Assembly: GCF_001413925.1 (NCBI RefSeq)
Contig: NZ_LBMJ01000001.1
Location: 124,001 to 188,000 of the forward strand
Direction of reading: 5' to 3'
DNA: 64,000 nucleotides
From: Nonlabens sp. YIK11
Lineage (GTDB): Bacteria > Bacteroidota > Bacteroidia > Flavobacteriales > Flavobacteriaceae
Under the pieces are notes generated by a model. That model did not search any database and was not told the origin of the DNA. It saw nothing but the letters and a program-made list of their open reading frames with translations. The translations under genes and the position numbers were made by a program. Shown piece by piece: positions 1 to 64,000 of this stretch; position 1 is the stretch's first letter, and the number at the start of each line of letters is the position of its first letter.

Positions 1-2
1 AT

Positions 3-827
3 ATCATCTCAAAATTGGGCACCAATGCAGGAACCGGATACTTCTGTGAATATGCCGGTGATGTGTTTAAAAATATGTCCATGGAAGGTCGCATGACCGT
101 TTGTAACATGAGTATAGAAATGGGTGCTCGTGGTGGCATGATTGCTCCAGACCAGACGACTTTTGAGTACGTGAAAGGAAGAAAGTTTGCACCACAAGGA
201 GAAGAGTTTGATAAAAAGGTAGCTTATTGGAAAACACTTCCCACTGATGATGATGCTGTTTTTCATAAAGAATATTTCTTTGATGCGGCAGACATAGAAC
301 CCATGTTGACCTATGGGACCAATCCAGGAATGGGAATCAAGGTCACTGAAACTATTCCAGATACGGATGATACTTCTTTTGAAAAATCCCTTGAGTATAT
401 GGATTTCAAAAAAGGAGAGTCTTTGATCAATAAGCCCATTAACTATGTTTTTATAGGTAGCTGTACCAATTCAAGAATAGAAGACTTTAGGGTAGCCGCA
501 AGTTTTATCAAGGGAAAACAAAAAGCCAGCAATGTAACAGCTTGGTTGGTCCCTGGAAGCAAACAGGTCGAGTCCCAGATCATAGAAGAAGGCTTGAAAG
601 ATATTTTTGATGCTGCAGGCTTTGAACTGCGCCAGCCAGGTTGTAGCGCTTGCCTTGCCATGAATGATGACAAAATACCTCAAGGTGAATATTGTGTAAG
701 TACTTCCAATAGAAATTTTGAGGGAAGACAAGGCCAAGGTAGTAGAACGATTCTAGCTAGCCCATTGTTAGCTGCTGCTACGGCTGTAGAAGGAAAGATT
801 GTGGACTTTACAAAGATGATGAACTAA
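3..827 (+). CDS. leuC: 3-isopropylmalate dehydratase large subunit (3' part)
   Basis: Isopropylmalate isomerase large subunit, which with LeuD interconverts 2- and 3-isopropylmalate in leucine synthesis in the cytoplasm. The gene is cut by the left edge; about 275 C-terminal residues remain of a family length near 465. The reading frame is open from base 3, so the TTG at 15 is only an internal leucine. The aconitase-fold [4Fe-4S] cysteines are visible: one in GSCTNSR (codon near 462) and two in GCSAC (codons near 642 and 651). [13 protein letters not shown] and APDQTTFEY are further family blocks. The stop codon overlaps the leuD start by one base (TAATG), which points to translational coupling. 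Identification is secure; only the missing N-terminus is unknown. Confidence 0.96.
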
Positions 828-1417
828 TGGAGAAATTTGCAACACTTACCTCTCGAGCGATACCCCTTAAGATTGAAAATATTGATACTGACCAGATCAT
901 TCCTGCTCGTTTTTTGAAAGCGACCCATCGTGAAGGATTTGGTGAGAATGCTTTTAGAGACTGGCGTTTCAAAAAGGACGGATCTATTAATGAGAATTTT
1001 GCCTTGAACGATGACAGGTACGAAGGAAAAATCTTGGTGGCTGGAGATAACTTCGGTTGTGGCTCTAGTAGGGAACATGCCGCATGGGCATTGACTGACT
1101 ATGGTTTCAAGGTGATCGTATCCAGCTATTTTGCAGATATTTTTAAAGGTAATGCCCTTAATAACGGTTTGTTGCCTATTCAGGTAACACCAGAATTCTT
1201 AAAAGTCCTGCTAGATACCATCACCGCAAATCCAGAAACATTATTACAAGTAAACCTAGAGAAGCAAACCATAAATGTAGAAGGAACTTCCTTTCAAGAA
1301 TTTTTTGATATCGATCCCTATAAAAAAACCTGTATGATCAACGGGTATGACGATATTGATTATTTACTGAGTAAAAAAGAGGTGATCGAACAATTTGAAA
1401 AAGAGAGACCATTTTAA
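827..1417 (+). CDS. leuD: 3-isopropylmalate dehydratase small subunit
   Basis: Small subunit of isopropylmalate isomerase, the swivel domain that closes over the LeuC iron-sulphur site. At 196 residues it has the usual length. The N-terminal part has the [11 protein letters not shown] block and the middle has the [13 protein letters not shown] substrate-binding loop, both typical of LeuD. The start ATG shares its A with the leuC stop codon. A 94-base gap separates it from leuB. I see no terminator in that gap, so leuC-leuD-leuB probably form one transcript that begins upstream of the window. leuA is not in the window. Confidence 0.96.
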
Positions 1418-1511
1418 AGAGTCATTGGTCATTAATAACTATTGAATGAATTTTTGATGTCATTGCCATAGCGAGCATCAAACGCTTATTATACATTATC
1501 AACAAGATTAT

Positions 1512-2630
1512 ATGAAGTTAAATATTGCAGTTTTATCGGGAGACGGCATAGGACCCGAGGTTACAGCTCAAGCTGTAAAAGTATTGAAAGCGATAGCGGT
1601 CGAGTTTGACCATCGGTTTGTGTTCAAGAACGCAGCTGTAGGCGCTACGGCCATCGATCAATTTAACGATCCGTTGCCTGAAAAAACTTTGGATCTTTGT
1701 AAATCTACAGACGCCATTCTATTTGGAGCCATAGGTCATCCCAAGTATGATAACGACCCTACTGCCAACGTACGACCTGAACAAGGCCTACTCAAATTGC
1801 GTAAGGAATTAGGTCTATATGCCAACGTGCGACCCGTTAAGGCTTATGAAGCCTTACTAGAAAAGTCACCGTTGAAACGTGACATTATTGCCGGCACAGA
1901 CATTTCTATCTACCGCGAGTTGACTGGTGGCATTTATTTTGGCGAAAAGCAATTGAGCGAGGACGGTAATCACGCCTCTGATTTGTGCGCTTATTCTCGC
2001 GAAGAAATTGAACGTATTGCCCATCAAGCTTTTAAAGCGGCCCAATCCAGACGCAATAAAGTGACGTTAGTAGACAAAGCCAATGTACTAGAAACATCAA
2101 GACTATGGAGACGTGTCGTTACAGAACTAGCCACCCAATATCCTGACGTACAACTGGATTTCCTTTTTGTGGACAATGCCGCGATGCAAATGATCTTGAA
2201 TCCATCCCAGTTTGATGTGATTTTGACTGAAAACCTTTTTGGTGATGTCATTAGCGACGAGGCGAGCGTCATTGGTGGTTCCATTGGCCTTTTGGCCAGT
2301 GCATCCGTTGGTGACAAGTATGCCATGTTTGAGCCTATTCACGGTTCTTATCCAGAAGGTGCTGGAAAAAACATCGCTAACCCTATTGCTTCCATATTGA
2401 GCGCTGCGATGTTGTTGGAACACTTTGACCTTCATAACGAAGCTGAATTGATTAAAATGGCTGTTGATCGATCTTTAGAACTTGGTATAACAACACCAGA
2501 TTTAAATGATAATTACAACAACATTACCACCAGTAAAGTAGGTGACTTCATAGCAGATTTTATTGCACATCCCTACGATACAAATGCCAATTTCAACAAC
2601 ATTCACTTAGGTCAATCCACTATAATTTAA
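1512..2630 (+). CDS. leuB: 3-isopropylmalate dehydrogenase
   Basis: NAD-dependent oxidative decarboxylation of 3-isopropylmalate to 2-ketoisocaproate, the third step of leucine synthesis. The protein has 372 residues. Family blocks in order are VLSGDGIGPEV at the N-terminus, the substrate loop around YRELTGGIYFGE, VDKANVLETSRLWR, and the metal-binding region DNAAMQMILNPSQFDVI followed by ENLFGDVISDEASVIGGSIG. The ATG at 1512 fits the family start. The gene ends the leu cluster and is followed 22 bases later by a clear intrinsic terminator. Confidence 0.96.
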   Translation: MKLNIAVLSGDGIGPEVTAQAVKVLKAIAVEFDHRFVFKNAAVGATAIDQFNDPLPEKTLDLCKSTDAILFGAIGHPKYDNDPTANVRPEQGLLKLRKELGLYANVRPVKAYEALLEKSPLKRDIIAGTDISIYRELTGGIYFGEKQLSEDGNHASDLCAYSREEIERIAHQAFKAAQSRRNKVTLVDKANVLETSRLWRRVVTELATQYPDVQLDFLFVDNAAMQMILNPSQFDVILTENLFGDVISDEASVIGGSIGLLASASVGDKYAMFEPIHGSYPEGAGKNIANPIASILSAAMLLEHFDLHNEAELIKMAVDRSLELGITTPDLNDNYNNITTSKVGDFIADFIAHPYDTNANFNNIHLGQSTII

Positions 2631-2652
2631 GGTCCCTAGATCTATGATTGAG

Positions 2653-2679
2653 AAAAGCGCCCTTAGGAGCGCTTTTTTT
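2653..2679 (+). terminator. intrinsic terminator after leuB
   Basis: An 8-bp stem, AAAAGCGC pairing with GCGCTTTT, closes an 8-base loop and runs into T residues. The convergent dehydrogenase gene ends at 2749, and on the minus strand the same hairpin is followed by only a short T run, so it may serve both directions weakly. Confidence 0.85.
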
Positions 2680-2690
2680 GTTTGGGAAAA

Positions 2691-2712
2691 GTTCGCTTTC
2701 GCGAAAGCGAAC
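2691..2712. repeat. palindrome GCTTTCGCGAAAGC, intergenic copy (family reference entry)
   Basis: This copy is extended to a 22-base perfect palindrome, lying between the convergent leuB and gapN genes. The exact 14-base core occurs 18 times in the window, starting at 2695, 5779, 7741, 13373, 15927, 20645, 21006, 24292, 26129, 28071, 28624, 32159, 34280, 40008, 45931, 51384, 56879 and 59184. Close variants with one or two changes lie near 7091, 8970, 36992, 37199 and 63197. The centre TTCGCGAA is constant, while the outer arms vary (often TTC...GAA). A given 14-mer would be expected about 0.0002 times by chance in 64 kb. Function is unknown. Confidence 0.95.
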
Positions 2713-2748
2713 TATTATTCAGTCTAAGGTATCATGATTCGTGAATCC

Positions 2749-4335
2749 CTATAAAATATAATCCGTACTCACAAAATTAGAACTTCTGGATTGCAGCAGT
2801 TCCTGTAGAATCGCATTGTTAGCCTCGTTATCCTTTGAAGCTACAAAAGTTCTAATGGAGAACGAGCGTAATGCATCGTGAACACTCAAGGTAGCCACCG
2901 CACTGTCCTTTCTACCAGTAAACGGATACACATCTGGACCACGCTGGCAGGAACTATTTAGATTCACTCGGCAAACTAGGTTCACTAATGTATCAATCAA
3001 TGGCGCTAACGTCTTGATGTCCTGACCAAATAAACTGACTTGTTGCCCATAGTTGGAAGCTGCCATATCATCCAACGGCTCGTCAATATCCTTGAATGAA
3101 ACAACTGGAATCACTGGCCCAAATTGCTCTTCTTGAAAAACGCGCATGTCCTTAGTTACTGGATATAGCACTGCAGGGAAAATGTAGTTCTCGGTGGTTT
3201 GTCCACCTTTTTCATTAATGATTTTGGCTCCTTTGTCTGTCGCATCATCAATCAATTCTTGTATGTAGGCTGGCTTGTCTGGTTCTGGCAAAGGAGTTAA
3301 TTTGACGCCACTTTCCCATGGATTCCCAAACTTCAAGGCATCTACTTTAGCCGCAAACCTTTTGTTGAATTCCTCAACAATATCTTCATGAACATAAAGA
3401 ATCTTGAGTGCGGTACAACGTTGACCATTAAAGGATGTAGCACCTGCGATACATTCCTCAATAGCAAGATCTAAGTTGGCATCCTTTAAAACAATAGCAG
3501 GATTTTTGGCTTCCAACCCTAATACGAGTCTAAGTCGGTTACTTTTAGGATGTTGGTTTTGTAGTGCATTGGCGCTTTTGCTGTTACCAATCAATGCCAG
3601 CACATCCACTTTTCCTGATTGCATGATGGGCGATGCCACTACTCTACCACGGCCGTAAATGATGTTGACCACGCCAGCTGGAAAACTGGATCTAAAGGCT
3701 TCCAGTAAAGGTGATATAAGTAACACACCATGTTTGGCAGGCTTAAAAATGGCAGTGTTTCCCATAATCAAAGCAGGAATCAACAACGCAAACGTTTCAT
3801 TTAATGGGTAATTGTAAGGCCCTAAGCACAAAACAACGCCTAGTGGTCCACGTCTTATGTGAGCATTAACACCATCGTGCTTTTGAAACTTGGCACTGTC
3901 TCGATCCATTTGCTTGTAGTCTTCAATGGTATCATATATGTAATCTACGGTACGATCAAATTCCTTTTCAGAATCAGGAAGGTTTTTACCTATTTCCCAC
4001 ATGAGCAGTTTTACAACCTCATCGCGCTTTGTTTTCATTTGTGCCACAAACTTTTCCATGCAGTTGATGCGATCCACTACTTTCATGGTAGGCCACAAAC
4101 CTTTCCCTTTGTCATATGCCACAACAGCAGCATCAAGTGCGTCCAGCGCTTCCTTTTCTCCCAAGGTAGGAATCGTACCTAATAACGTAGGTTGATAGTT
4201 ATCTGTAGACGAGATGGTAGAATACACCTCAGAAACTTCGCCTTTCCATTCTATAAGTTGACCACCTACCAAATAACTGTTTTGGTGTAGCTGTGACGTG
4301 ATTTGAAATTGTTGTGGTATTGTTGTTTGGCTCAT
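2749..4335 (-). CDS. gapN: NADP-dependent glyceraldehyde-3-phosphate dehydrogenase-like aldehyde dehydrogenase
   Basis: ALDH-superfamily enzyme of 528 residues resembling non-phosphorylating glyceraldehyde-3-phosphate dehydrogenase, which oxidises glyceraldehyde-3-phosphate to 3-phosphoglycerate and yields NADPH. The catalytic Cys is in [10 protein letters not shown] (about residue 307). The general-base Glu is in VLGLEAKNP (about residue 275), and the cofactor motif is GPYNYPLNE near 170. The C-terminal INxxCQRGPD-like stretch ([15 protein letters not shown]) is typical of the GapN branch rather than of general aldehyde dehydrogenases. It lies 64 bases downstream of ilvA on the same strand, so it may be read through from the ilv operon, although a functional link to that pathway is not obvious. 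The exact substrate is inferred. Confidence 0.8.
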
Positions 4336-4399
4336 TGGTTAGGTTTTAAATTTTGAAGATAACACCTCATTATTCATACAGTTTTACGCTGATGTTATA

Positions 4400-5662
4400 T
4401 CAAACCAAAAACTCGAATAAGGTTGGGTTATCATTAATGTAGTCTCCATAAAAATGGAGTGCTTTCATTCGCTCCAGGAGTGAATCAAAATCTTCGGTAG
4501 ATTTGAGTTCAATGCCTACTACGGCACTACCATTTATGCGATTGGTTTTTTTAGTGTACTCAAAATGAGTGATGTCATCATTGGGACCTAGTACTTTTTC
4601 AACAAATTCTCGTAAAGCACCAGCTCGTTGCGGGAATCGCACGATAAAATAATGTTTGAGTTGTGATTGCAGTAAAGCACGCTCTTTAATCTCTGCCGTT
4701 CTAGTGATATCATTATTGCTACCGCTTACCACGCAGACCACGTTCTTGCCTTTAATCTCGTCCCGCAATTGTTCCAATGCGGTGATGCTCATAGCGCCTG
4801 CAGGCTCTACTACAATAGCTTGTTGATTGTATAGATCTAAAATCGTCTGACAAATAGCACCTTCTGGAACGCTGATAACACGTTCCAGGTTTCTTTGACA
4901 AATTTCAAAGTTGCGTTCACCAACTCTTTTAACAGCTGCACCATCCACAAAGCTTTCTATGTTATCCAGTGTAGTGTTTTGTCTATTGAAAATTGAAGTA
5001 CCCATAGAAGGTGCTCCTGTAGGTTCTACACCTATGATTTTTGTAGCTGGTGAAAGCTCTTTAAATACCGCAGAAACACCAGCTGATAAACCGCCACCAC
5101 CTATAGGCATGATCAGATAATCAATATCCACTGCGGCCTGCTCCATAATTTCAAGTCCTACGGTCGCTTGACCTTCAATCACCTTTTCATCATCAAAAGG
5201 ATGGATAAAACATTTGCCTTGCTTCTCATTTTCTGCGACTGCAGCGGCATAGGCATCATCAAATGTATCACCGTGCAGGATCACATCGACAAACCTACCG
5301 CCATGCATCTTTACCTGATCAATTTTTTGAACTGGTGTAGGCGACGGCATGTAGATCGTTCCATGAATTTGCAATACTTTGCAAGACATGGCCACGCCTT
5401 GCGCATGGTTTCCAGCACTTGCACAGACAATCCCATTAGGACACTGGTCTTCCCTTAAGGTAGAAATCTTGTTGTACGCACCTCTTATTTTATAGGAACG
5501 TACCGTTTGCAGATCTTCTCTCTTAAAGTACACCTGGCAACCATACTTGTTGGAATACAATTCATTTAATTGTAGTGGCGTCAAGGAAGCCACGTCCTGT
5601 AAACGGTTTGCGGCAGCCTTGATGTCCTCCATTTTTGGATAATACACCTGCGTTTCAATCAT
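4400..5662 (-). CDS. ilvA: threonine dehydratase (biosynthetic)
   Basis: PLP-dependent deamination of threonine to 2-oxobutanoate, the committed step to isoleucine. The PLP lysine is in RSYKIRGAY (Lys58) and the phosphate-binding glycine loop is IMPIGGGGLSAG near residue 190. The last 85 or so residues form a single ACT-like regulatory domain (HYFIVRFPQRAGALREFVE onward), as in the 420-residue short form; E. coli IlvA has a double regulatory domain of about 510 residues. The start codon lies one base past the ilvC stop, so the two are tightly coupled. Last ilv gene of the operon. Confidence 0.95.
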   Translation of the reverse strand: MIETQVYYPKMEDIKAAANRLQDVASLTPLQLNELYSNKYGCQVYFKREDLQTVRSYKIRGAYNKISTLREDQCPNGIVCASAGNHAQGVAMSCKVLQIHGTIYMPSPTPVQKIDQVKMHGGRFVDVILHGDTFDDAYAAAVAENEKQGKCFIHPFDDEKVIEGQATVGLEIMEQAAVDIDYLIMPIGGGGLSAGVSAVFKELSPATKIIGVEPTGAPSMGTSIFNRQNTTLDNIESFVDGAAVKRVGERNFEICQRNLERVISVPEGAICQTILDLYNQQAIVVEPAGAMSITALEQLRDEIKGKNVVCVVSGSNNDITRTAEIKERALLQSQLKHYFIVRFPQRAGALREFVEKVLGPNDDITHFEYTKKTNRINGSAVVGIELKSTEDFDSLLERMKALHFYGDYINDNPTLFEFLV

Positions 5663-5663
5663 C

Positions 5664-7127
5664 TTAGATGGATTTCATGGCGGTCATGGAGTCGCGCAAC
5701 TTTGCGCCTACGCTTTCAATAGGATGGTTTCTAATGGCTTTGTTTATGGCTATGAGTTTATGATTGTCGATGCGTTCCGCTTTCGCGAAAGCGTTACCTA
5801 TAACAGCTTTATCCAGTCCATTGACATAATCAGACAATAAAGGTTTTGCAGCATGGTCAAACAAGTAGCAGCCATATTCTGCCGTGTCAGAAATGATACG
5901 GTTCATCTCAAACAGCTTCTTTCTAGCGACTGTGTTTGCGATCAATGGCAACTCGTGCAAAGATTCATAGTAAGCGCTTTCCTCAACGATCCCAGAGGCA
6001 ACCATCGTCTCAAACGCAAGTTCTACACCAGCCTTGATAAAGGCTACCATAGCAACACCGTTGTCAAAATATTCCTGCTCCTTAATATCGCCAGTAGCGG
6101 TGGATTTCTCAAATGCGGTGTTTTCAGTTTCGGCGCGCCATTTCAAGAGGTTCTTATCGTCATTTGCCCAGTCTTCCATCATGGTTTGTGAAAAATGACC
6201 CGACATGATATCGTCTTGATGCTTAACAAATAGAGGTCTCATGATGTCTTTCAATTCTTCAGAAAGCTCATAGGCCTTAATCTTTGAAACATTATCCAGC
6301 CTATCCATCATGTTGGTAATACCACCATGTTTGAGCGCCTCTGTAATGCGTTCCCAGCCGTACTGGATCAAATTTGACGCATAGCCTTCTGGCGTTCCCT
6401 GTGCGACCATTTTATCGTACAATAAAATAGAGGCCGTTTGCAACACACCACATAAAATGGTTTGCTCGCCCATCAGGTCACTCTTAACTTCTGCCACAAA
6501 AGAAGATTCCAATACGCCAGCTTTATGACCACCAGTGGCAACTGCATAAGCTTTGGCTTGATCCCAACCTTTGTTTTCTGGATCATTTTCTGGATGTACA
6601 GCAATCAAGGTAGGAACCCCAAAACCTCTTTTATATTCTTCTCTAACCTCAGATCCTGGACATTTAGGTGCTACCATGATCACGGTAATATCTTCCCTGA
6701 TTTTTTGGCCTTCTTCCACGATGTTGAAACCGTGCGAGTAGGAAAGCGTGGCTCCTTTTTTCATGTGCGGCATTACCGCTTCTACCACAGCACTGTGCTG
6801 CTTGTCTGGCGTTAGATTGAGTACGAGGTCTGATTGTGGGATCAACTCTTCATAGGTCCCAACAGTAAAACCATTTTCTGTAGCGTTTTTATAGGATTGT
6901 CTTTGTTGTTCTATAGCTTTTTTTCTAAGTGCGTAAGAAATATCAAGACCAGAATCACGCATGTTCAAACCTTGATTCAATCCTTGAGCACCGCAACCTA
7001 CGATAGTTATTTTTTTTCCTTTAAGGGCATCGACACCATTTACAAATTCTGCCTGCTCCATGAAGCGGCATTTGGAGAGTTGTTCCAGTTTTTGCGAAAG
7101 CGATAAGGTGTTAAAGTAATTTGACAT
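5664..7127 (-). CDS. ilvC: ketol-acid reductoisomerase, long (class II) form
   Basis: NADPH- and Mg-dependent isomeroreduction of acetolactate or acetohydroxybutyrate in valine, leucine and isoleucine synthesis. At 487 residues it is the class II form with a duplicated knotted domain, like the E. coli enzyme, rather than the 330-residue class I form. The nucleotide-binding loop [17 protein letters not shown] follows a short N-terminal extension. A copy of the genome palindrome is embedded in the C-terminal domain at 5779-5792, where it encodes AFAKA in [11 protein letters not shown] degenerate copy near 7091 encodes LSQK close to the N-terminus. The stop is one base from the ilvA start, and the start is 10 bases from the ilvN stop. 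Confidence 0.96.
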
Positions 7128-7137
7128 TGTTTGGTTT

Positions 7138-7668
7138 TTATGAGTTTAATGCGGCTAGCATTTTAGTTATTTCCATGGCATCTTTAGTGACGGCAATGCG
7201 CCCAGAACGGTTGAATTGAAGAATGCCAAAAGCACTCAATTCTCGATATAGTAGATCAACCTCACTGCGCCTACCAGATTTCTCCAGCACAAAATATTCT
7301 TTATTCACGGTCACGATACGTGCGTTGCTATCCTTGATGATATTCTGTATTTGACGCTCTTCAAAAAGAAGGTCTGATTTGATTTTAAAAAGACAGGATT
7401 CCTGATAGATGGTCTCATCCTCAGTGTGATAAAATGCCTTGATGACTTCCACCTGTTTCTCAATCTGGCCTATGATCTTTTTGATCTGGACCTCAGTCAT
7501 CTTGACTAGAATCGTCCATCTAGAAACATCCTCAATCTCTGAAGCACTGGTATTGATGCTTTCAATATTGATATGGCGACGTTGAAATATGGCAGATATG
7601 CGGTTCAACAACCCAATATTATTCTCGGTATAAATGGATACGGTATATAGTTGTTCTTTGTTTTCCAT
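7138..7668 (-). CDS. ilvN: acetolactate synthase small (regulatory) subunit
   Basis: Regulatory subunit of acetohydroxyacid synthase that confers feedback control by branched-chain amino acids. It has 176 residues, with an N-terminal ACT domain ([31 protein letters not shown]) and a C-terminal ACT-like domain ending in [16 protein letters not shown]. It sits between ilvB and ilvC as usual. The 143-base gap to ilvB is unusually long for this pair and holds a palindrome copy. Confidence 0.94.
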
Positions 7669-7736
7669 ACAATTAATGTTTTCAAGGCGTGACGAGACGA
7701 CCTTACTGACTCTCTTTTACTCGTGCATTTTGATGG

Positions 7737-7758
7737 GTTCGCTTTCGCGAAAGCGAAA
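7737..7758. repeat. palindrome copy in the ilvB-ilvN gap
   Basis: Exact core at 7741-7754 with GTTC and GAAA flanks, in the 143-base space between two subunit genes of one enzyme. In RNA it can form a 9-bp stem inside the ilv transcript. Confidence 0.95.
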
Positions 7759-7811
7759 TATCGTCCAGCTTTCCTTCTTGGCTGTACATCCTTGATGTGT
7801 CCAAGCTTCTC

Positions 7812-9545
7812 TTACTCCAACCGAATCTCTGAAACCGCAGCGCCCGTAGGAATCATAGGAAAAACGTTCCCTTCTTTTTCTACTCGTACTTCAAGGAAAT
7901 AGGCGTCGTCGCATTTCATCATTTCTTCAACGGCACTGGCGAGATCCTTGCGGTCTGTCACGAGTTTTGCCTTGATGTTATAACCTTCTGCAATCTTGAT
8001 AAAATCTGGATTGATCATTTCTGTACTGGCATAGCGCTTGTCAAAAAACAGCTGCTGCCATTGACGCACCATGCCTAGGTATTCATTGTTGAGTACGACG
8101 ATCTTAACAGGGACCTTAGTCTGGAAAATAGTTCCCAGTTCTTGAATGGTCATTTGGTATCCACCATCGCCTATAACGGCCACCACTTGACGATCTGGAG
8201 CGGCCATTTTTGCTCCTATGGCTGCGGGCAGGGCAAAGCCCATGGTTCCCAAACCTCCAGATGTGATGTTACTGCGCGTCTGTTTGAAGTCGGCATAACG
8301 ACATGCCACCATTTGATGCTGTCCTACATCAGTAACAATGGCTGCTTTACTCGCAGACTGCTTATTGATTTGCTGTATGACCTCTGCCATGGTCAACCCT
8401 TCGGTTTTTGGGTTCATGTCGTCGTTAATGACTTTGTCCAGCTCTACTTGGTACAAATCAGCAAATTGCTGGCGCCATTCTGGATAGGTTTTTTCTTCCA
8501 ATAGAGGTAACAGCGCGGCCAGTGTCTTTTTGGAATCTCCCAAAACCGGAATATCTGCGTGGACATTTTTACTGACCTCAGCTGGATCAATTTCAAAATG
8601 AATGATTTTGGCTTGTTTAGCATATCGCGATAAATCGCCGGTCACACGGTCGTCAAATCGCATACCGATGGCGATAAGCACATCGCACTCATTCGTTAAT
8701 AGATTAGGTGCATAATTACCGTGCATTCCTACCATTCCCACATTAAGCTCGTGTGAGGTTGGAACGGCACTCGCTCCCAATATGGTCCAGGCTGCTGGAA
8801 TACCACCTTTTTCAATTACGGCTAGTAATTCTTCTTCTGCCTCGCCTAACACGACGCCTTGACCCCAAACGATCAGTGGTTTTTTGGCTTCATTGATGGC
8901 TTTTGCAGCAGCCTCAATAGATCCTTGCGTGGTTTCTGGAACAGGTACGTAGCTTCTGATTGAATTACATTTCGCGTAAGCGAAATCAAACTCTTCAAAC
9001 TGTGCGTCTTTAGTAATATCAATCAAGACTGGACCTGGACGGCCACTTTGTGCGATGTAAAAGGCTTTGGCAAAAACGGTTGGGATATCTGCCGCCTTGG
9101 TGATTTGTGTATTCCACTTAGTCACTGGTGTGGAAATACCAACGATGTCCGTTTCCTGAAACGCGTCGGTTCCCAGCAGGTGCGATCCTACCTGACCCGT
9201 GACGCAAATCAATGGTGTGGAATCGATCATGGCGTCTGCCAGTCCAGTGATAAGATTGGTAGCACCTGGTCCAGAGGTTGCAATGGCAACGCCTACTTTA
9301 TTGGAAATACGTGCATAGCCTTGTGCGGCGTGTGTGGCACCTTGCTCATGACGTGTCAAAATATGCTTAAGCTGATCTTGATAGCCGTAGAACTTGTCGT
9401 AGAGCGGCATGATGGCGCCACCAGGATAGCCGAAAACGGTATCCACACCTTCGGCAAGAAAGCATTTGATGATAGCTTCAGCGCCAGACATTCTTTCTGT
9501 CGTGGTGGCGCTGGGCGCAGTTTGAGTTGCTGTTTGTTCTTTCAT
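7812..9545 (-). CDS. ilvB: acetolactate synthase large (catalytic) subunit
   Basis: Thiamine-diphosphate enzyme that condenses pyruvate with pyruvate or 2-oxobutanoate. It has 577 residues. The ThDP-activating Glu is in RHEQGATHAAQGYAR near residue 65. The central FAD/DHS-like domain follows, and the ThDP-binding motif GDGGYQMTIQELGTIF...NN lies in the C-terminal third. A variant palindrome at about 8970 (TTCGCGTAAGCGAA) encodes FAYAK at a domain-linker position near residue 190. The start ATG is 10 bases from the ilvD stop. Confidence 0.96.
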   Translation of the reverse strand: MKEQTATQTAPSATTTERMSGAEAIIKCFLAEGVDTVFGYPGGAIMPLYDKFYGYQDQLKHILTRHEQGATHAAQGYARISNKVGVAIATSGPGATNLITGLADAMIDSTPLICVTGQVGSHLLGTDAFQETDIVGISTPVTKWNTQITKAADIPTVFAKAFYIAQSGRPGPVLIDITKDAQFEEFDFAYAKCNSIRSYVPVPETTQGSIEAAAKAINEAKKPLIVWGQGVVLGEAEEELLAVIEKGGIPAAWTILGASAVPTSHELNVGMVGMHGNYAPNLLTNECDVLIAIGMRFDDRVTGDLSRYAKQAKIIHFEIDPAEVSKNVHADIPVLGDSKKTLAALLPLLEEKTYPEWRQQFADLYQVELDKVINDDMNPKTEGLTMAEVIQQINKQSASKAAIVTDVGQHQMVACRYADFKQTRSNITSGGLGTMGFALPAAIGAKMAAPDRQVVAVIGDGGYQMTIQELGTIFQTKVPVKIVVLNNEYLGMVRQWQQLFFDKRYASTEMINPDFIKIAEGYNIKAKLVTDRKDLASAVEEMMKCDDAYFLEVRVEKEGNVFPMIPTGAAVSEIRLE

Positions 9546-9555
9546 AATCAGCTAT

Positions 9556-11232
9556 TTAAAATTCGTCAGTCACACAGCCTTTTGAGGCATTTGAAACTGT
9601 TCGTGCATATTTATAGAGCACACCTCTTGAAAACTTGAGTGGTGGCTGTTTCCATTGTTTTTTTCTTTGTTCCAATTCTTCATCTGATACTTCCAGAATA
9701 ATGGAATTGGAAACGGCATCTATGGTAATGGTATCTCCATCTTTTACTAGGGCGATAGTGCCGCCTTCCTGAGCTTCTGGAGTGATGTGTCCCACTACAA
9801 AGCCATGCGTACCGCCAGAGAATCGACCATCAGTTATCAAGGCTACTTCCTTACCTAAACCTGCACCCATAATGGCCGCTGTAGGTTTAAGCATTTCTGG
9901 CATTCCTGGACCACCTTTAGGACCTTCATATCTTATAACGACAACGTCGCCTTTATTTACCTGGCCGTCACGAATGCCGTCGTTTGCGGCATACTCGCCA
10001 TCAAAAACTTTAGCCTTACCCGTGAATTGTAATCCTTCTTTTCCCGTAATTTTTGCAACGCTACCATCGCTTGCCAGATTGCCGTACAACATCCTCAAGT
10101 GACCGGAAACCTTGATGGGTTCTTCTACCGTTTTGATAACATCTTGATCTGCTGTTAGATCTGGCACATCTCTCAAATTCTCTGCAACAGTTTTTCCAGT
10201 TACGGTCATACAGTCGCCATGGATCAATCCCTTACTCAACAAATACTTCATGACGGCTGGAATACCACCTATGCGGTGGATGTCTTCCATCAAGTATTTC
10301 CCGCTAGGTTTTAAATCTGCCAGGAATGGCGTGTTGTCACTAATATTTTGGAAATCCTTAAGTGTAAAATCAATTTGTGCCGCTCTGGCAATCGCAAGAA
10401 AGTGAAGTACGGCATTAGTAGATCCACCTAAAATGGTCACCAATCTTACCGCATTCTCTAATGATTTGCGAGTTATGATGTCAGATGGCTTAATGTCCTT
10501 TTCCAACAAGTTGAGCATTGCCTTTCCTGCGTCAATGGATTCTTGTTGTTTATCCTTGCTCAATGCAGGGTTGGATGAATTGTAAGGCAAGGCCATTCCA
10601 AGTGCCTCTATAGAACTGGCCATGGTATTTGCTGTGTACATGCCGCCGCAGGCACCAGCGCCAGGACAAGCTTTCTCCACAATACTCTGGTATTCTTCTT
10701 CTTGCATGGTACCAGCAACCTTGCTGCCCCAAGCTTCAAAAGCAGATACCACATCCAGCTTCTGGCCATTGTGGCAACCAGAATCTATGGTACCGCCGTA
10801 CACTAAAATGCTGGGACGATCCAATCTAATCATCGCCATCAATGCTCCTGGCATATTTTTATCACAACCCACCACTGTTACAAGTCCATCATAGCTCATG
10901 GCCTGTACGACTGTCTCCATGGAATCAGCTATGATATCCCTGGAAGGTAATGAATAACGCATTCCAGGTGTTCCCATAGAAATACCGTCACTAACACCAA
11001 TGGTATTGAATATTAAACCAACAAGGTTTTCTTCTAAGGTTCCTTGCTTTACCAGTTTAGCCAAGTCATTTAAGTGCATGTTACAGGGATTTCCCTCATA
11101 ACCTGTACTGGCAATCCCAACAAATGGTTTTTGCAAATCTTCCTTAGATAGACCTATGGCATGCAACATGGCTTGTGCAGCCGGCTGCGTTGGATCTTGT
11201 GTTACGGTTTTACTGTATTTGTTTAAAGACAT
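9556..11232 (-). CDS. ilvD: dihydroxy-acid dehydratase
   Basis: Fe-S dependent dehydration of dihydroxy-acids to 2-keto acids, the shared third step of valine and isoleucine synthesis. The protein has 558 residues. Cluster cysteines are visible in [25 protein letters not shown] and [14 protein letters not shown]. The C-terminal part has [17 protein letters not shown], typical of the IlvD/Edd family. It is the first structural gene of the ilv operon and is preceded by a 684-base non-coding stretch holding an attenuator-like leader and a possible second promoter. Confidence 0.96.
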
Positions 11233-11302
11233 ACGCTTGGTTTAAACGAAGTCTTGATACTTCTTGATGTATTCATGGGTACTGTTTGCATACTGTATTG
11301 AT

Positions 11303-11310
11303 CAAAGTTA
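11303..11310 (-). promoter_or_regulatory. possible -7 box (TAACTTTG) upstream of ilvD
   Basis: On the minus strand this reads TAACTTTG, an exact match to the Bacteroidota -7 consensus TAnnTTTG. It lies about 70 bases before the ilvD start and downstream of the attenuator hairpin. I find no TTTG box at the expected -33 distance. If used, it would give an ilvD transcript that escapes attenuation. Confidence 0.35.
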
Positions 11311-11455
11311 TTCAATGTGTTTTCTCTAGATATCTAGTGTCATACGGTTCAAGTTCGTTCAAACTAGGCAATGTTTAATTATATCATTGTTTTACAGGCA
11401 CTTAAACCATTTCCATGTATGATGTCCAATCATTTCATTTCAAACTATTTCGTAT

Positions 11456-11484
11456 AAAAAAACCTTCCGGAATGGGAAGGTTTT
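11456..11484 (-). terminator. ilv operon attenuator (terminator hairpin)
   Basis: On the minus strand AACCTTCC (11482-11475) pairs with GGAAGGTT (11468-11461) around a 6-base loop, followed by seven T residues. It lies between the Ile-rich leader peptide and ilvD. The segment GGAATGG just upstream (minus strand, within 11497-11510) can pair with CCATTCC, which spans the loop and part of the 5' arm of this hairpin. That gives an alternative antiterminator structure. This is the arrangement expected of ribosome-mediated attenuation. Confidence 0.8.
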
Positions 11485-11512
11485 ATATATAAAATAGCCA
11501 TTCCCAACCCGT

Positions 11513-11563
11513 TTAGGTTTGAATAATAATAGAAATGACGTTAATGCTACCGGATGGCTTCAT
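11513..11563 (-). CDS. ilv operon leader peptide (16 aa, isoleucine-rich)
   Basis: A minus-strand ATG at 11563 opens a 16-codon frame, MKPSGSINVISIIIQT, ending in TAA at 11513. Five of the last ten residues are Ile, three of them consecutive ATT codons, plus one Val. The stop is about 30 bases before the terminator hairpin. The composition and placement match leader peptides of ilv operons, where ribosome stalling on Ile codons allows antitermination. No strong Shine-Dalgarno is seen, which is normal for this phylum. Its promoter was not clearly found; TAATTTAG at 11617-11610 on the minus strand is a one-mismatch -7 candidate. Confidence 0.8.
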   Translation of the reverse strand: MKPSGSINVISIIIQT

Positions 11564-11916
11564 GTGGTAAATATGGATAAATTCCGTAAACTTTAAAAAA
11601 TTTCAGCACCTAAATTAACAACTTCATGATGTTGAGCTAGCCACTAAAACTTTGCACAGAATGAAAATCATTTCATCCATATGGCTCGAGGTTAATGTCC
11701 CTTTTCATATTCGCAAAAAAGTATTACAAAAAAAAATAGCTCGACGAACTACGTCGGAAAAGCCTTAAACATTAATGCGCTTAAACCGATAACCTTCATA
11801 ACGGTACCATTTTGGTAAACAATAGTTCACACATAGACAAAGTGTTTAGTAATCACGGTAAAAGGAAAACTAGCATTATCAGCTGTACGTACTTATAGGA
11901 CAACCAAAATAGTTAC
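11564..11916. other. intergenic region between ilv leader and S74 protein gene
   Basis: No gene is seen. It must contain the divergent promoters of the ilv operon and of the gene at 11917. A small hairpin, CGACG-AACTA-CGTCG (11742-11756), follows an A-rich tract. On the minus strand it would precede T residues, so it might be a weak terminator or only a structured spacer. Confidence 0.4.
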
Positions 11917-13146
11917 ATGAAAACAACAGTTACTCTTTTTACTCTTTTGATAATGTCCCTAGCCAAAGCACAAGTTGGAATAGGTACAAATGCTCCAAAT
12001 AGTGCTAGTTTACTTGATATCAATGCCGCTGGTGGCGATAAAGGAATCATGATTCCGCGAGTGAGTCTTACAGACTTGAATAGTCAAGCACCCATAGTAG
12101 GTGCCATTGAAGAAAGTCTGCTGGTGTACAACACCAATGAAAGCAACGAAAAAGGATTTTACTACTGGTCAGGTAACAGATGGGAGAAACTCACCACTCA
12201 AAACGATGTTCCTGCTACTACAGGCGCTAATAACGCTTGGTCTCTTAACGGTAATTCAGGTACAACGCCTGGTGGTGGCACCAACAACTATTTAGGAACA
12301 GCTGACGACAGAGATCTTTCCATTGCTACCAATACCGTAGAGCGCATTAGAGTGAAGGCAAACGGTAATGTGGGCATAGGTGCTGGCGCTACAAATCCAG
12401 GAAATGCCCTAGTCGTCAAGACCAATACGGAATTTGATGGCTTTTCTCTCGATTTTTTGAATTATGATTTGAACATGATCCAGTCAGGAAATACGTTCTT
12501 TATGCAAAACACGCAAGCGACAGGAACCATTAATCTAGCCTTTGGGAACAGCAGCCGTTTATCTTTTGATACCAATGCCATGCTTCCCGCTATTGACGCA
12601 CCCAACAATATCACGACAAACAACGGAACCTATGACCTAGGTAGGTTTGATCGACATTTTAGAAGAATGTACACCAAAGGCGTCCATTCCAACGACAACG
12701 ATAATAACGGTGGCTTGAGAATAAATATAGGCTCTAACGGTGGCTCAGTGGCAGATTATCACTTTACGAATCAAGCTCTTTTTGCGGTAGAAAACAATCG
12801 CAATCTAGGTCGGTCCGACAGACCTTGGAACATTTTATATTTCCGTAATGCATCACAGGTGAGCGACCGCAGAAAAAAAGAGAACATAGACAAGCTTGAT
12901 CATGGATTAGAAAAGGTCTTGGCTCTCAAAACATACAGCTACAGCTATAAAGATGATGCCGATAGCAAGGAACACTATGGTTTTATGGCGCAGGATCTAC
13001 AAGCAGATTTACCTAGCGTTGTGACAGAAGCTCCTGACGAGATGAAATCCCTTTCTGTCGACTACACCTCGATCATTCCCATCCTGGTAAATGCGATAAA
13101 AGAGCAACAGGCACAAATTGAAGAGCTCAAGGCTAGATTACCCTAA
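11917..13146 (+). CDS. secreted protein with C-terminal S74 (endosialidase-type) chaperone domain
   Basis: 409 residues. An N-terminal signal peptide (about residues 1-18, cleavage after LAKA) leads to QVGIGTNAPN, a stretch common at the start of flavobacterial surface proteins with S74 domains. The middle is rich in Gly, Asn and Thr and is probably beta-structured fibre. The last 94 residues are an intramolecular chaperone domain of the Peptidase_S74 type. It starts at SDRRKKENI (Ser316, with Lys321 as candidate catalytic Lys), includes HYGFMAQDLQ and VDYTSIIPILVNAIKEQ, and ends in a coiled coil. In phage tail fibres this domain folds the trimer and then cuts itself off; the same is inferred here. 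There are no phage genes nearby, so a trimeric surface fibre is more likely than a prophage remnant. Ligand unknown. Confidence 0.8.
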   Translation: MKTTVTLFTLLIMSLAKAQVGIGTNAPNSASLLDINAAGGDKGIMIPRVSLTDLNSQAPIVGAIEESLLVYNTNESNEKGFYYWSGNRWEKLTTQNDVPATTGANNAWSLNGNSGTTPGGGTNNYLGTADDRDLSIATNTVERIRVKANGNVGIGAGATNPGNALVVKTNTEFDGFSLDFLNYDLNMIQSGNTFFMQNTQATGTINLAFGNSSRLSFDTNAMLPAIDAPNNITTNNGTYDLGRFDRHFRRMYTKGVHSNDNDNNGGLRINIGSNGGSVADYHFTNQALFAVENNRNLGRSDRPWNILYFRNASQVSDRRKKENIDKLDHGLEKVLALKTYSYSYKDDADSKEHYGFMAQDLQADLPSVVTEAPDEMKSLSVDYTSIIPILVNAIKEQQAQIEELKARLP

Positions 13147-13203
13147 TTAATCGCTCATAAAAATTGAAATACCTGTAGTTATAAAATCTATAACACGATT
13201 ACG

Positions 13204-13230
13204 TTTGACCCATCATAATATGTATCTTTG
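13204..13230 (+). promoter_or_regulatory. metK promoter
   Basis: TATCTTTG at 13223-13230 is an exact TAnnTTTG -7 box. A TTTG at 13204-13207 could be the -33 element, although the 15-base spacing is a little short. The predicted start site near 13236-13238 falls directly before the riboswitch fold that begins at 13241. Confidence 0.7.
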
Positions 13231-13240
13231 ATTCTTGAAA

Positions 13241-13306
13241 GAGGATTGATTTGACTGATTGCAACCTCGTCTTATTTCAGTAAGACACAAATGCTAAACC
13301 AGAAGT
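13241..13306 (+). promoter_or_regulatory. SAM-II-like riboswitch upstream of metK
   Basis: The stem GAGG (13241-13244) with CCTC (13265-13268) encloses TTGATTTG...ATTGCAA, and the 3' part carries AAATGCTAAA (about 13289-13298). These are the conserved blocks of the SAM-II (SAM-alpha) aptamer as I recall it: TGATTT, TTGCA next to the closing stem, and GCTAAA. An extra perfect hairpin, GTCTTA-loop-TAAGAC (13269-13286), fills the connecting loop. A short pseudoknot CTG (13254-13258 region) with CAG (13300-13302 region) is possible but only 3 bp. SAM binding would be expected to lower MetK synthesis. Assigned by motif match, without a covariance-model search. Confidence 0.75.
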
Positions 13307-13370
13307 ATTTCCCGCACAGTCTACCTTCCTTTATATTTATTAATCAAACGTTAGAGAACTTATAGTGAGT

Positions 13371-13387
13371 TCGCTTTCGCGAAAGCG
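13371..13387. repeat. palindrome copy in the metK 5' leader
   Basis: Exact core at 13373-13386, ending about 11 bases before the metK ATG. As RNA it would form a stable hairpin next to the ribosome-binding region, between the riboswitch and the start codon. Confidence 0.95.
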
Positions 13388-13397
13388 TAATACTTAT

Positions 13398-14654
13398 ATG
13401 CCTTATTTATTTACATCAGAATCTGTGAGTGAAGGTCACCCAGATAAAGTTGCAGACCAGATTAGTGATGCGTTACTGGATCACTTTCTCGCTTTTGATC
13501 CTGAATCCAAAGTAGCATGTGAAACTCTAGTCACCACTGGACAAGTCGTACTTGCCGGCGAGGTGAAATCTGACACCTATCTGGATGTGCAGACCATCGC
13601 CCGTGAGATCATCAATGAAATAGGATATACTAAAGGTGAATACCAATTCTCTGGTGATTCCTGTGGCGTCATTTCTTTGATACATGAGCAGTCACAAGAC
13701 ATCAATCAAGGTGTCGATCGTGAGAGCAAAGAGGAACAAGGTGCCGGTGATCAAGGTATGATGTTCGGTTATGCGACTAACGAGACAGAGAATTACATGC
13801 CGCTGGCGTTGGACATCTCGCACAAAATCTTGATCGAGCTGGCAAAGCTACGTCGTGAAAATAAGGACATCACCTATTTAAGACCTGATGCAAAATCACA
13901 GGTCACCATTGAATACAGCGATGATAACGTCCCGCAACGCATTGACGCGATCGTGATTTCTACGCAGCACGATCCATTTGACGCAGATGATGATAAAATG
14001 CTTGCCAAGATCAAAAAAGATCTTGTAGAGATTCTTATTCCTAGAGTTCAGGAACAGCTTCCTGCCTATGCGCAAAAACTGTTTAATGACGATATTACTT
14101 ATCATATCAATCCAACCGGCAAATTTGTAATAGGTGGACCACATGGTGATACCGGACTCACCGGTCGCAAAATCATCGTGGATACCTATGGTGGTAAAGG
14201 AGCGCATGGTGGTGGTGCCTTCTCTGGTAAAGATCCATCAAAAGTAGATCGCAGTGCAGCCTATGCTGCGAGACACGTGGCCAAAAATCTTGTTGCGGCT
14301 GGACTTGCCACAGAGGTGTTAGTTCAGGTTTCATATGCGATAGGTGTGGTAGAACCTACTTCCATTCATGTTGACACTTTTGGAACTTCAACCGTTGATC
14401 TTACTGATGGTGAGATTTCTAAAAAAGTAGCCAGCATCTTTGACATGCGACCTGCTGCCATTGAATCCAGACTTAAGTTGCGCAACCCTATTTATAGGGA
14501 AACGGCCGCTTACGGTCACATGGGTCGTGAGACCAAAACGGTGACTAAGGTCTTTGAATCACCTTACAATGGGAAAATCACTAAAGAAGTAGAACTATTT
14601 ACCTGGGAAAAGCTGGACTTTACAGAGCAAGTGAAAAAAGCTTTTGGACTATAA
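13398..14654 (+). CDS. metK: S-adenosylmethionine synthetase
   Basis: Makes SAM from methionine and ATP. I place the start at the ATG at 13398 ([21 protein letters not shown]), which is the conserved MetK beginning. The open frame extends back to a GTG at 13365, but that extension is encoded by the palindrome and is not family sequence. The protein is then 418 residues. Motifs are GHPDK near the N-terminus, [12 protein letters not shown] for ATP binding and the [25 protein letters not shown] block in two parts near residues 250-280. It stands alone between a SAM-II-like riboswitch and a strong terminator. The control is probably by SAM itself. Confidence 0.96.
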
Positions 14655-14670
14655 TTCTTCTAGGTTTCGT

Positions 14671-14706
14671 AAAAAACCCTAAGCGATAAACGCTTGGGGT
14701 TTTTTA
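14671..14706 (+). terminator. intrinsic terminator after metK
   Basis: An 11-bp stem, AACCCTAAGCG pairing with CGCTTGGGGTT (one G-T pair), has a small loop and a T6 run. An A run upstream makes it potentially active on the minus strand too, where it would end the arsenosugar-region transcript. Confidence 0.9.
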
Positions 14707-14729
14707 TTGATTCCAATTTGATCTTGAAA

Positions 14730-14900
14730 TTATGATTTGCGCATCTGTCGCATCGCAAACCACAAGGCCATTAAAAATAAAAAGAGATACCATATATAAC
14801 CACGATCTCTATCTCCAGTAGCCATAAGGAAAAGAACGTAGCCACTTCCCACACAACTAGTGTAGAATAAAATTTTCCAGAACCATTTGGGGATTTCCAT
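14730..14900 (-). CDS. small two-helix membrane protein (56 aa)
   Basis: A short frame starting ATG at 14900 and ending TAA at 14730, 56 codons. The product begins MEIPKWFWKILFYTSCVG and has two hydrophobic segments (about residues 8-26 and 35-49) separated by a short charged loop, TGDRDRG, with a basic tail RQMRKS. It starts 4 bases after the rhodanese gene stop and ends just before the metK terminator, so it looks like the last cistron of the long minus-strand gene set. I do not recognise a family. The tight spacing and clean two-helix pattern argue that it is real. Confidence 0.65.
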   Translation of the reverse strand: MEIPKWFWKILFYTSCVGSGYVLFLMATGDRDRGYIWYLFLFLMALWFAMRQMRKS

Positions 14901-14904
14901 AGTG

Positions 14905-15411
14905 TTAGTTCTTACCAGTTACCTTGTTTCCAGTCTTCAAATATTTTGCCCATGCCTTTGAATAGGTATGAACATCCTCAGTAGGTTTGCCCTGTTGGTC
15001 TACTACTTCATAACCAGCATCCTTCCAGGCAAAGATACTTCCGTAAAGGTTTTTGACATCGCTAAAACCAGCTTCCTGTAGTTTTTCACCATAATTCTCG
15101 CTGCGCACGCCTACGGTACAATAAACCACGATAGGCTTGTTTTTATTTGCCGTTTTTGCCAACCCTTTCCAATCCTTCAACGATTCACCAGCCCAGATGG
15201 CATTTGGCAAATGACTTACTTCAAATTCCTCAAGTTTTCGAGTATCCAGTATGATATAATCTTGATAGTTCATCTTGAGCTCTTGTACGCTTATGTAGGG
15301 AACGCTTTGGGTATTGTATTTCTTGAGCACGTCATCGATGGACTGCGCCTCGCCTACGGCCACACCCATAAAAAACATCACAGCTACCAGCATGTGTTTC
15401 TTGATCGTCAT
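14905..15411 (-). CDS. secreted rhodanese-like domain protein
   Basis: Start chosen at the ATG at 15411 (MTIKKHMLVAVMF), which gives a good signal peptide and sits one base after the upstream gene's stop; an upstream ATG at 15435 would overlap that gene. The mature part is a single rhodanese domain. VPYISVQELKMNY leads to the DTRKLEEFEVSHLPNA segment, and the active-site loop is YCTVGVRSE with its persulfide-forming Cys. Rhodaneses move sulfane sulphur, but secreted single-domain forms have diverse roles. Its position directly after the phosphoesterase and symporter genes suggests a role shared with the arsenosugar set. The substrate is unknown. Confidence 0.8.
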   Translation of the reverse strand: MTIKKHMLVAVMFFMGVAVGEAQSIDDVLKKYNTQSVPYISVQELKMNYQDYIILDTRKLEEFEVSHLPNAIWAGESLKDWKGLAKTANKNKPIVVYCTVGVRSENYGEKLQEAGFSDVKNLYGSIFAWKDAGYEVVDQQGKPTEDVHTYSKAWAKYLKTGNKVTGKN

Positions 15412-15412
15412 T

Positions 15413-16258
15413 TTAAAAGTGCTGTGTGGTTTCATTCAATACTATTTTTTTGCCCTGCAATTGCTTTTCAGCAGACGGAAGGATTTCCATATTGTCCCAA
15501 ATTCCTGTAGCAAGTGTAGCGGCATATTCCATAGGTAGCTCATTTTTTTGCATCTGTTGCATGGCCGTTTGATAATCATAAGAAAGCTGAACATGCTCAA
15601 ATTCAAAGCCATTGCTGTCGTCAATGATCATTGCCCAGGTCTGCGCAGAGCCATCATTTGCCGGCATACCTATCACTCCAGCGTTGAGCCATAACTTTTC
15701 CTGGTGATCATCTGCAAATGGCAAGCCACAATGACCCGCAATGATAACATCTGCTGTCAACCCATCAAAGCTTGTCTGTTTTTGTGTCCAGTCTGTGGAC
15801 TTGAAAACGAATTGGGATACGTGATCATAACTTCCATGAACCAACGCTATCTGTTTGCCCGAATAGGAAAATGTAATGTGGTCTGGCAAGGATTTAAAAT
15901 AGTGTTTTGAGCTGGTGTGAAGATTCGCTTTCGCGAAAGCGAACCATATCTCACTAAATCCATCGCATCTAGAACCTGTGGTAAAATCGCAACCGCAATC
16001 TTCCTGATCGTCGCGCAGTTGGATCTCTACATTACCTAAAATGCTATGAGCGCCCCATTTTTGAAATTGCTCCAAGGTTTCCTGTGGCTGCCCGCAGTAA
16101 CCTATGATGTCGCCGGTACAGATACAGTTTTCTGCCGTGATACCTTGACTTTGCGCCAGTTCCATCAAACTTTCCAGCGCTTGTAAATTGCTATACACGC
16201 CACCGAATAGTAGCATCTTGCCGGTCTTTTGACCTAAATCTATGATCTTCTTATCCAT
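15413..16258 (-). CDS. calcineurin-like metallophosphoesterase with altered first motif
   Basis: 281 residues. Motifs are CTGDIIGYC (GD motif), ILGNVE (GNH/GNVE motif), LVHGSYD and IAGHCGLPF, in the usual order. The first motif, normally DxHGN, is instead GGVYSNLQAL, so the Asp and His metal ligands are replaced by Gly and Tyr. A cysteine cluster (DDQEDCGCDF...RCDGF) follows the GNVE motif. I recall related proteins in other phyla with FGGxYSNLQAL and CGCxF, so this appears to be a family trait rather than a local mutation. A palindrome copy at 15927-15940 encodes FAFAKA in the middle. It overlaps the symporter gene by 19 bases, so the two are translationally coupled. The real substrate, perhaps a phosphodiester, is unknown. 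Confidence 0.75.
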   Translation of the reverse strand: MDKKIIDLGQKTGKMLLFGGVYSNLQALESLMELAQSQGITAENCICTGDIIGYCGQPQETLEQFQKWGAHSILGNVEIQLRDDQEDCGCDFTTGSRCDGFSEIWFAFAKANLHTSSKHYFKSLPDHITFSYSGKQIALVHGSYDHVSQFVFKSTDWTQKQTSFDGLTADVIIAGHCGLPFADDHQEKLWLNAGVIGMPANDGSAQTWAMIIDDSNGFEFEHVQLSYDYQTAMQQMQKNELPMEYAATLATGIWDNMEILPSAEKQLQGKKIVLNETTQHF

Positions 16259-17589
16259 GTGGGCAATAAGAATAAGATGAAACTAAGAAGAACTCCATAA
16301 ATGTTGATCCATAAAAGGGATGCATATTTTCCTGTTGTGTAGATGAGTGATTCTGGGAACCATTCAAAGACTAATAATAGTCCGAAAATAAGGCCGCAAA
16401 TTACGGACAAAAAATAACTGATCTGTGGCACTTTCATCTTCCATAAAAGAAAGACTGGTGTCAATCCTATTACCATGGTACCGCTTATGGTTGTAGCGCT
16501 CAGGATTTCGGCATCCAGAAAAACGGGAATAGTTCCCAACAGTGCTACTAAAACCATCATGAGTCGTCCAAAACTTACGGTAGAGCCCAATCCCAAATCT
16601 AGCGTTAACAGCTTAGAAAAACTGGAGAACGTGCTGTCCAGCGTACTCGCAGCACTGGTAATCATGATAAAATTGATGATGAGTAACAGAACGACTCCCA
16701 ACTTTTTAGCCACTTCAACAGCCGCTTGACCTTCCAATCCTGCTTGTTGTGCATAGACACCTACTAAACTAAAAAGAACAATACACAGACCGCCTAATAA
16801 AGCTGCCCACAAGAAACTTTTTCTTGTGATACGTGGACTGGTGATAAATCCGCGATCTGTCAATACTGGATCATGAAACGGATAACTGAAGCTTTGCAGT
16901 ACAGCCGCAAAAAATAAGTTTAATCCCATTTCCATGGACCAGGTACCGCTGGTCATCATTTCGCTTACATCAGCAGACGGCTCGGCAAAAATGACTCCGA
17001 GAATGATCATAAGTAGCACCGAAAAGAGTACCATCTGTATCACGTCCGTAAATATGGAACTACTCAAACCGCCTTTTAACGTATAGGCCAGCGTTAGCAT
17101 CGTAAAAACAATGATCGCTGCATAATAAGGTGTGCTACCCATATCACCGAAGTAGGTTCCAATCACCATCGTGTTGGACCAGACTTCATTAAACAACCTA
17201 AAACTGATCAAGATGGAAAACAAACCAACAGCTCTGCGCCCGTATTTATCAGTCAGGAAATGATGTATGCTGCTATAACCACCAACCGTACGCAACTGAT
17301 AAATAATAAGTCCAGCTACTGCAAAAGACAGATAATAACCTGCATAAGCCACACCGCCAACCAGACCAAATTCCAATCCAAGGTTAGCGGCATTGGTAAT
17401 ACTCTTTGCAAAAATCCAAGAGATAATTAAACTACCCGTCAACATCAACATATTGGGTTCCTTACCGCGATGTTGTGCCTTAAAAAAGGTCGCCACATCT
17501 TTGGCGTAAGGTGCCAATATGAAAAACACCACACTACTGCCTATAATTAGCAGCCATTGTAAGGTTGATGTTTGAGTGAGGAATTCCAA
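16240..17589 (-). CDS. sodium:solute symporter family transporter
   Basis: 449 residues with about 12-13 hydrophobic segments spread over the whole length, consistent with the SSS fold. Family-like stretches are SLIISWIFAKSITNAANLG in helix 2 and YTLKGGLSSSIFTDVIQ, close to the usual GG(LM)xAVxxTDxxQ motif. The start is TTG at 17589; an in-frame stop lies a few codons upstream and the next Met is far inside, so a non-ATG start is likely. It lies 186 bases after the SusD-like gene and overlaps the phosphoesterase gene. It probably imports across the inner membrane whatever the adjacent SusC/SusD pair brings into the periplasm. The solute cannot be read from sequence. Confidence 0.82.
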   Translation of the reverse strand: MEFLTQTSTLQWLLIIGSSVVFFILAPYAKDVATFFKAQHRGKEPNMLMLTGSLIISWIFAKSITNAANLGLEFGLVGGVAYAGYYLSFAVAGLIIYQLRTVGGYSSIHHFLTDKYGRRAVGLFSILISFRLFNEVWSNTMVIGTYFGDMGSTPYYAAIIVFTMLTLAYTLKGGLSSSIFTDVIQMVLFSVLLMIILGVIFAEPSADVSEMMTSGTWSMEMGLNLFFAAVLQSFSYPFHDPVLTDRGFITSPRITRKSFLWAALLGGLCIVLFSLVGVYAQQAGLEGQAAVEVAKKLGVVLLLIINFIMITSAASTLDSTFSSFSKLLTLDLGLGSTVSFGRLMMVLVALLGTIPVFLDAEILSATTISGTMVIGLTPVFLLWKMKVPQISYFLSVICGLIFGLLLVFEWFPESLIYTTGKYASLLWINIYGVLLSFILFLLPTWIRRS

Positions 17590-17775
17590 GTTAATTAGTT
17601 AGTAGTTAGTAGAATGTTAGTTCGAGCGGAGTCGAGAACAATTCGCGTGTTAAATCTTTAATTAATGTTCAGTCTAATCTTTGTAAAAGTTTATCCGTTC
17701 CTTCTGGACTGTCGCCCGAAGCGGCTTGCTTCCAATTTTTAAAATCTTCAATCAAAAAATTTGGGACGTTACATC

Positions 17776-19236
17776 TTACTCGTCCCACCAGACCGGTACG
17801 TTAATACTGTTGTCATTTGTTGCAGCGGCAGCGGTGCTGTAATTATCAGCATTCAAGGCGGCTTCCTCTGCAGGATAAGGCATTCTTACCGGAATTAAAC
17901 CGTTATTCAAGCTGGCAGAAACATTTTTCAACACAGGAAAACCTGTTCTTCTGTACTCAATCCAGCCTTCATAGCCATTGATCATGTTAGCAATCCATTT
18001 TTGGGTGATGATTTGCTGAATGGGATCATTACCATTAGCCGCATACGCACCTGTTGTAGTGAGATAGTCTGCTGGTAAAGGCGTATTCCAATATTCATAG
18101 GCTTGTGCCACGCCAGTTTCATATAACTCTTGAGCTGGTGCCGTGATGAGTCCCTTTTGAGCAGCTTCAGCTAAAAGAAAGTTAGTTTCCCATGCCGTCA
18201 TGTAATTGGCATCCAGCATTCCCGTATTTTCCCTAAAGATGGTGCCTGCAAGAGAATAATCTGCAAGACTTACTGAGGTGGAAGAGGCATCGATACCGTT
18301 GATCAATCCTTCAAAATCATCACCGTTACCATTGTTTGCTCGCGGTCTAAAAAGCACATTGATGCGATCATCATTCAAACCTTCCAGAACCTCTTCCATG
18401 GTTTCACTCATAACAAAGTTGTTGAAGTCACCAGCTCTCAACCGCGCCATACGGAAGTTGTTAGGCTCACCATCAGTAAAATTGAATACCGCATTTTGAT
18501 CGTTGGAACTAATGTAATTCTGTGCCGCATAAACAGCTTGTAATCTTGCGTTCACATTCTCTTTTGAAGAGATACGTACCAGTGCCTTTATCTTCAAACT
18601 ATTGGCAAATCGCACCCAAGCATCCAGATCGCCATTAAAAAGCACATCACCTTCTAATGCAATCGAACCGTTGTAAGCCTGAATGGCTGCAATACCTTTA
18701 TCCAGATTATCTAGAATTCCGTTTTCCTGGAGATAGATATCTTCTTGTAGATCATAAGCGGGTTGCACCGTGCCGTCCAGTCCTTTAAAAGCTTCTGTAT
18801 ACGGCACGTCTCCAAAAATATCTGTCAAGCCAGCGGTCATGTAAGCTTTGAAAATCAAAGCTGGTCCTTCATAAACCGCAAAGGCTGGTGTGGTTTGCGA
18901 CTGCTCGATAATGATTTCATTGTCTCTCAAATTCCTGTAAAAAATAGGCCATGGATCACCACCTAGTTGTGGACTTTTCAACGCATGGCGGTCAAAGAGA
19001 TTAAAATCCAGTGCAGTCAAGTGTTGGCTCAACAAACCACCAGCCACAAAACCTTCATAGGACATTTGCTCGCCGTAGTCGTAGATCACCTGTCTCAACA
19101 GCAAGCTGGGCTGTACGCTAACTGGAGCGTTAGGATTTGTATTTAATTCTTCAAAATCGTTGGTACAGGATACGATGGCCAGACCTAGAAAAGCCACCAT
19201 CATAAGGCTGTAATGTTTTATATGTTTCATCTTCAT
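17776..19236 (-). CDS. SusD/RagB-like outer-membrane lipoprotein (SusD-like_2 type)
   Basis: 486 residues with a lipoprotein signal (LAIVSC, Cys near residue 24), then FEELNTNPNAP, a start shared by many SusD-like proteins. Alpha-helical TPR-like content is suggested by repeated amphipathic stretches such as ALIFKAYMTAGLTDIFGDVPYTEAF, which is a clear family block. The C-terminal part has WIANMINGYEGWIEYRRTGFP, typical of the SusD-like_2 branch. It caps the SusC-like transporter encoded 66 bases upstream. Neighbouring genes make arsenosugars rather than degrade glycans, and no glycoside hydrolase is adjacent. Ligand unknown. Confidence 0.88.
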   Translation of the reverse strand: MKMKHIKHYSLMMVAFLGLAIVSCTNDFEELNTNPNAPVSVQPSLLLRQVIYDYGEQMSYEGFVAGGLLSQHLTALDFNLFDRHALKSPQLGGDPWPIFYRNLRDNEIIIEQSQTTPAFAVYEGPALIFKAYMTAGLTDIFGDVPYTEAFKGLDGTVQPAYDLQEDIYLQENGILDNLDKGIAAIQAYNGSIALEGDVLFNGDLDAWVRFANSLKIKALVRISSKENVNARLQAVYAAQNYISSNDQNAVFNFTDGEPNNFRMARLRAGDFNNFVMSETMEEVLEGLNDDRINVLFRPRANNGNGDDFEGLINGIDASSTSVSLADYSLAGTIFRENTGMLDANYMTAWETNFLLAEAAQKGLITAPAQELYETGVAQAYEYWNTPLPADYLTTTGAYAANGNDPIQQIITQKWIANMINGYEGWIEYRRTGFPVLKNVSASLNNGLIPVRMPYPAEEAALNADNYSTAAAATNDNSINVPVWWDE

Positions 19237-19254
19237 GGATGTATTATGGGTTGA

Positions 19255-19296
19255 GTTCGCTTTCGCGCCATGCCTGACGGCAGGCAGGAAAGCGAA
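19255..19296. repeat. palindrome copy split by a second palindromic element
   Basis: The left part GTTCGCTTTCGCG (19255-19267) and right part GAAAGCGAA (19288-19296) belong to the common palindrome. Between them sits about 20 bases containing GCCTG-ACGG-CAGGC, a second inverted repeat. A similar composite lies at 52623-52660. It is in the gap between the SusC and SusD genes. Confidence 0.85.
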
Positions 19297-19302
19297 AAAG
19301 TT

Positions 19303-22300
19303 TTAAAAATTGATGCCAGCTTTCAAACCGATGCTTCTTGTTGATGCATAGGACATGTCCTCGACACCATTGACGAAGCCTTGTCCTTGCACGGCCAGCT
19401 GCTCTGGATCAAAATGCGGAATCTCACTAAAGGCAAACAAGTTTCTACCTATCAATGAAATACGCAAGTCTGCACCATCGCCGAAGATGCCGAAAGCACC
19501 TTCCTTCAATTCAAAATTGTAGCCTATAGAGAACTGACGCAATTTCAAATAACTGGCATCGTACACATTGTTCTCTTCATGGTTACGGTCATAAAACTGA
19601 CGGTAATAACTCTCTGCAGTGACCGCTGTGGTGTTTTGAACATACACTGGATTCTGCGCCGTTCCTGTATTGACTACGCCATCGGCAACAATTCCAGCTT
19701 CTGGCCTAAACGAGGTGTCGTTCAACTGGCCGCCAACAGCACCTAGGGCTAGCGTTCGTGAAACTAAAATCCCACCTTGTCTCCAGTCCAACAAGAACGA
19801 TGCATCAAAGTTTTTGTATTGGAATGAATTGGTCAACCCTACAGTGAAATCTGCATTGTAGTTACCTAATTTTTTAAGTTCTGGATCTGCGATAAAACGA
19901 CCTGCTGGAGTCAAAATAAACTCGCCGACTTCATTGCGCGTGTAACCGGTTCCATATAAATCGCCCACGCGACCGCCTTCTTCTACTTGATGAAAAACGG
20001 TCTGGTCGGCATTGTCATAGACTCTGGAAAAGCCCAAAGTCAAACGACCATCTTCCTGTGGCAGGCTCTCAACAATGGCTCTACTGCTGGCAAAATTCAC
20101 GGTGGAACTCCACTGGAAATTGGCATTTTGAACAGGAATGGCGTTCAAAATAATTTCGACCCCTTGATTTCTAACCGAACCACCATTGACTACCTGCTGG
20201 CTAAATCCTGATGAGATGGCAATAGGCAAGGAAAGAATCTGGTCATCTGTCACGGCATTGTAATAGGTGAAATCAAGGTTCAATCGCTGTTTAAGCAAAC
20301 GCACATCAAAACCTAACTCGATGCTAGAGGTCGTCTCTGGCTTCAAATTGGCATTTGGGATAAAATCCTGGTTGGTAAACGTAGGCTGTGAGTTTACAGG
20401 CGTTTGCGACAGGAAAGTTCCTTGAGTCTGGTACGGATTGGTATCGTTACCAACCTCTGCATAACTCGCGCGTATTTTGGCAAAATCAATGACTCTAGGG
20501 AGTTCAACTACGTTGCTCAATATAAAACTGGTCGATATGGACGGATAAAAGAACGAAGTATTATCTGCCGTGAATGGGGTTGCGAGAGCGCTGGACCAGT
20601 CGTTACGGGCTGTGATGTCTAGATAGAGGAAATTTTTGTAGCCTGCTTTCGCGAAAGCGTACAAACTATTAATCCTTTTCTCTGAAGTAAAGCCAAAGGT
20701 TTCAATCGGGCTCGCTGCATTGTTCAAGGAGAAAATTCCTGGTTGCGCAAGGCTAGTGGTCTGTACTTGGGTGGTTTGTGCCGTCTGGTTCAAACGATTC
20801 CCACCAACACTGGCATCAAAACTAATGTCTCCAAATTGCTTTTTATAATTGAGCAGGAAATCTGTGTTGATCTCACGGTAGAAAACATCATGCTCTGCAT
20901 AGGCTCCATTTCTAAACCTGTTGGAAGAATAGTTGCGCAGGAAACGTCGCTTCTCATTGCTGTAATCCATACCAGATCGTATGGTTGCGGTTAGCTCTGG
21001 AGTTAGCTTTCGCGAAAGCGATATGTTTCCAAAAAGCCTGTCACGACCAAAGCTGTTGCGGTTTTCTTTAAGTATGAAATAGGGATTGTCAAAAAACGTA
21101 TAGTTGAACGAGTACTGCTGCACGCCTTCCAATCCAGGCTGCCAGTAGTCACGCAAACTGTCAATGTTTAAAGAACGTGGTCCCCAAGCGACCAGTGAGT
21201 AGTTGACATTCTCACTACCATAACCGTTGGACGGTCTGTTGTCTGATGCACTATTCACATAGTTGATGCTAGCGTTGATTCTTGTACGGTCGCTAGGCCT
21301 AAAATTAAGTTTTGCAGCAACGGTTTGACGGTCCAGATTGACACCAGGAATGATGCTCTCGCTGCGCAGGTCTGTAAAGCTCAATCGATAGTCTCCTTTT
21401 TCAAAACCATTACTTACCGATATATTGTTGATGGCCGTGTAACCGGTCTCATAGAAATCCTTCAAATTATCTGGATGGCTCACAAAAGGTGTAGGCGTGA
21501 TGTCCAGACCACTGTATAAAGCGGTATCACCACCGCGAACTACCGTTCCATCTGGCAAAGTCACTGGACTATCAAATTGTGGGATCAACGTACCTTGATC
21601 CAGTCGTGGTCCCCAAGAATAGGAGATGTTATCATTGATACCACCACCTAAACCATCCACGTATTCAAACTGACCGCTGTTTCCCTGACCAAATTCATTC
21701 TGAAATTCTGGGAGTTTAAAAGCACTATCCACAAAGAAGCTGGTATTATATGAAACACCCAATCCTCTTTTTTTGCCGCCGCTTTTAGTTTCTATAATGA
21801 TGGCTCCATTGGCAGCTCTTGTGCCGTAAAGTGCTGCGGCTGCAGGTCCTTTAAGTACAGATACACTGGCGATGTCATCCTGGTTGATCTCACCTGCTCC
21901 ATTCCCAAAATCTACTTCTTGAAAACCAGCTGCGGCTTCGTTTGTAAAATTGAAAACCGAGTTGTTATTGACTGGCGTTCCATCCACGATAAATAACGGA
22001 TTGTTGTTTGAGAAACTCGCCTCGCCACGTATGGTTATTTTAGACGAAGAACCAACGCCTGTCGCGCCAGGTGTTACGGTAATACCAGCCACCTTGCCTT
22101 GAAGGTTATCAACCAGATTGACCGACTTTACTTCCTGAATATCTTCTGTATCCAAGGTTTGTACGGCATAGCCCAGTTCTCGTTCTTCACGTTTGATACC
22201 TAAAGCTGTAATCACAACCTCATCCAGCGCATCGCCTTCTTGTAGAGTGATGTTCAAAACAGTAGCATTGTTAACTGGAACCGTCTGGCTTTGGTAGCCT

Positions 22301-22512
22301 ATGTATGAAAATACCAGAACCGCATCATTAGCTACGGTAATGGAATACCTTCCATCTACACTAGTTGTCGTACCGTTTTCAGTACCGCGCTCTGCAACGT
22401 TTGCAAAGGCTATGGGATTTCCTGTCACATCATTGACGGTTCCCGTAATTGTAATTTGCGCCCAACTCGTGATACAACACAGCAGGAGCATGACAAGAGT
22501 AATTCTCTTCAT
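19303..22512 (-). CDS. SusC/RagA-like TonB-dependent outer-membrane transporter
   Basis: 1069 residues. A signal peptide (about 1-19) is followed by a carboxypeptidase-regulatory-like domain (ITITGTVNDVTGNPIAFANV, residues about 20-95). The plug domain follows (DEVVITALGIKREERELGYAVQTL, then DNLQGKVAGI...ITIRGEASF), then a long beta-barrel ending in a C-terminal Phe. It forms the barrel for the SusD-like lid. Two palindrome copies lie in the barrel region, encoding YAFAKAG (20645) and ISLSRKL (21006). It starts 49 bases after the glycosyltransferase gene, so it appears to belong to the arsenosugar transcript. The imported compound is unknown; an organoarsenical or a phosphorylated sugar is a hypothesis only. 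Confidence 0.9.
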   Translation of the reverse strand: MKRITLVMLLLCCITSWAQITITGTVNDVTGNPIAFANVAERGTENGTTTSVDGRYSITVANDAVLVFSYIGYQSQTVPVNNATVLNITLQEGDALDEVVITALGIKREERELGYAVQTLDTEDIQEVKSVNLVDNLQGKVAGITVTPGATGVGSSSKITIRGEASFSNNNPLFIVDGTPVNNNSVFNFTNEAAAGFQEVDFGNGAGEINQDDIASVSVLKGPAAAALYGTRAANGAIIIETKSGGKKRGLGVSYNTSFFVDSAFKLPEFQNEFGQGNSGQFEYVDGLGGGINDNISYSWGPRLDQGTLIPQFDSPVTLPDGTVVRGGDTALYSGLDITPTPFVSHPDNLKDFYETGYTAINNISVSNGFEKGDYRLSFTDLRSESIIPGVNLDRQTVAAKLNFRPSDRTRINASINYVNSASDNRPSNGYGSENVNYSLVAWGPRSLNIDSLRDYWQPGLEGVQQYSFNYTFFDNPYFILKENRNSFGRDRLFGNISLSRKLTPELTATIRSGMDYSNEKRRFLRNYSSNRFRNGAYAEHDVFYREINTDFLLNYKKQFGDISFDASVGGNRLNQTAQTTQVQTTSLAQPGIFSLNNAASPIETFGFTSEKRINSLYAFAKAGYKNFLYLDITARNDWSSALATPFTADNTSFFYPSISTSFILSNVVELPRVIDFAKIRASYAEVGNDTNPYQTQGTFLSQTPVNSQPTFTNQDFIPNANLKPETTSSIELGFDVRLLKQRLNLDFTYYNAVTDDQILSLPIAISSGFSQQVVNGGSVRNQGVEIILNAIPVQNANFQWSSTVNFASSRAIVESLPQEDGRLTLGFSRVYDNADQTVFHQVEEGGRVGDLYGTGYTRNEVGEFILTPAGRFIADPELKKLGNYNADFTVGLTNSFQYKNFDASFLLDWRQGGILVSRTLALGAVGGQLNDTSFRPEAGIVADGVVNTGTAQNPVYVQNTTAVTAESYYRQFYDRNHEENNVYDASYLKLRQFSIGYNFELKEGAFGIFGDGADLRISLIGRNLFAFSEIPHFDPEQLAVQGQGFVNGVEDMSYASTRSIGLKAGINF

Positions 22513-22561
22513 GTAATCAATAAAAAAAGTGAAATAAAAACCCTGATTAGGGTAACGAATC

Positions 22562-23248
22562 TTAAGCTGCGATAGAGATAGGCGAGCCTTTGTTCAATGG
22601 TGATTCCAGAGGAACTGATTCGGTATTTGAGAATTCTAAAGAGAATGTGATAGACTTAAAAGTAAGTGTTTCAAGAATGAGTTGTGCCAGGTGCCATCTT
22701 AGATCCTTTCCCTTGAAAAGCTGCTGGATATCATCCTCATGATCTAAGTCATGAAGGTGTTCCAGTACATCGACTGATTGAGACTGCCGTTCCAGCAGCT
22801 CCATATAACTTGTTGCCAGATGAGCGGTTTGCCATGGTAAGTTTTCAAAACTAATCGCATCAAAAGATGAGGCGTGGATACCCATCAAATAAAAACCACC
22901 ATCCAGCGATGGACCGTTGACCGCTTTACCATGATTCAGTGAATCTGCAGCTCTTAAAAGATGGTCGCAGGAAAGCTGTGGTGTGTCGTTACCTACACAA
23001 ATAACTTGATCGTATCCCTTTTTGAATACCTTTTGAATGGCATTTGAAAATCGCTTACCAAACCCAATACCTTCTTGTTCCTTCTCTGTAAAATGGAAGT
23101 AATCCAGACCACTCTTTTCCACCTGCTGAATGACTCTACTGTTCAAAACATCCATCAATTGCTGGTTAGCAGCAAGTGATTTGTATTGAGCATCTGCCTC
23201 TGCATTTTGTGCAAAGATGAGAATAGCAGTATTTGAGTGACTTGTAAT
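22562..23248 (-). CDS. TIGR04282-type (DUF2064) glycosyltransferase, arsenosugar-associated; probable non-ATG start
   Basis: Family member with the GNDTPQL and NGPSLDGGFYLMGI motifs of DUF2064 proteins, which have a nucleotide-sugar transferase-like fold. These are annotated as arsenosugar biosynthesis glycosyltransferases when next to arsS and arsM. The first conventional starts (TTG 23158, ATG 23155) would remove the N-terminal strand. Upstream codons in the same frame read NTAILIFAQNAEADAQYKSL, which is conserved N-terminal family sequence. The frame is open back to a TAA about 42 bases above 23248 and contains no ATG, GTG or TTG there. I therefore place the start at ATT 23248, with ATC 23251 as an alternative, giving about 228 residues. 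A start-codon mutation or sequencing error is the other explanation. Confidence 0.72.
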   Translation of the reverse strand: MTSHSNTAILIFAQNAEADAQYKSLAANQQLMDVLNSRVIQQVEKSGLDYFHFTEKEQEGIGFGKRFSNAIQKVFKKGYDQVICVGNDTPQLSCDHLLRAADSLNHGKAVNGPSLDGGFYLMGIHASSFDAISFENLPWQTAHLATSYMELLERQSQSVDVLEHLHDLDHEDDIQQLFKGKDLRWHLAQLILETLTFKSITFSLEFSNTESVPLESPLNKGSPISIAA

Positions 23249-23295
23249 GATCTTAGGAACTAGGATTAGAGATGAAATATACTTTTATTCATGTT

Positions 23296-24264
23296 CTAAC
23301 AGCAACCGCCACCATCATAATGGTAAGTGGACTCGCTAAAATAGATATCGTCACGGCCCAAATCCTTTAGTGCTTGTGCTGTTTTATCACAAATAGCTAA
23401 TGGTTGATTCTTTAACAACACATGTCCCTTTCCGTCATCAAACTGGCGATCGTCACCATAGTAAATAGCGGCTTTACCGGTAAAGATGCAAGGTCCATCT
23501 TCTGGCATGGGATCCTTTATCGCTGCCACCTCAATGGATTCAATGTAGATCAGTTCGTCTGTAGGGTAATTTTTAGGATCCAGAATACGATACGGTTTGC
23601 GCGCTCTTATTTCAATGGTTCCAAAGCCTACATCTGTCAAGGCTTTTACATATTGATCGATAGGCAATGAACCGCTTAAGCATAAAGCTCGTAGGCGGTC
23701 GTCATTTCTTAAAGCATCGTTCATTTCCTGCTCGCATGTTGGGTCGCTCATGACCAATCTACCATGAGGTTTTAAGACACGGTACATCTCTTCAATTGCC
23801 TTTTTCAAATCTTCCTCCTTAAAAATATTAAACAGGCAGTTTTGAGCAGCGACATCAATGGAATTATCAGCTACAGGAAGGTTTAAAGCATCGCCTTTGT
23901 GAAGTTCTACGAACTCACTTTTGAACCACGGATTTTCCTCTTCGGCGATTTTGAAATTTTTGCGGGATGCCTCGAGCATTTCTGGAACCACGTCAACACC
24001 TACAACACCACCTTTTTGTCTAGAGAAATAGGCAAACTGCAACAGTTCCATACCACCACCAACGCCTACGTATAGTATTCTAGGACTGTTTCCTAAATCG
24101 CGCGCATGCACGGTAGAACCACAACCGTAATTCATTTCCTGCATGATCTTAGGAATCTTGAGACCAGGCAATTCCCAAACAGGATTGGTCGTACAACACA
24201 GCCCAACATCGGGCACCAATGCGGCATCTCTATAAAGTTCTTCAGTAGCGTTTAGGTAGCTCAT
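23296..24264 (-). CDS. arsM: arsenosugar-type arsenite methyltransferase
   Basis: 322-residue SAM-dependent methyltransferase. The SAM-binding motif is ILYVGVGGGMELLQFA near residue 65, with acidic motif VGVDVVPEML and DALNLPVADNSID later. Cysteine pairs that could bind trivalent arsenic are GLCCTTN (Cys23-Cys24), YGCG and the C-terminal GGGCC, with DPTCEQE in the middle. The length and the C-terminal extension match the ArsM subgroup found beside ArsS. It would methylate arsenite to dimethylarsenic species used for arsenosugar assembly. It lies 59 bases after arsS with a palindrome in the gap, and about 45 bases before the glycosyltransferase start. Substrate is inferred from family and neighbours. 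Confidence 0.85.
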   Translation of the reverse strand: MSYLNATEELYRDAALVPDVGLCCTTNPVWELPGLKIPKIMQEMNYGCGSTVHARDLGNSPRILYVGVGGGMELLQFAYFSRQKGGVVGVDVVPEMLEASRKNFKIAEEENPWFKSEFVELHKGDALNLPVADNSIDVAAQNCLFNIFKEEDLKKAIEEMYRVLKPHGRLVMSDPTCEQEMNDALRNDDRLRALCLSGSLPIDQYVKALTDVGFGTIEIRARKPYRILDPKNYPTDELIYIESIEVAAIKDPMPEDGPCIFTGKAAIYYGDDRQFDDGKGHVLLKNQPLAICDKTAQALKDLGRDDIYFSESTYHYDGGGCC

Positions 24265-24287
24265 GGTTTAGGAAATTTGTTGGTTTG

Positions 24288-24309
24288 TTTCGCTTTCGCG
24301 AAAGCGAAA
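24288..24309. repeat. palindrome copy between arsS and arsM
   Basis: A 22-base perfect palindrome with TTTC and GAAA flanks, filling a third of the arsS-arsM spacer. Confidence 0.95.
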
Positions 24310-24323
24310 TAAAAATAAATTAT

Positions 24324-25397
24324 TTAATTGGTTACAACACCTTGACAACTGCTTCCCGCACCAGCCGTACAGCCATAACAGTGTTGGGAAATCTGAATCT
24401 TACGGTCGTTGAGAAGGTCCTCATTGTAATCCTTGATGTGCTGGATCTTGTTATCCACTTTCAAATCAAGCATCTGGTTAAAATCGCAATCGTACAACCA
24501 ACCATCCCAAGAAATGGAAATGGTATTGGTACACATGACATTTTGAACCGCTGCCGGGTTGTAGGCCTCTACCAGCGCATACATATAGTCCTCGTAATTT
24601 TCACTGGCCACTAGATAATCCAGAAATCTTGCGATAGGTAGATTGGTAATCGCAAAAAGGTTGTGAAAGTGAATCCCGAAATCTTCCATCAAGGCGGCTT
24701 TCATTTCCTTTTCCATACTGGCTTGATCACCGGGCAGATAAGCGCCGCTAGGATTGTAAACTAAATCAAGTCTCAAGTCGCTGTCTGGCATGCCGTAGCC
24801 ACGTTCATTGAGTTCTTGTAGAGCTTTAATGGATTTATCAAAAACTCCATCACCACGCTGCTTGTCGGTTTTTCCCTTAGTCCAGTGCGGCATGGAAGAA
24901 ACGACGTGAATGTTGTGCTTTTTGAAAAAGTCTGGCAAATCGTGATACTTGGGATTTGCCCTTATAATGGTCAAGTTTGATCTAACGATGAAGTCTTGGA
25001 TTCCAGCTTTAGCAGCTTCTTCCACAAACCAGCGGAAATCTGGATTCATCTCTGGCGCGCCACCGGTAAGGTCCAGCGTGTGCGCTTCAGTGGTTTTGAT
25101 CACGTCCAGGATTTGCCTCATGGTATCGCGGGTCATGATCTCCTTACGATCTGGTCCAGCGTCCACGTGACAGTGCGCACAAACCTGGTTGCACATATAA
25201 CCTACATTGACCTGAAGAATTTCCAGCTTTTTAGGGCGCAAGGGAAACTGATTTGTTTCCTTGATCTTTTTAGCAAAAGATGGCAACTCACCATCTGAAA
25301 ACGGTTCGCCGTTCAGGATTTCAAGTTGCTTATTGATATTTGCGAGGTCTGAATCTCGTTTGTGAAGGGATTTCTTGGTATTAACTGCTACACTCAT
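24324..25397 (-). CDS. arsS: arsenosugar biosynthesis radical SAM protein
   Basis: Start taken at the ATG at 25397; an earlier TTG at 25433 is less likely. The radical SAM cluster motif is YMCNQVCAHCHVDAG (CxxxCxxC), followed by TLDLTGGAPEMNPDFRWFVEEA. The C-terminus carries the Cys-rich tail CYGCTAGAGSSCQG, which defines the ArsS branch; some relatives have selenocysteine there, but this one has Cys. ArsS is thought to add a 5'-deoxyadenosyl group to dimethylarsenic to form the dimethylarsinoyl-deoxyadenosine precursor of arsenosugars. First gene of the tight arsS-arsM-glycosyltransferase run. 357 residues. Confidence 0.9.
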   Translation of the reverse strand: MSVAVNTKKSLHKRDSDLANINKQLEILNGEPFSDGELPSFAKKIKETNQFPLRPKKLEILQVNVGYMCNQVCAHCHVDAGPDRKEIMTRDTMRQILDVIKTTEAHTLDLTGGAPEMNPDFRWFVEEAAKAGIQDFIVRSNLTIIRANPKYHDLPDFFKKHNIHVVSSMPHWTKGKTDKQRGDGVFDKSIKALQELNERGYGMPDSDLRLDLVYNPSGAYLPGDQASMEKEMKAALMEDFGIHFHNLFAITNLPIARFLDYLVASENYEDYMYALVEAYNPAAVQNVMCTNTISISWDGWLYDCDFNQMLDLKVDNKIQHIKDYNEDLLNDRKIQISQHCYGCTAGAGSSCQGVVTN

Positions 25398-25433
25398 GCG
25401 TGTGTTTCTAGTTTTAATATTGATGTTGTCCAA

Positions 25434-25756
25434 AGGACATTACATAATTACGATAAAAATGTCATTGAAGTTTTGCAATGACCCTGCCATTATAGTTTAA
25501 AATCCTATTCTGGTCTGTAAACCAATTCTCTAGCGCTTATGATCTGAGCAAAAACAGATCTTACTATGAAACGTTAGTCATTAATGATGGATGATCTTTA
25601 CATTCCAAGGAAATTCTTTGATGGACTGGCTCAAAGAAACCACACTTACATAACAAGAAGATCCATTATATAAGCGTGTCTTCAGATGCGCTGTAAAGCT
25701 TATGAAATGCTGTGTTAAAAAATCACTGGGTATGATTTGCAAGAATCTCAACGATC
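25434..25756. other. non-coding gap upstream of arsS
   Basis: About 320 bases with no open frame I can support on either strand and no palindrome copy. It probably holds the arsS promoter, but I find no exact TAnnTTTG box on the minus strand. No inverted repeat typical of an ArsR operator was recognised. Confidence 0.4.
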
Positions 25757-26092
25757 TTACATTTCCAGCTTGTTGACCTTATTCATCATCTGGACACCGT
25801 GAACTAAGGTAGCGCCGCCTTTTATAGCACCAGCAACGTGAATGGCTTCCATCATTTGTTCCTTAGTCACACCTCTTTTTAATGTGTCGCTGGTATAAGC
25901 ATCGATACAATATGGACATTGAACGGCGTGCGAAACAGCTAGTGCTATAAGCGATTTTTCCCTTGCGGTAAGTTCTCCTTCTTCAAAAACGCTCCCGTAG
26001 TAGTCAAAAAATTTGGTTCCCAATTCCTCGCTCCACTCAGTGATCTTACCAAATTTTCTTAAGTCTTTTGGGTCGTAATAGGTCTTATCCAT
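25757..26092 (-). CDS. AhpD-like carboxymuconolactone decarboxylase family protein, arsenosugar-associated
   Basis: 111-residue helical protein with the CMD/AhpD redox motif QCPYCIDAYTSD (CxxC followed by Asp/Tyr) near residue 58, preceded by LIALAVSHAV. Proteins of this exact type are commonly encoded beside arsS and are described as arsenosugar-associated peroxidase-like proteins; the pair of cysteines could reduce peroxides or handle thiol-bound arsenic. It is in the same orientation as arsS but separated by 320 bases, so it may have its own transcript. Confidence 0.82.
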   Translation of the reverse strand: MDKTYYDPKDLRKFGKITEWSEELGTKFFDYYGSVFEEGELTAREKSLIALAVSHAVQCPYCIDAYTSDTLKRGVTKEQMMEAIHVAGAIKGGATLVHGVQMMNKVNKLEM

Positions 26093-26127
26093 GTCTTTGT
26101 ATTTTGCTGGACAATTTACGATAATGC

Positions 26128-26145
26128 CGCTTTCGCGAAAGCGAA
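26128..26145. repeat. palindrome copy in the divergent promoter region 26093-26277
   Basis: Exact core at 26129-26142, about 35 bases upstream of the AhpD-like gene and 130 bases upstream of the small membrane protein gene. Confidence 0.95.
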
Positions 26146-26277
26146 CTCTTCTTAAAATCCTATAATTCTATTCTTCATGTAGGTGTTAAGCGCTTGCATG
26201 TGCTTTCATTAAAAATCAGTTAAACGCGTGAACGACTAGAGTTGATTCTTATACATTTACCCAAAAATCAACCATAT

Positions 26278-26463
26278 ATGATCAAGATATTAGGATTAAT
26301 CATGACTGTAGGCGGTGCGATCGCCCTAATTTTAGGAACCTTATCTGCCTTTGGTAGTCTTGCGTTGGGAGCTGGCCAGTGGCCGTCCATTATTTTAGGA
26401 GTTATCTTCTTTTTTGCAGGAATTTCCCTAATCAAGTACCGTAAGGATACCGATCAGGTCTAG
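26278..26463 (+). CDS. small membrane protein (61 aa)
   Basis: Start at ATG 26278 (MIKILGLIMTVGG); an upstream TTG at 26242 would add a hydrophilic stretch before the first membrane segment and is unlikely. Two hydrophobic helices (about residues 2-30 and 35-52) are joined by a short loop GAGQWPS, and the tail KYRKDTDQV is charged. I do not recognise a family. It is a lone gene followed at once by a strong terminator, which supports expression. Confidence 0.65.
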   Translation: MIKILGLIMTVGGAIALILGTLSAFGSLALGAGQWPSIILGVIFFFAGISLIKYRKDTDQV

Positions 26464-26475
26464 TCCATTTTTACC

Positions 26476-26514
26476 ATAAAAAAAGCCGCATCCATGGATG
26501 CGGCTTTTTATTTT
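26476..26514. terminator. strong bidirectional terminator
   Basis: A perfect inverted repeat, AAAAAGCCGCATCC with GGATGCGGCTTTTT, bounded by A and T runs. It serves both the small membrane protein gene and the minus-strand amylase operon that ends at 26530. Confidence 0.92.
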
Positions 26515-26529
26515 GTGATATGTCCTAAA

Positions 26530-27954
26530 TTATTCTGTCGGTTCCAGTAACATGTAAGCATACGGGCTCATGGCCGTCGCTTCACCTTCATTAAGATTTA
26601 CGGTGGCGCCAGACATTAAATCCCTAAAAGAACCATTCATTCCGGTTACTGACATTTTAGTAGGATTTCCAGATAGGTTAGCGATGTAAAAGACTTTCTT
26701 GCCATCTTTAGAGCGCTGGATAGCATAAACATTTTCGTTTTGTGTTTCTAAGCGTTTATAGTCCGCTGCATTTTTACCGCCATGAAGTGCTGGGTTGTTC
26801 ACCTTGATTTCGCCTAATTTTTCCATTTGTTCCCATACACGACCTTTAGTTTTTGGGATAGAATCCTTTTCAAAAAACTTTAAGCGCTTATCCATGCCGT
26901 ATTCCTGACCTGAATAGATTAAAGGCATTCCTGGAATTACATACTGAAAGGTCAACATGGCGTCTTGAGCATCGCCCATGCGCTCTGTCACCGTTCCATT
27001 CCAAGAGTTCTCATCGTGGTTGGTGATGAAATTCATAAGGATATCATCCTCTTGATAGGTCGTATCGATCTTTTTCATGTAAGCATCCCAATCTGCCACA
27101 TCCATTTTACCTTGAGCAAGTTCATTCATGATGTGATGACCTTCCCAATTGTATCCCATATCAAATGCCGATTCAAAAAGGTCCTTTTTCTCACTTTCCG
27201 CAAGCATGAATAGTGGTTTGATGGTCTCGAGTTCTGCGTTATTAGCATTCCAGAAGTCGGTTGGAACTTCATGAGCGACATCACATCTAAAACCGTCCAC
27301 ATCGTGCTTTTCTACCCAGTATTTCATGGAAGCCGTCATCGCCTCACGCAACTCTGGATTGTCATAATTTAAATCTGCTGTGTCTGTCCAGTCTGTTCCT
27401 GCTGGATGGATGATCTCTCCAGCTTCATTTTTTGTGTAGTACTCTGGATGTTCTGTAATCCAATTGTTGTCCCAACCTGTGTGGTTTGCAACCCAATCCA
27501 GAATGACAAACATGCCATTCTCATGAGCCGTTTCAATAAGGTTATCTAGATCTTCTTCATTGCCCAGGTCTGGATTGATGGCTGTATAATTTGCAACCGC
27601 ATAATAGCTGCCCAGATATTTTTTGCGCTCATTTTCATCCTCAATATCTTCTACCATAAGATCACCTTTGGCCTTTCTGTTTTTCTCAGAAATAGGAAAA
27701 ATAGGCATCAACCAGATGATTTTTACACCCAACTCTTTAAGCTGCGGGATGTCTTTTGTAAACTCGTTAAAAGTTCCAGCATCAGAATATTGTCTAATGT
27801 TGGCTTCATAAATAATCGCATTCTCCAGATCTTCATCGGTGATGGGCTCATTAGCCACGATGGTTTCTTCCTGAACGGTTTCTTCTGTTTTAGGCGCTTC
27901 TTTACAAGCGACTAAAAAGCTCACTATAAAAAGTGACCAGATGTATTTTTTCAT
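26530..27954 (-). CDS. GH13 alpha-amylase family lipoprotein
   Basis: 474 residues with a lipoprotein signal (SFLVAC, Cys17). The GH13 barrel begins near residue 45 (AIIYEANIRQYS). Conserved regions are DWVANHTGWDN, the nucleophile Asp in GFRCDVAHEVP, the acid Glu in MLAESEKKD and the third Asp in FITNHDENSW. A short C-terminal beta domain follows. Last gene of the maltose/alpha-glucan operon, 14 bases after the preceding GH13 gene. Probably cleaves maltodextrins at the cell surface or in the periplasm. Linkage specificity cannot be told from sequence alone. Confidence 0.9.
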   Translation of the reverse strand: MKKYIWSLFIVSFLVACKEAPKTEETVQEETIVANEPITDEDLENAIIYEANIRQYSDAGTFNEFTKDIPQLKELGVKIIWLMPIFPISEKNRKAKGDLMVEDIEDENERKKYLGSYYAVANYTAINPDLGNEEDLDNLIETAHENGMFVILDWVANHTGWDNNWITEHPEYYTKNEAGEIIHPAGTDWTDTADLNYDNPELREAMTASMKYWVEKHDVDGFRCDVAHEVPTDFWNANNAELETIKPLFMLAESEKKDLFESAFDMGYNWEGHHIMNELAQGKMDVADWDAYMKKIDTTYQEDDILMNFITNHDENSWNGTVTERMGDAQDAMLTFQYVIPGMPLIYSGQEYGMDKRLKFFEKDSIPKTKGRVWEQMEKLGEIKVNNPALHGGKNAADYKRLETQNENVYAIQRSKDGKKVFYIANLSGNPTKMSVTGMNGSFRDLMSGATVNLNEGEATAMSPYAYMLLEPTE

Positions 27955-27968
27955 AATTGAAGTAGGAT

Positions 27969-30314
27969 TTATTGAGGTTTGTTCTTGGTTTTAGTTTGGA
28001 TAATGGCAAAATTTCTGGCGCGTACCTGTACGTACTTGTCCGTTTCCAGCGTGTTTATGAGCGTTGTTTCGCTTTCGCGAAAGCGTGCATTTTTATCTGC
28101 CACATTCATCAAAATAGGGTTCTCATTAAAGTAGACAAAGGTCTCTTCATCAAAATACGCCCGACGCAGAATGAGCAATCCATTCTGGTCTGTGATGACT
28201 TGAGTTGTACCGTACAATAGAGACATGGAATTGCGGCGCAGTTGCGCCAATTCTTGAACCAGCTCGCGTAGGTTCTTCTCTCGATTTGATAAGTTGTCAA
28301 ACTTCATCATCCTGCGATTATCAGGATCGCCGGCACCTATGCTGCCGTATTCATCGCCATAATAAATCACCGGCACACCAGGAATCGTCATGTTGAATGC
28401 CTGCAACATTCCCAGGCGATCGTAGGCTGTGGAGTCGCTCATTTGTGTCTCACGAGTCCATCCGGCCAACTTTGCATCTTCATCAAACTGCAGGTCTCCA
28501 CTGGCATAGGTAATGAATCTCGCGCGATCCTGATTGCCCGAAATGTTGCCCATCAAATGATGATGACCGTAATATTCCAGCCCTTTGTTTAAGGTTTCGG
28601 CTAGATTGGAGTAGCTATTGTCCGCTTTCGCGAAAGCGGAAACCGCAGCATCATACATATTAAAATCAAACTGCGCGTCCAGCATTCCCGTACTCACATA
28701 ACTGCGTATCAAATCGTAGGAACCGTAGGTCTCACCTATCTGGTAAATAGGTCGATCAGTATGGTTCCTGATCTTTTTTGTGAGCATTCTCCAATAGGCT
28801 TCAGGCACGTGCTTTGTAGCATCATGACGGAAACCATCCAAATCATAATTGGTGACCCAATACAACGCAGAATCGGTCATTTTTTCTACAACCTCTGGCT
28901 TCGAAAAGTCCAGTGTAGGCATAAATGTATCGAACCATGTGGTGAGTCGCTGGTCATCCCAACGCTCTGTATTTAGGGATCCATCTGGCAAGTACAGATC
29001 AGTTGCCCATTCTGGATGCTCTTTATATAAAGGATGTTCTTCATGGACATGATTTGCGACATAGTCCAATATCACATTGATGTCCTTTTCATGAGCCGTG
29101 GCGATGATCTCTTTTAAAATCTTCTCGTCTCCAAAGCGGTAATCCACCGCAGTATTAGAAATGGGCCAATAACCATGATAACCGCTAAATTTTGTTTTGG
29201 GATCGGGCCATAAACCGTAGGCAGTTTCTGGATTTTGGGTAATAGGTGATAGCCAGATGGTATTGATTCCCATTTCTTCAAAATAGCCATCATTGATTTT
29301 TTCAAGAACTCCAGCAAGATCGCCACCCATATAGTTTGCTTTGGGCAAGATATCAGGATCTACTACTGGTTTTGTGTTGGATGGATCTGCATCCAGGAAG
29401 CGGTCTACCATCATAAAGTACAAGACCTGTGTGTGAAAATCAGATCGATCCAGTTTAGATGGATCTCTAACAACTTTACCGTTTTGGATGGAAATGAGCA
29501 GGTCGTTTGTCCTGCCGTTGGCATCGCTGGCAAAGACGCGCACGAGCTGTGTTTTAGAGATGCGGTTTGAGAAATCTGTTTCTGGGATGTTGACCGTGTA
29601 GGTATCGCCGTCTTTTTGCGCTTCTATTTTTTGGTTTTCATACAGAATAACGACGTTGTCTAAAGAACCTGATGTTCTAAAAGTGAAACCATCCTCTAGA
29701 ATGGTACCATAACTAAGTTCGGCTGGCGATGCGTTGCGGCTATTATCGATAACACGATTGAAACCGCCCATGCCATTGCTGACTACATCAGGCATATCTG
29801 CCGTTATTTTTTCTTCATTTCCGTCGATAAGAAATAGGTACTGAAATTTTCCTGTGGGTACTTCGGCATCATAGTATAATTGATCGCCATCCTTTTCAAG
29901 ATCTACTGGCGCCCAATTGGTGAACTCGCCTTTAAGCTGTATCCTGGAACTGCCCACTGGCTTATCGTAGGTGATGCGTTTGACCTTGCTCTCACTCTTA
30001 AAAACAGGAATATCGTTGCGAATACCGTTAGTCCATAGCGTGATGAGATTGATGGCTGGACCATCAACTATTTCAAAAGTAAAAACCTCATCTGTGGTTT
30101 GCCAGGGCATGGCTTTGATTCCGTTTCCTGTCGTAATACTATCCACTTTAGTATCGGCTGGCAAGTAGTCTTCAATAACCACGTCGGTAGCTCCATTTTT
30201 TGCATAAATGGGACTACTAGGTACCTGTATCACACTCGCTACGCGTTCCACTTCCTGGTTTTGCTTACAGGAAATTAGCATGATGATGGACAGTAGGAAT
30301 ACTATTTTTTTCAT
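27969..30314 (-). CDS. GH13 alpha-amylase/neopullulanase-like lipoprotein with N-terminal accessory domains
   Basis: Start placed at the ATG at 30314 (MKKIVFLLSIIMLISCKQ), which gives a lipoprotein signal with Cys16; the open frame reaches 30347 but that part does not look like protein. 781 residues. About 280 N-terminal residues contain beta-rich modules, including FTNWAPVDLEKDGDQLYY (CBM48-like glycogen-binding sandwich). The catalytic barrel has VILDYVANHVHEEHP, the nucleophile in GFRHDATKHVPE, the acid in YQIGETYGSYD and the third Asp in SGNQDRARF. Two palindrome copies lie inside, encoding RFRES near the C-terminus (28071) and SAFAKAD (28624). Confidence 0.88.
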   Translation of the reverse strand: MKKIVFLLSIIMLISCKQNQEVERVASVIQVPSSPIYAKNGATDVVIEDYLPADTKVDSITTGNGIKAMPWQTTDEVFTFEIVDGPAINLITLWTNGIRNDIPVFKSESKVKRITYDKPVGSSRIQLKGEFTNWAPVDLEKDGDQLYYDAEVPTGKFQYLFLIDGNEEKITADMPDVVSNGMGGFNRVIDNSRNASPAELSYGTILEDGFTFRTSGSLDNVVILYENQKIEAQKDGDTYTVNIPETDFSNRISKTQLVRVFASDANGRTNDLLISIQNGKVVRDPSKLDRSDFHTQVLYFMMVDRFLDADPSNTKPVVDPDILPKANYMGGDLAGVLEKINDGYFEEMGINTIWLSPITQNPETAYGLWPDPKTKFSGYHGYWPISNTAVDYRFGDEKILKEIIATAHEKDINVILDYVANHVHEEHPLYKEHPEWATDLYLPDGSLNTERWDDQRLTTWFDTFMPTLDFSKPEVVEKMTDSALYWVTNYDLDGFRHDATKHVPEAYWRMLTKKIRNHTDRPIYQIGETYGSYDLIRSYVSTGMLDAQFDFNMYDAAVSAFAKADNSYSNLAETLNKGLEYYGHHHLMGNISGNQDRARFITYASGDLQFDEDAKLAGWTRETQMSDSTAYDRLGMLQAFNMTIPGVPVIYYGDEYGSIGAGDPDNRRMMKFDNLSNREKNLRELVQELAQLRRNSMSLLYGTTQVITDQNGLLILRRAYFDEETFVYFNENPILMNVADKNARFRESETTLINTLETDKYVQVRARNFAIIQTKTKNKPQ

Positions 30315-30330
30315 GGTTGTCCTATTACCT

Positions 30331-32211
30331 CTATCGATCCAGATCAATGACCAGGCTGGTTTTACCGGCGACTTCCAGTTTACCAGAAAGATTCAGTTCC
30401 TTGTTAGTGATGATATCCGTTCCAGCTTGAGTATTATCTAGACCTTCAGCAAAACGGTTCATATCTAAAGAAACCGCTTCGGGATTATTGTTGATGATCA
30501 CCATCACACGGCTTTTGTCATTATGTCTAAAATACACGTAGCAATTTTGCTCGGGAACGTATTGTAGGAACTTTCCTGTGTGCAGGACTGATTTATTCTT
30601 GCGGTAGTTTAATAGCTTTTTGGTAAAAGCTTGATATTCGTTTTGCTCGGCTGTTGGGTTTGTAAAGGCATTTTGTTCATCACCTTTCCAGCCACCAGGA
30701 AAATCACGGCGTATATCACCATCGCCCAACTTAGACTTATCGCCCATCATACCTATCTCATCTCCATAATAGATTTGTGGAGTACCGCGTGTAGTCAATA
30801 TTAAGGTTAATGCAAGCTTATAGTTTGCCACATTATTGTTGTAAACACCAGAGCCACTAAACCTGTTGGTATCGTGGTTTGCCATAAATACCAGCAAGTT
30901 ATCTGTGTCTGCGTACAAGAAATCATTGACAAAATTCTCATACATGCGCACCATTCCTTTGTCCCAACCTTGCTCTTCTTCTTTAAAGGCTTCCATGATC
31001 GCATCATGTAAAGTAAAGTCCATCACACTGGGCAGCTCTGTATTGTAGTCTTGTATGGCGGCAACTGGAGAATCCTTTTGCCAATAGGAAATTTGCGCCT
31101 GATCATGCAACCATGTTTCTCCCACAATATTGATATTGGGATATTCCTTCATTATAGCTTTAGTCCAGTCCGCAATACCTTGCTTCTCATTGTAAGCATA
31201 GGTATCTACACGCAACCCGTCCAATCCAGCATACTCCAACCACCAGATGGTGTTTTGGATCAAGTAGTTCAATACCAATGGCTCTTCCTGATTCAGGTCT
31301 GGCATCGTACTTACAAACCAACCCTTTTCTGCATACCGCATATCATATTCACTAGCATTGGGATCCATTTGAACCGACTGTCGATAAGAAGAGTTTGCAT
31401 AACCATCGACTGGGAAATCACGATCGCTGTCTTTATAGTCATCAAATTGATGGATCCATGATTTCATGGGTAGATCCTGCATCATCCAGTGTGTAGCGCC
31501 CCAATGATTGGGAACCACATCCATGATCAATTTCATCTCACGCGCATGTAGTTCATCGGCAAGTTTGCGATACAATTCGTTCGTTCCATAACGTGGATCG
31601 ACGTTATACAAATCGCTTTGCGCATAGGTATGATAAGAAGTTCTAGCGTCGTTATCTTCCAGCAATGGCGTGCTCCAGATAGCGGTAGCACCCAATTCAT
31701 CAATATAATCCAGATGATCTATAATTCCTTGAATATCGCCACCATGACGGCCGTTTCTATCAGATCTGTTCAACTTATCTGCCATTGAGTCTACTGAATC
31801 ATTGCTGGGATCACCATTAGCAAATCGATCTGGCATGACCAGGTAAATCACATCGCTGGAGTCAAATCCTTCACGTTCTTTTGATCCAGACTCGCGATTT
31901 TCCAACCTAAAGGTCTTGGAATTGGCCTTCTTTTTCCCGACTGATATTTTATAATCACCAGCAGATTTACCAGCGGTTTCCACCGTTATAAAAAGGTAAT
32001 TGGGATTTTCGGGTTTGGTGATATTAACAATAGGTAAATCAGAGGTGACTTCGCCTTGATTGGCAATATCATTTCCGTAGAGCATGACCTCTACTTGCGA
32101 GTACTCCATGCCGGTCCACCAATTGGGTGGTTCCATACGTTGGATTTGTGCGGTACTCGCTTTCGCGAAAGCGAAAACAATCAATCCCAATAACCAATGT
32201 CTCATCATCAT
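30331..32211 (-). CDS. GH13 neopullulanase/cyclomaltodextrinase-like enzyme (SusA-like)
   Basis: 626 residues. The signal peptide MMMRHWLLGLIVFAFAKA has its C-region encoded by a palindrome copy (32159). An N-terminal beta domain (PPNWWTGMEYSQVEVMLYG) is typical of cyclomaltodextrinase/neopullulanase proteins. The barrel has DVVPNHWGATHW, the nucleophile in GLRVDTYAYNE, the acid in IVGETWLHD and the third Asp in FMANHDTNRF. No lipobox is seen, so it is probably soluble in the periplasm. Gaps to its neighbours are 6 and 16 bases. Confidence 0.92.
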   Translation of the reverse strand: MMMRHWLLGLIVFAFAKASTAQIQRMEPPNWWTGMEYSQVEVMLYGNDIANQGEVTSDLPIVNITKPENPNYLFITVETAGKSAGDYKISVGKKKANSKTFRLENRESGSKEREGFDSSDVIYLVMPDRFANGDPSNDSVDSMADKLNRSDRNGRHGGDIQGIIDHLDYIDELGATAIWSTPLLEDNDARTSYHTYAQSDLYNVDPRYGTNELYRKLADELHAREMKLIMDVVPNHWGATHWMMQDLPMKSWIHQFDDYKDSDRDFPVDGYANSSYRQSVQMDPNASEYDMRYAEKGWFVSTMPDLNQEEPLVLNYLIQNTIWWLEYAGLDGLRVDTYAYNEKQGIADWTKAIMKEYPNINIVGETWLHDQAQISYWQKDSPVAAIQDYNTELPSVMDFTLHDAIMEAFKEEEQGWDKGMVRMYENFVNDFLYADTDNLLVFMANHDTNRFSGSGVYNNNVANYKLALTLILTTRGTPQIYYGDEIGMMGDKSKLGDGDIRRDFPGGWKGDEQNAFTNPTAEQNEYQAFTKKLLNYRKNKSVLHTGKFLQYVPEQNCYVYFRHNDKSRVMVIINNNPEAVSLDMNRFAEGLDNTQAGTDIITNKELNLSGKLEVAGKTSLVIDLDR

Positions 32212-32217
32212 GTTTTT

Positions 32218-34338
<2,121 letters not shown>

Positions 34339-36648
34339 TTATATTTTGACCGTCTCTGGTTCTAGATGTATTTGCTTACCATTTACAATGACATCTTGAG
34401 TGCTTTCGCCCTCTAGAGTTACGGTAGTTTTATCTGCTGTCACATGCACTTTTAAGATTTGATCCCTAAAGTTGATTTTGAAACTAAAGGAATCCCATTG
34501 CTCTGGCAATCTTGTAGTGAAACTAGGAATGTCGTTGATGATCTTTAAGCCACCAAAACCTTCTACAATACTCATCCATGTTCCCGCCATACTGGTGATG
34601 TGACAACCTTCTTCTACTTCATGGTTATAGTCATCCAGGTCTAATCTAGAAGTTCTTAAATAGAATTGATAGGCTTGATCCATGCGACCCAAATGGGCTG
34701 CCTGTATGCTGTGAACGCACGGCGATAGCGAGCTCTCATGAACCGTCAATGGCTCGTAAAAATCGAAGTGCTTTTCTAGTTGTTCCCTGCTAAAATGATC
34801 TTCAAAAAAGTAGAATCCTTGAAGTACATCTGCCTGCTTGATGTAGCAGCTGCGCAGGATGCGGTCCCAAGACCATTTTTGATTGATAGGTCGTTGTGAA
34901 GGTTTGAGGTCAGAAACTGGAATGATTTCCTTATCCAAAAAGCCGTCCTGCTGTAAGTAAACGCCCAACTCTTCATCATAGGGTTCGTACATATTTTGTG
35001 CTACTTCCAGCCATGATGCGACCTCGCCATTAGAAATTTTAGTTAAGCCAACGATGCGCTCATAGTCTTTTTTATGACCGCTCTTTACTTTGTCCAAATG
35101 ATTAACCGCCTGCTCAATACACCATTTTGCTAGATAGTTCGTGTACCAATTGTTGTTGACATTGTTCTCATATTCATTGGGACCTGTAACGCCCAGAATC
35201 ATGTATTTCTTAGCACGCTGGGAAAACGTTGCACGCTGGTGCCAGAACCTGGCAACACCTATCATGACTTCCAGACCCATTTCTGGAACATAGGAATAGT
35301 CGCCGGTGTATTTAAGGTAATTGTGGATTGCAAAAATCATCGCACCGTTGCGGTGGATTTCTTCAAAGGTGATTTCCCATTCATTATGGCATTCCTCGCC
35401 ATTCATGGTAACCATAGGATACAGAGCAGCTCCATTGGAGAATCCCAATTTCTCGGCATTCTCAATGGCCTTGTCTAGCTGCTCATACCTATATTTCAGT
35501 AAATTTCTGGCGACCTTTTGATCTTTGGTAGCCATGTAGAAAGGTATGCAATATGCCTCAGTATCCCAATACGTAGAGCCACCATATTTTTCACCTGTAA
35601 AACCTTTAGGACCAATATTTAAGCGTGCATCCTTACCAGAATATGTCTGGTTGAGCTGGAAAATATTGAATCTAATGCCTTGCTGGGCCTTCAAATCTCC
35701 TTCTATCGCAATATCTGCCATGGACCAGATTTGAGCCCAAGCCTCTTTTTGATCCTGCAATAATTGAGGATATCCTTTTTCTACCGCAGTGTGAAGAACA
35801 CGTTTTGCCGCGTCCAAAATCTCAAAATGCTCGTAGTTAAGACTTGAGGTATAACCCGCATATTTGATCAATGTTGCTGTTTCTCCTTCAGAAATCTGCG
35901 TAGCGACTTTATGTCTAACAACGGTGTCATTTTTATCAAAATGATCTGCATACTGGACATGCTCTCCATTTTTATACAATTCTGATTGCATAAAGGTACA
36001 GACGTAGAAGTTGGTTTTATTCGTACGGCTGCGTATAAATCCCTGATGATCTGTAGATTGCAGCTCTTCTATATCCCAGAACTTGTCGTCCCAGTTGGAG
36101 TCTTCATTTGTGATGCCAGCATCAATGTAGGGTTGAAACGAGATGCGCATGTGCCCTTTAATGGCCTTAACGCTGTAATTGATTGCGGCAAGCTCATCAA
36201 GATTCATGCATAAGAATCTGCGCGCAGTAACCTTGATCGTTTTTTCTTCAGACAGATCAATTTCAAAGGTTCTCTCATACCAACCTTCTTTCATGTTGAG
36301 CTCGCGACGGTAGTTGCGAATGTCTTTCCTATCAAATGCGGCAAGATCGAGCATTTCACCGTCGATGAAAATATCAATACCTATATAATTAGGTGCGTTA
36401 AGGACTTTGGCAAAATATTCTGGATAGCCATTTTTCCACCATCCAACTCTGGTCTTGTCTGGATAATAGACACCTGCGAGGTAACTTCCCTGGAAGGTTT
36501 CTCCAGAATAGGATTCTTCAAAATTTGCTCGTTGTCCCATTGCTCCATTACCTATGGAAAATAGGCTTTCACTAGATTTTACTAAATCTGGATTCCAGCC
36601 TTCTTCAATGATGGACCACGCGTTTGGTTTGATATATTCTCGACTCAT
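34339..36648 (-). CDS. GH65 disaccharide phosphorylase, probably maltose phosphorylase
   Basis: 769 residues with no signal peptide, so cytoplasmic. Family blocks are SLFSIGNGAMGQR at the N-terminus, GYTGEKYGG-like FTGEKYGGSTYWDTEAY in the catalytic part, and the catalytic Glu in GVTGPNEYENNVNNNWYTN. It would convert maltose and phosphate to glucose and beta-glucose 1-phosphate. Its start overlaps the pgmB stop (TAATG), and PgmB uses beta-glucose 1-phosphate, which supports maltose phosphorylase over the kojibiose or trehalose enzymes of the same family. Confidence 0.92.
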   Translation of the reverse strand: MSREYIKPNAWSIIEEGWNPDLVKSSESLFSIGNGAMGQRANFEESYSGETFQGSYLAGVYYPDKTRVGWWKNGYPEYFAKVLNAPNYIGIDIFIDGEMLDLAAFDRKDIRNYRRELNMKEGWYERTFEIDLSEEKTIKVTARRFLCMNLDELAAINYSVKAIKGHMRISFQPYIDAGITNEDSNWDDKFWDIEELQSTDHQGFIRSRTNKTNFYVCTFMQSELYKNGEHVQYADHFDKNDTVVRHKVATQISEGETATLIKYAGYTSSLNYEHFEILDAAKRVLHTAVEKGYPQLLQDQKEAWAQIWSMADIAIEGDLKAQQGIRFNIFQLNQTYSGKDARLNIGPKGFTGEKYGGSTYWDTEAYCIPFYMATKDQKVARNLLKYRYEQLDKAIENAEKLGFSNGAALYPMVTMNGEECHNEWEITFEEIHRNGAMIFAIHNYLKYTGDYSYVPEMGLEVMIGVARFWHQRATFSQRAKKYMILGVTGPNEYENNVNNNWYTNYLAKWCIEQAVNHLDKVKSGHKKDYERIVGLTKISNGEVASWLEVAQNMYEPYDEELGVYLQQDGFLDKEIIPVSDLKPSQRPINQKWSWDRILRSCYIKQADVLQGFYFFEDHFSREQLEKHFDFYEPLTVHESSLSPCVHSIQAAHLGRMDQAYQFYLRTSRLDLDDYNHEVEEGCHITSMAGTWMSIVEGFGGLKIINDIPSFTTRLPEQWDSFSFKINFRDQILKVHVTADKTTVTLEGESTQDVIVNGKQIHLEPETVKI

Positions 36649-37310
36649 TACTTCGTTTTATTCAATAACTGTTGTTGATAATCTTGAGGCATATCCAGGA
36701 AGCTCTCAAAAACTTCATCTGCCTCACTTAAATTTTGTGCTTCTCCCAAACCAATACTGATCATTCCAGCATTATTGGCGGCCTGGATTCCTGCGATACT
36801 GTCCTCAAAAACGATGGCGTTTGCTGCTGGCATGTTGAGCAGTTCACAGGCGTTAAGAAACACTTCTGGATCTGGTTTTGCCTTGCTCACATCGGTACCA
36901 TCTACGATGGCGTCAAACAAATCATGAATCCCAAGTTTTTTGAGTATAGGTCTGGCATTTTTACTGGCACTACCTAGGGCGATGGGTTGTTCGCTTTCGC
37001 GTAAGCGTAATAAAAATTCATGCACGCCAGGTAGGATATCATCCTGGGTAAGTGTTTCTACCATCTCGAGATATTCCTCATTTTTCTGAATGAGTTTTCG
37101 GTCAAAGGTTTCTTGATCAATGGATCTGTTTCCCCATTCGAGGATCTTTTCTAGGGAACGAACTCTGGATACTCCTTTGAGCTGTTCGTTTTCCTCTTCC
37201 GCGAAAGCGATACCTAATTCTGCCGCCAGTTTTTGCCAAGCAATAAAATGGAATTTTGCGGTATCGACTACGACTCCATCCAGATCAAATATGAATGCTT
37301 TTTTACTCAT
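36648..37310 (-). CDS. pgmB: beta-phosphoglucomutase
   Basis: HAD-superfamily enzyme of 220 residues that converts beta-glucose 1-phosphate to glucose 6-phosphate. Motifs are FDLDGVVVDT (DxD nucleophile and acid/base), the helical cap with KGVSRVRSLEKIL, GSASKNARPILKK and FEDSIAGIQAANNAG. Two degenerate palindrome copies are embedded: one at about 36992 encodes LRLRES and one at about 37199 encodes IAFAE. Overlaps both neighbours by one base (TAATG at each junction), so transporter, mutase and phosphorylase are translationally coupled. Confidence 0.94.
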   Translation of the reverse strand: MSKKAFIFDLDGVVVDTAKFHFIAWQKLAAELGIAFAEEENEQLKGVSRVRSLEKILEWGNRSIDQETFDRKLIQKNEEYLEMVETLTQDDILPGVHEFLLRLRESEQPIALGSASKNARPILKKLGIHDLFDAIVDGTDVSKAKPDPEVFLNACELLNMPAANAIVFEDSIAGIQAANNAGMISIGLGEAQNLSEADEVFESFLDMPQDYQQQLLNKTK

Positions 37311-38842
37311 TACTGTGGTCTTAATGGGGTTTCAGGAATATTGACGGTTCTGGCGGTAGTGACATTTAGGGTAAGCAAACCCGCGAGAATCATGGAGCAA
37401 CCACCTATTAAAATGGCATAAACAGGTTGCTCATTAAAGACAGTTCCTACTAAATATCCCAATATACTGGCGGCAACCAATTGTGGTATCACAATGAAAA
37501 AGTTGAAAACTCCCATGTAATAACCCATCTTATTTGATGGCAATGAACCTGATAACATGGCGTATGGAATGGAAAGAATACTTGCCCAAGCCACGCCTAC
37601 ACCTACCATGCTCATGACCAATCCTATGCGATCGCTCACAAAATAAACTGATATCAAGCCTAATCCACCTAAGATAAGAGCCAGCATGTGTGTGACTTTA
37701 TTAGAAGTTCTCTTTGCGACAACGGGCAGTAAAAAGGCTACGGCTGCAGCAACACCATTATAAACACCGAACATTACTGGAACCCAATCTGCTGCATCAT
37801 TGTAGCCTTGAGAGGTCTTGTCAAAAAAGTTGAACACGTGACCCGTGACCGTATCATTCATATAGATCCACATGGAAAACAGCGCAAACCAAGAGAAGAA
37901 TTGTACGATGGACAACTGCTTCATAGTGATGGGCATGTTTTGCATATCTGTGATGATGGTGGTGAAGCCGTTTTTGATATTTTGCTTTCTAAGCAATCCA
38001 ACGACTATAAATAGAAGCCCGGCAACTACTAGACCTACCGTAAGAATATACAGGTCGTTTTTGAGTTCATTAAAGTATACCCATGAGGCACCAGCAATAC
38101 CTATCAGTAACATAATCGCACCGTTGATAAATTGCCAGTTGATATTGGCTCTTAAATCTTCTGGCGTGTCTCTAGAAACTTTTTTGGCAATATCAGATTG
38201 CTCAAACTGCGCCATTTCTTCTGGAGAATACTCTTTGGAATTAAATACGGTCCATAGTACGGCGATCAAGAAAACTGCTGCGCCTGCATAAAAAGAATAG
38301 GTAACTGAATCTGGAATGACACCTTCTGGCGCCGTATTGCTTATTCCCATCCAGTTGGTAAACATATATGGCAATAGCGAGCCAACTACGGCACCAATAC
38401 CTATAAAGAAGGATTGCATAGAAAAACCTAGGGCTCGTTGACGTTGCGGTAAATTGTCACCTACAAAAGCACGAAAAGGCTCCATACTAATATTGATACT
38501 GGAATCCATGATCCACAACACACCTATGGCCATCCATAAGGAACTGGAATTAGGCATGGCAACCAAGGCCAGTGAAGATAAAATGGCCCCTACCAGAAAA
38601 TAGGGACGTCTACGCCCTAATCTTGTCCAGGTACGATCACTAAAATAACCGATGATAGGCTGCACAATCAAACCTGTCAATGGTGCTGCTAACCAGAAAA
38701 CGGCTAAATCCTCCACAGGAGCATTGAGCGTGGAAAAGATTCTAGAAACGTTGGCATTTTGCAAGGCAAAACCAAACTGAATACCGAGAAACCCGAAACT
38801 CATGTTCCAGATATCCCAGAAACCTAACTTAGGCTTTTGCAT
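37310..38842 (-). CDS. MFS sugar transporter, probably maltose/maltodextrin
   Basis: 510 residues with about 12 hydrophobic helices. The family block DRTWTRLGRRRPYFLVGAILSS after helix 2 is typical of the SLC45/GPH-like sugar:cation branch found in flavobacterial maltose operons. It leads directly into pgmB and the GH65 phosphorylase, which need a disaccharide in the cytoplasm. A long inverted repeat lies upstream. Substrate is inferred from the operon. Confidence 0.88.
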   Translation of the reverse strand: MQKPKLGFWDIWNMSFGFLGIQFGFALQNANVSRIFSTLNAPVEDLAVFWLAAPLTGLIVQPIIGYFSDRTWTRLGRRRPYFLVGAILSSLALVAMPNSSSLWMAIGVLWIMDSSINISMEPFRAFVGDNLPQRQRALGFSMQSFFIGIGAVVGSLLPYMFTNWMGISNTAPEGVIPDSVTYSFYAGAAVFLIAVLWTVFNSKEYSPEEMAQFEQSDIAKKVSRDTPEDLRANINWQFINGAIMLLIGIAGASWVYFNELKNDLYILTVGLVVAGLLFIVVGLLRKQNIKNGFTTIITDMQNMPITMKQLSIVQFFSWFALFSMWIYMNDTVTGHVFNFFDKTSQGYNDAADWVPVMFGVYNGVAAAVAFLLPVVAKRTSNKVTHMLALILGGLGLISVYFVSDRIGLVMSMVGVGVAWASILSIPYAMLSGSLPSNKMGYYMGVFNFFIVIPQLVAASILGYLVGTVFNEQPVYAILIGGCSMILAGLLTLNVTTARTVNIPETPLRPQ

Positions 38843-38874
38843 ATCGATAATTGTTAATTACGATAAGCCTTATG

Positions 38875-38920
38875 ACTTATCAAAACTTGGTGTGTGAGAA
38901 GAAAACAAGTTTTGGATAAG
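38875..38920. promoter_or_regulatory. long inverted repeat between lacI-type gene and sugar transporter gene
   Basis: CAAAACTTG (38881-38889) faces CAAGTTTTG (38906-38914) across a 16-base spacer. The match extends outward to TTATC and GATAA if one C is bulged. There is no adjacent T run, so it is not a plain terminator. It could be a regulator site for the transporter operon or an RNA processing hairpin. Confidence 0.45.
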
Positions 38921-38959
38921 TGTTGTGATCCTAAAAATCACGATTCAAATATAAGATGA

Positions 38960-39979
38960 TCAGGGCGTAGATTCACGTTCTACCAGCGAAGTTTTTACGA
39001 TAACGGTTTCGTAACTCTCCTCCATATCGTGCTTACTTTCCAGTCTTTCGATCAATTTTGCAGCCGCAAGACCACCCATATCTTCGCCTTTTTGACCTAT
39101 GGTAGTCAATGTGGGACTGGCATACTTACTCAACATTCCATCTGTAAATGCGATGATGGCAACATCGTCAGGAATGGATTTACCCATTTTTTTGAGTGCC
39201 TTGCTAGCCGTGACAGCAAAAAGTTCATTGACGGCAACAACGCCGTCATAGTTACCCTGCTTCAGGAATTTTTCAATGCTTTTCGTACAATTATCGGCAT
39301 CCTCGATTCTTAAAACGCTGGATTCCTTGAATTTGATCTCTCTTTTAAGCAGCGCATCCTTAAACCCTTGAGTCCTTAATTTACCTACGTTTACATAATC
39401 AACGGTAGATATGATACCTAGGTTTTTCTTGCCCTTGCGCAGGAGAAAATCGGTAGCGCTTTGAGCGGCCGCGACATCGTCAATAATAATCTTATCGCAA
39501 GCAATGGAATCCACAACCCTATCAAACATCACGATAGGCATACCTTGATTGAGCACTTCCCTAAGATGGTGAAAGTCCTGTCTTTCAAGCGTTTCCTTCG
39601 ACAGGCTCATGATAAAACCGTCAATACTACCGTTAGCCAGCATGTCCATATTGACAACTTCCTTATCAAAGCTTTCTCCAGATAGACAGATTATCACTTG
39701 ATAGCCCTTTTCATTAGCTACCTTTTCTATACCAGAAATTACAGTGGCAAAAAAGTGGTGAACGATCTCTGGAATAATGATCCCTATCTTTTTAGTCTTC
39801 TGATTCTTAAGACTTAAGGCGATGTTGTTGGGCTTGTAATTATATTTTTTAGCATAGTCCTTGATTTTATCTCGAGTCTCTACACTTATTTCGTGAGAAT
39901 CCCTCAATGCTTTGGAAACGGTAGAAATAGACACATTCAAGTCCTGTGCAATTTTCTTTAGGGTAAGTTTTTGAGCCAT
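38960..39979 (-). CDS. LacI-family transcriptional regulator of the maltose/alpha-glucan locus
   Basis: 339 residues. The N-terminal helix-turn-helix is LTLKKIAQDLNVSISTVSKALRD with hinge KPNNIALSLKNQKTKKIG, followed by a periplasmic-binding-type ligand domain. DDVAIIAFTDGMLSKYASPTLTTI near residue 260 is a typical LacI/GalR block. It is divergent from the SusC gene, and a palindromic operator with central CG lies between them. By position it should control both the minus-strand enzyme operon and the plus-strand sus genes, probably responding to maltose or a derivative. Confidence 0.92.
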   Translation of the reverse strand: MAQKLTLKKIAQDLNVSISTVSKALRDSHEISVETRDKIKDYAKKYNYKPNNIALSLKNQKTKKIGIIIPEIVHHFFATVISGIEKVANEKGYQVIICLSGESFDKEVVNMDMLANGSIDGFIMSLSKETLERQDFHHLREVLNQGMPIVMFDRVVDSIACDKIIIDDVAAAQSATDFLLRKGKKNLGIISTVDYVNVGKLRTQGFKDALLKREIKFKESSVLRIEDADNCTKSIEKFLKQGNYDGVVAVNELFAVTASKALKKMGKSIPDDVAIIAFTDGMLSKYASPTLTTIGQKGEDMGGLAAAKLIERLESKHDMEESYETVIVKTSLVERESTP

Positions 39980-40003
39980 TATCAGTTATTGGGATTTTAA
40001 GGG

Positions 40004-40022
40004 GTTCGCTTTCGCGAAAGCT
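40004..40022. repeat. palindrome copy upstream of the LacI-family gene
   Basis: Exact core at 40008-40021, about 25 bases before the regulator start codon and 35 bases from the operator at 40056. Confidence 0.95.
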
Positions 40023-40055
40023 AAATATACTTCAACTATAATAACTACAAAAAGT

Positions 40056-40069
40056 CGAAAACGTTTTCG
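40056..40069. promoter_or_regulatory. probable LacI-family operator
   Basis: CGAAAACGTTTTCG is a perfect 14-base palindrome with the central CG typical of LacI-family sites. It lies in the 191-base divergent region between the regulator gene and the SusC gene, about 100 bases before the SusC start. A half-like AACGTTTTG lies at 40098-40106. Confidence 0.8.
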
Positions 40070-40170
40070 TAGAAATAGGTATTCAAAACCTTCCCTTAAC
40101 GTTTTGTTTACATAGTTTTATACCGTGTGAGAAGAAGACCGTTTTATAATCATTAACTCAAACTTCAGAA

Positions 40171-43056
40171 ATGAATCAAAAATTAAAAATTGCAACCTTA
40201 CTACTCTTATTACCGCTCTTTGCTCTTGCGCAAACGGTAAAAGGAACCGTAACGGATGGCTCTACCAACCTACCGGTTCTGGGAGCATCAGTAGTTGTCA
40301 AAGGAACCAGTAATGGTACCTCAACAGATTTTGATGGGAATTATACCCTCAACAATGTCCCAGAAAACGCGACCATTGTCATAAGTTATCTAGGATATGC
40401 CACTCAAGAAATCCCTTACACCGGCCAAGAAACACTAAATGTTGCCCTTGCTGAGGATGCCTCACAGCTGGATGCAATCGTTCTCATTGGTTATGGATCT
40501 ATCAAGCAAGAGAACGTTACTGCTGCACAAACCACCATTAGCGATGATGAATTTAACAATGGTGCCATAGTATCTCCAGGCCAACAACTTGCAGGTAAGG
40601 CAGCTGGTGTTCAAGTTATTGCTCCATCAGGACGTCCTGGCGATGGACCTAGAATTAGGGTGCGTGCTGGATCTACACTTGACGGTAACAATGATGCTCT
40701 TTACGTAGTTGATGGTGTGCCGCTAGATCAACAAAATGCCAATCTAAACAGTTTGAACCCCAATGACATTGAGAGCTATACAATCCTTAAGGATGCGAGT
40801 GCAACTGCTATTTACGGTAACCGCGCCTCTAATGGTGTCATATTGATTACTACTAAAAAAGGGAAAGTTAACAGCGATTGGGAAGTAAGTTATGATGCTC
40901 AATTTGCTGTAAACAATAACACAGACCGTTTAGATATCTTGACGGCAGATGAACTTAGAAATATAGCTACTGCTAGAGGTGAAGACCTTTCTCTTTTAGG
41001 TGATGCCAATACTGACTGGCAAGAAGCTATTTTTCAAACTGGAACTCGTGGTTATCACAACCTTGTAGTTTCCAAAGGTTTTGAAACTACTGCTTTAAGA
41101 CTTGCCTTATCGCAGGTAAATGAAGAAGGTACTCTTAGAACATCTGACTATAGAAGATCAACTGTTAACTTATCTGTTACTCAAAGAGCGCTTAACAATG
41201 ACTTGAAACTAACATTAACAGCTCAAGGTGCTTTAGAAGAAATAGGTAATGCAGATGGTGGTGCCATAGGTAGCTCACTGGTTTTTGATCCTACCCAACC
41301 CATTACCTCAAACAATCCAGCAGATAACCTAGGTGGATATTTTGAGTTCTTTACCAATGGTAACCTCGAAGTAAATGCTCCTAGAAACCCTGTGGGATTA
41401 CTTCAAAGTTTAGATTCTGAAAATGACAACTCACAAATAAGAGCCAATCTTAATGTGAACTATAAGCTTCCTTTTCTTGAGGGATTGACATTTGACGGTA
41501 ATGCTGGATTTGATTACAATGAATTTGATAGCTATAGTATAAGATCTGCAAATTCTGGTGCAGGTTTCAACGATAATGGATCTCGTTCCTTAAGCGACGG
41601 ACTTAGAAGAAATGTTTTGCTAAATGGTCGCCTTGACTATGAAACAAGCATAGACGCTATCAATACAGATGTTCAAGCAACTATTGGTAGTAGTTACCAA
41701 GACTTTACGAGAGAAACCTATTCACAGAACACAGACAATGGCGTTTTGTTGGATCGACGCTTTTTCCCTGGAGATAATAGGCTGATTAGTTTCTTTGGAC
41801 GTTTAACGTTTGACATTAATGATCTATTCGTTCTTTCTGGAAGTATTAGCCGCGATGGATCCTCTAGATTCTCGCCAGAAGAACGTTTTGGTATTTTTGG
41901 AGGTGTAAGCGGTGCTTTAAAGCTGACAAACCTTGATTTTGTGCAAAACAGTGGCTTCCTTTCACAATTAAAACTACGTGCTGGATATGGTGTTACTGGC
42001 CAGCAGGAAATAGGACCAGACTTTTTATATATCCAGGTCTTTACTCCAGGACAACCAGCTGCCTCTGTTCAATTTGGTAACCGATTTTTACCTACTTTGA
42101 GACCAGAAGGAACACAAGATTTGACGTGGGAAGAGACTTCTCAATATAACGTAGGTTTGGATTTTGGATTATTTGACGATCGCCTTACAGGTACTGTCGA
42201 CGCATACTACAGAGAAACAACAGATCTATTACAAGGTGCTCCATTACCAGGTGGTGCTTTAGAAAATTTCATCCTTCAAAATGCTGGGGACACACAAAGT
42301 CGAGGCCTAGAATTAGGTTTGAATGCAGATGTTATCAGAAATGATGATCTAAGATGGAACGTTGGTGCGAATATGACCTTCAATGAAATTGAAATTACAA
42401 ATCTTGCAGGGCCAAACGATAATCCAGTAGAAGTTGGAGGAATTGCTGGTGGTGTAGGAAATAACATTCAAGAAAGAGCCATAGGCTTTGACCCAACAGC
42501 ATTTCACGTCTACCGCCAAGTTTATGACCAAAACGGAAACCCTTTGAACGGCGTTTACGTAGATATAAATAATGACAACGTTATAAACAACGCTGATAGA
42601 GTACGTTACAAAAAAGCAAATCCTGATATGTATTACGGATTGACTTCAAATTTGAGCTTCAAAAACTTCTTTTTTAACTTCACTCTAAGAGGATCTGCTG
42701 GATTATACAATTATAATAATGTGGACTCTAACGCTGCTACCTATTCAAATATTTTCAACAATCCAGGAGCCTACTATACCAATAGTACTACAGATGTTTT
42801 AGATACGAACTTTGAGAACACTCAACTGTTCTCTGACTATTACGTTCAAAAGGCAGACTTCTTGAAATTAGATAATGCGCAGATAGGTTATAATATTCCC
42901 GGCGACAAAGTTGACATAAGAGCCTCATTGACAGGAACTAACTTATTCACCATCACAGATTACGATGGTTTAGATCCAGAAGTAGCTGGTGGTATCGATA
43001 ATACGATCTACCCACGTAGTAGAGGAATTATTTTAGGTTTAGGATTTACATTTTAA
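40171..43056 (+). CDS. SusC-like TonB-dependent transporter, alpha-glucan locus
   Basis: 961 residues. Signal peptide (LLLLLPLFALAQ, cleavage near residue 21), then a carboxypeptidase-regulatory-like domain (VKGTVTDGSTNLPVLGASVVVKG), plug domain (QLAGKAAGVQVIAPSGRPGDGPRIRVRAG...YVVDGVPL) and beta-barrel ending LGLGFTF. It imports maltodextrins with the SusD-like protein encoded 11 bases downstream. First gene of a susC-susD-susE-like operon under the palindromic operator. Base composition is slightly more AT-rich than the minus-strand genes, but not strikingly so. Confidence 0.94.
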   Translation: MNQKLKIATLLLLLPLFALAQTVKGTVTDGSTNLPVLGASVVVKGTSNGTSTDFDGNYTLNNVPENATIVISYLGYATQEIPYTGQETLNVALAEDASQLDAIVLIGYGSIKQENVTAAQTTISDDEFNNGAIVSPGQQLAGKAAGVQVIAPSGRPGDGPRIRVRAGSTLDGNNDALYVVDGVPLDQQNANLNSLNPNDIESYTILKDASATAIYGNRASNGVILITTKKGKVNSDWEVSYDAQFAVNNNTDRLDILTADELRNIATARGEDLSLLGDANTDWQEAIFQTGTRGYHNLVVSKGFETTALRLALSQVNEEGTLRTSDYRRSTVNLSVTQRALNNDLKLTLTAQGALEEIGNADGGAIGSSLVFDPTQPITSNNPADNLGGYFEFFTNGNLEVNAPRNPVGLLQSLDSENDNSQIRANLNVNYKLPFLEGLTFDGNAGFDYNEFDSYSIRSANSGAGFNDNGSRSLSDGLRRNVLLNGRLDYETSIDAINTDVQATIGSSYQDFTRETYSQNTDNGVLLDRRFFPGDNRLISFFGRLTFDINDLFVLSGSISRDGSSRFSPEERFGIFGGVSGALKLTNLDFVQNSGFLSQLKLRAGYGVTGQQEIGPDFLYIQVFTPGQPAASVQFGNRFLPTLRPEGTQDLTWEETSQYNVGLDFGLFDDRLTGTVDAYYRETTDLLQGAPLPGGALENFILQNAGDTQSRGLELGLNADVIRNDDLRWNVGANMTFNEIEITNLAGPNDNPVEVGGIAGGVGNNIQERAIGFDPTAFHVYRQVYDQNGNPLNGVYVDINNDNVINNADRVRYKKANPDMYYGLTSNLSFKNFFFNFTLRGSAGLYNYNNVDSNAATYSNIFNNPGAYYTNSTTDVLDTNFENTQLFSDYYVQKADFLKLDNAQIGYNIPGDKVDIRASLTGTNLFTITDYDGLDPEVAGGIDNTIYPRSRGIILGLGFTF

Positions 43057-43067
43057 AAATTAGCTAT

Positions 43068-44663
43068 ATGAAAATTTATAAGTATTTATTTGGCGTTGTG
43101 GTGGCGTTCTTTGCTCTATCGAGCTGCGAAGAAACGTTGGACCTAGAGCCAAGAGGTGAAAATCTCACTTCTGGAGAAGTTTTATCTGATCCAGCATCTT
43201 ACGATCGACTTGCAGCAAAAGTTTATGCTGGTTTGATCTTAGGAGGCCAGGAAGGTGGAGATGGAAATGCAGACATTGGTGGAATCGATGGTGGTTTCTC
43301 CAATTATCTTAGAATTTACTGGCAGCATCAAGAGCTTTCTAGTGATGAAGCCTTGATCGCATGGGACGACGGAACTATTAAGGATTTTCAAAGACAAACC
43401 TGGTCTGACTCCAATGAGTTTATCAACGCAATGTATTCTCGCGTGAACTACCAGATTGCTTTAGCAAATGACTTTATTAGAAATAGCTCTGAAGCTAGTC
43501 TTGACTCCTACGGGATTCCTGAAAGCGAAAGAGAAACTATCAGAGCGTTTAGAACTGAGGTGAGATTTTTGAGAGCTTATTCCTATTATCATGGAATGGA
43601 TTTATTTGGATCTATGCCTTTTAAGGATGAAAACTCTGATCCTAATGCACTAGCACAAAATATAGAAAGAGCTGATTTGTTCAATTATATCGAGTCTGAA
43701 TTACTGGACATCGAAGATGAAATTGCTCCTGCTAGAACTAATGAATATGGCCGTGCAGATCAAGCCACTGTGTGGATGACGTTAGCAAAAATCTATTTGA
43801 ATGCAGAAGTGTATACAGGAACTTCTAGATATACTGAAGTGGTCGATTATACCACTAAAGTAATCAATGCGGGTTACTCTGTTGATACAAGTGCTCCATA
43901 TGCCAACCTATTCTTGGCAGATAATGACTCCAATGGATCTCAGAATGAATTTATTTGGACACTTAATTTTGATGGACAAAGAACTCAAACGTTTGGTGGT
44001 ACTACATTCCTTACTCACGCTCCCGTAGGTGGCGACATGGATCCAGACAACTTTGGAATCAATGGTGGATGGTTTGGTATCAGAACAACACCACAGTTTG
44101 TAGAGCTCTTCCCAGGAGAAGAAAATTCTGCTGATGGCAGAGAGTTGTTCTTTACTGAAAATCAGACGAAACAAATCAACAATGAAAGTCAATTTAGTCA
44201 AGGTTTTGCAATTGCAAAGTATAAAAATGTTGACGTTAATGGCGTTCAAGGCTCAGATGCCACTGGAGATTTTGTAGATATCGACTTTCCAGTATATAGA
44301 TTAGCAGACGCATATTTAATGTATGCAGAAGGCGTATTACGTGGCGGTGGCGGTAGCACTTCTCTTGCTGTTGATTATATCAATATTTTGAGAGAAAGAG
44401 CCTACGGCAATAGTGGTAGTAATATTACTGCCGGTGATTTGAACCTTGACTTCATATTAGATGAAAGAGGTAGAGAATTGTATTGGGAAACACACAGGCG
44501 TCAAGACTTGATACGATTTAATCAATTTTCCAGCAATGGAGTTTGGGCATGGAAAGGAAACGTTGCTACAGGTACGACTACCTCAAGCTTTAGAGACTTA
44601 TTCCCTATCCCAGCTAGAGAACTTAATCTTAATGACAACTTAGTCCAGAATCCTGGATATTAA
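43068..44663 (+). CDS. SusD/RagB-like starch-binding lipoprotein
   Basis: 531 residues. Lipoprotein signal FALSSC with Cys near residue 20, then EETLDLEPRGENLTSGEVLSDP. Helical TPR-like core blocks are RTEVRFLRAYSYYHGMDLFGSMPF and YGRADQATVWMTLAKIYLNAEVY. The C-terminus has FILDERGRELYWETHRRQDLIRF and LFPIPARELNLNDNLVQNPGY, the classic RagB/SusD ending. It is the lid and glycan-binding partner of the SusC protein. Confidence 0.95.
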   Translation: MKIYKYLFGVVVAFFALSSCEETLDLEPRGENLTSGEVLSDPASYDRLAAKVYAGLILGGQEGGDGNADIGGIDGGFSNYLRIYWQHQELSSDEALIAWDDGTIKDFQRQTWSDSNEFINAMYSRVNYQIALANDFIRNSSEASLDSYGIPESERETIRAFRTEVRFLRAYSYYHGMDLFGSMPFKDENSDPNALAQNIERADLFNYIESELLDIEDEIAPARTNEYGRADQATVWMTLAKIYLNAEVYTGTSRYTEVVDYTTKVINAGYSVDTSAPYANLFLADNDSNGSQNEFIWTLNFDGQRTQTFGGTTFLTHAPVGGDMDPDNFGINGGWFGIRTTPQFVELFPGEENSADGRELFFTENQTKQINNESQFSQGFAIAKYKNVDVNGVQGSDATGDFVDIDFPVYRLADAYLMYAEGVLRGGGGSTSLAVDYINILRERAYGNSGSNITAGDLNLDFILDERGRELYWETHRRQDLIRFNQFSSNGVWAWKGNVATGTTTSSFRDLFPIPARELNLNDNLVQNPGY

Positions 44664-44686
44664 TAACTCTTTAAAATAAATTAACG

Positions 44687-45823
44687 ATGAAAAAAGTATA
44701 TAGTTTATTAATGGGCCTTGCGATTATTGCAAGCGTCGCATCCTGTTCTGAAGATGAAGAGCAGTTTACCCTTGACACAAACCAGACTGGTAATCTTACC
44801 TTGTCACCACAATCTTCTTCTTTTGTGGTTACTGAGACTAACCAAAATCAATTGGCAGAGCGCTTCAATTGGGACGGTATTGAATTGGATTTACCAGTCG
44901 CATTGACCTATTCAGTACAATTGGATAATGCAGATGGCGATTATTCGGCACCAGTAATTATCGCACAATCATCTGGCGTGGACGCTGCATTGACATATGG
45001 TCAAATCAACGATGCGGCTTTGAGTCTAGGAGGTGAGAACGGTACACCAGCTTTATATAAAGCAAGAGTGGTGGCATCAACAACAGATTCAAGTGTGGCG
45101 CCTATCGTCTCTGACGATGTTTCCATAACAATCACTCCATTTGTAGGATATCCTTTTGACCCGTTGTTTCTTGTAGGTGCAGCGACAGAACCAGGATGGG
45201 ACAATGGATCTGGAAACAATAAAACCAATCCAGCTCTATATATCGATCTTGACAACAACAATGTTTACAGATACACTGGTTATTTCAATGGTGATGCTTT
45301 CAAAGTATTATCTGATTTAGGGAACTGGCAGCCACAATACGGGCCTAGAAATGGTGCTGTAGGTGTAAACGACGGTAATGGTAGTGACCCAGATGTATTT
45401 TCGGTACCATCAGCTGGATATTATGATTTTGTAATTGACGTTACTGGAGTAACTAATGATTCTGAAGGTAGCTCAAGCTTCTCTATCACTCCTAATGCTG
45501 ACGCTGCCACAGCGCCTACATACACCAGTATTGGTATCTTGGGAGATGCTTTTCCGGACAACGGTTTTGGTGGTCCAGACATCAACTTCACACAATCTAC
45601 ATTTGATCCACACAAATGGGTAATCAGAAATCTAGAAATGGGAAGCGGTGATGTTAAGTTTAGAGCTAATGATGCATGGGACGTAAACTGGGGTGATGAT
45701 CGCAATAGCTACGTAGGTCAAGCATCTATGAACGGTCCTAATATCCCAGCAACTGCTGGAACTTATGACGTATTTTTTAATGACTTGGATGGTAGGTTCA
45801 TCTTTGTCCCAGTTGAAGAATAA
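44687..45823 (+). CDS. SusE/SusF-like surface starch-binding lipoprotein
   Basis: 378 residues with lipoprotein signal (IASVASC, Cys20). The N-terminal domain (LSPQSSSFVVTETNQNQLAERFNW) matches the Ig-like SusE domain, and two later repeats carry starch-binding-like modules with aromatic residues (GNWQPQYGPR; DAWDVNWGDDRN). It would hold alpha-glucans at the cell surface. A terminator follows at once, so this is the end of the sus operon core. Confidence 0.88.
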   Translation: MKKVYSLLMGLAIIASVASCSEDEEQFTLDTNQTGNLTLSPQSSSFVVTETNQNQLAERFNWDGIELDLPVALTYSVQLDNADGDYSAPVIIAQSSGVDAALTYGQINDAALSLGGENGTPALYKARVVASTTDSSVAPIVSDDVSITITPFVGYPFDPLFLVGAATEPGWDNGSGNNKTNPALYIDLDNNNVYRYTGYFNGDAFKVLSDLGNWQPQYGPRNGAVGVNDGNGSDPDVFSVPSAGYYDFVIDVTGVTNDSEGSSSFSITPNADAATAPTYTSIGILGDAFPDNGFGGPDINFTQSTFDPHKWVIRNLEMGSGDVKFRANDAWDVNWGDDRNSYVGQASMNGPNIPATAGTYDVFFNDLDGRFIFVPVEE

Positions 45824-45844
45824 ATTGAATTTAGTCAACAAATT

Positions 45845-45870
45845 AGGGCTGTTCGCAGCCCTTTTTTTTG
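45845..45870 (+). terminator. terminator after the SusE-like gene
   Basis: GGGCTG-TTCG-CAGCCC forms a 6-bp stem on a stable UUCG-type tetraloop followed by eight T residues. Incomplete termination here could set the level of the downstream secreted amylase. Confidence 0.9.
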
Positions 45871-45891
45871 CTTAACTCTTAAAAAAATAAT

Positions 45892-48651
45892 ATGAAATTT
45901 AGAATGTTACTCACTGCTCTATTGGTATTCGCTTTCGCGAAAGCGCAATCACCAGTAACAACAGTACCCGCGACACCAACCCAAACAGACGCTGTAAAGC
46001 TAGTGTTCAATGCGGTAGGAACTGATCTTGAAAACTCCACTACAGACTTATATGCTTACACTGGGCTCACCATTAATGGGGAAAGGTTCCAGAATATTAT
46101 AGTGGACGATTTTTTTGAAAATAATGGCGCACCTAAATTCACAAAGACCGGTGCAAACACCTACGAACTTGATATTACCCCAAGTATTAATGAGTTTTAT
46201 AATGTCCAGCAAGGTGATGTCGTAACAGAGATTTTCTTGGTGGTAAGAAATTCCAATGGCTCGCGCCAGACAAGGCCAGATATCTTTTTGCCTGTTTTTG
46301 AACCAGGTTTGAATGCCTTGATTACCTCACCAGAGAGAAATACTATTTTTGAGGTCAATCAATCTACCACCATAACCGCAGAGAGTTCTCAATCAGCAGA
46401 CTTGACATTGAGTGTGAACGGTAACCAGATTGCTGCGGTAACTGGAACATCCATTTCTAGCTCCTATACTTTTCCTGCTACTGGAAATTACACTTTTGAA
46501 TTCGCTGCCACGACTGCAAGTGAAACAGCGACCAATTCTATTAGTGTATTTGTTCCTAATGAAACGGTAAATAAACCAAGACCTACTGGTCTAAAAAATG
46601 GAGTTAATGAAAATGCAGATGGAAGCGTGACGTTTTTACTTGCAGCACCACTTAAAAGTGATGCGGTTCTTATAGGTAGTTTTACCAATTGGGATTTGAA
46701 TACGGACTTTCAAATGAATAAGGATGGTGACTATTTTTGGATTACAGTGCCTGCGAGCAACTTTACCGCAAACACTTCTTTTCAGTACCAATATCTCATC
46801 GATTATGACATTAGAATAGCAGACCCTTTTAGCACGTTGATCTTGGATCCATTTAATGATTCCTTTATTAGCGATAGTAATTATCCCAACCTTCCAGAAT
46901 ATCCCACTGGATTAACGGTAAATGACGTGACTTTGTACACTTATCAAGCCACACCCTACAACTGGACAGTCACTGATTTTCAAAGACCTGATAATGAAAA
47001 CTTAGTGATTTATGAATTACTGGTGCGTGACTTTTCAGAAGATGATAGTTATCAATCCATCATTGACAACATTGACTATATCGTGGACTTAGGGGTAAAT
47101 GCTGTAGAGTTCATGCCTCTTAACGAGTTTGAAGGCAATGATAGTTGGGGTTATAATCCTAAGTTTCATGGTGCACTAGACAAAGCGTACGGACCGCCAG
47201 CAAAATTGAAGGAATTGATTGATCTTTTACATGCTAATGGTATTGCCGCTATTGTAGATGTGGTTTACAACCATTCTTTTGGACAAAGTCCATTGGTACA
47301 AATGTGGCCAGATGGCGGTGGCTTTAATGCTGGACCAACCAACCCATATCTTAATCAAAATGCAAGACACCCATTCAATGTAGGTACAGACTTCAACCAT
47401 GAAAGTCCATGGACCAAACAATACGTTAAGCAAACCATGCAATATTTTCTAGATGAGTATAAGTTTGACGGATTTAGGTTTGATCTTTCTAAGGGTTTTA
47501 CGCAAACGAATACCGGCAATGATGTTGGCGCTTGGGGACGTCGTGATGATTCCAGAATCGCTATTTTAAATGAGTATAAGTCTTTCCTGCTAGCAAACAA
47601 TGATGATGATATCTACCTCATTCTAGAACACTTATCTGATAACGAAGAAGAGAAGATATTAGCAGATTCCGGATTTATGTTATGGGGGAAAATGAGTGAA
47701 GAGTACAAGCAGAACTCATTAGGTTACTCCAGTAATTCAAGCTTACAAAGGGCTTATTTCACATCTCGTGGATTCAATGAGCAGCACCTAGTTTCTTATG
47801 CAGAGAGTCATGATGAAGAACGCATCATGTACGAAACCTTAAGAAACGGTAACAATGCCTTCTCGAACTATCAAGTTCGCAGTTTGCCTGTAGCATTAGA
47901 CAGACAAGAAGCCATTGCTGCCATTCAGTACAGTATTCCAGGACCTAAAATGCTATGGCAATTTGGAGAATTAGGCTATGATATTTCTATTAATGCTAGT
48001 GCTTCAAACCCAACTTGTACCACTTGTCGTACCGATAGAAAACCTGTTCCTTTTACTAATGGCTATGCATCTGATGCACAGCGATTGGATTTGTATGAGA
48101 AGACCAGCGAAATGATCAAGTTAAAAGTGAAATATCCAGAGACCTTCAACAATACGAACAACTTCTTGGAAGTGAGTGGAGGCCTGGTGAAGCGCATTGA
48201 GCTAAGAGGTCCTGAATTTGATGCTATCGTGCTAGCAAACTTTGACGTAACGCCAAAGCAGATCGCTCCTAAGTATACTAAAACGGGAACTTGGTACGAT
48301 TATTTTGAAGGAACCAGCTCTAACGTGACCAATCAAAATGCGACCGTAAGTATTCCTGCTGGTGGTTATAAAATCTTTACCAGCAAGGAGATCAATACCA
48401 CGGCAAGCAGTGGTGATACAACAGGAACTGTATCTAACATACAACTGTATCCTAATCCTACTCAAGACACATTTGAATTCAATGTGCCTGTTAAGAAAGT
48501 GATAGTAAGATCTATCACGGGACAGACCGTAAAAATCTTTGATGAGATGCAGGCTCGTTACGATGTTTCAAATCTGGTTACTGGAATGTATATTATTGAT
48601 GCGTATGACCTAGAGAATAACCGTTCGTCGATAAAATTGATTAAAAACTAA
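45892..48651 (+). CDS. secreted GH13 alpha-amylase with T9SS sorting domain
   Basis: 919 residues. Signal peptide MKFRMLLTALLVFAFAKAQ has its end encoded by a palindrome copy (45931). Beta-sandwich domains occupy about 20-225, then a CBM48-like domain (FLLAAPLKSDAVLIGSFTNW). The catalytic barrel has DVVYNHSFGQSP, the nucleophile in GFRFDLSKGFT, the acid in LILEHLSDNEE and the third Asp in YAESHDEERIMYE. The last 75 or so residues (NIQLYPNPTQDTFEF...GMYIIDAYD...SIKLIKN) are a type A T9SS C-terminal domain, so the enzyme is exported across the outer membrane and probably attached to the surface. It starts polymer breakdown for the sus system. Confidence 0.93.
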   Translation: MKFRMLLTALLVFAFAKAQSPVTTVPATPTQTDAVKLVFNAVGTDLENSTTDLYAYTGLTINGERFQNIIVDDFFENNGAPKFTKTGANTYELDITPSINEFYNVQQGDVVTEIFLVVRNSNGSRQTRPDIFLPVFEPGLNALITSPERNTIFEVNQSTTITAESSQSADLTLSVNGNQIAAVTGTSISSSYTFPATGNYTFEFAATTASETATNSISVFVPNETVNKPRPTGLKNGVNENADGSVTFLLAAPLKSDAVLIGSFTNWDLNTDFQMNKDGDYFWITVPASNFTANTSFQYQYLIDYDIRIADPFSTLILDPFNDSFISDSNYPNLPEYPTGLTVNDVTLYTYQATPYNWTVTDFQRPDNENLVIYELLVRDFSEDDSYQSIIDNIDYIVDLGVNAVEFMPLNEFEGNDSWGYNPKFHGALDKAYGPPAKLKELIDLLHANGIAAIVDVVYNHSFGQSPLVQMWPDGGGFNAGPTNPYLNQNARHPFNVGTDFNHESPWTKQYVKQTMQYFLDEYKFDGFRFDLSKGFTQTNTGNDVGAWGRRDDSRIAILNEYKSFLLANNDDDIYLILEHLSDNEEEKILADSGFMLWGKMSEEYKQNSLGYSSNSSLQRAYFTSRGFNEQHLVSYAESHDEERIMYETLRNGNNAFSNYQVRSLPVALDRQEAIAAIQYSIPGPKMLWQFGELGYDISINASASNPTCTTCRTDRKPVPFTNGYASDAQRLDLYEKTSEMIKLKVKYPETFNNTNNFLEVSGGLVKRIELRGPEFDAIVLANFDVTPKQIAPKYTKTGTWYDYFEGTSSNVTNQNATVSIPAGGYKIFTSKEINTTASSGDTTGTVSNIQLYPNPTQDTFEFNVPVKKVIVRSITGQTVKIFDEMQARYDVSNLVTGMYIIDAYDLENNRSSIKLIKN

Positions 48652-48792
48652 AGTTTTTTGCATCGTTTCTAAAGGGTTTGTTTGCGGTAAGCGATATAGT
48701 CATTATTTTTATCGGCATGTAAACGTTATAATCCCTAAACGTAGCGTTTATCAAACAAGTAACCTTTACTCTTTTCAACAAATTACGGTTAC

Positions 48793-48823
48793 AAAACCTG
48801 TCTTCTATAAGACAGGTTTTTTG
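48793..48823 (+). terminator. terminator downstream of the secreted amylase
   Basis: AAAACCTGTCTT pairs with AAGACAGGTTTT around CTAT, followed by T residues. The 230-base stretch 48652-48883 holds this hairpin, a TAAACG/CGTTTA inverted repeat near 48737-48752, and no gene. Confidence 0.88.
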
Positions 48824-48883
48824 TTTTATTTATGATGTACAAATAACTGAATCATATACTTTTACGGTCTAAATCAAAACGAA

Positions 48884-49123
48884 ATGAAAACTCTTTTAAA
48901 AGTAACTTTTATCGCAGCTGCAATGGTTGTATCCTTTGCTTCTTGTAGAGAAAATGAAGAAATGACTACTGAGGAAACTGCTCAGGAAATGATTGATAAC
49001 GGAGACAATGTCGAAGTTAAAGAAGACAAAGTCAAAATTGAAAACAATGATGGAAGCGAAACCAAAATCAAATATGATGATAATGGTAACGTTGAAAAAA
49101 TCAAAACAGACGACAACTCTTAA
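48884..49123 (+). CDS. small acidic lipoprotein (79 aa), function unknown
   Basis: Signal peptide with lipobox VSFASC (Cys near residue 21), then a short highly charged domain (NDGSETKIKYDDNGNVEKIKTDD). No family is recognised. A TACTTTTA sequence about 30 bases upstream of the ATG is a one-mismatch -7 box, and a terminator follows closely, so it is probably an expressed single gene. It would sit on the inner leaflet of the outer membrane or on the surface. Confidence 0.72.
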   Translation: MKTLLKVTFIAAAMVVSFASCRENEEMTTEETAQEMIDNGDNVEVKEDKVKIENNDGSETKIKYDDNGNVEKIKTDDNS

Positions 49124-49145
49124 TCCCTAAGATGCCCTAGACGAT

Positions 49146-49180
49146 AAAACCGATTTGCTTCCCAGCAAATCGGTTTTTTT
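49146..49180. terminator. bidirectional terminator
   Basis: AAAACCGATTTGCT pairs with AGCAAATCGGTTTT around TCCC, with a T7 run on the plus strand and an A run on the other side. It separates the small lipoprotein gene from the convergent DUF58 gene. Confidence 0.92.
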
Positions 49181-50108
49181 ATTTGAAAAGTTGACGCTCC
49201 AATAAAAATGTAGTCAAAATCACATTGAAGTCTTTTTGAATGTCTACAGGCATATATTTGATCCTATACTGACCGCACTTGATTCTGAGCTGCTCAAAAT
49301 AAAGACCTACTGCTTCTTTATAGCTTTGTTTCACATTATCTGCATATACATTGATGTGATCTCCAGACTCAACATCAATAAAACGAGTAGGTCTGTTTTC
49401 AAAATCAAAATCAACTTCGGTATCGCTATCGTAGGTGTGGAATAACACCACGTCATGCTTATTGTATTTCAAGTGTCGCAACGCTTCAAAAAGCTCTTCT
49501 TCCTGCCTATCATTTTGAAACATATCCGTAAAAAGAATGATAAGGGATCTTCTTTTAATGTTTTCAGCAATCTCGTGTAGATAGTTATAGGTATCTGTGG
49601 ATTTTTGGGTGCCCTTTTCCACGCTTATGGAGTTAAGCTGATCCAACAACATAGCATGGTGGCGATCACTACCTTTTTCTGGTGCATAGTACTCATATGA
49701 ATTAGAATAAACACTCAAACCAACGGCGTCGCGTTGCTTCTTGAGCAGATTCATGATACTTGCTGCTGCAAGGGTTGCGTATCCTATTTTATTCAAACTT
49801 CCCAACTCCTGCTTCTTAACTTCAGGATAATGCATGGAAGCACTATTATCAACGATCAGGTGACACCTTAGATTGGTTTCCTCATCATATTTTTTAGTGT
49901 AGTATTTATCGGTCTTAGCATAAAGTTTCCAGTCGATGTGTCTGGTACTTTCACCTTGGTTATAAATCTTATGTTCAGCAAACTCTGCACTAAAGCCATG
50001 AAAAGGCGATTTATGCATACCGCTTATGTAACCTTCTACCACCTGACTGGCGAGCAAAGCGAGGTTTTTAAATCCAGATGTTTTATTCAGTTCTCTTTGA
50101 AGATCCAT
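49179..50108 (-). CDS. DUF58 domain-containing protein
   Basis: 309 residues. The DUF58 signature is in GESTRHIDWKLYAKTDKYYTKKYDEETN near residue 55. It is followed by a von Willebrand A-like fold with HLIVDNSASMHYPE (DxSxS metal site). Such proteins usually pair with a MoxR ATPase in Bacteroidota aerotolerance-type operons, but no MoxR gene is next to it here. Cytoplasmic, no membrane segment seen. Role is inferred from family only. Confidence 0.85.
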   Translation of the reverse strand: MDLQRELNKTSGFKNLALLASQVVEGYISGMHKSPFHGFSAEFAEHKIYNQGESTRHIDWKLYAKTDKYYTKKYDEETNLRCHLIVDNSASMHYPEVKKQELGSLNKIGYATLAAASIMNLLKKQRDAVGLSVYSNSYEYYAPEKGSDRHHAMLLDQLNSISVEKGTQKSTDTYNYLHEIAENIKRRSLIILFTDMFQNDRQEEELFEALRHLKYNKHDVVLFHTYDSDTEVDFDFENRPTRFIDVESGDHINVYADNVKQSYKEAVGLYFEQLRIKCGQYRIKYMPVDIQKDFNVILTTFLLERQLFK

Positions 50109-50139
50109 GTAGTGAATATAAGAAGCAGTTTTCGGTTTT

Positions 50140-50162
50140 CAGTATTCAGTATTCAGTATTCA
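50140..50162. repeat. 7-bp tandem repeat (CAGTATT x3)
   Basis: Three direct copies of CAGTATT, the first after TTTT, in the 163-base gap between the DUF58 and oxidoreductase genes. Short enough to vary by slippage. Confidence 0.8.
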
Positions 50163-50271
50163 AAATCAGGATCTTTTGATGTTTAGCTTTACGGTAGAAA
50201 AACTTCATAGGCCATGCAAATTCCTTTGTCGGTAGATATTGAAAACCTACATGGCTCTTATGTTTTTGCCA

Positions 50272-51264
50272 TTAGACTTTCACTACCATTTTACCTTTGT
50301 TTTTGCCATCAAAAAGATCGATAAATGCCTGAGGTATCTTTTCAAAACCATCGACGATAGTCTCTTCGTGCTTTAATTTTCCTTCTTGCAGCCAGCTTCC
50401 CAATTGCTGTATTCCTTCCTGAAAATCTTCTTCAAAATTGCGCACGATAAAACCTTGCATCTTGATACTCTTCTTCACTATGGTGGTTTCCAATCGCGGT
50501 CCTGTGGGCTGCTCCGTTTCATTGTATAACGAGATGGCTCCGCAATTCACGACTCTACCAAATCGGTTGATGTTATTCATGGCGGCATCCAGCGTATAGC
50601 TACCTACGTTGTCAAAATAGACATCAATACCATTAGGAGCGGCCTTTTTGATGGCAACTGTCATATCATCAGTTTTGGAATAATTGATGGCTGCGTCAAA
50701 TCCGTATTCGTCGGTAAGCATGGTGACCTTTTCATCAGTTCCTGCAATTCCTACAACGGTGCATCCCATTATTTTTCCTATTTGTCCAACTACGGTACCT
50801 ACCGCACCGGCAGCACCAGAAACAAGTAGAGTTTCACCTTCCTTAAGCTCTCCTATTCTTTTGAGGCCAAAGTATGCGGTCAAACCCGTCAAACCTAAAA
50901 CACCCAGGTAAGCACTTAACGATGCGTTGTCTTTATCGACCTTACGCAATCCTTTGCCTGTATTGGTTTGGAATTTTTTCCATTGTAGCATTCCCGTTAG
51001 AAAATCACCTTTTTTGAATTTCTCGTTTTTGCTTTCCACAACCTCAGCTACCACGGCAGATTCCACTGGCTCGTTCAACTTGAAGGGCTCTATATAGGAC
51101 TTCTCATCGCGCATGCGTCCTCTTAAATAAGGATCTACCGACACATATTTTGTCTCCAGCAATACCTCACCATCCTGTGGGACAGGCTTTTCAGATTCTG
51201 TGAATTCAAAATCAGATGTTTGTGGTTTTCCCTTTGGTCTATTTTTTAAAAGTATTGTTTTCAT
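50272..51264 (-). CDS. NADP-dependent medium-chain oxidoreductase (zinc-less, prostaglandin reductase/CurA-like)
   Basis: 330 residues. N-terminal block KTKYVSVDPYLRGRM is typical of the leukotriene/prostaglandin reductase and alkenal-reductase branch. The Rossmann motif is LVSGAAGAVGTVVGQIGK near residue 150, and DVYFDNVGSYTLDAAMNNI is a further family block. The zinc-binding Cys of alcohol dehydrogenases is absent. It probably reduces alpha,beta-unsaturated carbonyls. Single gene. Confidence 0.87.
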   Translation of the reverse strand: MKTILLKNRPKGKPQTSDFEFTESEKPVPQDGEVLLETKYVSVDPYLRGRMRDEKSYIEPFKLNEPVESAVVAEVVESKNEKFKKGDFLTGMLQWKKFQTNTGKGLRKVDKDNASLSAYLGVLGLTGLTAYFGLKRIGELKEGETLLVSGAAGAVGTVVGQIGKIMGCTVVGIAGTDEKVTMLTDEYGFDAAINYSKTDDMTVAIKKAAPNGIDVYFDNVGSYTLDAAMNNINRFGRVVNCGAISLYNETEQPTGPRLETTIVKKSIKMQGFIVRNFEEDFQEGIQQLGSWLQEGKLKHEETIVDGFEKIPQAFIDLFDGKNKGKMVVKV

Positions 51265-51567
51265 CGTCTTCGCTTTTTTATGAAGTTAAGACTTACCCTA
51301 TTCGCCATTCTTAGAACGGTCTTAAACTTGTCACGACGTACGTTAAAAATGATGTTTAGATGGACGATGCTTGATGATAGTTCGCTTTCGCGAAAGCGAT
51401 GCAAATTAAAAGCTGCTCAATTACATTAAGATATTCGGCTTTGATATAGAACTTGAGTGAAATTAGAATGAAAAAAACGTCGAAAAGTAAATGCGCGTTG
51501 CCCTTGTTTTTAACTCCAGATTAACGCAGGAATGTATTACGTTTGATGGATAATAAGAAGGCTTAAA
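51265..51567. other. intergenic region with palindrome copy and -7 box
   Basis: Holds a palindrome copy (core 51384-51397, flanked TTC/GAT) and a TACGTTTG at 51538-51545, an exact TAnnTTTG match 22 bases before the ATG of the next gene. No TTTG at the -33 distance. No gene longer than about 18 codons. Confidence 0.5.
51380..51399. repeat. palindrome copy at 51384-51397
   Basis: Exact core between the divergently oriented oxidoreductase gene and the unknown secreted protein gene. Confidence 0.95.
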
Positions 51568-51927
51568 ATGATAGGGCTTAGAGTACTTATCCTGATGATG
51601 TTGTTAGGCAGCAATGCGCTGGCGCTGGCATCTACAGTCACGGTCAGTCCTATTATTGTCGCTAGCGAGCAAGGCACTGGAGAGAGTTTAAGCGATAGCA
51701 ACCACTATCAGCATCTGCTAGGTGACATTGAAAAAAGCTTGGAAAGCAGTACGCTTTCTACCTTTTTAAGATCGTTCCCTAATCCTATATTTTTAGAACC
51801 TACTGATGGCAAATCTAGCTTAGGTCTAGACTGCGCCATACAAGGCTGCTATCTTATCTATGCAAGCCGTATAGAATTGAGGCTTGACAGTCATCGCATA
51901 GGTTTCCCTTTTCATCTTTTTCCCTGA
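51568..51927 (+). CDS. hypothetical secreted protein (119 aa)
   Basis: A hydrophobic N-terminus (GLRVLILMMLLGSNALALAS) looks like a signal peptide cleaved near residue 22. The rest has two close cysteines (LDCAIQGCYLIY) and ends GFPFHLFP. No family is recognised. An exact -7 box 22 bases upstream supports expression with a very short leader. The alternative is a chance open frame; I favour a real small secreted protein at moderate confidence. Confidence 0.5.
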   Translation: MIGLRVLILMMLLGSNALALASTVTVSPIIVASEQGTGESLSDSNHYQHLLGDIEKSLESSTLSTFLRSFPNPIFLEPTDGKSSLGLDCAIQGCYLIYASRIELRLDSHRIGFPFHLFP

Positions 51928-52046
51928 TCTAGGACCTACTAGCTTTATCCTTTGGAAGGTTAAAACTTTCCTAGATTCTCTATGCCGTACTTCGAGCATG
52001 TAAGAGAGTCATTTTCAAAAAATATAAATATTTAAATTATCATCAA

Positions 52047-52553
52047 ATGGATCATTCATTCATTATCGTGAGCCTTATCGTTGTAGGCTTAGTTGCTATT
52101 CCCTATTACCTATTTATCAGCGCAGGAACTAGCGAGACCAAAAAAATAGCATTGAAAATCAAAAAGGTGGTTTTGGAAAACAATCTGCAAATCTCTCAAG
52201 ACGAGCGCTGGAACCATAAATACATTGGTATCGATACACAGCAAAAGGTCCTGGTATTTCTAAAGGCTGCAACTGCTGAAAACGCTGTATCTCAAGATAC
52301 GGTTCAGATATTAAACTTGGCTCATGTCAAAAACTGTCTAGTGATTGAACATAGAAAAGGGAATAAAGCCAATGCAGTTTTGGAAAGGTTGGACCTTCAA
52401 ATCCATCTTATTAATGGAACCTCTCAATTATTGAATTTCTACAATCTAGACGACAATGATGCAGAGGATTATGAAGTGCAACGCGCAGAAAAGTGGAAAA
52501 CGATCATCACCACTCAATTGCGTGCTGGTGCTAGTGTGAAAAGAGCGGCCTAA
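52047..52553 (+). CDS. hypothetical membrane-anchored protein (168 aa)
   Basis: One N-terminal membrane helix (FIIVSLIVVGLVAIPYYLFI, residues 5-24) followed by a charged region that includes KKIALKIKKVVLENNLQISQDERWNHKYIGID and a C-terminal basic tail. The composition suggests a small cytoplasmic domain that may resemble a PH- or SH3-like fold, but I do not recognise a family. It starts 119 bases after the preceding gene. Confidence 0.7.
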   Translation: MDHSFIIVSLIVVGLVAIPYYLFISAGTSETKKIALKIKKVVLENNLQISQDERWNHKYIGIDTQQKVLVFLKAATAENAVSQDTVQILNLAHVKNCLVIEHRKGNKANAVLERLDLQIHLINGTSQLLNFYNLDDNDAEDYEVQRAEKWKTIITTQLRAGASVKRAA

Positions 52554-52622
52554 CTGCTCTATTCTGTGGTTGGATGTCTACAACCGGATATGCTCCATAA
52601 CTTGATGAAAAACAAGATTTTA

Positions 52623-52660
52623 TTTCGCTTTCCTGTCTGCCGACAGGCAGGCGAGTAAGA
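52623..52660. repeat. second nested composite palindrome
   Basis: TTTCGCTTTC (52623-52632) is the left half of the common palindrome. It is followed by CTGTC-TGCC-GACAG and AGGCAGG (about 52633-52651), then a degraded right half GCGAGTAAG. The inner element resembles the one at 19268-19287. Confidence 0.75.
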
Positions 52661-52684
52661 GAGTATCCTAAACGACATGGCATA

Positions 52685-52720
52685 AAAAAGCCCGTTTTGA
52701 AAAATCAAAACGGGTTTTTT
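52685..52720. terminator. bidirectional terminator between 52553 and trxA
   Basis: GCCCGTTTTGA pairs with TCAAAACGGGT around AAAA, with A and T runs on the two sides. Confidence 0.92.
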
Positions 52721-52738
52721 ATTGTTATGCAGAAACTT

Positions 52739-53056
52739 CTACAAAAGCGCGTCCAATGCGTCTGTGTAGGCATTCTTAGGAGCAACTCCTACTTGACGAC
52801 CTACCACTTCTCCATTTTGGAATACCAAAACTGTTGGTATGTTACGTACACCATATTTTGCTGCAAACTCTTGATTTGCATCAACATCTAGTTTACCCAC
52901 AACGGCTTTGTCTGTATATTCAGTAGAAACTTCATCAATGATAGGACCTACCATACGACATGGTCCACACCATGCTGCCCAAAAGTCAACCAAAACAGGT
53001 TTGTCACTTTTAAGGACTGTTTCTTCAAAATTTGCATCTGTTATCTCTAATGCCAT
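52739..53056 (-). CDS. trxA: thioredoxin
   Basis: 105 residues with the active site FWAAWCGPCRMVGP (Cys30-Cys33) and the conserved cis-Pro in NIPTVLVFQNG. General cytoplasmic disulfide reductant; it can also serve ribonucleotide reductase, encoded nearby at 59402. It follows dnaE by 100 bases on the same strand. Confidence 0.96.
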   Translation of the reverse strand: MALEITDANFEETVLKSDKPVLVDFWAAWCGPCRMVGPIIDEVSTEYTDKAVVGKLDVDANQEFAAKYGVRNIPTVLVFQNGEVVGRQVGVAPKNAYTDALDALL

Positions 53057-53155
53057 GATTTCTATATTATTAATTATTTACAAATTTAGGCAAAACTCGC
53101 GCCAGTTTTCTTAAACCTATATTAGAGTTACTTATATAAGTATGTTATTATGTGA

Positions 53156-56100
53156 TTATCCTTTGACACCATAACTTATCTCTGCCTCGTCCAGCATGGA
53201 AAGTAGCTCTGCATTGACATTTACCTTGTGCAACCTACTGGACATATCCAGTGATATTTTTTCCTCATGATCCTTGAGATTAAAGTGCAACTTGTGATCG
53301 CCTTTATGTTTTTCCAATACTTCCTTGAGCAGTTCCACACGTTTTTCCATAAGCTCTGTCACGTGAAATTCTATAATCAAGGATTTTGCACTGGTAGCCA
53401 TGACATCCTGCAATTGTTGCATATGGGTGAACTGGATTCTAGGATCTCGCGGTTTACCCGTGTTCTTATCCATCCAGCCTTGCTGGATCTTGATTTTAGC
53501 ATACAAGAACGTATTGGGAACCAGAAAGTGTCTGAACTTTAAGTATTCTTCACCAAATAATCTAAACTCATAGCTATCGTTGTAATCCTCCAAAACAAAA
53601 CTACCGAATGGCTTGTTTGCTTTACTTACCAAATGACGGCATTCTGAAATTACACCACAAAAACTCAATTCTTTATTGACCAGTGATTCAAGATCAGTAA
53701 GTACCGATAGATTAGAATTACAGAAGAAATCGATTTCCTTTTTATAATCATCCAATGGATGACCAGAAATATAAATCCCGACGACTTCCTTTTCTCTTTT
53801 TAATTTCTCCATGGTTCCCCAATCTTCACAGACCGGCAATTGAGGCTCTGGTATTTGCACGTCGCTGGATTCTCCGAAAAGACTTACCTGCGCACTATTC
53901 TCATTTTCCTGGAATTTCTGAGCATATTTTACCACCTGCTCTAGGAACATTTGACCATTGTCTGCTTCATGAAAATATTGCGCTCTATTATCGCCGCCCA
54001 ATCCATCAAAACCACCGCTTAAGGCTAGAGCTTCAAAAGATTTTTTATTGGCAGCCCTTAGATCGATACGTTTTGCCATATCAAATATGCTGATATAGGG
54101 CTTTTCTGACCTGTTCTCAATAATGGTCATCACGGCATTATATCCCAAACCTTTAACGGCACCCATTCCAAAACGTATGGCTCCTTTAGGGTTTACCGTA
54201 AATTTATAATTGGATTCATTCACATCTGGTCCCAATACTTCCAGTCCCATGCGACGGCATTCATCCATAAATTTAGTGACGTCCTTGATCTGGTTCATGT
54301 TGTTGGACAACGTTGCCGCCATAAACTCTGCTGGATAATTAGCTTTTAAGTAGGCGGTTTGGTAAGCAATCCAAGCATAACAGGTCGAGTGCGATTTATT
54401 AAAGGCATAAGATGCAAATGCTTCCCAGTCTTTCCATACCTTTTCCAGGATGGTTCTATCATGACCATTGCTTTCTCCAGCATCCAGAAACTGAGGTTTC
54501 ATTTTTTGCAGAGTTGCCATTTGCTTTTTACCCATGGCCTTTCTCAAAACGTCGGCATCACCTTTGGAGAAGTTAGCCAGTTTTTGAGAAAGTAGCATCA
54601 CCTGCTCTTGATACACGGTAATACCATAAGTTTCCTTGAGGTATTCTTCCATCGCATCTAAATCATAGCTTATTTCTTTACGGCCATGTTTGCGGTCAAT
54701 AAATTCTGGAATGTATTCTAATGGACCTGGACGGTACAATGCGTTCATGGCAATAAGGTCGGCAAACTGGGTAGGTTTGAGTTCACGCATGTATTTTTGC
54801 ATCCCAACACTTTCATATTGAAATATTGCGGTGGTTTCACCACGCTGGAACAGCTCATAGGTTTTATCATCATCCAGAGGTATAGATTCTATATCCAACG
54901 AGATTCCATGTCGCTCCTTGATGATGGCTACCGTATCCTTGATTTGACTTAAGGTTTTCAAGCCCAGAAAGTCCATTTTCAACAAACCGGCGCTTTCCAC
55001 GACTTCATTGTCAAACTGGGTCACATAAAGATCTGAATTCTTTGCTGTTGCAACAGGAACAAAATTGGTCAAATCGTCTGGTGTGATGATCACACCACAA
55101 GCGTGTACTCCTGTGTTCCTTACAGATCCTTCCAGGATTCTAGCTTGCTTCAACATCTCGCCTACTGGATCATCACCTTCGGCCAGCTCGCGCAATTCCC
55201 TTACCATATCTGCATCATCACCTCTAAATTTCCCGCTGATCTCATTGTCCTCGAGTGCAAATATCTTCTTGAGTTTTGCAAAATCCGGAATCAATTTAGC
55301 CACGCGATCGGCATCCTGAAGTGGTAAATCCAGCGCTCTGGCGCAATCCCTTATAGATGACTTTGCCGCCATGGTTCCATAAGTGATGATCTGTGCTACT
55401 TGTGAGGCACCATATTTCTCGATGACATAATCCATGACTTTATACCTATTCTCATCATCAAAGTCAATATCAATATCTGGCATGGATACACGATCCGGAT
55501 TTAGGAACCTCTCAAAAAGTAGATCGTAGTGGATAGGATCCACATTAGTAATCTTCAAACAATAGGCTACCGCACTACCAGCAGCAGATCCACGACCTGG
55601 TCCAACGGCCACATCCATCTCACGGGCGGCTTTGATAAAGTCCCATGTGATCAGGAAATAACCTGGATAACCGGTATTTTTAATGACCTCAAGCTCAAAA
55701 TCCAGTCGCTCACGTATCTCATCACTAAAATCTTCTCCATAACGCAGCTTAGCACCTTCATAGGTCAAGTGCCTTAAATAGGCGTTTTCACCATTTTTGG
55801 TTTTGTTGATCGCATCATCTGGATCAACAAATTCTTCAGGAATTTGGAAGGCCGGCAATAATACGTCACGGGCAAGTTCATAAGCTTCTACCTTATCAAT
55901 TACTTCCTGAACGTTTAAGATCGCATCTGGTAAATCCTTGAAAAGCTGCTTCATTTCATCGCTGGATTTGAAGTAGTACTCTTGGTTGGGCAATCCATAA
56001 CGGTAACCGCGACCGCGACCTATAGGCGTTGCCTGCTTTTCATTATCCTTGACACACAATAAAATATCATGCGCATTAGCATCTGCCTTATCGATGTAAT

Positions 56101-57508
56101 AGGTATTGTTGGTAGCAACAATTTTTACCTCGTGTTTTGAAGCCAGCTCAAGCAAGACCTGGTTACAGCGTTGCTCATCTTCTTGATCGTGGCGCATGAT
56201 TTCAATATAGAGATCTTCACCAAAATGTTCCTTCCACCACAGCAATGCCTCTTCGGCCTGCTTTTCTCCTACATTAAGAATTTTGGATGGTACTTCTCCA
56301 TATAGGTTACCCGTCAGGACGATAAGATCATCTTTATACTGTTCCACCAATTTTTTATCAATACGTGGCACGTAGTAAAATCCTTCTGTATAGGCCTTAC
56401 TCGCCATTTTGGCGAGATTGTGATACCCGTTTTTATTTTTGGCAAGCATGACGATCTGGTAGCCGTTGTCCTTGACCGACTTATCGTTCATGTCCTCACA
56501 CACCTGAAACTCACAACCTATAATAGGCTTGATGGGTTTAAGGTGTGTATCTGCATCACCAGCAAGACTGGCATTATGGGCCTTAACCGCACGTACAAAA
56601 TGAAAGGCGCCCATCATGTTTGCATGGTCTGTCATGGCCACGGCAGGCATATCGTTTGCCGCCGCTGCCTGTACCAGATCCTGAACACTTGCCGTAGATT
56701 GTAGGATAGAAAACTGACTGTGGTTGTGCAAATGAGCAAAAGGCGCACTGCTCAATTCATCCAGATTCTCCTTGATCTCTGCTTTTGAGATTTCCGGCTC
56801 ATCGTTGGAAACCAGTCTAGCCGATGCCTCTTTAAGGTTGGTATGCGGGATACCTGCAGGTTGGATGGTGGTTGGGTTGCTTTCGCGAAAGCGAACCAAA
56901 TAATCTGCATCCTGCTTTAATTGTGCCACCGTGTATTGCTGCAGTCTTACCAGTTCAAAGAAACAGCGAGTAGTGGCCTCCACGTCTGCCGTGGCGTTGT
57001 GTGCCTCGCCAAAAGGTTCTTTAAAAAGAAACTCGTGAAGCTCTGTCAACGTGGGCAGCTTGAACTTACCGCCGCGTCCACCAGGAATCTGGCAAAGCTG
57101 CGCGGTATGCTCTGTACAGGTGTCCAGCACCGGGATTTCCTGCAGGTTGTTCTCCATTTGCGCACGGATGAACTCTGCACCGGTCACGTTAAGGTCAAAC
57201 TGTAGATTTTGTCCCACGACAAAGTTGGTCATCGCCAGCGCATCGTTGAATTTCTCGAGCACTTCCAGCAATGGTTTTCCTTCCTTTTGCGCTAGCGCGG
57301 TAGAGATACCGTGGATGCGCTCTGAATCGTAGGGAATATCATAACCATCGGGCTGGATCAGATAATCCTGATGGTCCACCATGTTGCCCATATCGTCATG
57401 CAACTGCCAGGCGATTTGCACCACTCGTGGCCAGTTGTCAACATCTGTATAAGGTGCATCCCAACGTTTAGGTAATCCAGTGGTTTCAGTATCAAATATT
57501 AAGTACAT
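53156..57508 (-). CDS. dnaE: DNA polymerase III alpha subunit with N-terminal exonuclease domain
   Basis: 1450 residues. Residues 1-200 form a DnaQ-like DEDDh exonuclease: DTETTGLP (D6, E8), VVGQNLQFDLN and HNATADVEATTR. Residues from about 265 are a PHP domain (FAHLHNHSQFSILQSTASV, MTDHANMMGAFHFVRA), followed by the polymerase core with VGPGRGSAAGSAVAY and PDIDIDFDDENRYKVMDYV. The tail has an OB-like domain near 1200-1330. A palindrome copy (56879) falls in the linker between exonuclease and PHP domains and encodes VRFRESN. The exonuclease fusion is common in this phylum's replicative polymerase. It is a stand-alone replication gene. Confidence 0.93.
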   Translation of the reverse strand: MYLIFDTETTGLPKRWDAPYTDVDNWPRVVQIAWQLHDDMGNMVDHQDYLIQPDGYDIPYDSERIHGISTALAQKEGKPLLEVLEKFNDALAMTNFVVGQNLQFDLNVTGAEFIRAQMENNLQEIPVLDTCTEHTAQLCQIPGGRGGKFKLPTLTELHEFLFKEPFGEAHNATADVEATTRCFFELVRLQQYTVAQLKQDADYLVRFRESNPTTIQPAGIPHTNLKEASARLVSNDEPEISKAEIKENLDELSSAPFAHLHNHSQFSILQSTASVQDLVQAAAANDMPAVAMTDHANMMGAFHFVRAVKAHNASLAGDADTHLKPIKPIIGCEFQVCEDMNDKSVKDNGYQIVMLAKNKNGYHNLAKMASKAYTEGFYYVPRIDKKLVEQYKDDLIVLTGNLYGEVPSKILNVGEKQAEEALLWWKEHFGEDLYIEIMRHDQEDEQRCNQVLLELASKHEVKIVATNNTYYIDKADANAHDILLCVKDNEKQATPIGRGRGYRYGLPNQEYYFKSSDEMKQLFKDLPDAILNVQEVIDKVEAYELARDVLLPAFQIPEEFVDPDDAINKTKNGENAYLRHLTYEGAKLRYGEDFSDEIRERLDFELEVIKNTGYPGYFLITWDFIKAAREMDVAVGPGRGSAAGSAVAYCLKITNVDPIHYDLLFERFLNPDRVSMPDIDIDFDDENRYKVMDYVIEKYGASQVAQIITYGTMAAKSSIRDCARALDLPLQDADRVAKLIPDFAKLKKIFALEDNEISGKFRGDDADMVRELRELAEGDDPVGEMLKQARILEGSVRNTGVHACGVIITPDDLTNFVPVATAKNSDLYVTQFDNEVVESAGLLKMDFLGLKTLSQIKDTVAIIKERHGISLDIESIPLDDDKTYELFQRGETTAIFQYESVGMQKYMRELKPTQFADLIAMNALYRPGPLEYIPEFIDRKHGRKEISYDLDAMEEYLKETYGITVYQEQVMLLSQKLANFSKGDADVLRKAMGKKQMATLQKMKPQFLDAGESNGHDRTILEKVWKDWEAFASYAFNKSHSTCYAWIAYQTAYLKANYPAEFMAATLSNNMNQIKDVTKFMDECRRMGLEVLGPDVNESNYKFTVNPKGAIRFGMGAVKGLGYNAVMTIIENRSEKPYISIFDMAKRIDLRAANKKSFEALALSGGFDGLGGDNRAQYFHEADNGQMFLEQVVKYAQKFQENENSAQVSLFGESSDVQIPEPQLPVCEDWGTMEKLKREKEVVGIYISGHPLDDYKKEIDFFCNSNLSVLTDLESLVNKELSFCGVISECRHLVSKANKPFGSFVLEDYNDSYEFRLFGEEYLKFRHFLVPNTFLYAKIKIQQGWMDKNTGKPRDPRIQFTHMQQLQDVMATSAKSLIIEFHVTELMEKRVELLKEVLEKHKGDHKLHFNLKDHEEKISLDMSSRLHKVNVNAELLSMLDEAEISYGVKG

Positions 57509-57662
57509 AGGGCTGTGTGGCGTTTGAACAGTGATTTACAAATAACTGATTATCTGTATTTTGAATTATCGAAATTGAAAAATTCGGGAAGTTTAAATAT
57601 AGTTCAAATGCTTGTTTCTAACCAGATCACTTATCCACAAGTATGCTTGATTTATACACAAT

Positions 57663-57692
57663 AAAAAATCCCATCTCGCTATTGAGATGGGA
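57663..57692 (-). terminator. terminator after the first DUF2383 gene
   Basis: ATCCCATCTC pairs with GAGATGGGAT; on the minus strand it is followed by six T residues. It separates this gene from dnaE, which begins about 150 bases further on. Confidence 0.88.
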
Positions 57693-57722
57693 TCTAAATT
57701 TGTAGAGTAGTTCACTTAAATT

Positions 57723-58169
57723 CTAGTGAGCTGCTTCCAACATATTGATCGTTTTCAAGGTTTCTTGAATACGGTTTCTATGATTGGTCAATATATTTTT
57801 TGTGGAAATTGGTAAGGTCGTATTGTTGATAATCTCATTATACTCTTCAACCGCTTTTTTCTCGCCTCGTATAGCCTCTTCTAAAATGGCCTCTTCATTA
57901 TCGTTAGAAAATGTGGATTTAATATTCATCCATGTGCGGTGTAGATCGCCTTTTACACTGGTCCCTTTATCAGGTTCCTGCCCCCATGTTTTCATTTCGG
58001 CTTTTAATTGATGTCCAAAATCATAACGTTCCTTCTGTTGTGTATCAAAAAAGCTTTTCAATCTGGAATCTTCTATTTTGTCCTTTGCCAGCTTATAACC
58101 AGCTTCGGCATCATAGTTTTTTTCCAATAACTCGTTTAACTTATTTCCTATTTTGTCTGTGTAATTCAT
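57723..58169 (-). CDS. PA2169/DUF2383 family four-helix protein (copy 1)
   Basis: 148 residues, all helical, with the family pattern KNYDAEAGYKLAKDKIEDSRLKSFF, ERYDFGHQLKAEMKTWGQEPDKGTSVKGDLHR, and EEAIRGEKKAVEEYNEIIN, resembling a ferritin-like bundle. It is a close paralogue of the product encoded at 58430-58876, of the same length and with near-identical block order. Such proteins are often stress-induced; the function is not established. Confidence 0.88.
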   Translation of the reverse strand: MNYTDKIGNKLNELLEKNYDAEAGYKLAKDKIEDSRLKSFFDTQQKERYDFGHQLKAEMKTWGQEPDKGTSVKGDLHRTWMNIKSTFSNDNEEAILEEAIRGEKKAVEEYNEIINNTTLPISTKNILTNHRNRIQETLKTINMLEAAH

Positions 58170-58343
58170 AATATTAGTTTGTATGGTTTGTAATTCGTTA
58201 TACCTTAATATAACAACATAAGATCTTTAAAACACCCTGATTACCAATACTTTAATTTAATCTTACCATCAGCTTAACGTTAGAAGGCCTAATTACCTGA
58301 CTTTGTTAATTTAATTAACGAGCACGCTGCCGGTGTCATTTTG

Positions 58344-58393
58344 AAAAAAAAAATCCCAAGAGTAATTGGTCAAAACCAACACCTCTTAGGATT
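58344..58393 (-). terminator. terminator after the second DUF2383 gene
   Basis: AAATCC(C)AAGAG pairs with CTCTTAGGATTT around an inner hairpin (TTGGT/ACCAA); the minus strand ends in a run of about ten T residues. Confidence 0.82.
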
Positions 58394-58429
58394 TGATTAG
58401 CGCGTCTTTAAAAGACAACGCATAATTTG

Positions 58430-58876
58430 TTACCAAGTTTTCTCTAAGGACTTGACATTAGTCAAGGCACTCTGGATATTATCTCTGTGTTTTGTCAACA
58501 CACTTTTAGTAGATGGTGGCAATGTGCTGTCATTGATGATTTCATTGTACTCCTCAACGGCAGCCTTCTCTCCACGTATAGCTTCTTCAAGAATACTGTC
58601 TGCACTGTTTGCAGAGAATGTGGATTTAATATTCATCCATGCACGGTGCGCATCACCTGCTAGACTGGTTCCTTTATCAGGTTCCTGTCCAAAGCTCTTC
58701 AACTCGGCTTTCAATTCATGACCAAAGTTGTAACGCTCCTGTGCCTGCTTACCAAAGAAATCTTTCAACTGCGTGTTATCCACTTGCTCCTTTGCGGTTT
58801 TGTAACCAGCTTCTGCATCATAGTTCTTTTCCAATAATGCGTTTAATTTTTTTCCTACTTCATCTGTATAGCTCAT
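58430..58876 (-). CDS. PA2169/DUF2383 family four-helix protein (copy 2)
   Basis: 148 residues, paralogue of the preceding protein (both have KNYDAEAGYK, EEAIRGEKxAVEEYNEIIN and WMNIKSTFS). The two genes are tandem in the same orientation, each with its own terminator, so they are probably transcribed separately after a tandem duplication that has since diverged clearly. Confidence 0.88.
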   Translation of the reverse strand: MSYTDEVGKKLNALLEKNYDAEAGYKTAKEQVDNTQLKDFFGKQAQERYNFGHELKAELKSFGQEPDKGTSLAGDAHRAWMNIKSTFSANSADSILEEAIRGEKAAVEEYNEIINDSTLPPSTKSVLTKHRDNIQSALTNVKSLEKTW

Positions 58877-59181
58877 GATAGTTGTTTTAAGTGATTAATT
58901 ATGACCCTAATTTACTGCTATGTGGGTTGTTTCGTACGTCGTTTGGGATTGGTTTGGCTTAAGTTTAGGCCGCTATTAACGATTGTGTAAAGCAACTATT
59001 CAAATACGTTAAGATATTAACGATGTACGTTTGAGAGCGACATGATTATTCCTGTCTATAGAAACTGACACAAAAACGACTCAAAAAACACGGTTTTTCT
59101 GTTTCAACTTTTCATTCCTCATTTTTGTAAAAAGCATACCCGTCTTTAGAAGCCTTTTTGAGGTTGGAAGAAGTTGAAATG

Positions 59182-59200
59182 ACGCTTTCGCGAAAGCGAA
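59182..59200. repeat. palindrome copy upstream of nrdB
   Basis: Exact core at 59184-59197 in the long nrdB leader. Confidence 0.95.
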
Positions 59201-59233
59201 AACCCCAAAATCATTTTAACACCCAACGAACTT

Positions 59234-59311
59234 ATGGGACTTTCAAGAGTAGGAATTAGCTTACTTATCGCTGTTTTTTTCAGTCTCAATCTGCTCTTAA
59301 ATCGATGTTAA
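59234..59311 (+). CDS. possible small hydrophobic peptide upstream of nrdB (25 aa)
   Basis: ATG at 59234, TAA at 59309. The product MGLSRVGISLLIAVFFSLN continues into LLLNRC, a single membrane-helix peptide. It lies in the nrdB leader. Either a small membrane peptide, an upstream frame that affects nrdB translation, or chance. No codon or conservation evidence is available here. Confidence 0.3.
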   Translation: MGLSRVGISLLIAVFFSLNLLLNRC

Positions 59312-59401
59312 TAACCATGTGGAGAACGTCCCAAGATTTCACTGAAAATTTCCCTGATCTATGACGACTTTTAAATTATTCAAGTCATTTAAAGTTTGCC
59401 C

Positions 59402-60676
59402 ATGGAAATCACTCACATCAGAAAGAGAGACTTCAGCGTTAAGCCGTTCGATCTCAACAACATAACAAATGCAGTATTTAAGGCGCTATCTGCCGTAAAT
59501 TCTGGAACCCAAGAAGACGCCCAAAACGTTGCCCTAGCGGTGTATAAAACCCTGATGAAAAGGAAGGATATCGATCCTAATTACATTCCTACCATCGAGC
59601 AGGTTCAAGACATCGTCGAGAATAAATTGATGGAAACTGAATTTCACGAGGCGGCAAAAGCTTACATCCTATATAGAAATCAACGCGCCATGGAGCGCAA
59701 GACGGATATTTTTGAGAAGCGCGTCAACTTGAAGCCTTACGAGTATCCACAACTATACGAATATGTGCCAGCGATACGTCATTCCTACTGGATCCATACG
59801 GAATATAATTTTACCAGCGACATCCAGGATTTCAAATCCAGATTGACACCGGTAGAACAAAGTGCCATCAAAAACACCATGCTGGCCATTTCACAAATTG
59901 AGGTAGCCGTAAAATCCTTCTGGGGTGATTTGTATCACCGTATGCCAAAACCAGAAATAGGCGCCGTAGGATCCACCTTTGCAGAAAGTGAAGTACGTCA
60001 TGCAGATGCCTACTCGCACCTTATCGAGATCCTGGGACTTAATGAAGAATTCAAGGCGTTAAAAAAGAAACCTGTGATCATGAAACGTGTGCAGTATCTG
60101 GAAACCGCGTTGCGCAATTCTAAAGCAGACGACAACCAGAGCTATGCAGAAGCTGTATTGCTTTTTAGCCTTTTCATTGAGCACGTATCCTTGTTCTCAC
60201 AGTTCTTGATCATCATGGGCTTTAACAAGCACAAGAACATGTTGAAGGGAATTTCCAATGTGGTAGAAGCTACCAGTAAGGAAGAGCAGATTCACGGTGA
60301 TTTTGGTATCGACTTGATCAGAATTCTACGTGACGAACAACCAGGCTGGTTTACAGAAGAATACCACGAGCGTATCCAGAACATGTGTAGAAGATCCTTT
60401 GAGGCAGAAAGCGCCCTTGTGGACTGGATCTTTGAAGAAGGAGAACTGGACTTCTTGCCTAAAGCCGTAGTCAACGAGTTTATCAAAAACAGATTCAACA
60501 ACTCGCTTGCCAGTATAGGTATCGAGAAAGTATTTGAAATTGACGAAGACCTCATCGCACAAACGGAATGGTTTGACGATGAAATTATTGCCACTAAACA
60601 TGGAGACTTCTTTGTGAAGCGATCCATCAACTATACCAAGAGAGCCCAAAGTGTAACCAAAGACGACCTATTTTAA
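59402..60676 (+). CDS. nrdB: class I ribonucleotide reductase small subunit with N-terminal ATP-cone
   Basis: Start at ATG 59402; an earlier in-frame TTG at 59396 would add only two residues. 424 residues. Residues 1-95 are an ATP-cone (ITHIRKRDFSVKPFDLNNITNAVFKAL), normally found on the large subunit. Then the ferritin-like radical domain: ligands in ISQIEVAVKSFWG, ESEVRHADAY (ExxH with Tyr four residues after His), IEHVSLFSQF and SKEEQIHGDFG. NrdB with an ATP-cone was studied in Leeuwenhoekiella blandensis, where ATP/dATP binding on NrdB controls activity and the metal centre is manganese; this is likely the same subclass but is not shown here. Stop is 2 bases before nrdA. Confidence 0.93.
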   Translation: MEITHIRKRDFSVKPFDLNNITNAVFKALSAVNSGTQEDAQNVALAVYKTLMKRKDIDPNYIPTIEQVQDIVENKLMETEFHEAAKAYILYRNQRAMERKTDIFEKRVNLKPYEYPQLYEYVPAIRHSYWIHTEYNFTSDIQDFKSRLTPVEQSAIKNTMLAISQIEVAVKSFWGDLYHRMPKPEIGAVGSTFAESEVRHADAYSHLIEILGLNEEFKALKKKPVIMKRVQYLETALRNSKADDNQSYAEAVLLFSLFIEHVSLFSQFLIIMGFNKHKNMLKGISNVVEATSKEEQIHGDFGIDLIRILRDEQPGWFTEEYHERIQNMCRRSFEAESALVDWIFEEGELDFLPKAVVNEFIKNRFNNSLASIGIEKVFEIDEDLIAQTEWFDDEIIATKHGDFFVKRSINYTKRAQSVTKDDLF

Positions 60677-60678
60677 TT

Positions 60679-62466
60679 ATGAAAGAACAGAATACCACGA
60701 CACAAGTAGAACAACAACAAAAGGTTGATGCCAACCAGAAGTTGGTTGACGCAAGAAAAGAAGCTCTCAACTCTGCAAAACCATCTAAGGAAGGTTTTGA
60801 ATGGTTGAACGAGAACAGCCGCAACTTTTTGGAAGCTGGATACCTAACACCTGGCGCAACACCAGAAGGGCGCATACGTGAAATAGCAGAGCGCGCCGAA
60901 GCTATCCTGAAAATTCCAGGCTATGCAGACAAGTTCTATGGTTACATGAGTGAAGGCTTTTACTCACTGGCATCACCAGTATGGTCTAACTTTGGTAAGC
61001 GTCGTGGCTTGCCCATCAGTTGTTTTGGTTCCCACATTGATGATGATATAGGTAATATTCTATATTCACAGTCGGAAGTTGGGATGATGTCAAAACTAGG
61101 TGGTGGTACCTCTGGTTACTTTGGTAAAATACGTCATCGCGGTGCTGCCATTAAAAATAATGGAGAGGCATCTGGAGCGGTTCATATCATGAGATTGTTT
61201 GAATCTATGGTAGATGTAGTAAGTCAGGGATCTGTACGTCGTGGACGTTTCTCTCCTTACCTACCTGTAGAACATCCAGACATCAATGAGTTCCTAGAAA
61301 TAGGAACTGAAGGAAATCCTATTCAGGAATTAACGCACGGTGTGACCGTGACTAATGAATGGATGGAGCAAATGATCGCCGGCGATGAGCAAAAGCGTAC
61401 CATCTGGGCACGTGTACTGCAGTCTCGTGGTGAGATGGGCTATCCATACATCTTCTTTACAGACAATGCCAACAACAACGCGGCAGATGTTTACCAGGAT
61501 AAAAAGATGCCAATCTATGCCAGCAACCTGTGTACAGAGATCATGTTGCCATCCAGCGATGAATACTCTTTCGTATGCGTGTTGTCCAGCATCAACCTTT
61601 TGCATTATGACAAGTGGAAGGACACAGACGCCGTAGAAACTATGGTATACTTCCTTGACGCTGTGATTACAGAGTTCTTGGAAAAACTGGAAGCATATCG
61701 TGACTCTGATAAGCTGGACGACCGTCAGACGTTCCTGTTTATGGAGCGTGCGTACAAGTTTGCAAAAGACAACCGTTCCCTAGGCTTAGGCGCTTTAGGA
61801 TGGCACTCTTTACTCCAGTCAAAAAGATTGGCATTCAACAGCCAGGAAGCCTTCAATTTAAACAGCGAGATCTTCAAGGCGCTTAAAGAAAAGAGTTACA
61901 AAGCGAGCGAGGAGTTAGCACAAAAATTCGGTGAGCCAGAATTGTTAAAAGGTTACGGCCGTAGAAACGCGACGCTTAATGCGATCGCTCCTACCACTTC
62001 TAGCGCATTTATCCTAGGCCAAGTATCCCAAGGTATCGAGCCTATCTGGTCCAATATTTATGTGAAGGACATTGCCAAAATCAAGACCACTATCAAGAAT
62101 CCATACTTAGTGGAATTGTTGGAAGAAAAGGGAATGAATACTCAAGAAGTGTGGCATGACATACGCAACCATGACGGTAGTGTGCAGCACCTGGATTTCT
62201 TGACAGAGAATGAAAAAGCCGTTTTCCAGACCTACAGTGAGCTGGACCAGATGGACATCATCTATCAGGCAGCAAACCGTCAGAATCACATTGACCAAGG
62301 TCAGTCCGTGAACATCATCGTTCATCCAGACATGGCTACTAAAGATGTGAACAAGATCCACATTACCGCATGGAAACTGGGATTGAAATCCCTTTATTAC
62401 CAGCACAGTATGAACGCCGCGCAGAAGTTCAAGCAAAAGAAAGAATGCGTGAGCTGCGAGGCGTAA
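60679..62466 (+). CDS. nrdA: class I ribonucleotide reductase large subunit without ATP-cone
   Basis: 595 residues, short for NrdA because no ATP-cone precedes the catalytic barrel. It begins with a Gln- and Lys-rich tail (MKEQNTTTQVEQQQK). Active-site residues are Cys in LPISCFGS, the ASNLCTEIMLPSS triad (Asn, Cys, Glu) and the second redox Cys in EYSFVCVLSS. The C-terminal CVSCEA provides the redox cysteine pair for thioredoxin. It reduces ribonucleoside diphosphates together with NrdB. Confidence 0.95.
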   Translation: MKEQNTTTQVEQQQKVDANQKLVDARKEALNSAKPSKEGFEWLNENSRNFLEAGYLTPGATPEGRIREIAERAEAILKIPGYADKFYGYMSEGFYSLASPVWSNFGKRRGLPISCFGSHIDDDIGNILYSQSEVGMMSKLGGGTSGYFGKIRHRGAAIKNNGEASGAVHIMRLFESMVDVVSQGSVRRGRFSPYLPVEHPDINEFLEIGTEGNPIQELTHGVTVTNEWMEQMIAGDEQKRTIWARVLQSRGEMGYPYIFFTDNANNNAADVYQDKKMPIYASNLCTEIMLPSSDEYSFVCVLSSINLLHYDKWKDTDAVETMVYFLDAVITEFLEKLEAYRDSDKLDDRQTFLFMERAYKFAKDNRSLGLGALGWHSLLQSKRLAFNSQEAFNLNSEIFKALKEKSYKASEELAQKFGEPELLKGYGRRNATLNAIAPTTSSAFILGQVSQGIEPIWSNIYVKDIAKIKTTIKNPYLVELLEEKGMNTQEVWHDIRNHDGSVQHLDFLTENEKAVFQTYSELDQMDIIYQAANRQNHIDQGQSVNIIVHPDMATKDVNKIHITAWKLGLKSLYYQHSMNAAQKFKQKKECVSCEA

Positions 62467-62476
62467 TGAAAATAAT

Positions 62477-62506
62477 AAAAAAGCACCTTTAAAAAGGTGC
62501 TTTTTA
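62477..62506 (+). terminator. terminator after nrdA
   Basis: AAAAAGCACCTTT pairs with AGGTGCTTTTT in an A- and T-flanked hairpin. Confidence 0.9.
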
Positions 62507-63134
62507 AAAAGTTAATGAAAATAGGATAGGGATTTAGTAACCAATTCTATTGACCAGTAATCTTTAAGGTTCTAAAAACATATATAGAGCAGCAAGTCGA
62601 ATTAGAATTTATCTCATTAATAAATATCTAAACATTCCAAAAGATTACTCTTAAACGTCGATGTCATCAGCATCGGCGTTTTTGGTTTGATAAATATAAG
62701 TTTAAATGTGTGAACTTTGAAAACTAGCTGAATTTTTTTATAGGTCAATTTCTAGTGTAAATAGGAGTTCGTGATTTTTACAATTGAACTTTTCTAGGGG
62801 CATGACTTCGCTCAGTGCGCCAGTCGCGCTTTTTATTTCAATCTCATACCGCGCTCGCGGCGCGTTAAAAGGATTTCCATTACTATCCCTCACGCAACAT
62901 AAAAAGTTGTCATGCTGAAACATCGATCATATCCTTTAAAAAATCGCATTATAATAACTTACTAAAAGGTCATTTAAACCAAGTTTAAATTACTGAAATA
63001 GAAAAAACAGAAGATCCTGAAACAAGTTCAGGATGACAAAAAGTTAAGGTTCTAATGATGCGTTGGTTACGCCCTAGTGATTATAATTTGATTGGTCTCG
63101 AATCTATTATCTTAAAGCGCAGCGGTCTTGGATC
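62507..63134. other. non-coding stretch with repeat-like elements
   Basis: Contains a hairpin AACGTCGATG/CATCGGCGTT with a T run (62654-62683), a GC-rich block CCGCG-CT-CGCGG (62849-62860) amid a REP-like sequence around 62790-62930, and the inverted repeat ATCCTGAA/TTCAGGAT (63014-63034) followed by GATGACA, which I recall as a dispersed intergenic element in flavobacteria. A 61-codon minus-strand frame at 62738-62923 overlaps these elements and is probably not a gene. Confidence 0.5.
63014..63034. repeat. inverted repeat of a dispersed-element type
   Basis: ATCCTGAA (63014-63021) with TTCAGGAT (63027-63034), then GATGACAAA; a related TTGTCATGCTGAAAC lies at about 62907. Looks like a mobile or REP-type unit rather than a terminator. 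Confidence 0.5.
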
Positions 63135-63707
63135 TTATTTATGTGATTTCATTTCCGCAATTTCTTCAAGTTCTGCGTACCACTTCTTACCGAATTTTCG
63201 CGTAAGCGATTCCTTCAAAAATTTATAGACAGGAACGCCCAGCTCTTCACCTAGCTCACAGGCGTCATCGCAAATTTGCCATTTATGATAATTCACCGCG
63301 GTGAAGTAAGTGTATTCCTGTAGGCGCACTGGATATAAGTGACAGGAAATAGGCTTATAAAATTGGGTAGCGCCATCACGATAAGCTGCCTCAATACCGC
63401 AAAGCGCGGTGCCATCATCTCTGAATGTGGCGTAAGCACATTCTTTATTGTTGACTAGAGGCGTTTCTAGTTCGCCATTTTCGCGCTCGATCCAGGTACC
63501 TTGGGATTCAATCGCTGTGATACCTTCTGGTCTTAGGTAAGGCTTGATCTTCTCATACTCTGCATCAAGGATGTCGAGCTCCTTTTGTTCCAGCGGTGCA
63601 CCAGCCTCGCCAGCGACGCAGCAAATGCCTTTGCAAGCTGTGAGGTTGCACACAAAATCCTTATCCAGAACATCATCAGACACGATGGTTTTCCCTAGCT
63701 GAAACAT
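63135..63707 (-). CDS. DUF3109 family Cys-rich protein
   Basis: 190 residues. Cysteines in DFVCNLTACKGICCVAGEAG near residue 20, CAYATFRDDGTALCGIE near 90, and ISCHLYPVRL plus WQICDDACELG later. These can bind an iron-sulphur cluster or metal. A variant palindrome near 63197 encodes LTRKFG near the C-terminus. Function unknown. It is followed by TrkH on the same strand. Confidence 0.88.
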   Translation of the reverse strand: MFQLGKTIVSDDVLDKDFVCNLTACKGICCVAGEAGAPLEQKELDILDAEYEKIKPYLRPEGITAIESQGTWIERENGELETPLVNNKECAYATFRDDGTALCGIEAAYRDGATQFYKPISCHLYPVRLQEYTYFTAVNYHKWQICDDACELGEELGVPVYKFLKESLTRKFGKKWYAELEEIAEMKSHK

Positions 63708-63805
63708 AAATCATTTATTGAGGTTGCAAAGATAACAGCTACTGGCCTACTCGCGTTAAGAAGCTAGAGAATCATTGGATAGCGTAAAATGGATAGGATC
63801 AATAT

Positions 63806-64000
63806 TTACCTATTCCTCCAGAAGAACGGAGTCAATAATATCAAAACGGTAAATAACTCCAGCCTTCCTATAAGCATTAAAAAGGCGCACCACCATTTCC
63901 CCAAATCAGGTAAACCGGCAAAGTTGTTAACGGGTGACAGATCCCCAAAAGCCGGACCTACGTTACCTAAACTACTAAGCGCTCCACCTATTGCCGTGTC
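63806..64000 (-). CDS. trkH: TrkH family potassium uptake protein (3' part)
   Basis: Only the last 64 codons are in the window; the reading frame runs to a TAA at 63808. The tail reads SSLGNVGPAFGD, then LSPVNNFAGLPDLGKWW, a run of hydrophobic residues and GRLELFTVLILLTPFFW, which is the conserved selectivity-filter-region ending of TrkH. It forms the K+-translocating subunit of Trk; the NAD-binding TrkA partner would be expected beside it. The N-terminal part lies beyond the right edge. Confidence 0.85.
   Translation of the reverse strand, partial: DTAIGGALSSLGNVGPAFGDLSPVNNFAGLPDLGKWWCAFLMLIGRLELFTVLILLTPFFWRNR

What the first reader, a model, noticed from the sequence alone, without database searches (positions are those of the whole stretch)
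2691..59200. Frame-neutral 14-base palindrome in 18 exact copies
GCTTTCGCGAAAGC is repeated 18 times, eight intergenic and ten within genes, plus several near-copies. In genes it appears as AFAKA (seven times), RFRES (twice) or SLSRK (once). None of the three frames contains a stop, and the palindrome reads the same on both strands. That makes it tolerable almost anywhere and suggests either spread by an unknown copying mechanism or selection for a DNA-binding or structural site, comparable to the HIP1 motif of cyanobacteria. The conserved centre is TTCGCGAA.
Basis: partly seen in the sequence, partly recalled or inferred. Interest (0 to 1): 0.8.

Follow-up and report, generated by a model that had tools for sequence, protein, structure and literature searches.

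The report
Evenly spaced genome-wide palindrome in Nonlabens
A 14-16 base palindrome is repeated about 750 times along this marine bacterium's chromosome, kept almost mutation-free and spaced roughly one every four kilobases, which suggests a self-recognition or chromosome-organising signal that my searches did not find described.

Summary
Confirmed: 18 exact copies in the window (0.15 expected even allowing 2 mismatches), 752 in the 3.26 Mb genome. All 23 Nonlabens genomes and all 18 genomes of a second genus searched, and one further genome, carry hundreds; the other family genomes sampled have 0-19. The real site is larger: a 16-bp core, CGCTTTCGCGAAAGCG, with C-poor preferred flanks reaching 20-30 bp out, alike on both strands and inside or outside genes. 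Spacing is strikingly even (2 of 99 intervals below 1 kb; 23.5 expected). Between genomes 5% apart the core differs by 0.2%. In 18 dnaE genes the site occupies one or both of two columns; genes lacking it at a column differ by substitutions, without gaps. It is missing from a 29-kb second contig and scarce in a polysaccharide gene cluster. Some sites (11, against 147 exact, in 604 kb) carry a ~21-bp hairpin inside.

RAYT transposases and two DNA-methyltransferase families have no match in this genome, against the REP and partly the HIP1 reading. Best mechanism: uptake sequence of natural transformation kept by molecular drive (0.4); close rival: a chromosome-organising protein's site. No cognate protein was found.

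The parts
2695..2708 (.). exact site, intergenic (convergent genes)
   Evidence: genes
5779..5792 (.). exact site in ORF 5664-7127(-), AFAKA
7741..7754 (.). exact site, intergenic
13373..13386 (.). exact site at the doubtful start of ORF 13365-14654(+), counted intergenic
15927..15940 (.). exact site in ORF 15413-16258(-), AFAKA
19259..19293 (.). long form: palindrome arms interrupted by a hairpin; same form in relative G397
20645..20658 (.). exact site in SusC/RagA gene 19303-22512(-), AFAKA
21006..21019 (.). exact site in the same SusC/RagA gene, SLSRK; no site in G409, ungapped alignment
24292..24305 (.). exact site, intergenic
26129..26142 (.). exact site, intergenic; gapped out in G409
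28071..28084 (.). exact site in ORF 27969-30347(-), RFRES
28624..28637 (.). exact site in the same ORF, AFAKA; region not aligned to G397
32159..32172 (.). exact site in ORF 30331-32211(-), AFAKA
34280..34293 (.). exact site in ORF 32218-34335(-), AFAKA
36993..37006 (.). one-mismatch site
40008..40021 (.). exact site, intergenic
45931..45944 (.). exact site near the start of the alpha-amylase-like, T9SS-tailed gene 45892-48651(+), AFAKA; one substitution in G397
51384..51397 (.). exact site, intergenic
52627..52659 (.). degenerate long form (hairpin kept, right arm mutated), judged by eye
56879..56892 (.). exact site in dnaE (53156-57508, -), RFRES; 14 of 18 Nonlabens dnaE genes examined share this column
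59184..59197 (.). exact site, intergenic

Best explanation
SHOWN: a double-stranded-DNA site with a 16-bp palindromic core (CGCTTTCGCGAAAGCG) and symmetric, C-poor, T-tract-bearing flanks, held at about one per 4 kb in all chromosome regions sampled, nearly mutation-free, indifferent to gene orientation, present or absent at dnaE columns through substitutions without gaps, and poor or absent in the two stretches of likely accessory DNA examined. INFERRED: it is the self-recognition (uptake) sequence of natural transformation in this flavobacterial lineage. A dimeric surface DNA receptor binds the palindrome in either orientation; fragments carrying a site are imported (ComEC) and recombined, so alleles with a site replace alleles without one (molecular drive). 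One site per fragment is enough, so redundant neighbours decay and spacing becomes even.
For: 752 copies; even spacing against uniform, class-matched and one-per-feature nulls; core divergence 0.23% against 5.0%, gaps not counted, like Neisseria DUS, 97% identity in ~85% surroundings (PMC2397512, passages); core plus T-tracts about 10 bp apart, as the H. influenzae USS has AT tracts (PMC7811141, passages); 0 sites in 29,000 bases read of the 29,179-base C2 and 1 in a 20-kb polysaccharide stretch, as DUS are scarce in acquired DNA; at least one site in each of 18 dnaE genes, at two alternative columns; possible relics, more one-offs than exact copies, in G144, G329 and G042; ComEC domain in 17 of 17 motif-rich genomes; Riemerella columbina, placed in the same family by its authors, is naturally competent and prefers its own DNA, uptake motif undefined (PMC7965970, section 16).
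Confidence: 0.4

Rival explanations
1. Chromosome-organising site: an unknown dimeric DNA-binding protein occupies one site per ~4 kb and loops, bends or partitions the nucleoid; selection keeps one site per domain and lets redundant ones decay.
For: Near-exclusion below 1 kb; extended symmetric flanks with T-tracts about 10 bp apart, fitting a bent or wrapped complex; indifference to gene orientation; long forms, whose ~21-bp insert is two helical turns, keep the flanks and sit in gaps between exact sites; 20 stretches spread over C1 hold 1 to 7 sites each.
Against: No sequence-specific nucleoid protein with hundreds of 14-16-bp sites is known to me (recall). 391 of 397 family genomes have 0-19 copies, and possible relics in G144 suggest loss, so the function would be dispensable. 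No protein identified. Long forms and one-offs in gaps may simply be recently altered sites.
Confidence: 0.27
2. HIP1-like: a cognate DNA methyltransferase plus methyl-directed repair creates and protects the palindrome, as Elhai (2015) proposes for HIP1.
For: High copy number, coding and non-coding, palindromic; the model predicts density saturation (PMC4390886, section 18 part 1; section 8).
Against: This genome has no match to PF01555 or PF00145; 5 of 17 motif-rich genomes have no match to either, and a sixth (G418) only a PF01555 match below the cut-off. The core is longer than the 8-mer HIP1 and its flank preference reaches 20-30 bp. HIP1 one-offs favour the ends (abstract); here 11 of 17 are at position 5/10 and 4 at the ends. 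Other methyltransferase families were not searched.
Confidence: 0.13
3. Mobile or hairpin element: REP-like repeats spread by copying, the 14-mer being the collapsed form of the 35-bp hairpin.
For: Three 21-bp hairpin presence/absence differences between G000 and G397; 11 long forms in 604 kb; in G206, 4 of 4 hairpins of this type lie, by eye, in site remnants, one with intact arms.
Against: No RAYT (PF01797) in the own genome, G397, G410, G402 or G190. Sites at dnaE columns come and go without gaps. No long form in 19 stretches from other Nonlabens. In G190 three such hairpins lie outside sites. Flank letters differ between copies apart from the bias, and spacing is even.
Confidence: 0.07

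Closest known systems
Uptake sequences (Haemophilus USS, Neisseria DUS)
   Same: Hundreds of copies or more, strict core, conserved positions, scarce in acquired DNA, relatively even distribution, AT tracts beside the USS core.
HIP1 and alternate HIPs of cyanobacteria
   Same: Abundant palindrome in and between genes; palindromic extensions of the core.
   Different: Longer core, extended flanks, different one-off pattern, no PF01555/PF00145 match in this genome.
REP/BIME elements with RAYT transposases
   Same: Palindromic repeats; the long form is a bulged hairpin.
   Different: No RAYT in this genome, mostly in genes, comes and goes by substitution, evenly spaced.
Noc, SlmA or MatP sites (recalled, no call)
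   Same: Palindromic 13-16-bp sites of chromosome-wide proteins.
   Different: Those number tens and depend on position along the chromosome (recall); here ~750, and none of 20 stretches between 0.2 and 3.07 Mb of C1 lacks a site.

Membership tests
DNA uptake sequence | strong genome-wide over-representation of one motif | tested here: met
   752 copies, reversed control 0
DNA uptake sequence | conserved at orthologous positions above its surroundings | tested here: met
   0.23% of 882 core bases against 5.0% over 224,334 aligned bases, gaps not counted
DNA uptake sequence | scarce in recently acquired DNA | tested here: inconclusive
   0 in the 29-kb second contig, 1 in a 20-kb stretch of polysaccharide genes: agrees, but only two stretches and their recent arrival was not shown; prophage-like contigs do carry sites
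DNA uptake sequence | promotes uptake or transformation | not testable with these tools
   needs an experiment
DNA uptake sequence | cognate receptor encoded | not tested
   ComEC domain present but not specific; no receptor sought
HIP1-type | cognate DNA methyltransferase in the genome | tested here: inconclusive
   PF01555 and PF00145: no match in G000; other families not searched
HIP1-type | abundant palindrome in and between genes | tested here: met
   86 coding, 60 non-coding of 146
REP/RAYT | RAYT (Y1 transposase) in the genome | tested here: not met
   PF01797: 0 in G000
REP/RAYT | extragenic location | tested here: not met
   86 of 146 in genes

The most novel reading that the evidence does not exclude
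A sequence-encoded chromosome ruler: an unknown dimeric protein binds ~750 palindromes spaced by a one-per-4-kb rule, organising the nucleoid of Nonlabens and its kin in small units, a kind of site not known to me in bacteria.
Probability: 0.22. Interest if true: 0.92.

Novelty: new variant of a known kind. Interest (0 to 1): 0.72.

Why it matters
If it is an uptake sequence, it would be, as far as my searches show, the first defined in Bacteroidota and, as far as I recall, the first palindromic one, and would point to the DNA receptor of a competence system whose essential genes include four of unknown function in Riemerella anatipestifer (PMC8459023, abstract). If it is an architectural site, it would be a new principle of bacterial chromosome organisation. 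Either way the motif may mark the origin of transferred DNA: metal-efflux genes in motif-poor flavobacteria carry it.

Tried and rejected
Promoter or terminator role: disfavoured, since 86 of 146 sites are in coding sequence and the intergenic ones follow available space (tandem 37, divergent 13, convergent 7 of 57, against 32.8, 13.2 and 8.8 kb). RNA-level role: disfavoured, since the flank bias is alike on both strands and independent of sense. Extended pairing of the flanks: complementarity of opposite flank positions is about what independent halves would give (my arithmetic, not a call). Noc/SlmA/MatP-like position bias: not seen in 20 spread stretches. RAYT: no match. One origin or two: the dnaE trees need two changes of the label, with motif-poor G144 beside G190 and g206; one search holds a mis-picked frame (L011, very long branch), so one search was built without it, without G023 and G025 (long branches) and with fewer named rows.

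Literature: (14-mer and its nested cores): 199 papers hold one of the nested strings, 30 shown, ranked by number of terms, none with the 14-mer or 12-mer. Searches (2 papers; 7; 1; 12 shown of 25; 12 of 70; 12 of 57; 5) listed none that, by title and start of abstract, describes this motif or a defined uptake sequence in this family. The library holds open-licence papers only.
Full report
OBSERVATION. The window holds 18 exact GCTTTCGCGAAAGC (0.15 expected even at up to 2 mismatches) and all 18 of its TTCGCGAA lie in them. The whole genome (G000, 3,260,677 bases in 2 contigs, window = C1:124001-188000) has 752 copies and none of the reversed control; allowing one mismatch gives 838, so 86 one-offs.

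WHO HAS IT. The genus is Nonlabens: G394, of the same genus, shares its dnaE protein and the length of the contig carrying it (619,059) with a named Nonlabens MAG. All 23 Nonlabens genomes searched carry the motif (421 to 930 copies at up to one mismatch). Of 397 family genomes, 6 have hundreds (G000 752, G010 578, G242 664, G394 609 in Nonlabens; G190 408; G206 857), none of the rest over 19, and 317 have none. All 18 genomes of G206's genus that were searched have 369 to 905. In an order-wide draw of 395 (overlapping the family draw) genomes of other families had at most 2. Of 80 named dnaE loci, the 2 Nonlabens ones hold 5 and 6 copies and the other 78 none. In dnaE trees the motif-rich rows form Nonlabens and a second group of g206 with G190, where motif-poor G144 also falls; at least two changes are needed.

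THE SITE. In 111 sites with flanks from 464 kb, C precedes the core on 96% of strands, T fills -3 (72%) and -13 (61%), G peaks at -16 and -15 (46%, 41%), and C falls to 1-7% from -12 to -4, against 20.5% overall. In 60 intergenic sites the half-site reads roughly G R T T T n T n n T n A K T T C followed by the core. The bias is alike on both strands and in sense and antisense of genes, hence DNA-level. G206 shows nearly the same flanks, except A at -2; G190 shows them weakly. Conservation between genomes is confined to the core and about 5 bp either side, so the outer flanks are a compositional preference, not fixed letters.

SPACING. In 604 kb, 3 of 128 intervals are under 1 kb (29.7 expected, minimum 18 in 1000 shuffles) and CV is 0.49 (null 0.94, minimum 0.73). 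For the first 100 sites of C1, 2 of 99 intervals are under 1 kb (23.5 expected, minimum 12) and CV is 0.45 (null 0.98, minimum 0.70 in 5000). In 244 kb the result holds against nulls matched for coding/non-coding class and with one site per gene or gap. It is weaker in G206 (P 0.02) and not significant in G190 (P 0.11) in 160-kb samples. Sites are 41% intergenic where 11% of bases are, by a simple ORF caller of mine (60 and 86 of 146; one of 147 dropped at a segment end); 19 of the 86 genic ones lie in the first tenth of the ORF.

EVOLUTION. Against G397 (about 95% nucleotide identity), 59 of 64 own sites are exact, 4 differ, 1 is unaligned; in reverse 59 of 62, 2 and 1. The six differences are three single substitutions and three 21-bp hairpins present or absent. 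Core divergence is 0.23% of 882 aligned bases against 5.0% over 224,334, gapped bases left out. Against G409 (71-88% identity around sites), 12 of 18 window sites align with an exact core, one is substituted, one gapped out, and four lack a full alignment. In 18 Nonlabens dnaE genes (18 fetched rows, fewer than the 23 genomes), 14 carry the site at one column, 5 at another 250 codons on, one at both, none at neither; genes without it at a column have other residues and no gap. So sites come and go by substitution, with about one kept per gene-sized stretch; which state is older at each column was not worked out.

VARIANTS. Of 17 one-offs in 604 kb, 11 are at symmetric position 5/10 and 10 of these are the same transition. 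Long forms split the palindrome with a ~21-bp CCTGCCTG...CAGGCAGG hairpin: 11 in 604 kb, 10 intergenic, with the same C-poor flanks (4.8% C). Both kinds lie in gaps between exact sites (median 2255 and 2239 bp to the nearest exact site, against 1217 and 1080 for random places; P 0.0035 and 0.002). That may mean they still work, or only that they are recently altered sites. A loose hairpin pattern gave 109 matches in the same 604 kb, mostly unrelated; the script's arm test flagged 6, and by eye 16 of 17 hairpins of this type sit in intact (11) or degenerate (5) site arms. In G206 4 of 4 sit, by eye, in site remnants at a different junction; in G190 three do not. Why the site attracts this hairpin is unexplained.

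FOREIGN DNA. The second contig (29,000 of 29,179 bases read) has none. The sparsest sampled stretch, L106 (1 site in 20 kb), is largely a polysaccharide gene cluster (10 of its 17 ORFs scanned). In motif-poor genomes the few copies often cluster; in G078 all four copies of the cluster sit in metal-efflux genes (RND pump, outer-membrane factor, P-type ATPase), and in G337 at least one of five sits in a P-type ATPase gene (9 proteins scanned). The same 933-bp spacing recurs in G078, G087, G101, G160, G215 and G076: DNA that probably came from motif-rich hosts (inference). At up to one mismatch G144 has 9 exact and 20 one-off, G329 6 and 17, G042 6 and 19, which look like relics; others with copies do not show this (G076 16 and 10, G287 19 and 9, G051 17 and 7, G101 6 and 6, G337 8 and 7, G350 5 and 3, G078 4 and 1); nine genomes with no exact copy had 0 or 1. 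Some prophage-like viral contigs carry 2-3 sites (11 of 80 listed stretches had two or more sites or C-poor flanks).

PROTEINS. No RAYT (PF01797) in G000, G397, G410, G402 or G190 among the 9 motif-rich genomes; present in G409, G010, G394 and, weakly, G206. PF01555 over its cut-off is in 7 of 17 motif-rich and 4 of 20 motif-poor genomes, PF00145 in 8 of 17 and 12 of 20; G000, G405, G421, G422 and G431 have no match to either. The ComEC domain is in 17 of 17 motif-rich and 19 of 20 motif-poor genomes. The cognate protein remains unknown.

INTERPRETATION. Density, strict core with AT tracts, conservation, scarcity in the accessory DNA examined, substitutional turnover with saturation, and possible relics match uptake sequences best (comparisons from passages and section 7 of PMC2397512 and passages of PMC7811141), and the family contains naturally competent members with self-preference. 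Palindromy, the near-ban on close pairs and the tolerated hairpin are unlike known uptake sequences and keep a chromosome-organising protein as a serious rival. HIP1 is the nearest analogue in kind, but its methyltransferase basis is unsupported here.

Noticed in passing
19259-19293 and 52627-52659; 11 long forms in 604 kb sampled: A ~21-bp hairpin CCTGCCTG...CAGGCAGG is found, by eye, in intact or degenerate site arms in 16 of 17 cases in this genome's sample, and at another junction of the site in G206: site-specific hairpin insertion of unknown mechanism.
   Followed up: partly
L145 (G078), L148 (G337); same 933-bp pair in L146 (G215): Metal-efflux genes in motif-poor flavobacteria carry the motif at recurring positions, a possible tag of transfer from motif-rich hosts.
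   Followed up: partly
G144, G329, G042: More one-mismatch than exact copies: possible relics of a lost system.
   Followed up: partly
L189, L203, L220, L243 (IMG/VR stretches): Prophage-like contigs (terminase, integrase, head maturation protease, transposase) with 2-3 sites each at 3-6 kb spacing.
   Followed up: partly
53156-57508: DnaE with an N-terminal DnaQ-like (epsilon exonuclease) region in one 1450-aa protein; the site lies near residue 205, between the two regions.
   Followed up: no
86 genic sites in the 604-kb sample: 19 of 86 lie in the first tenth of the ORF, e.g. the AFAKA at 45931 near the start of an amylase-like protein.
   Followed up: no
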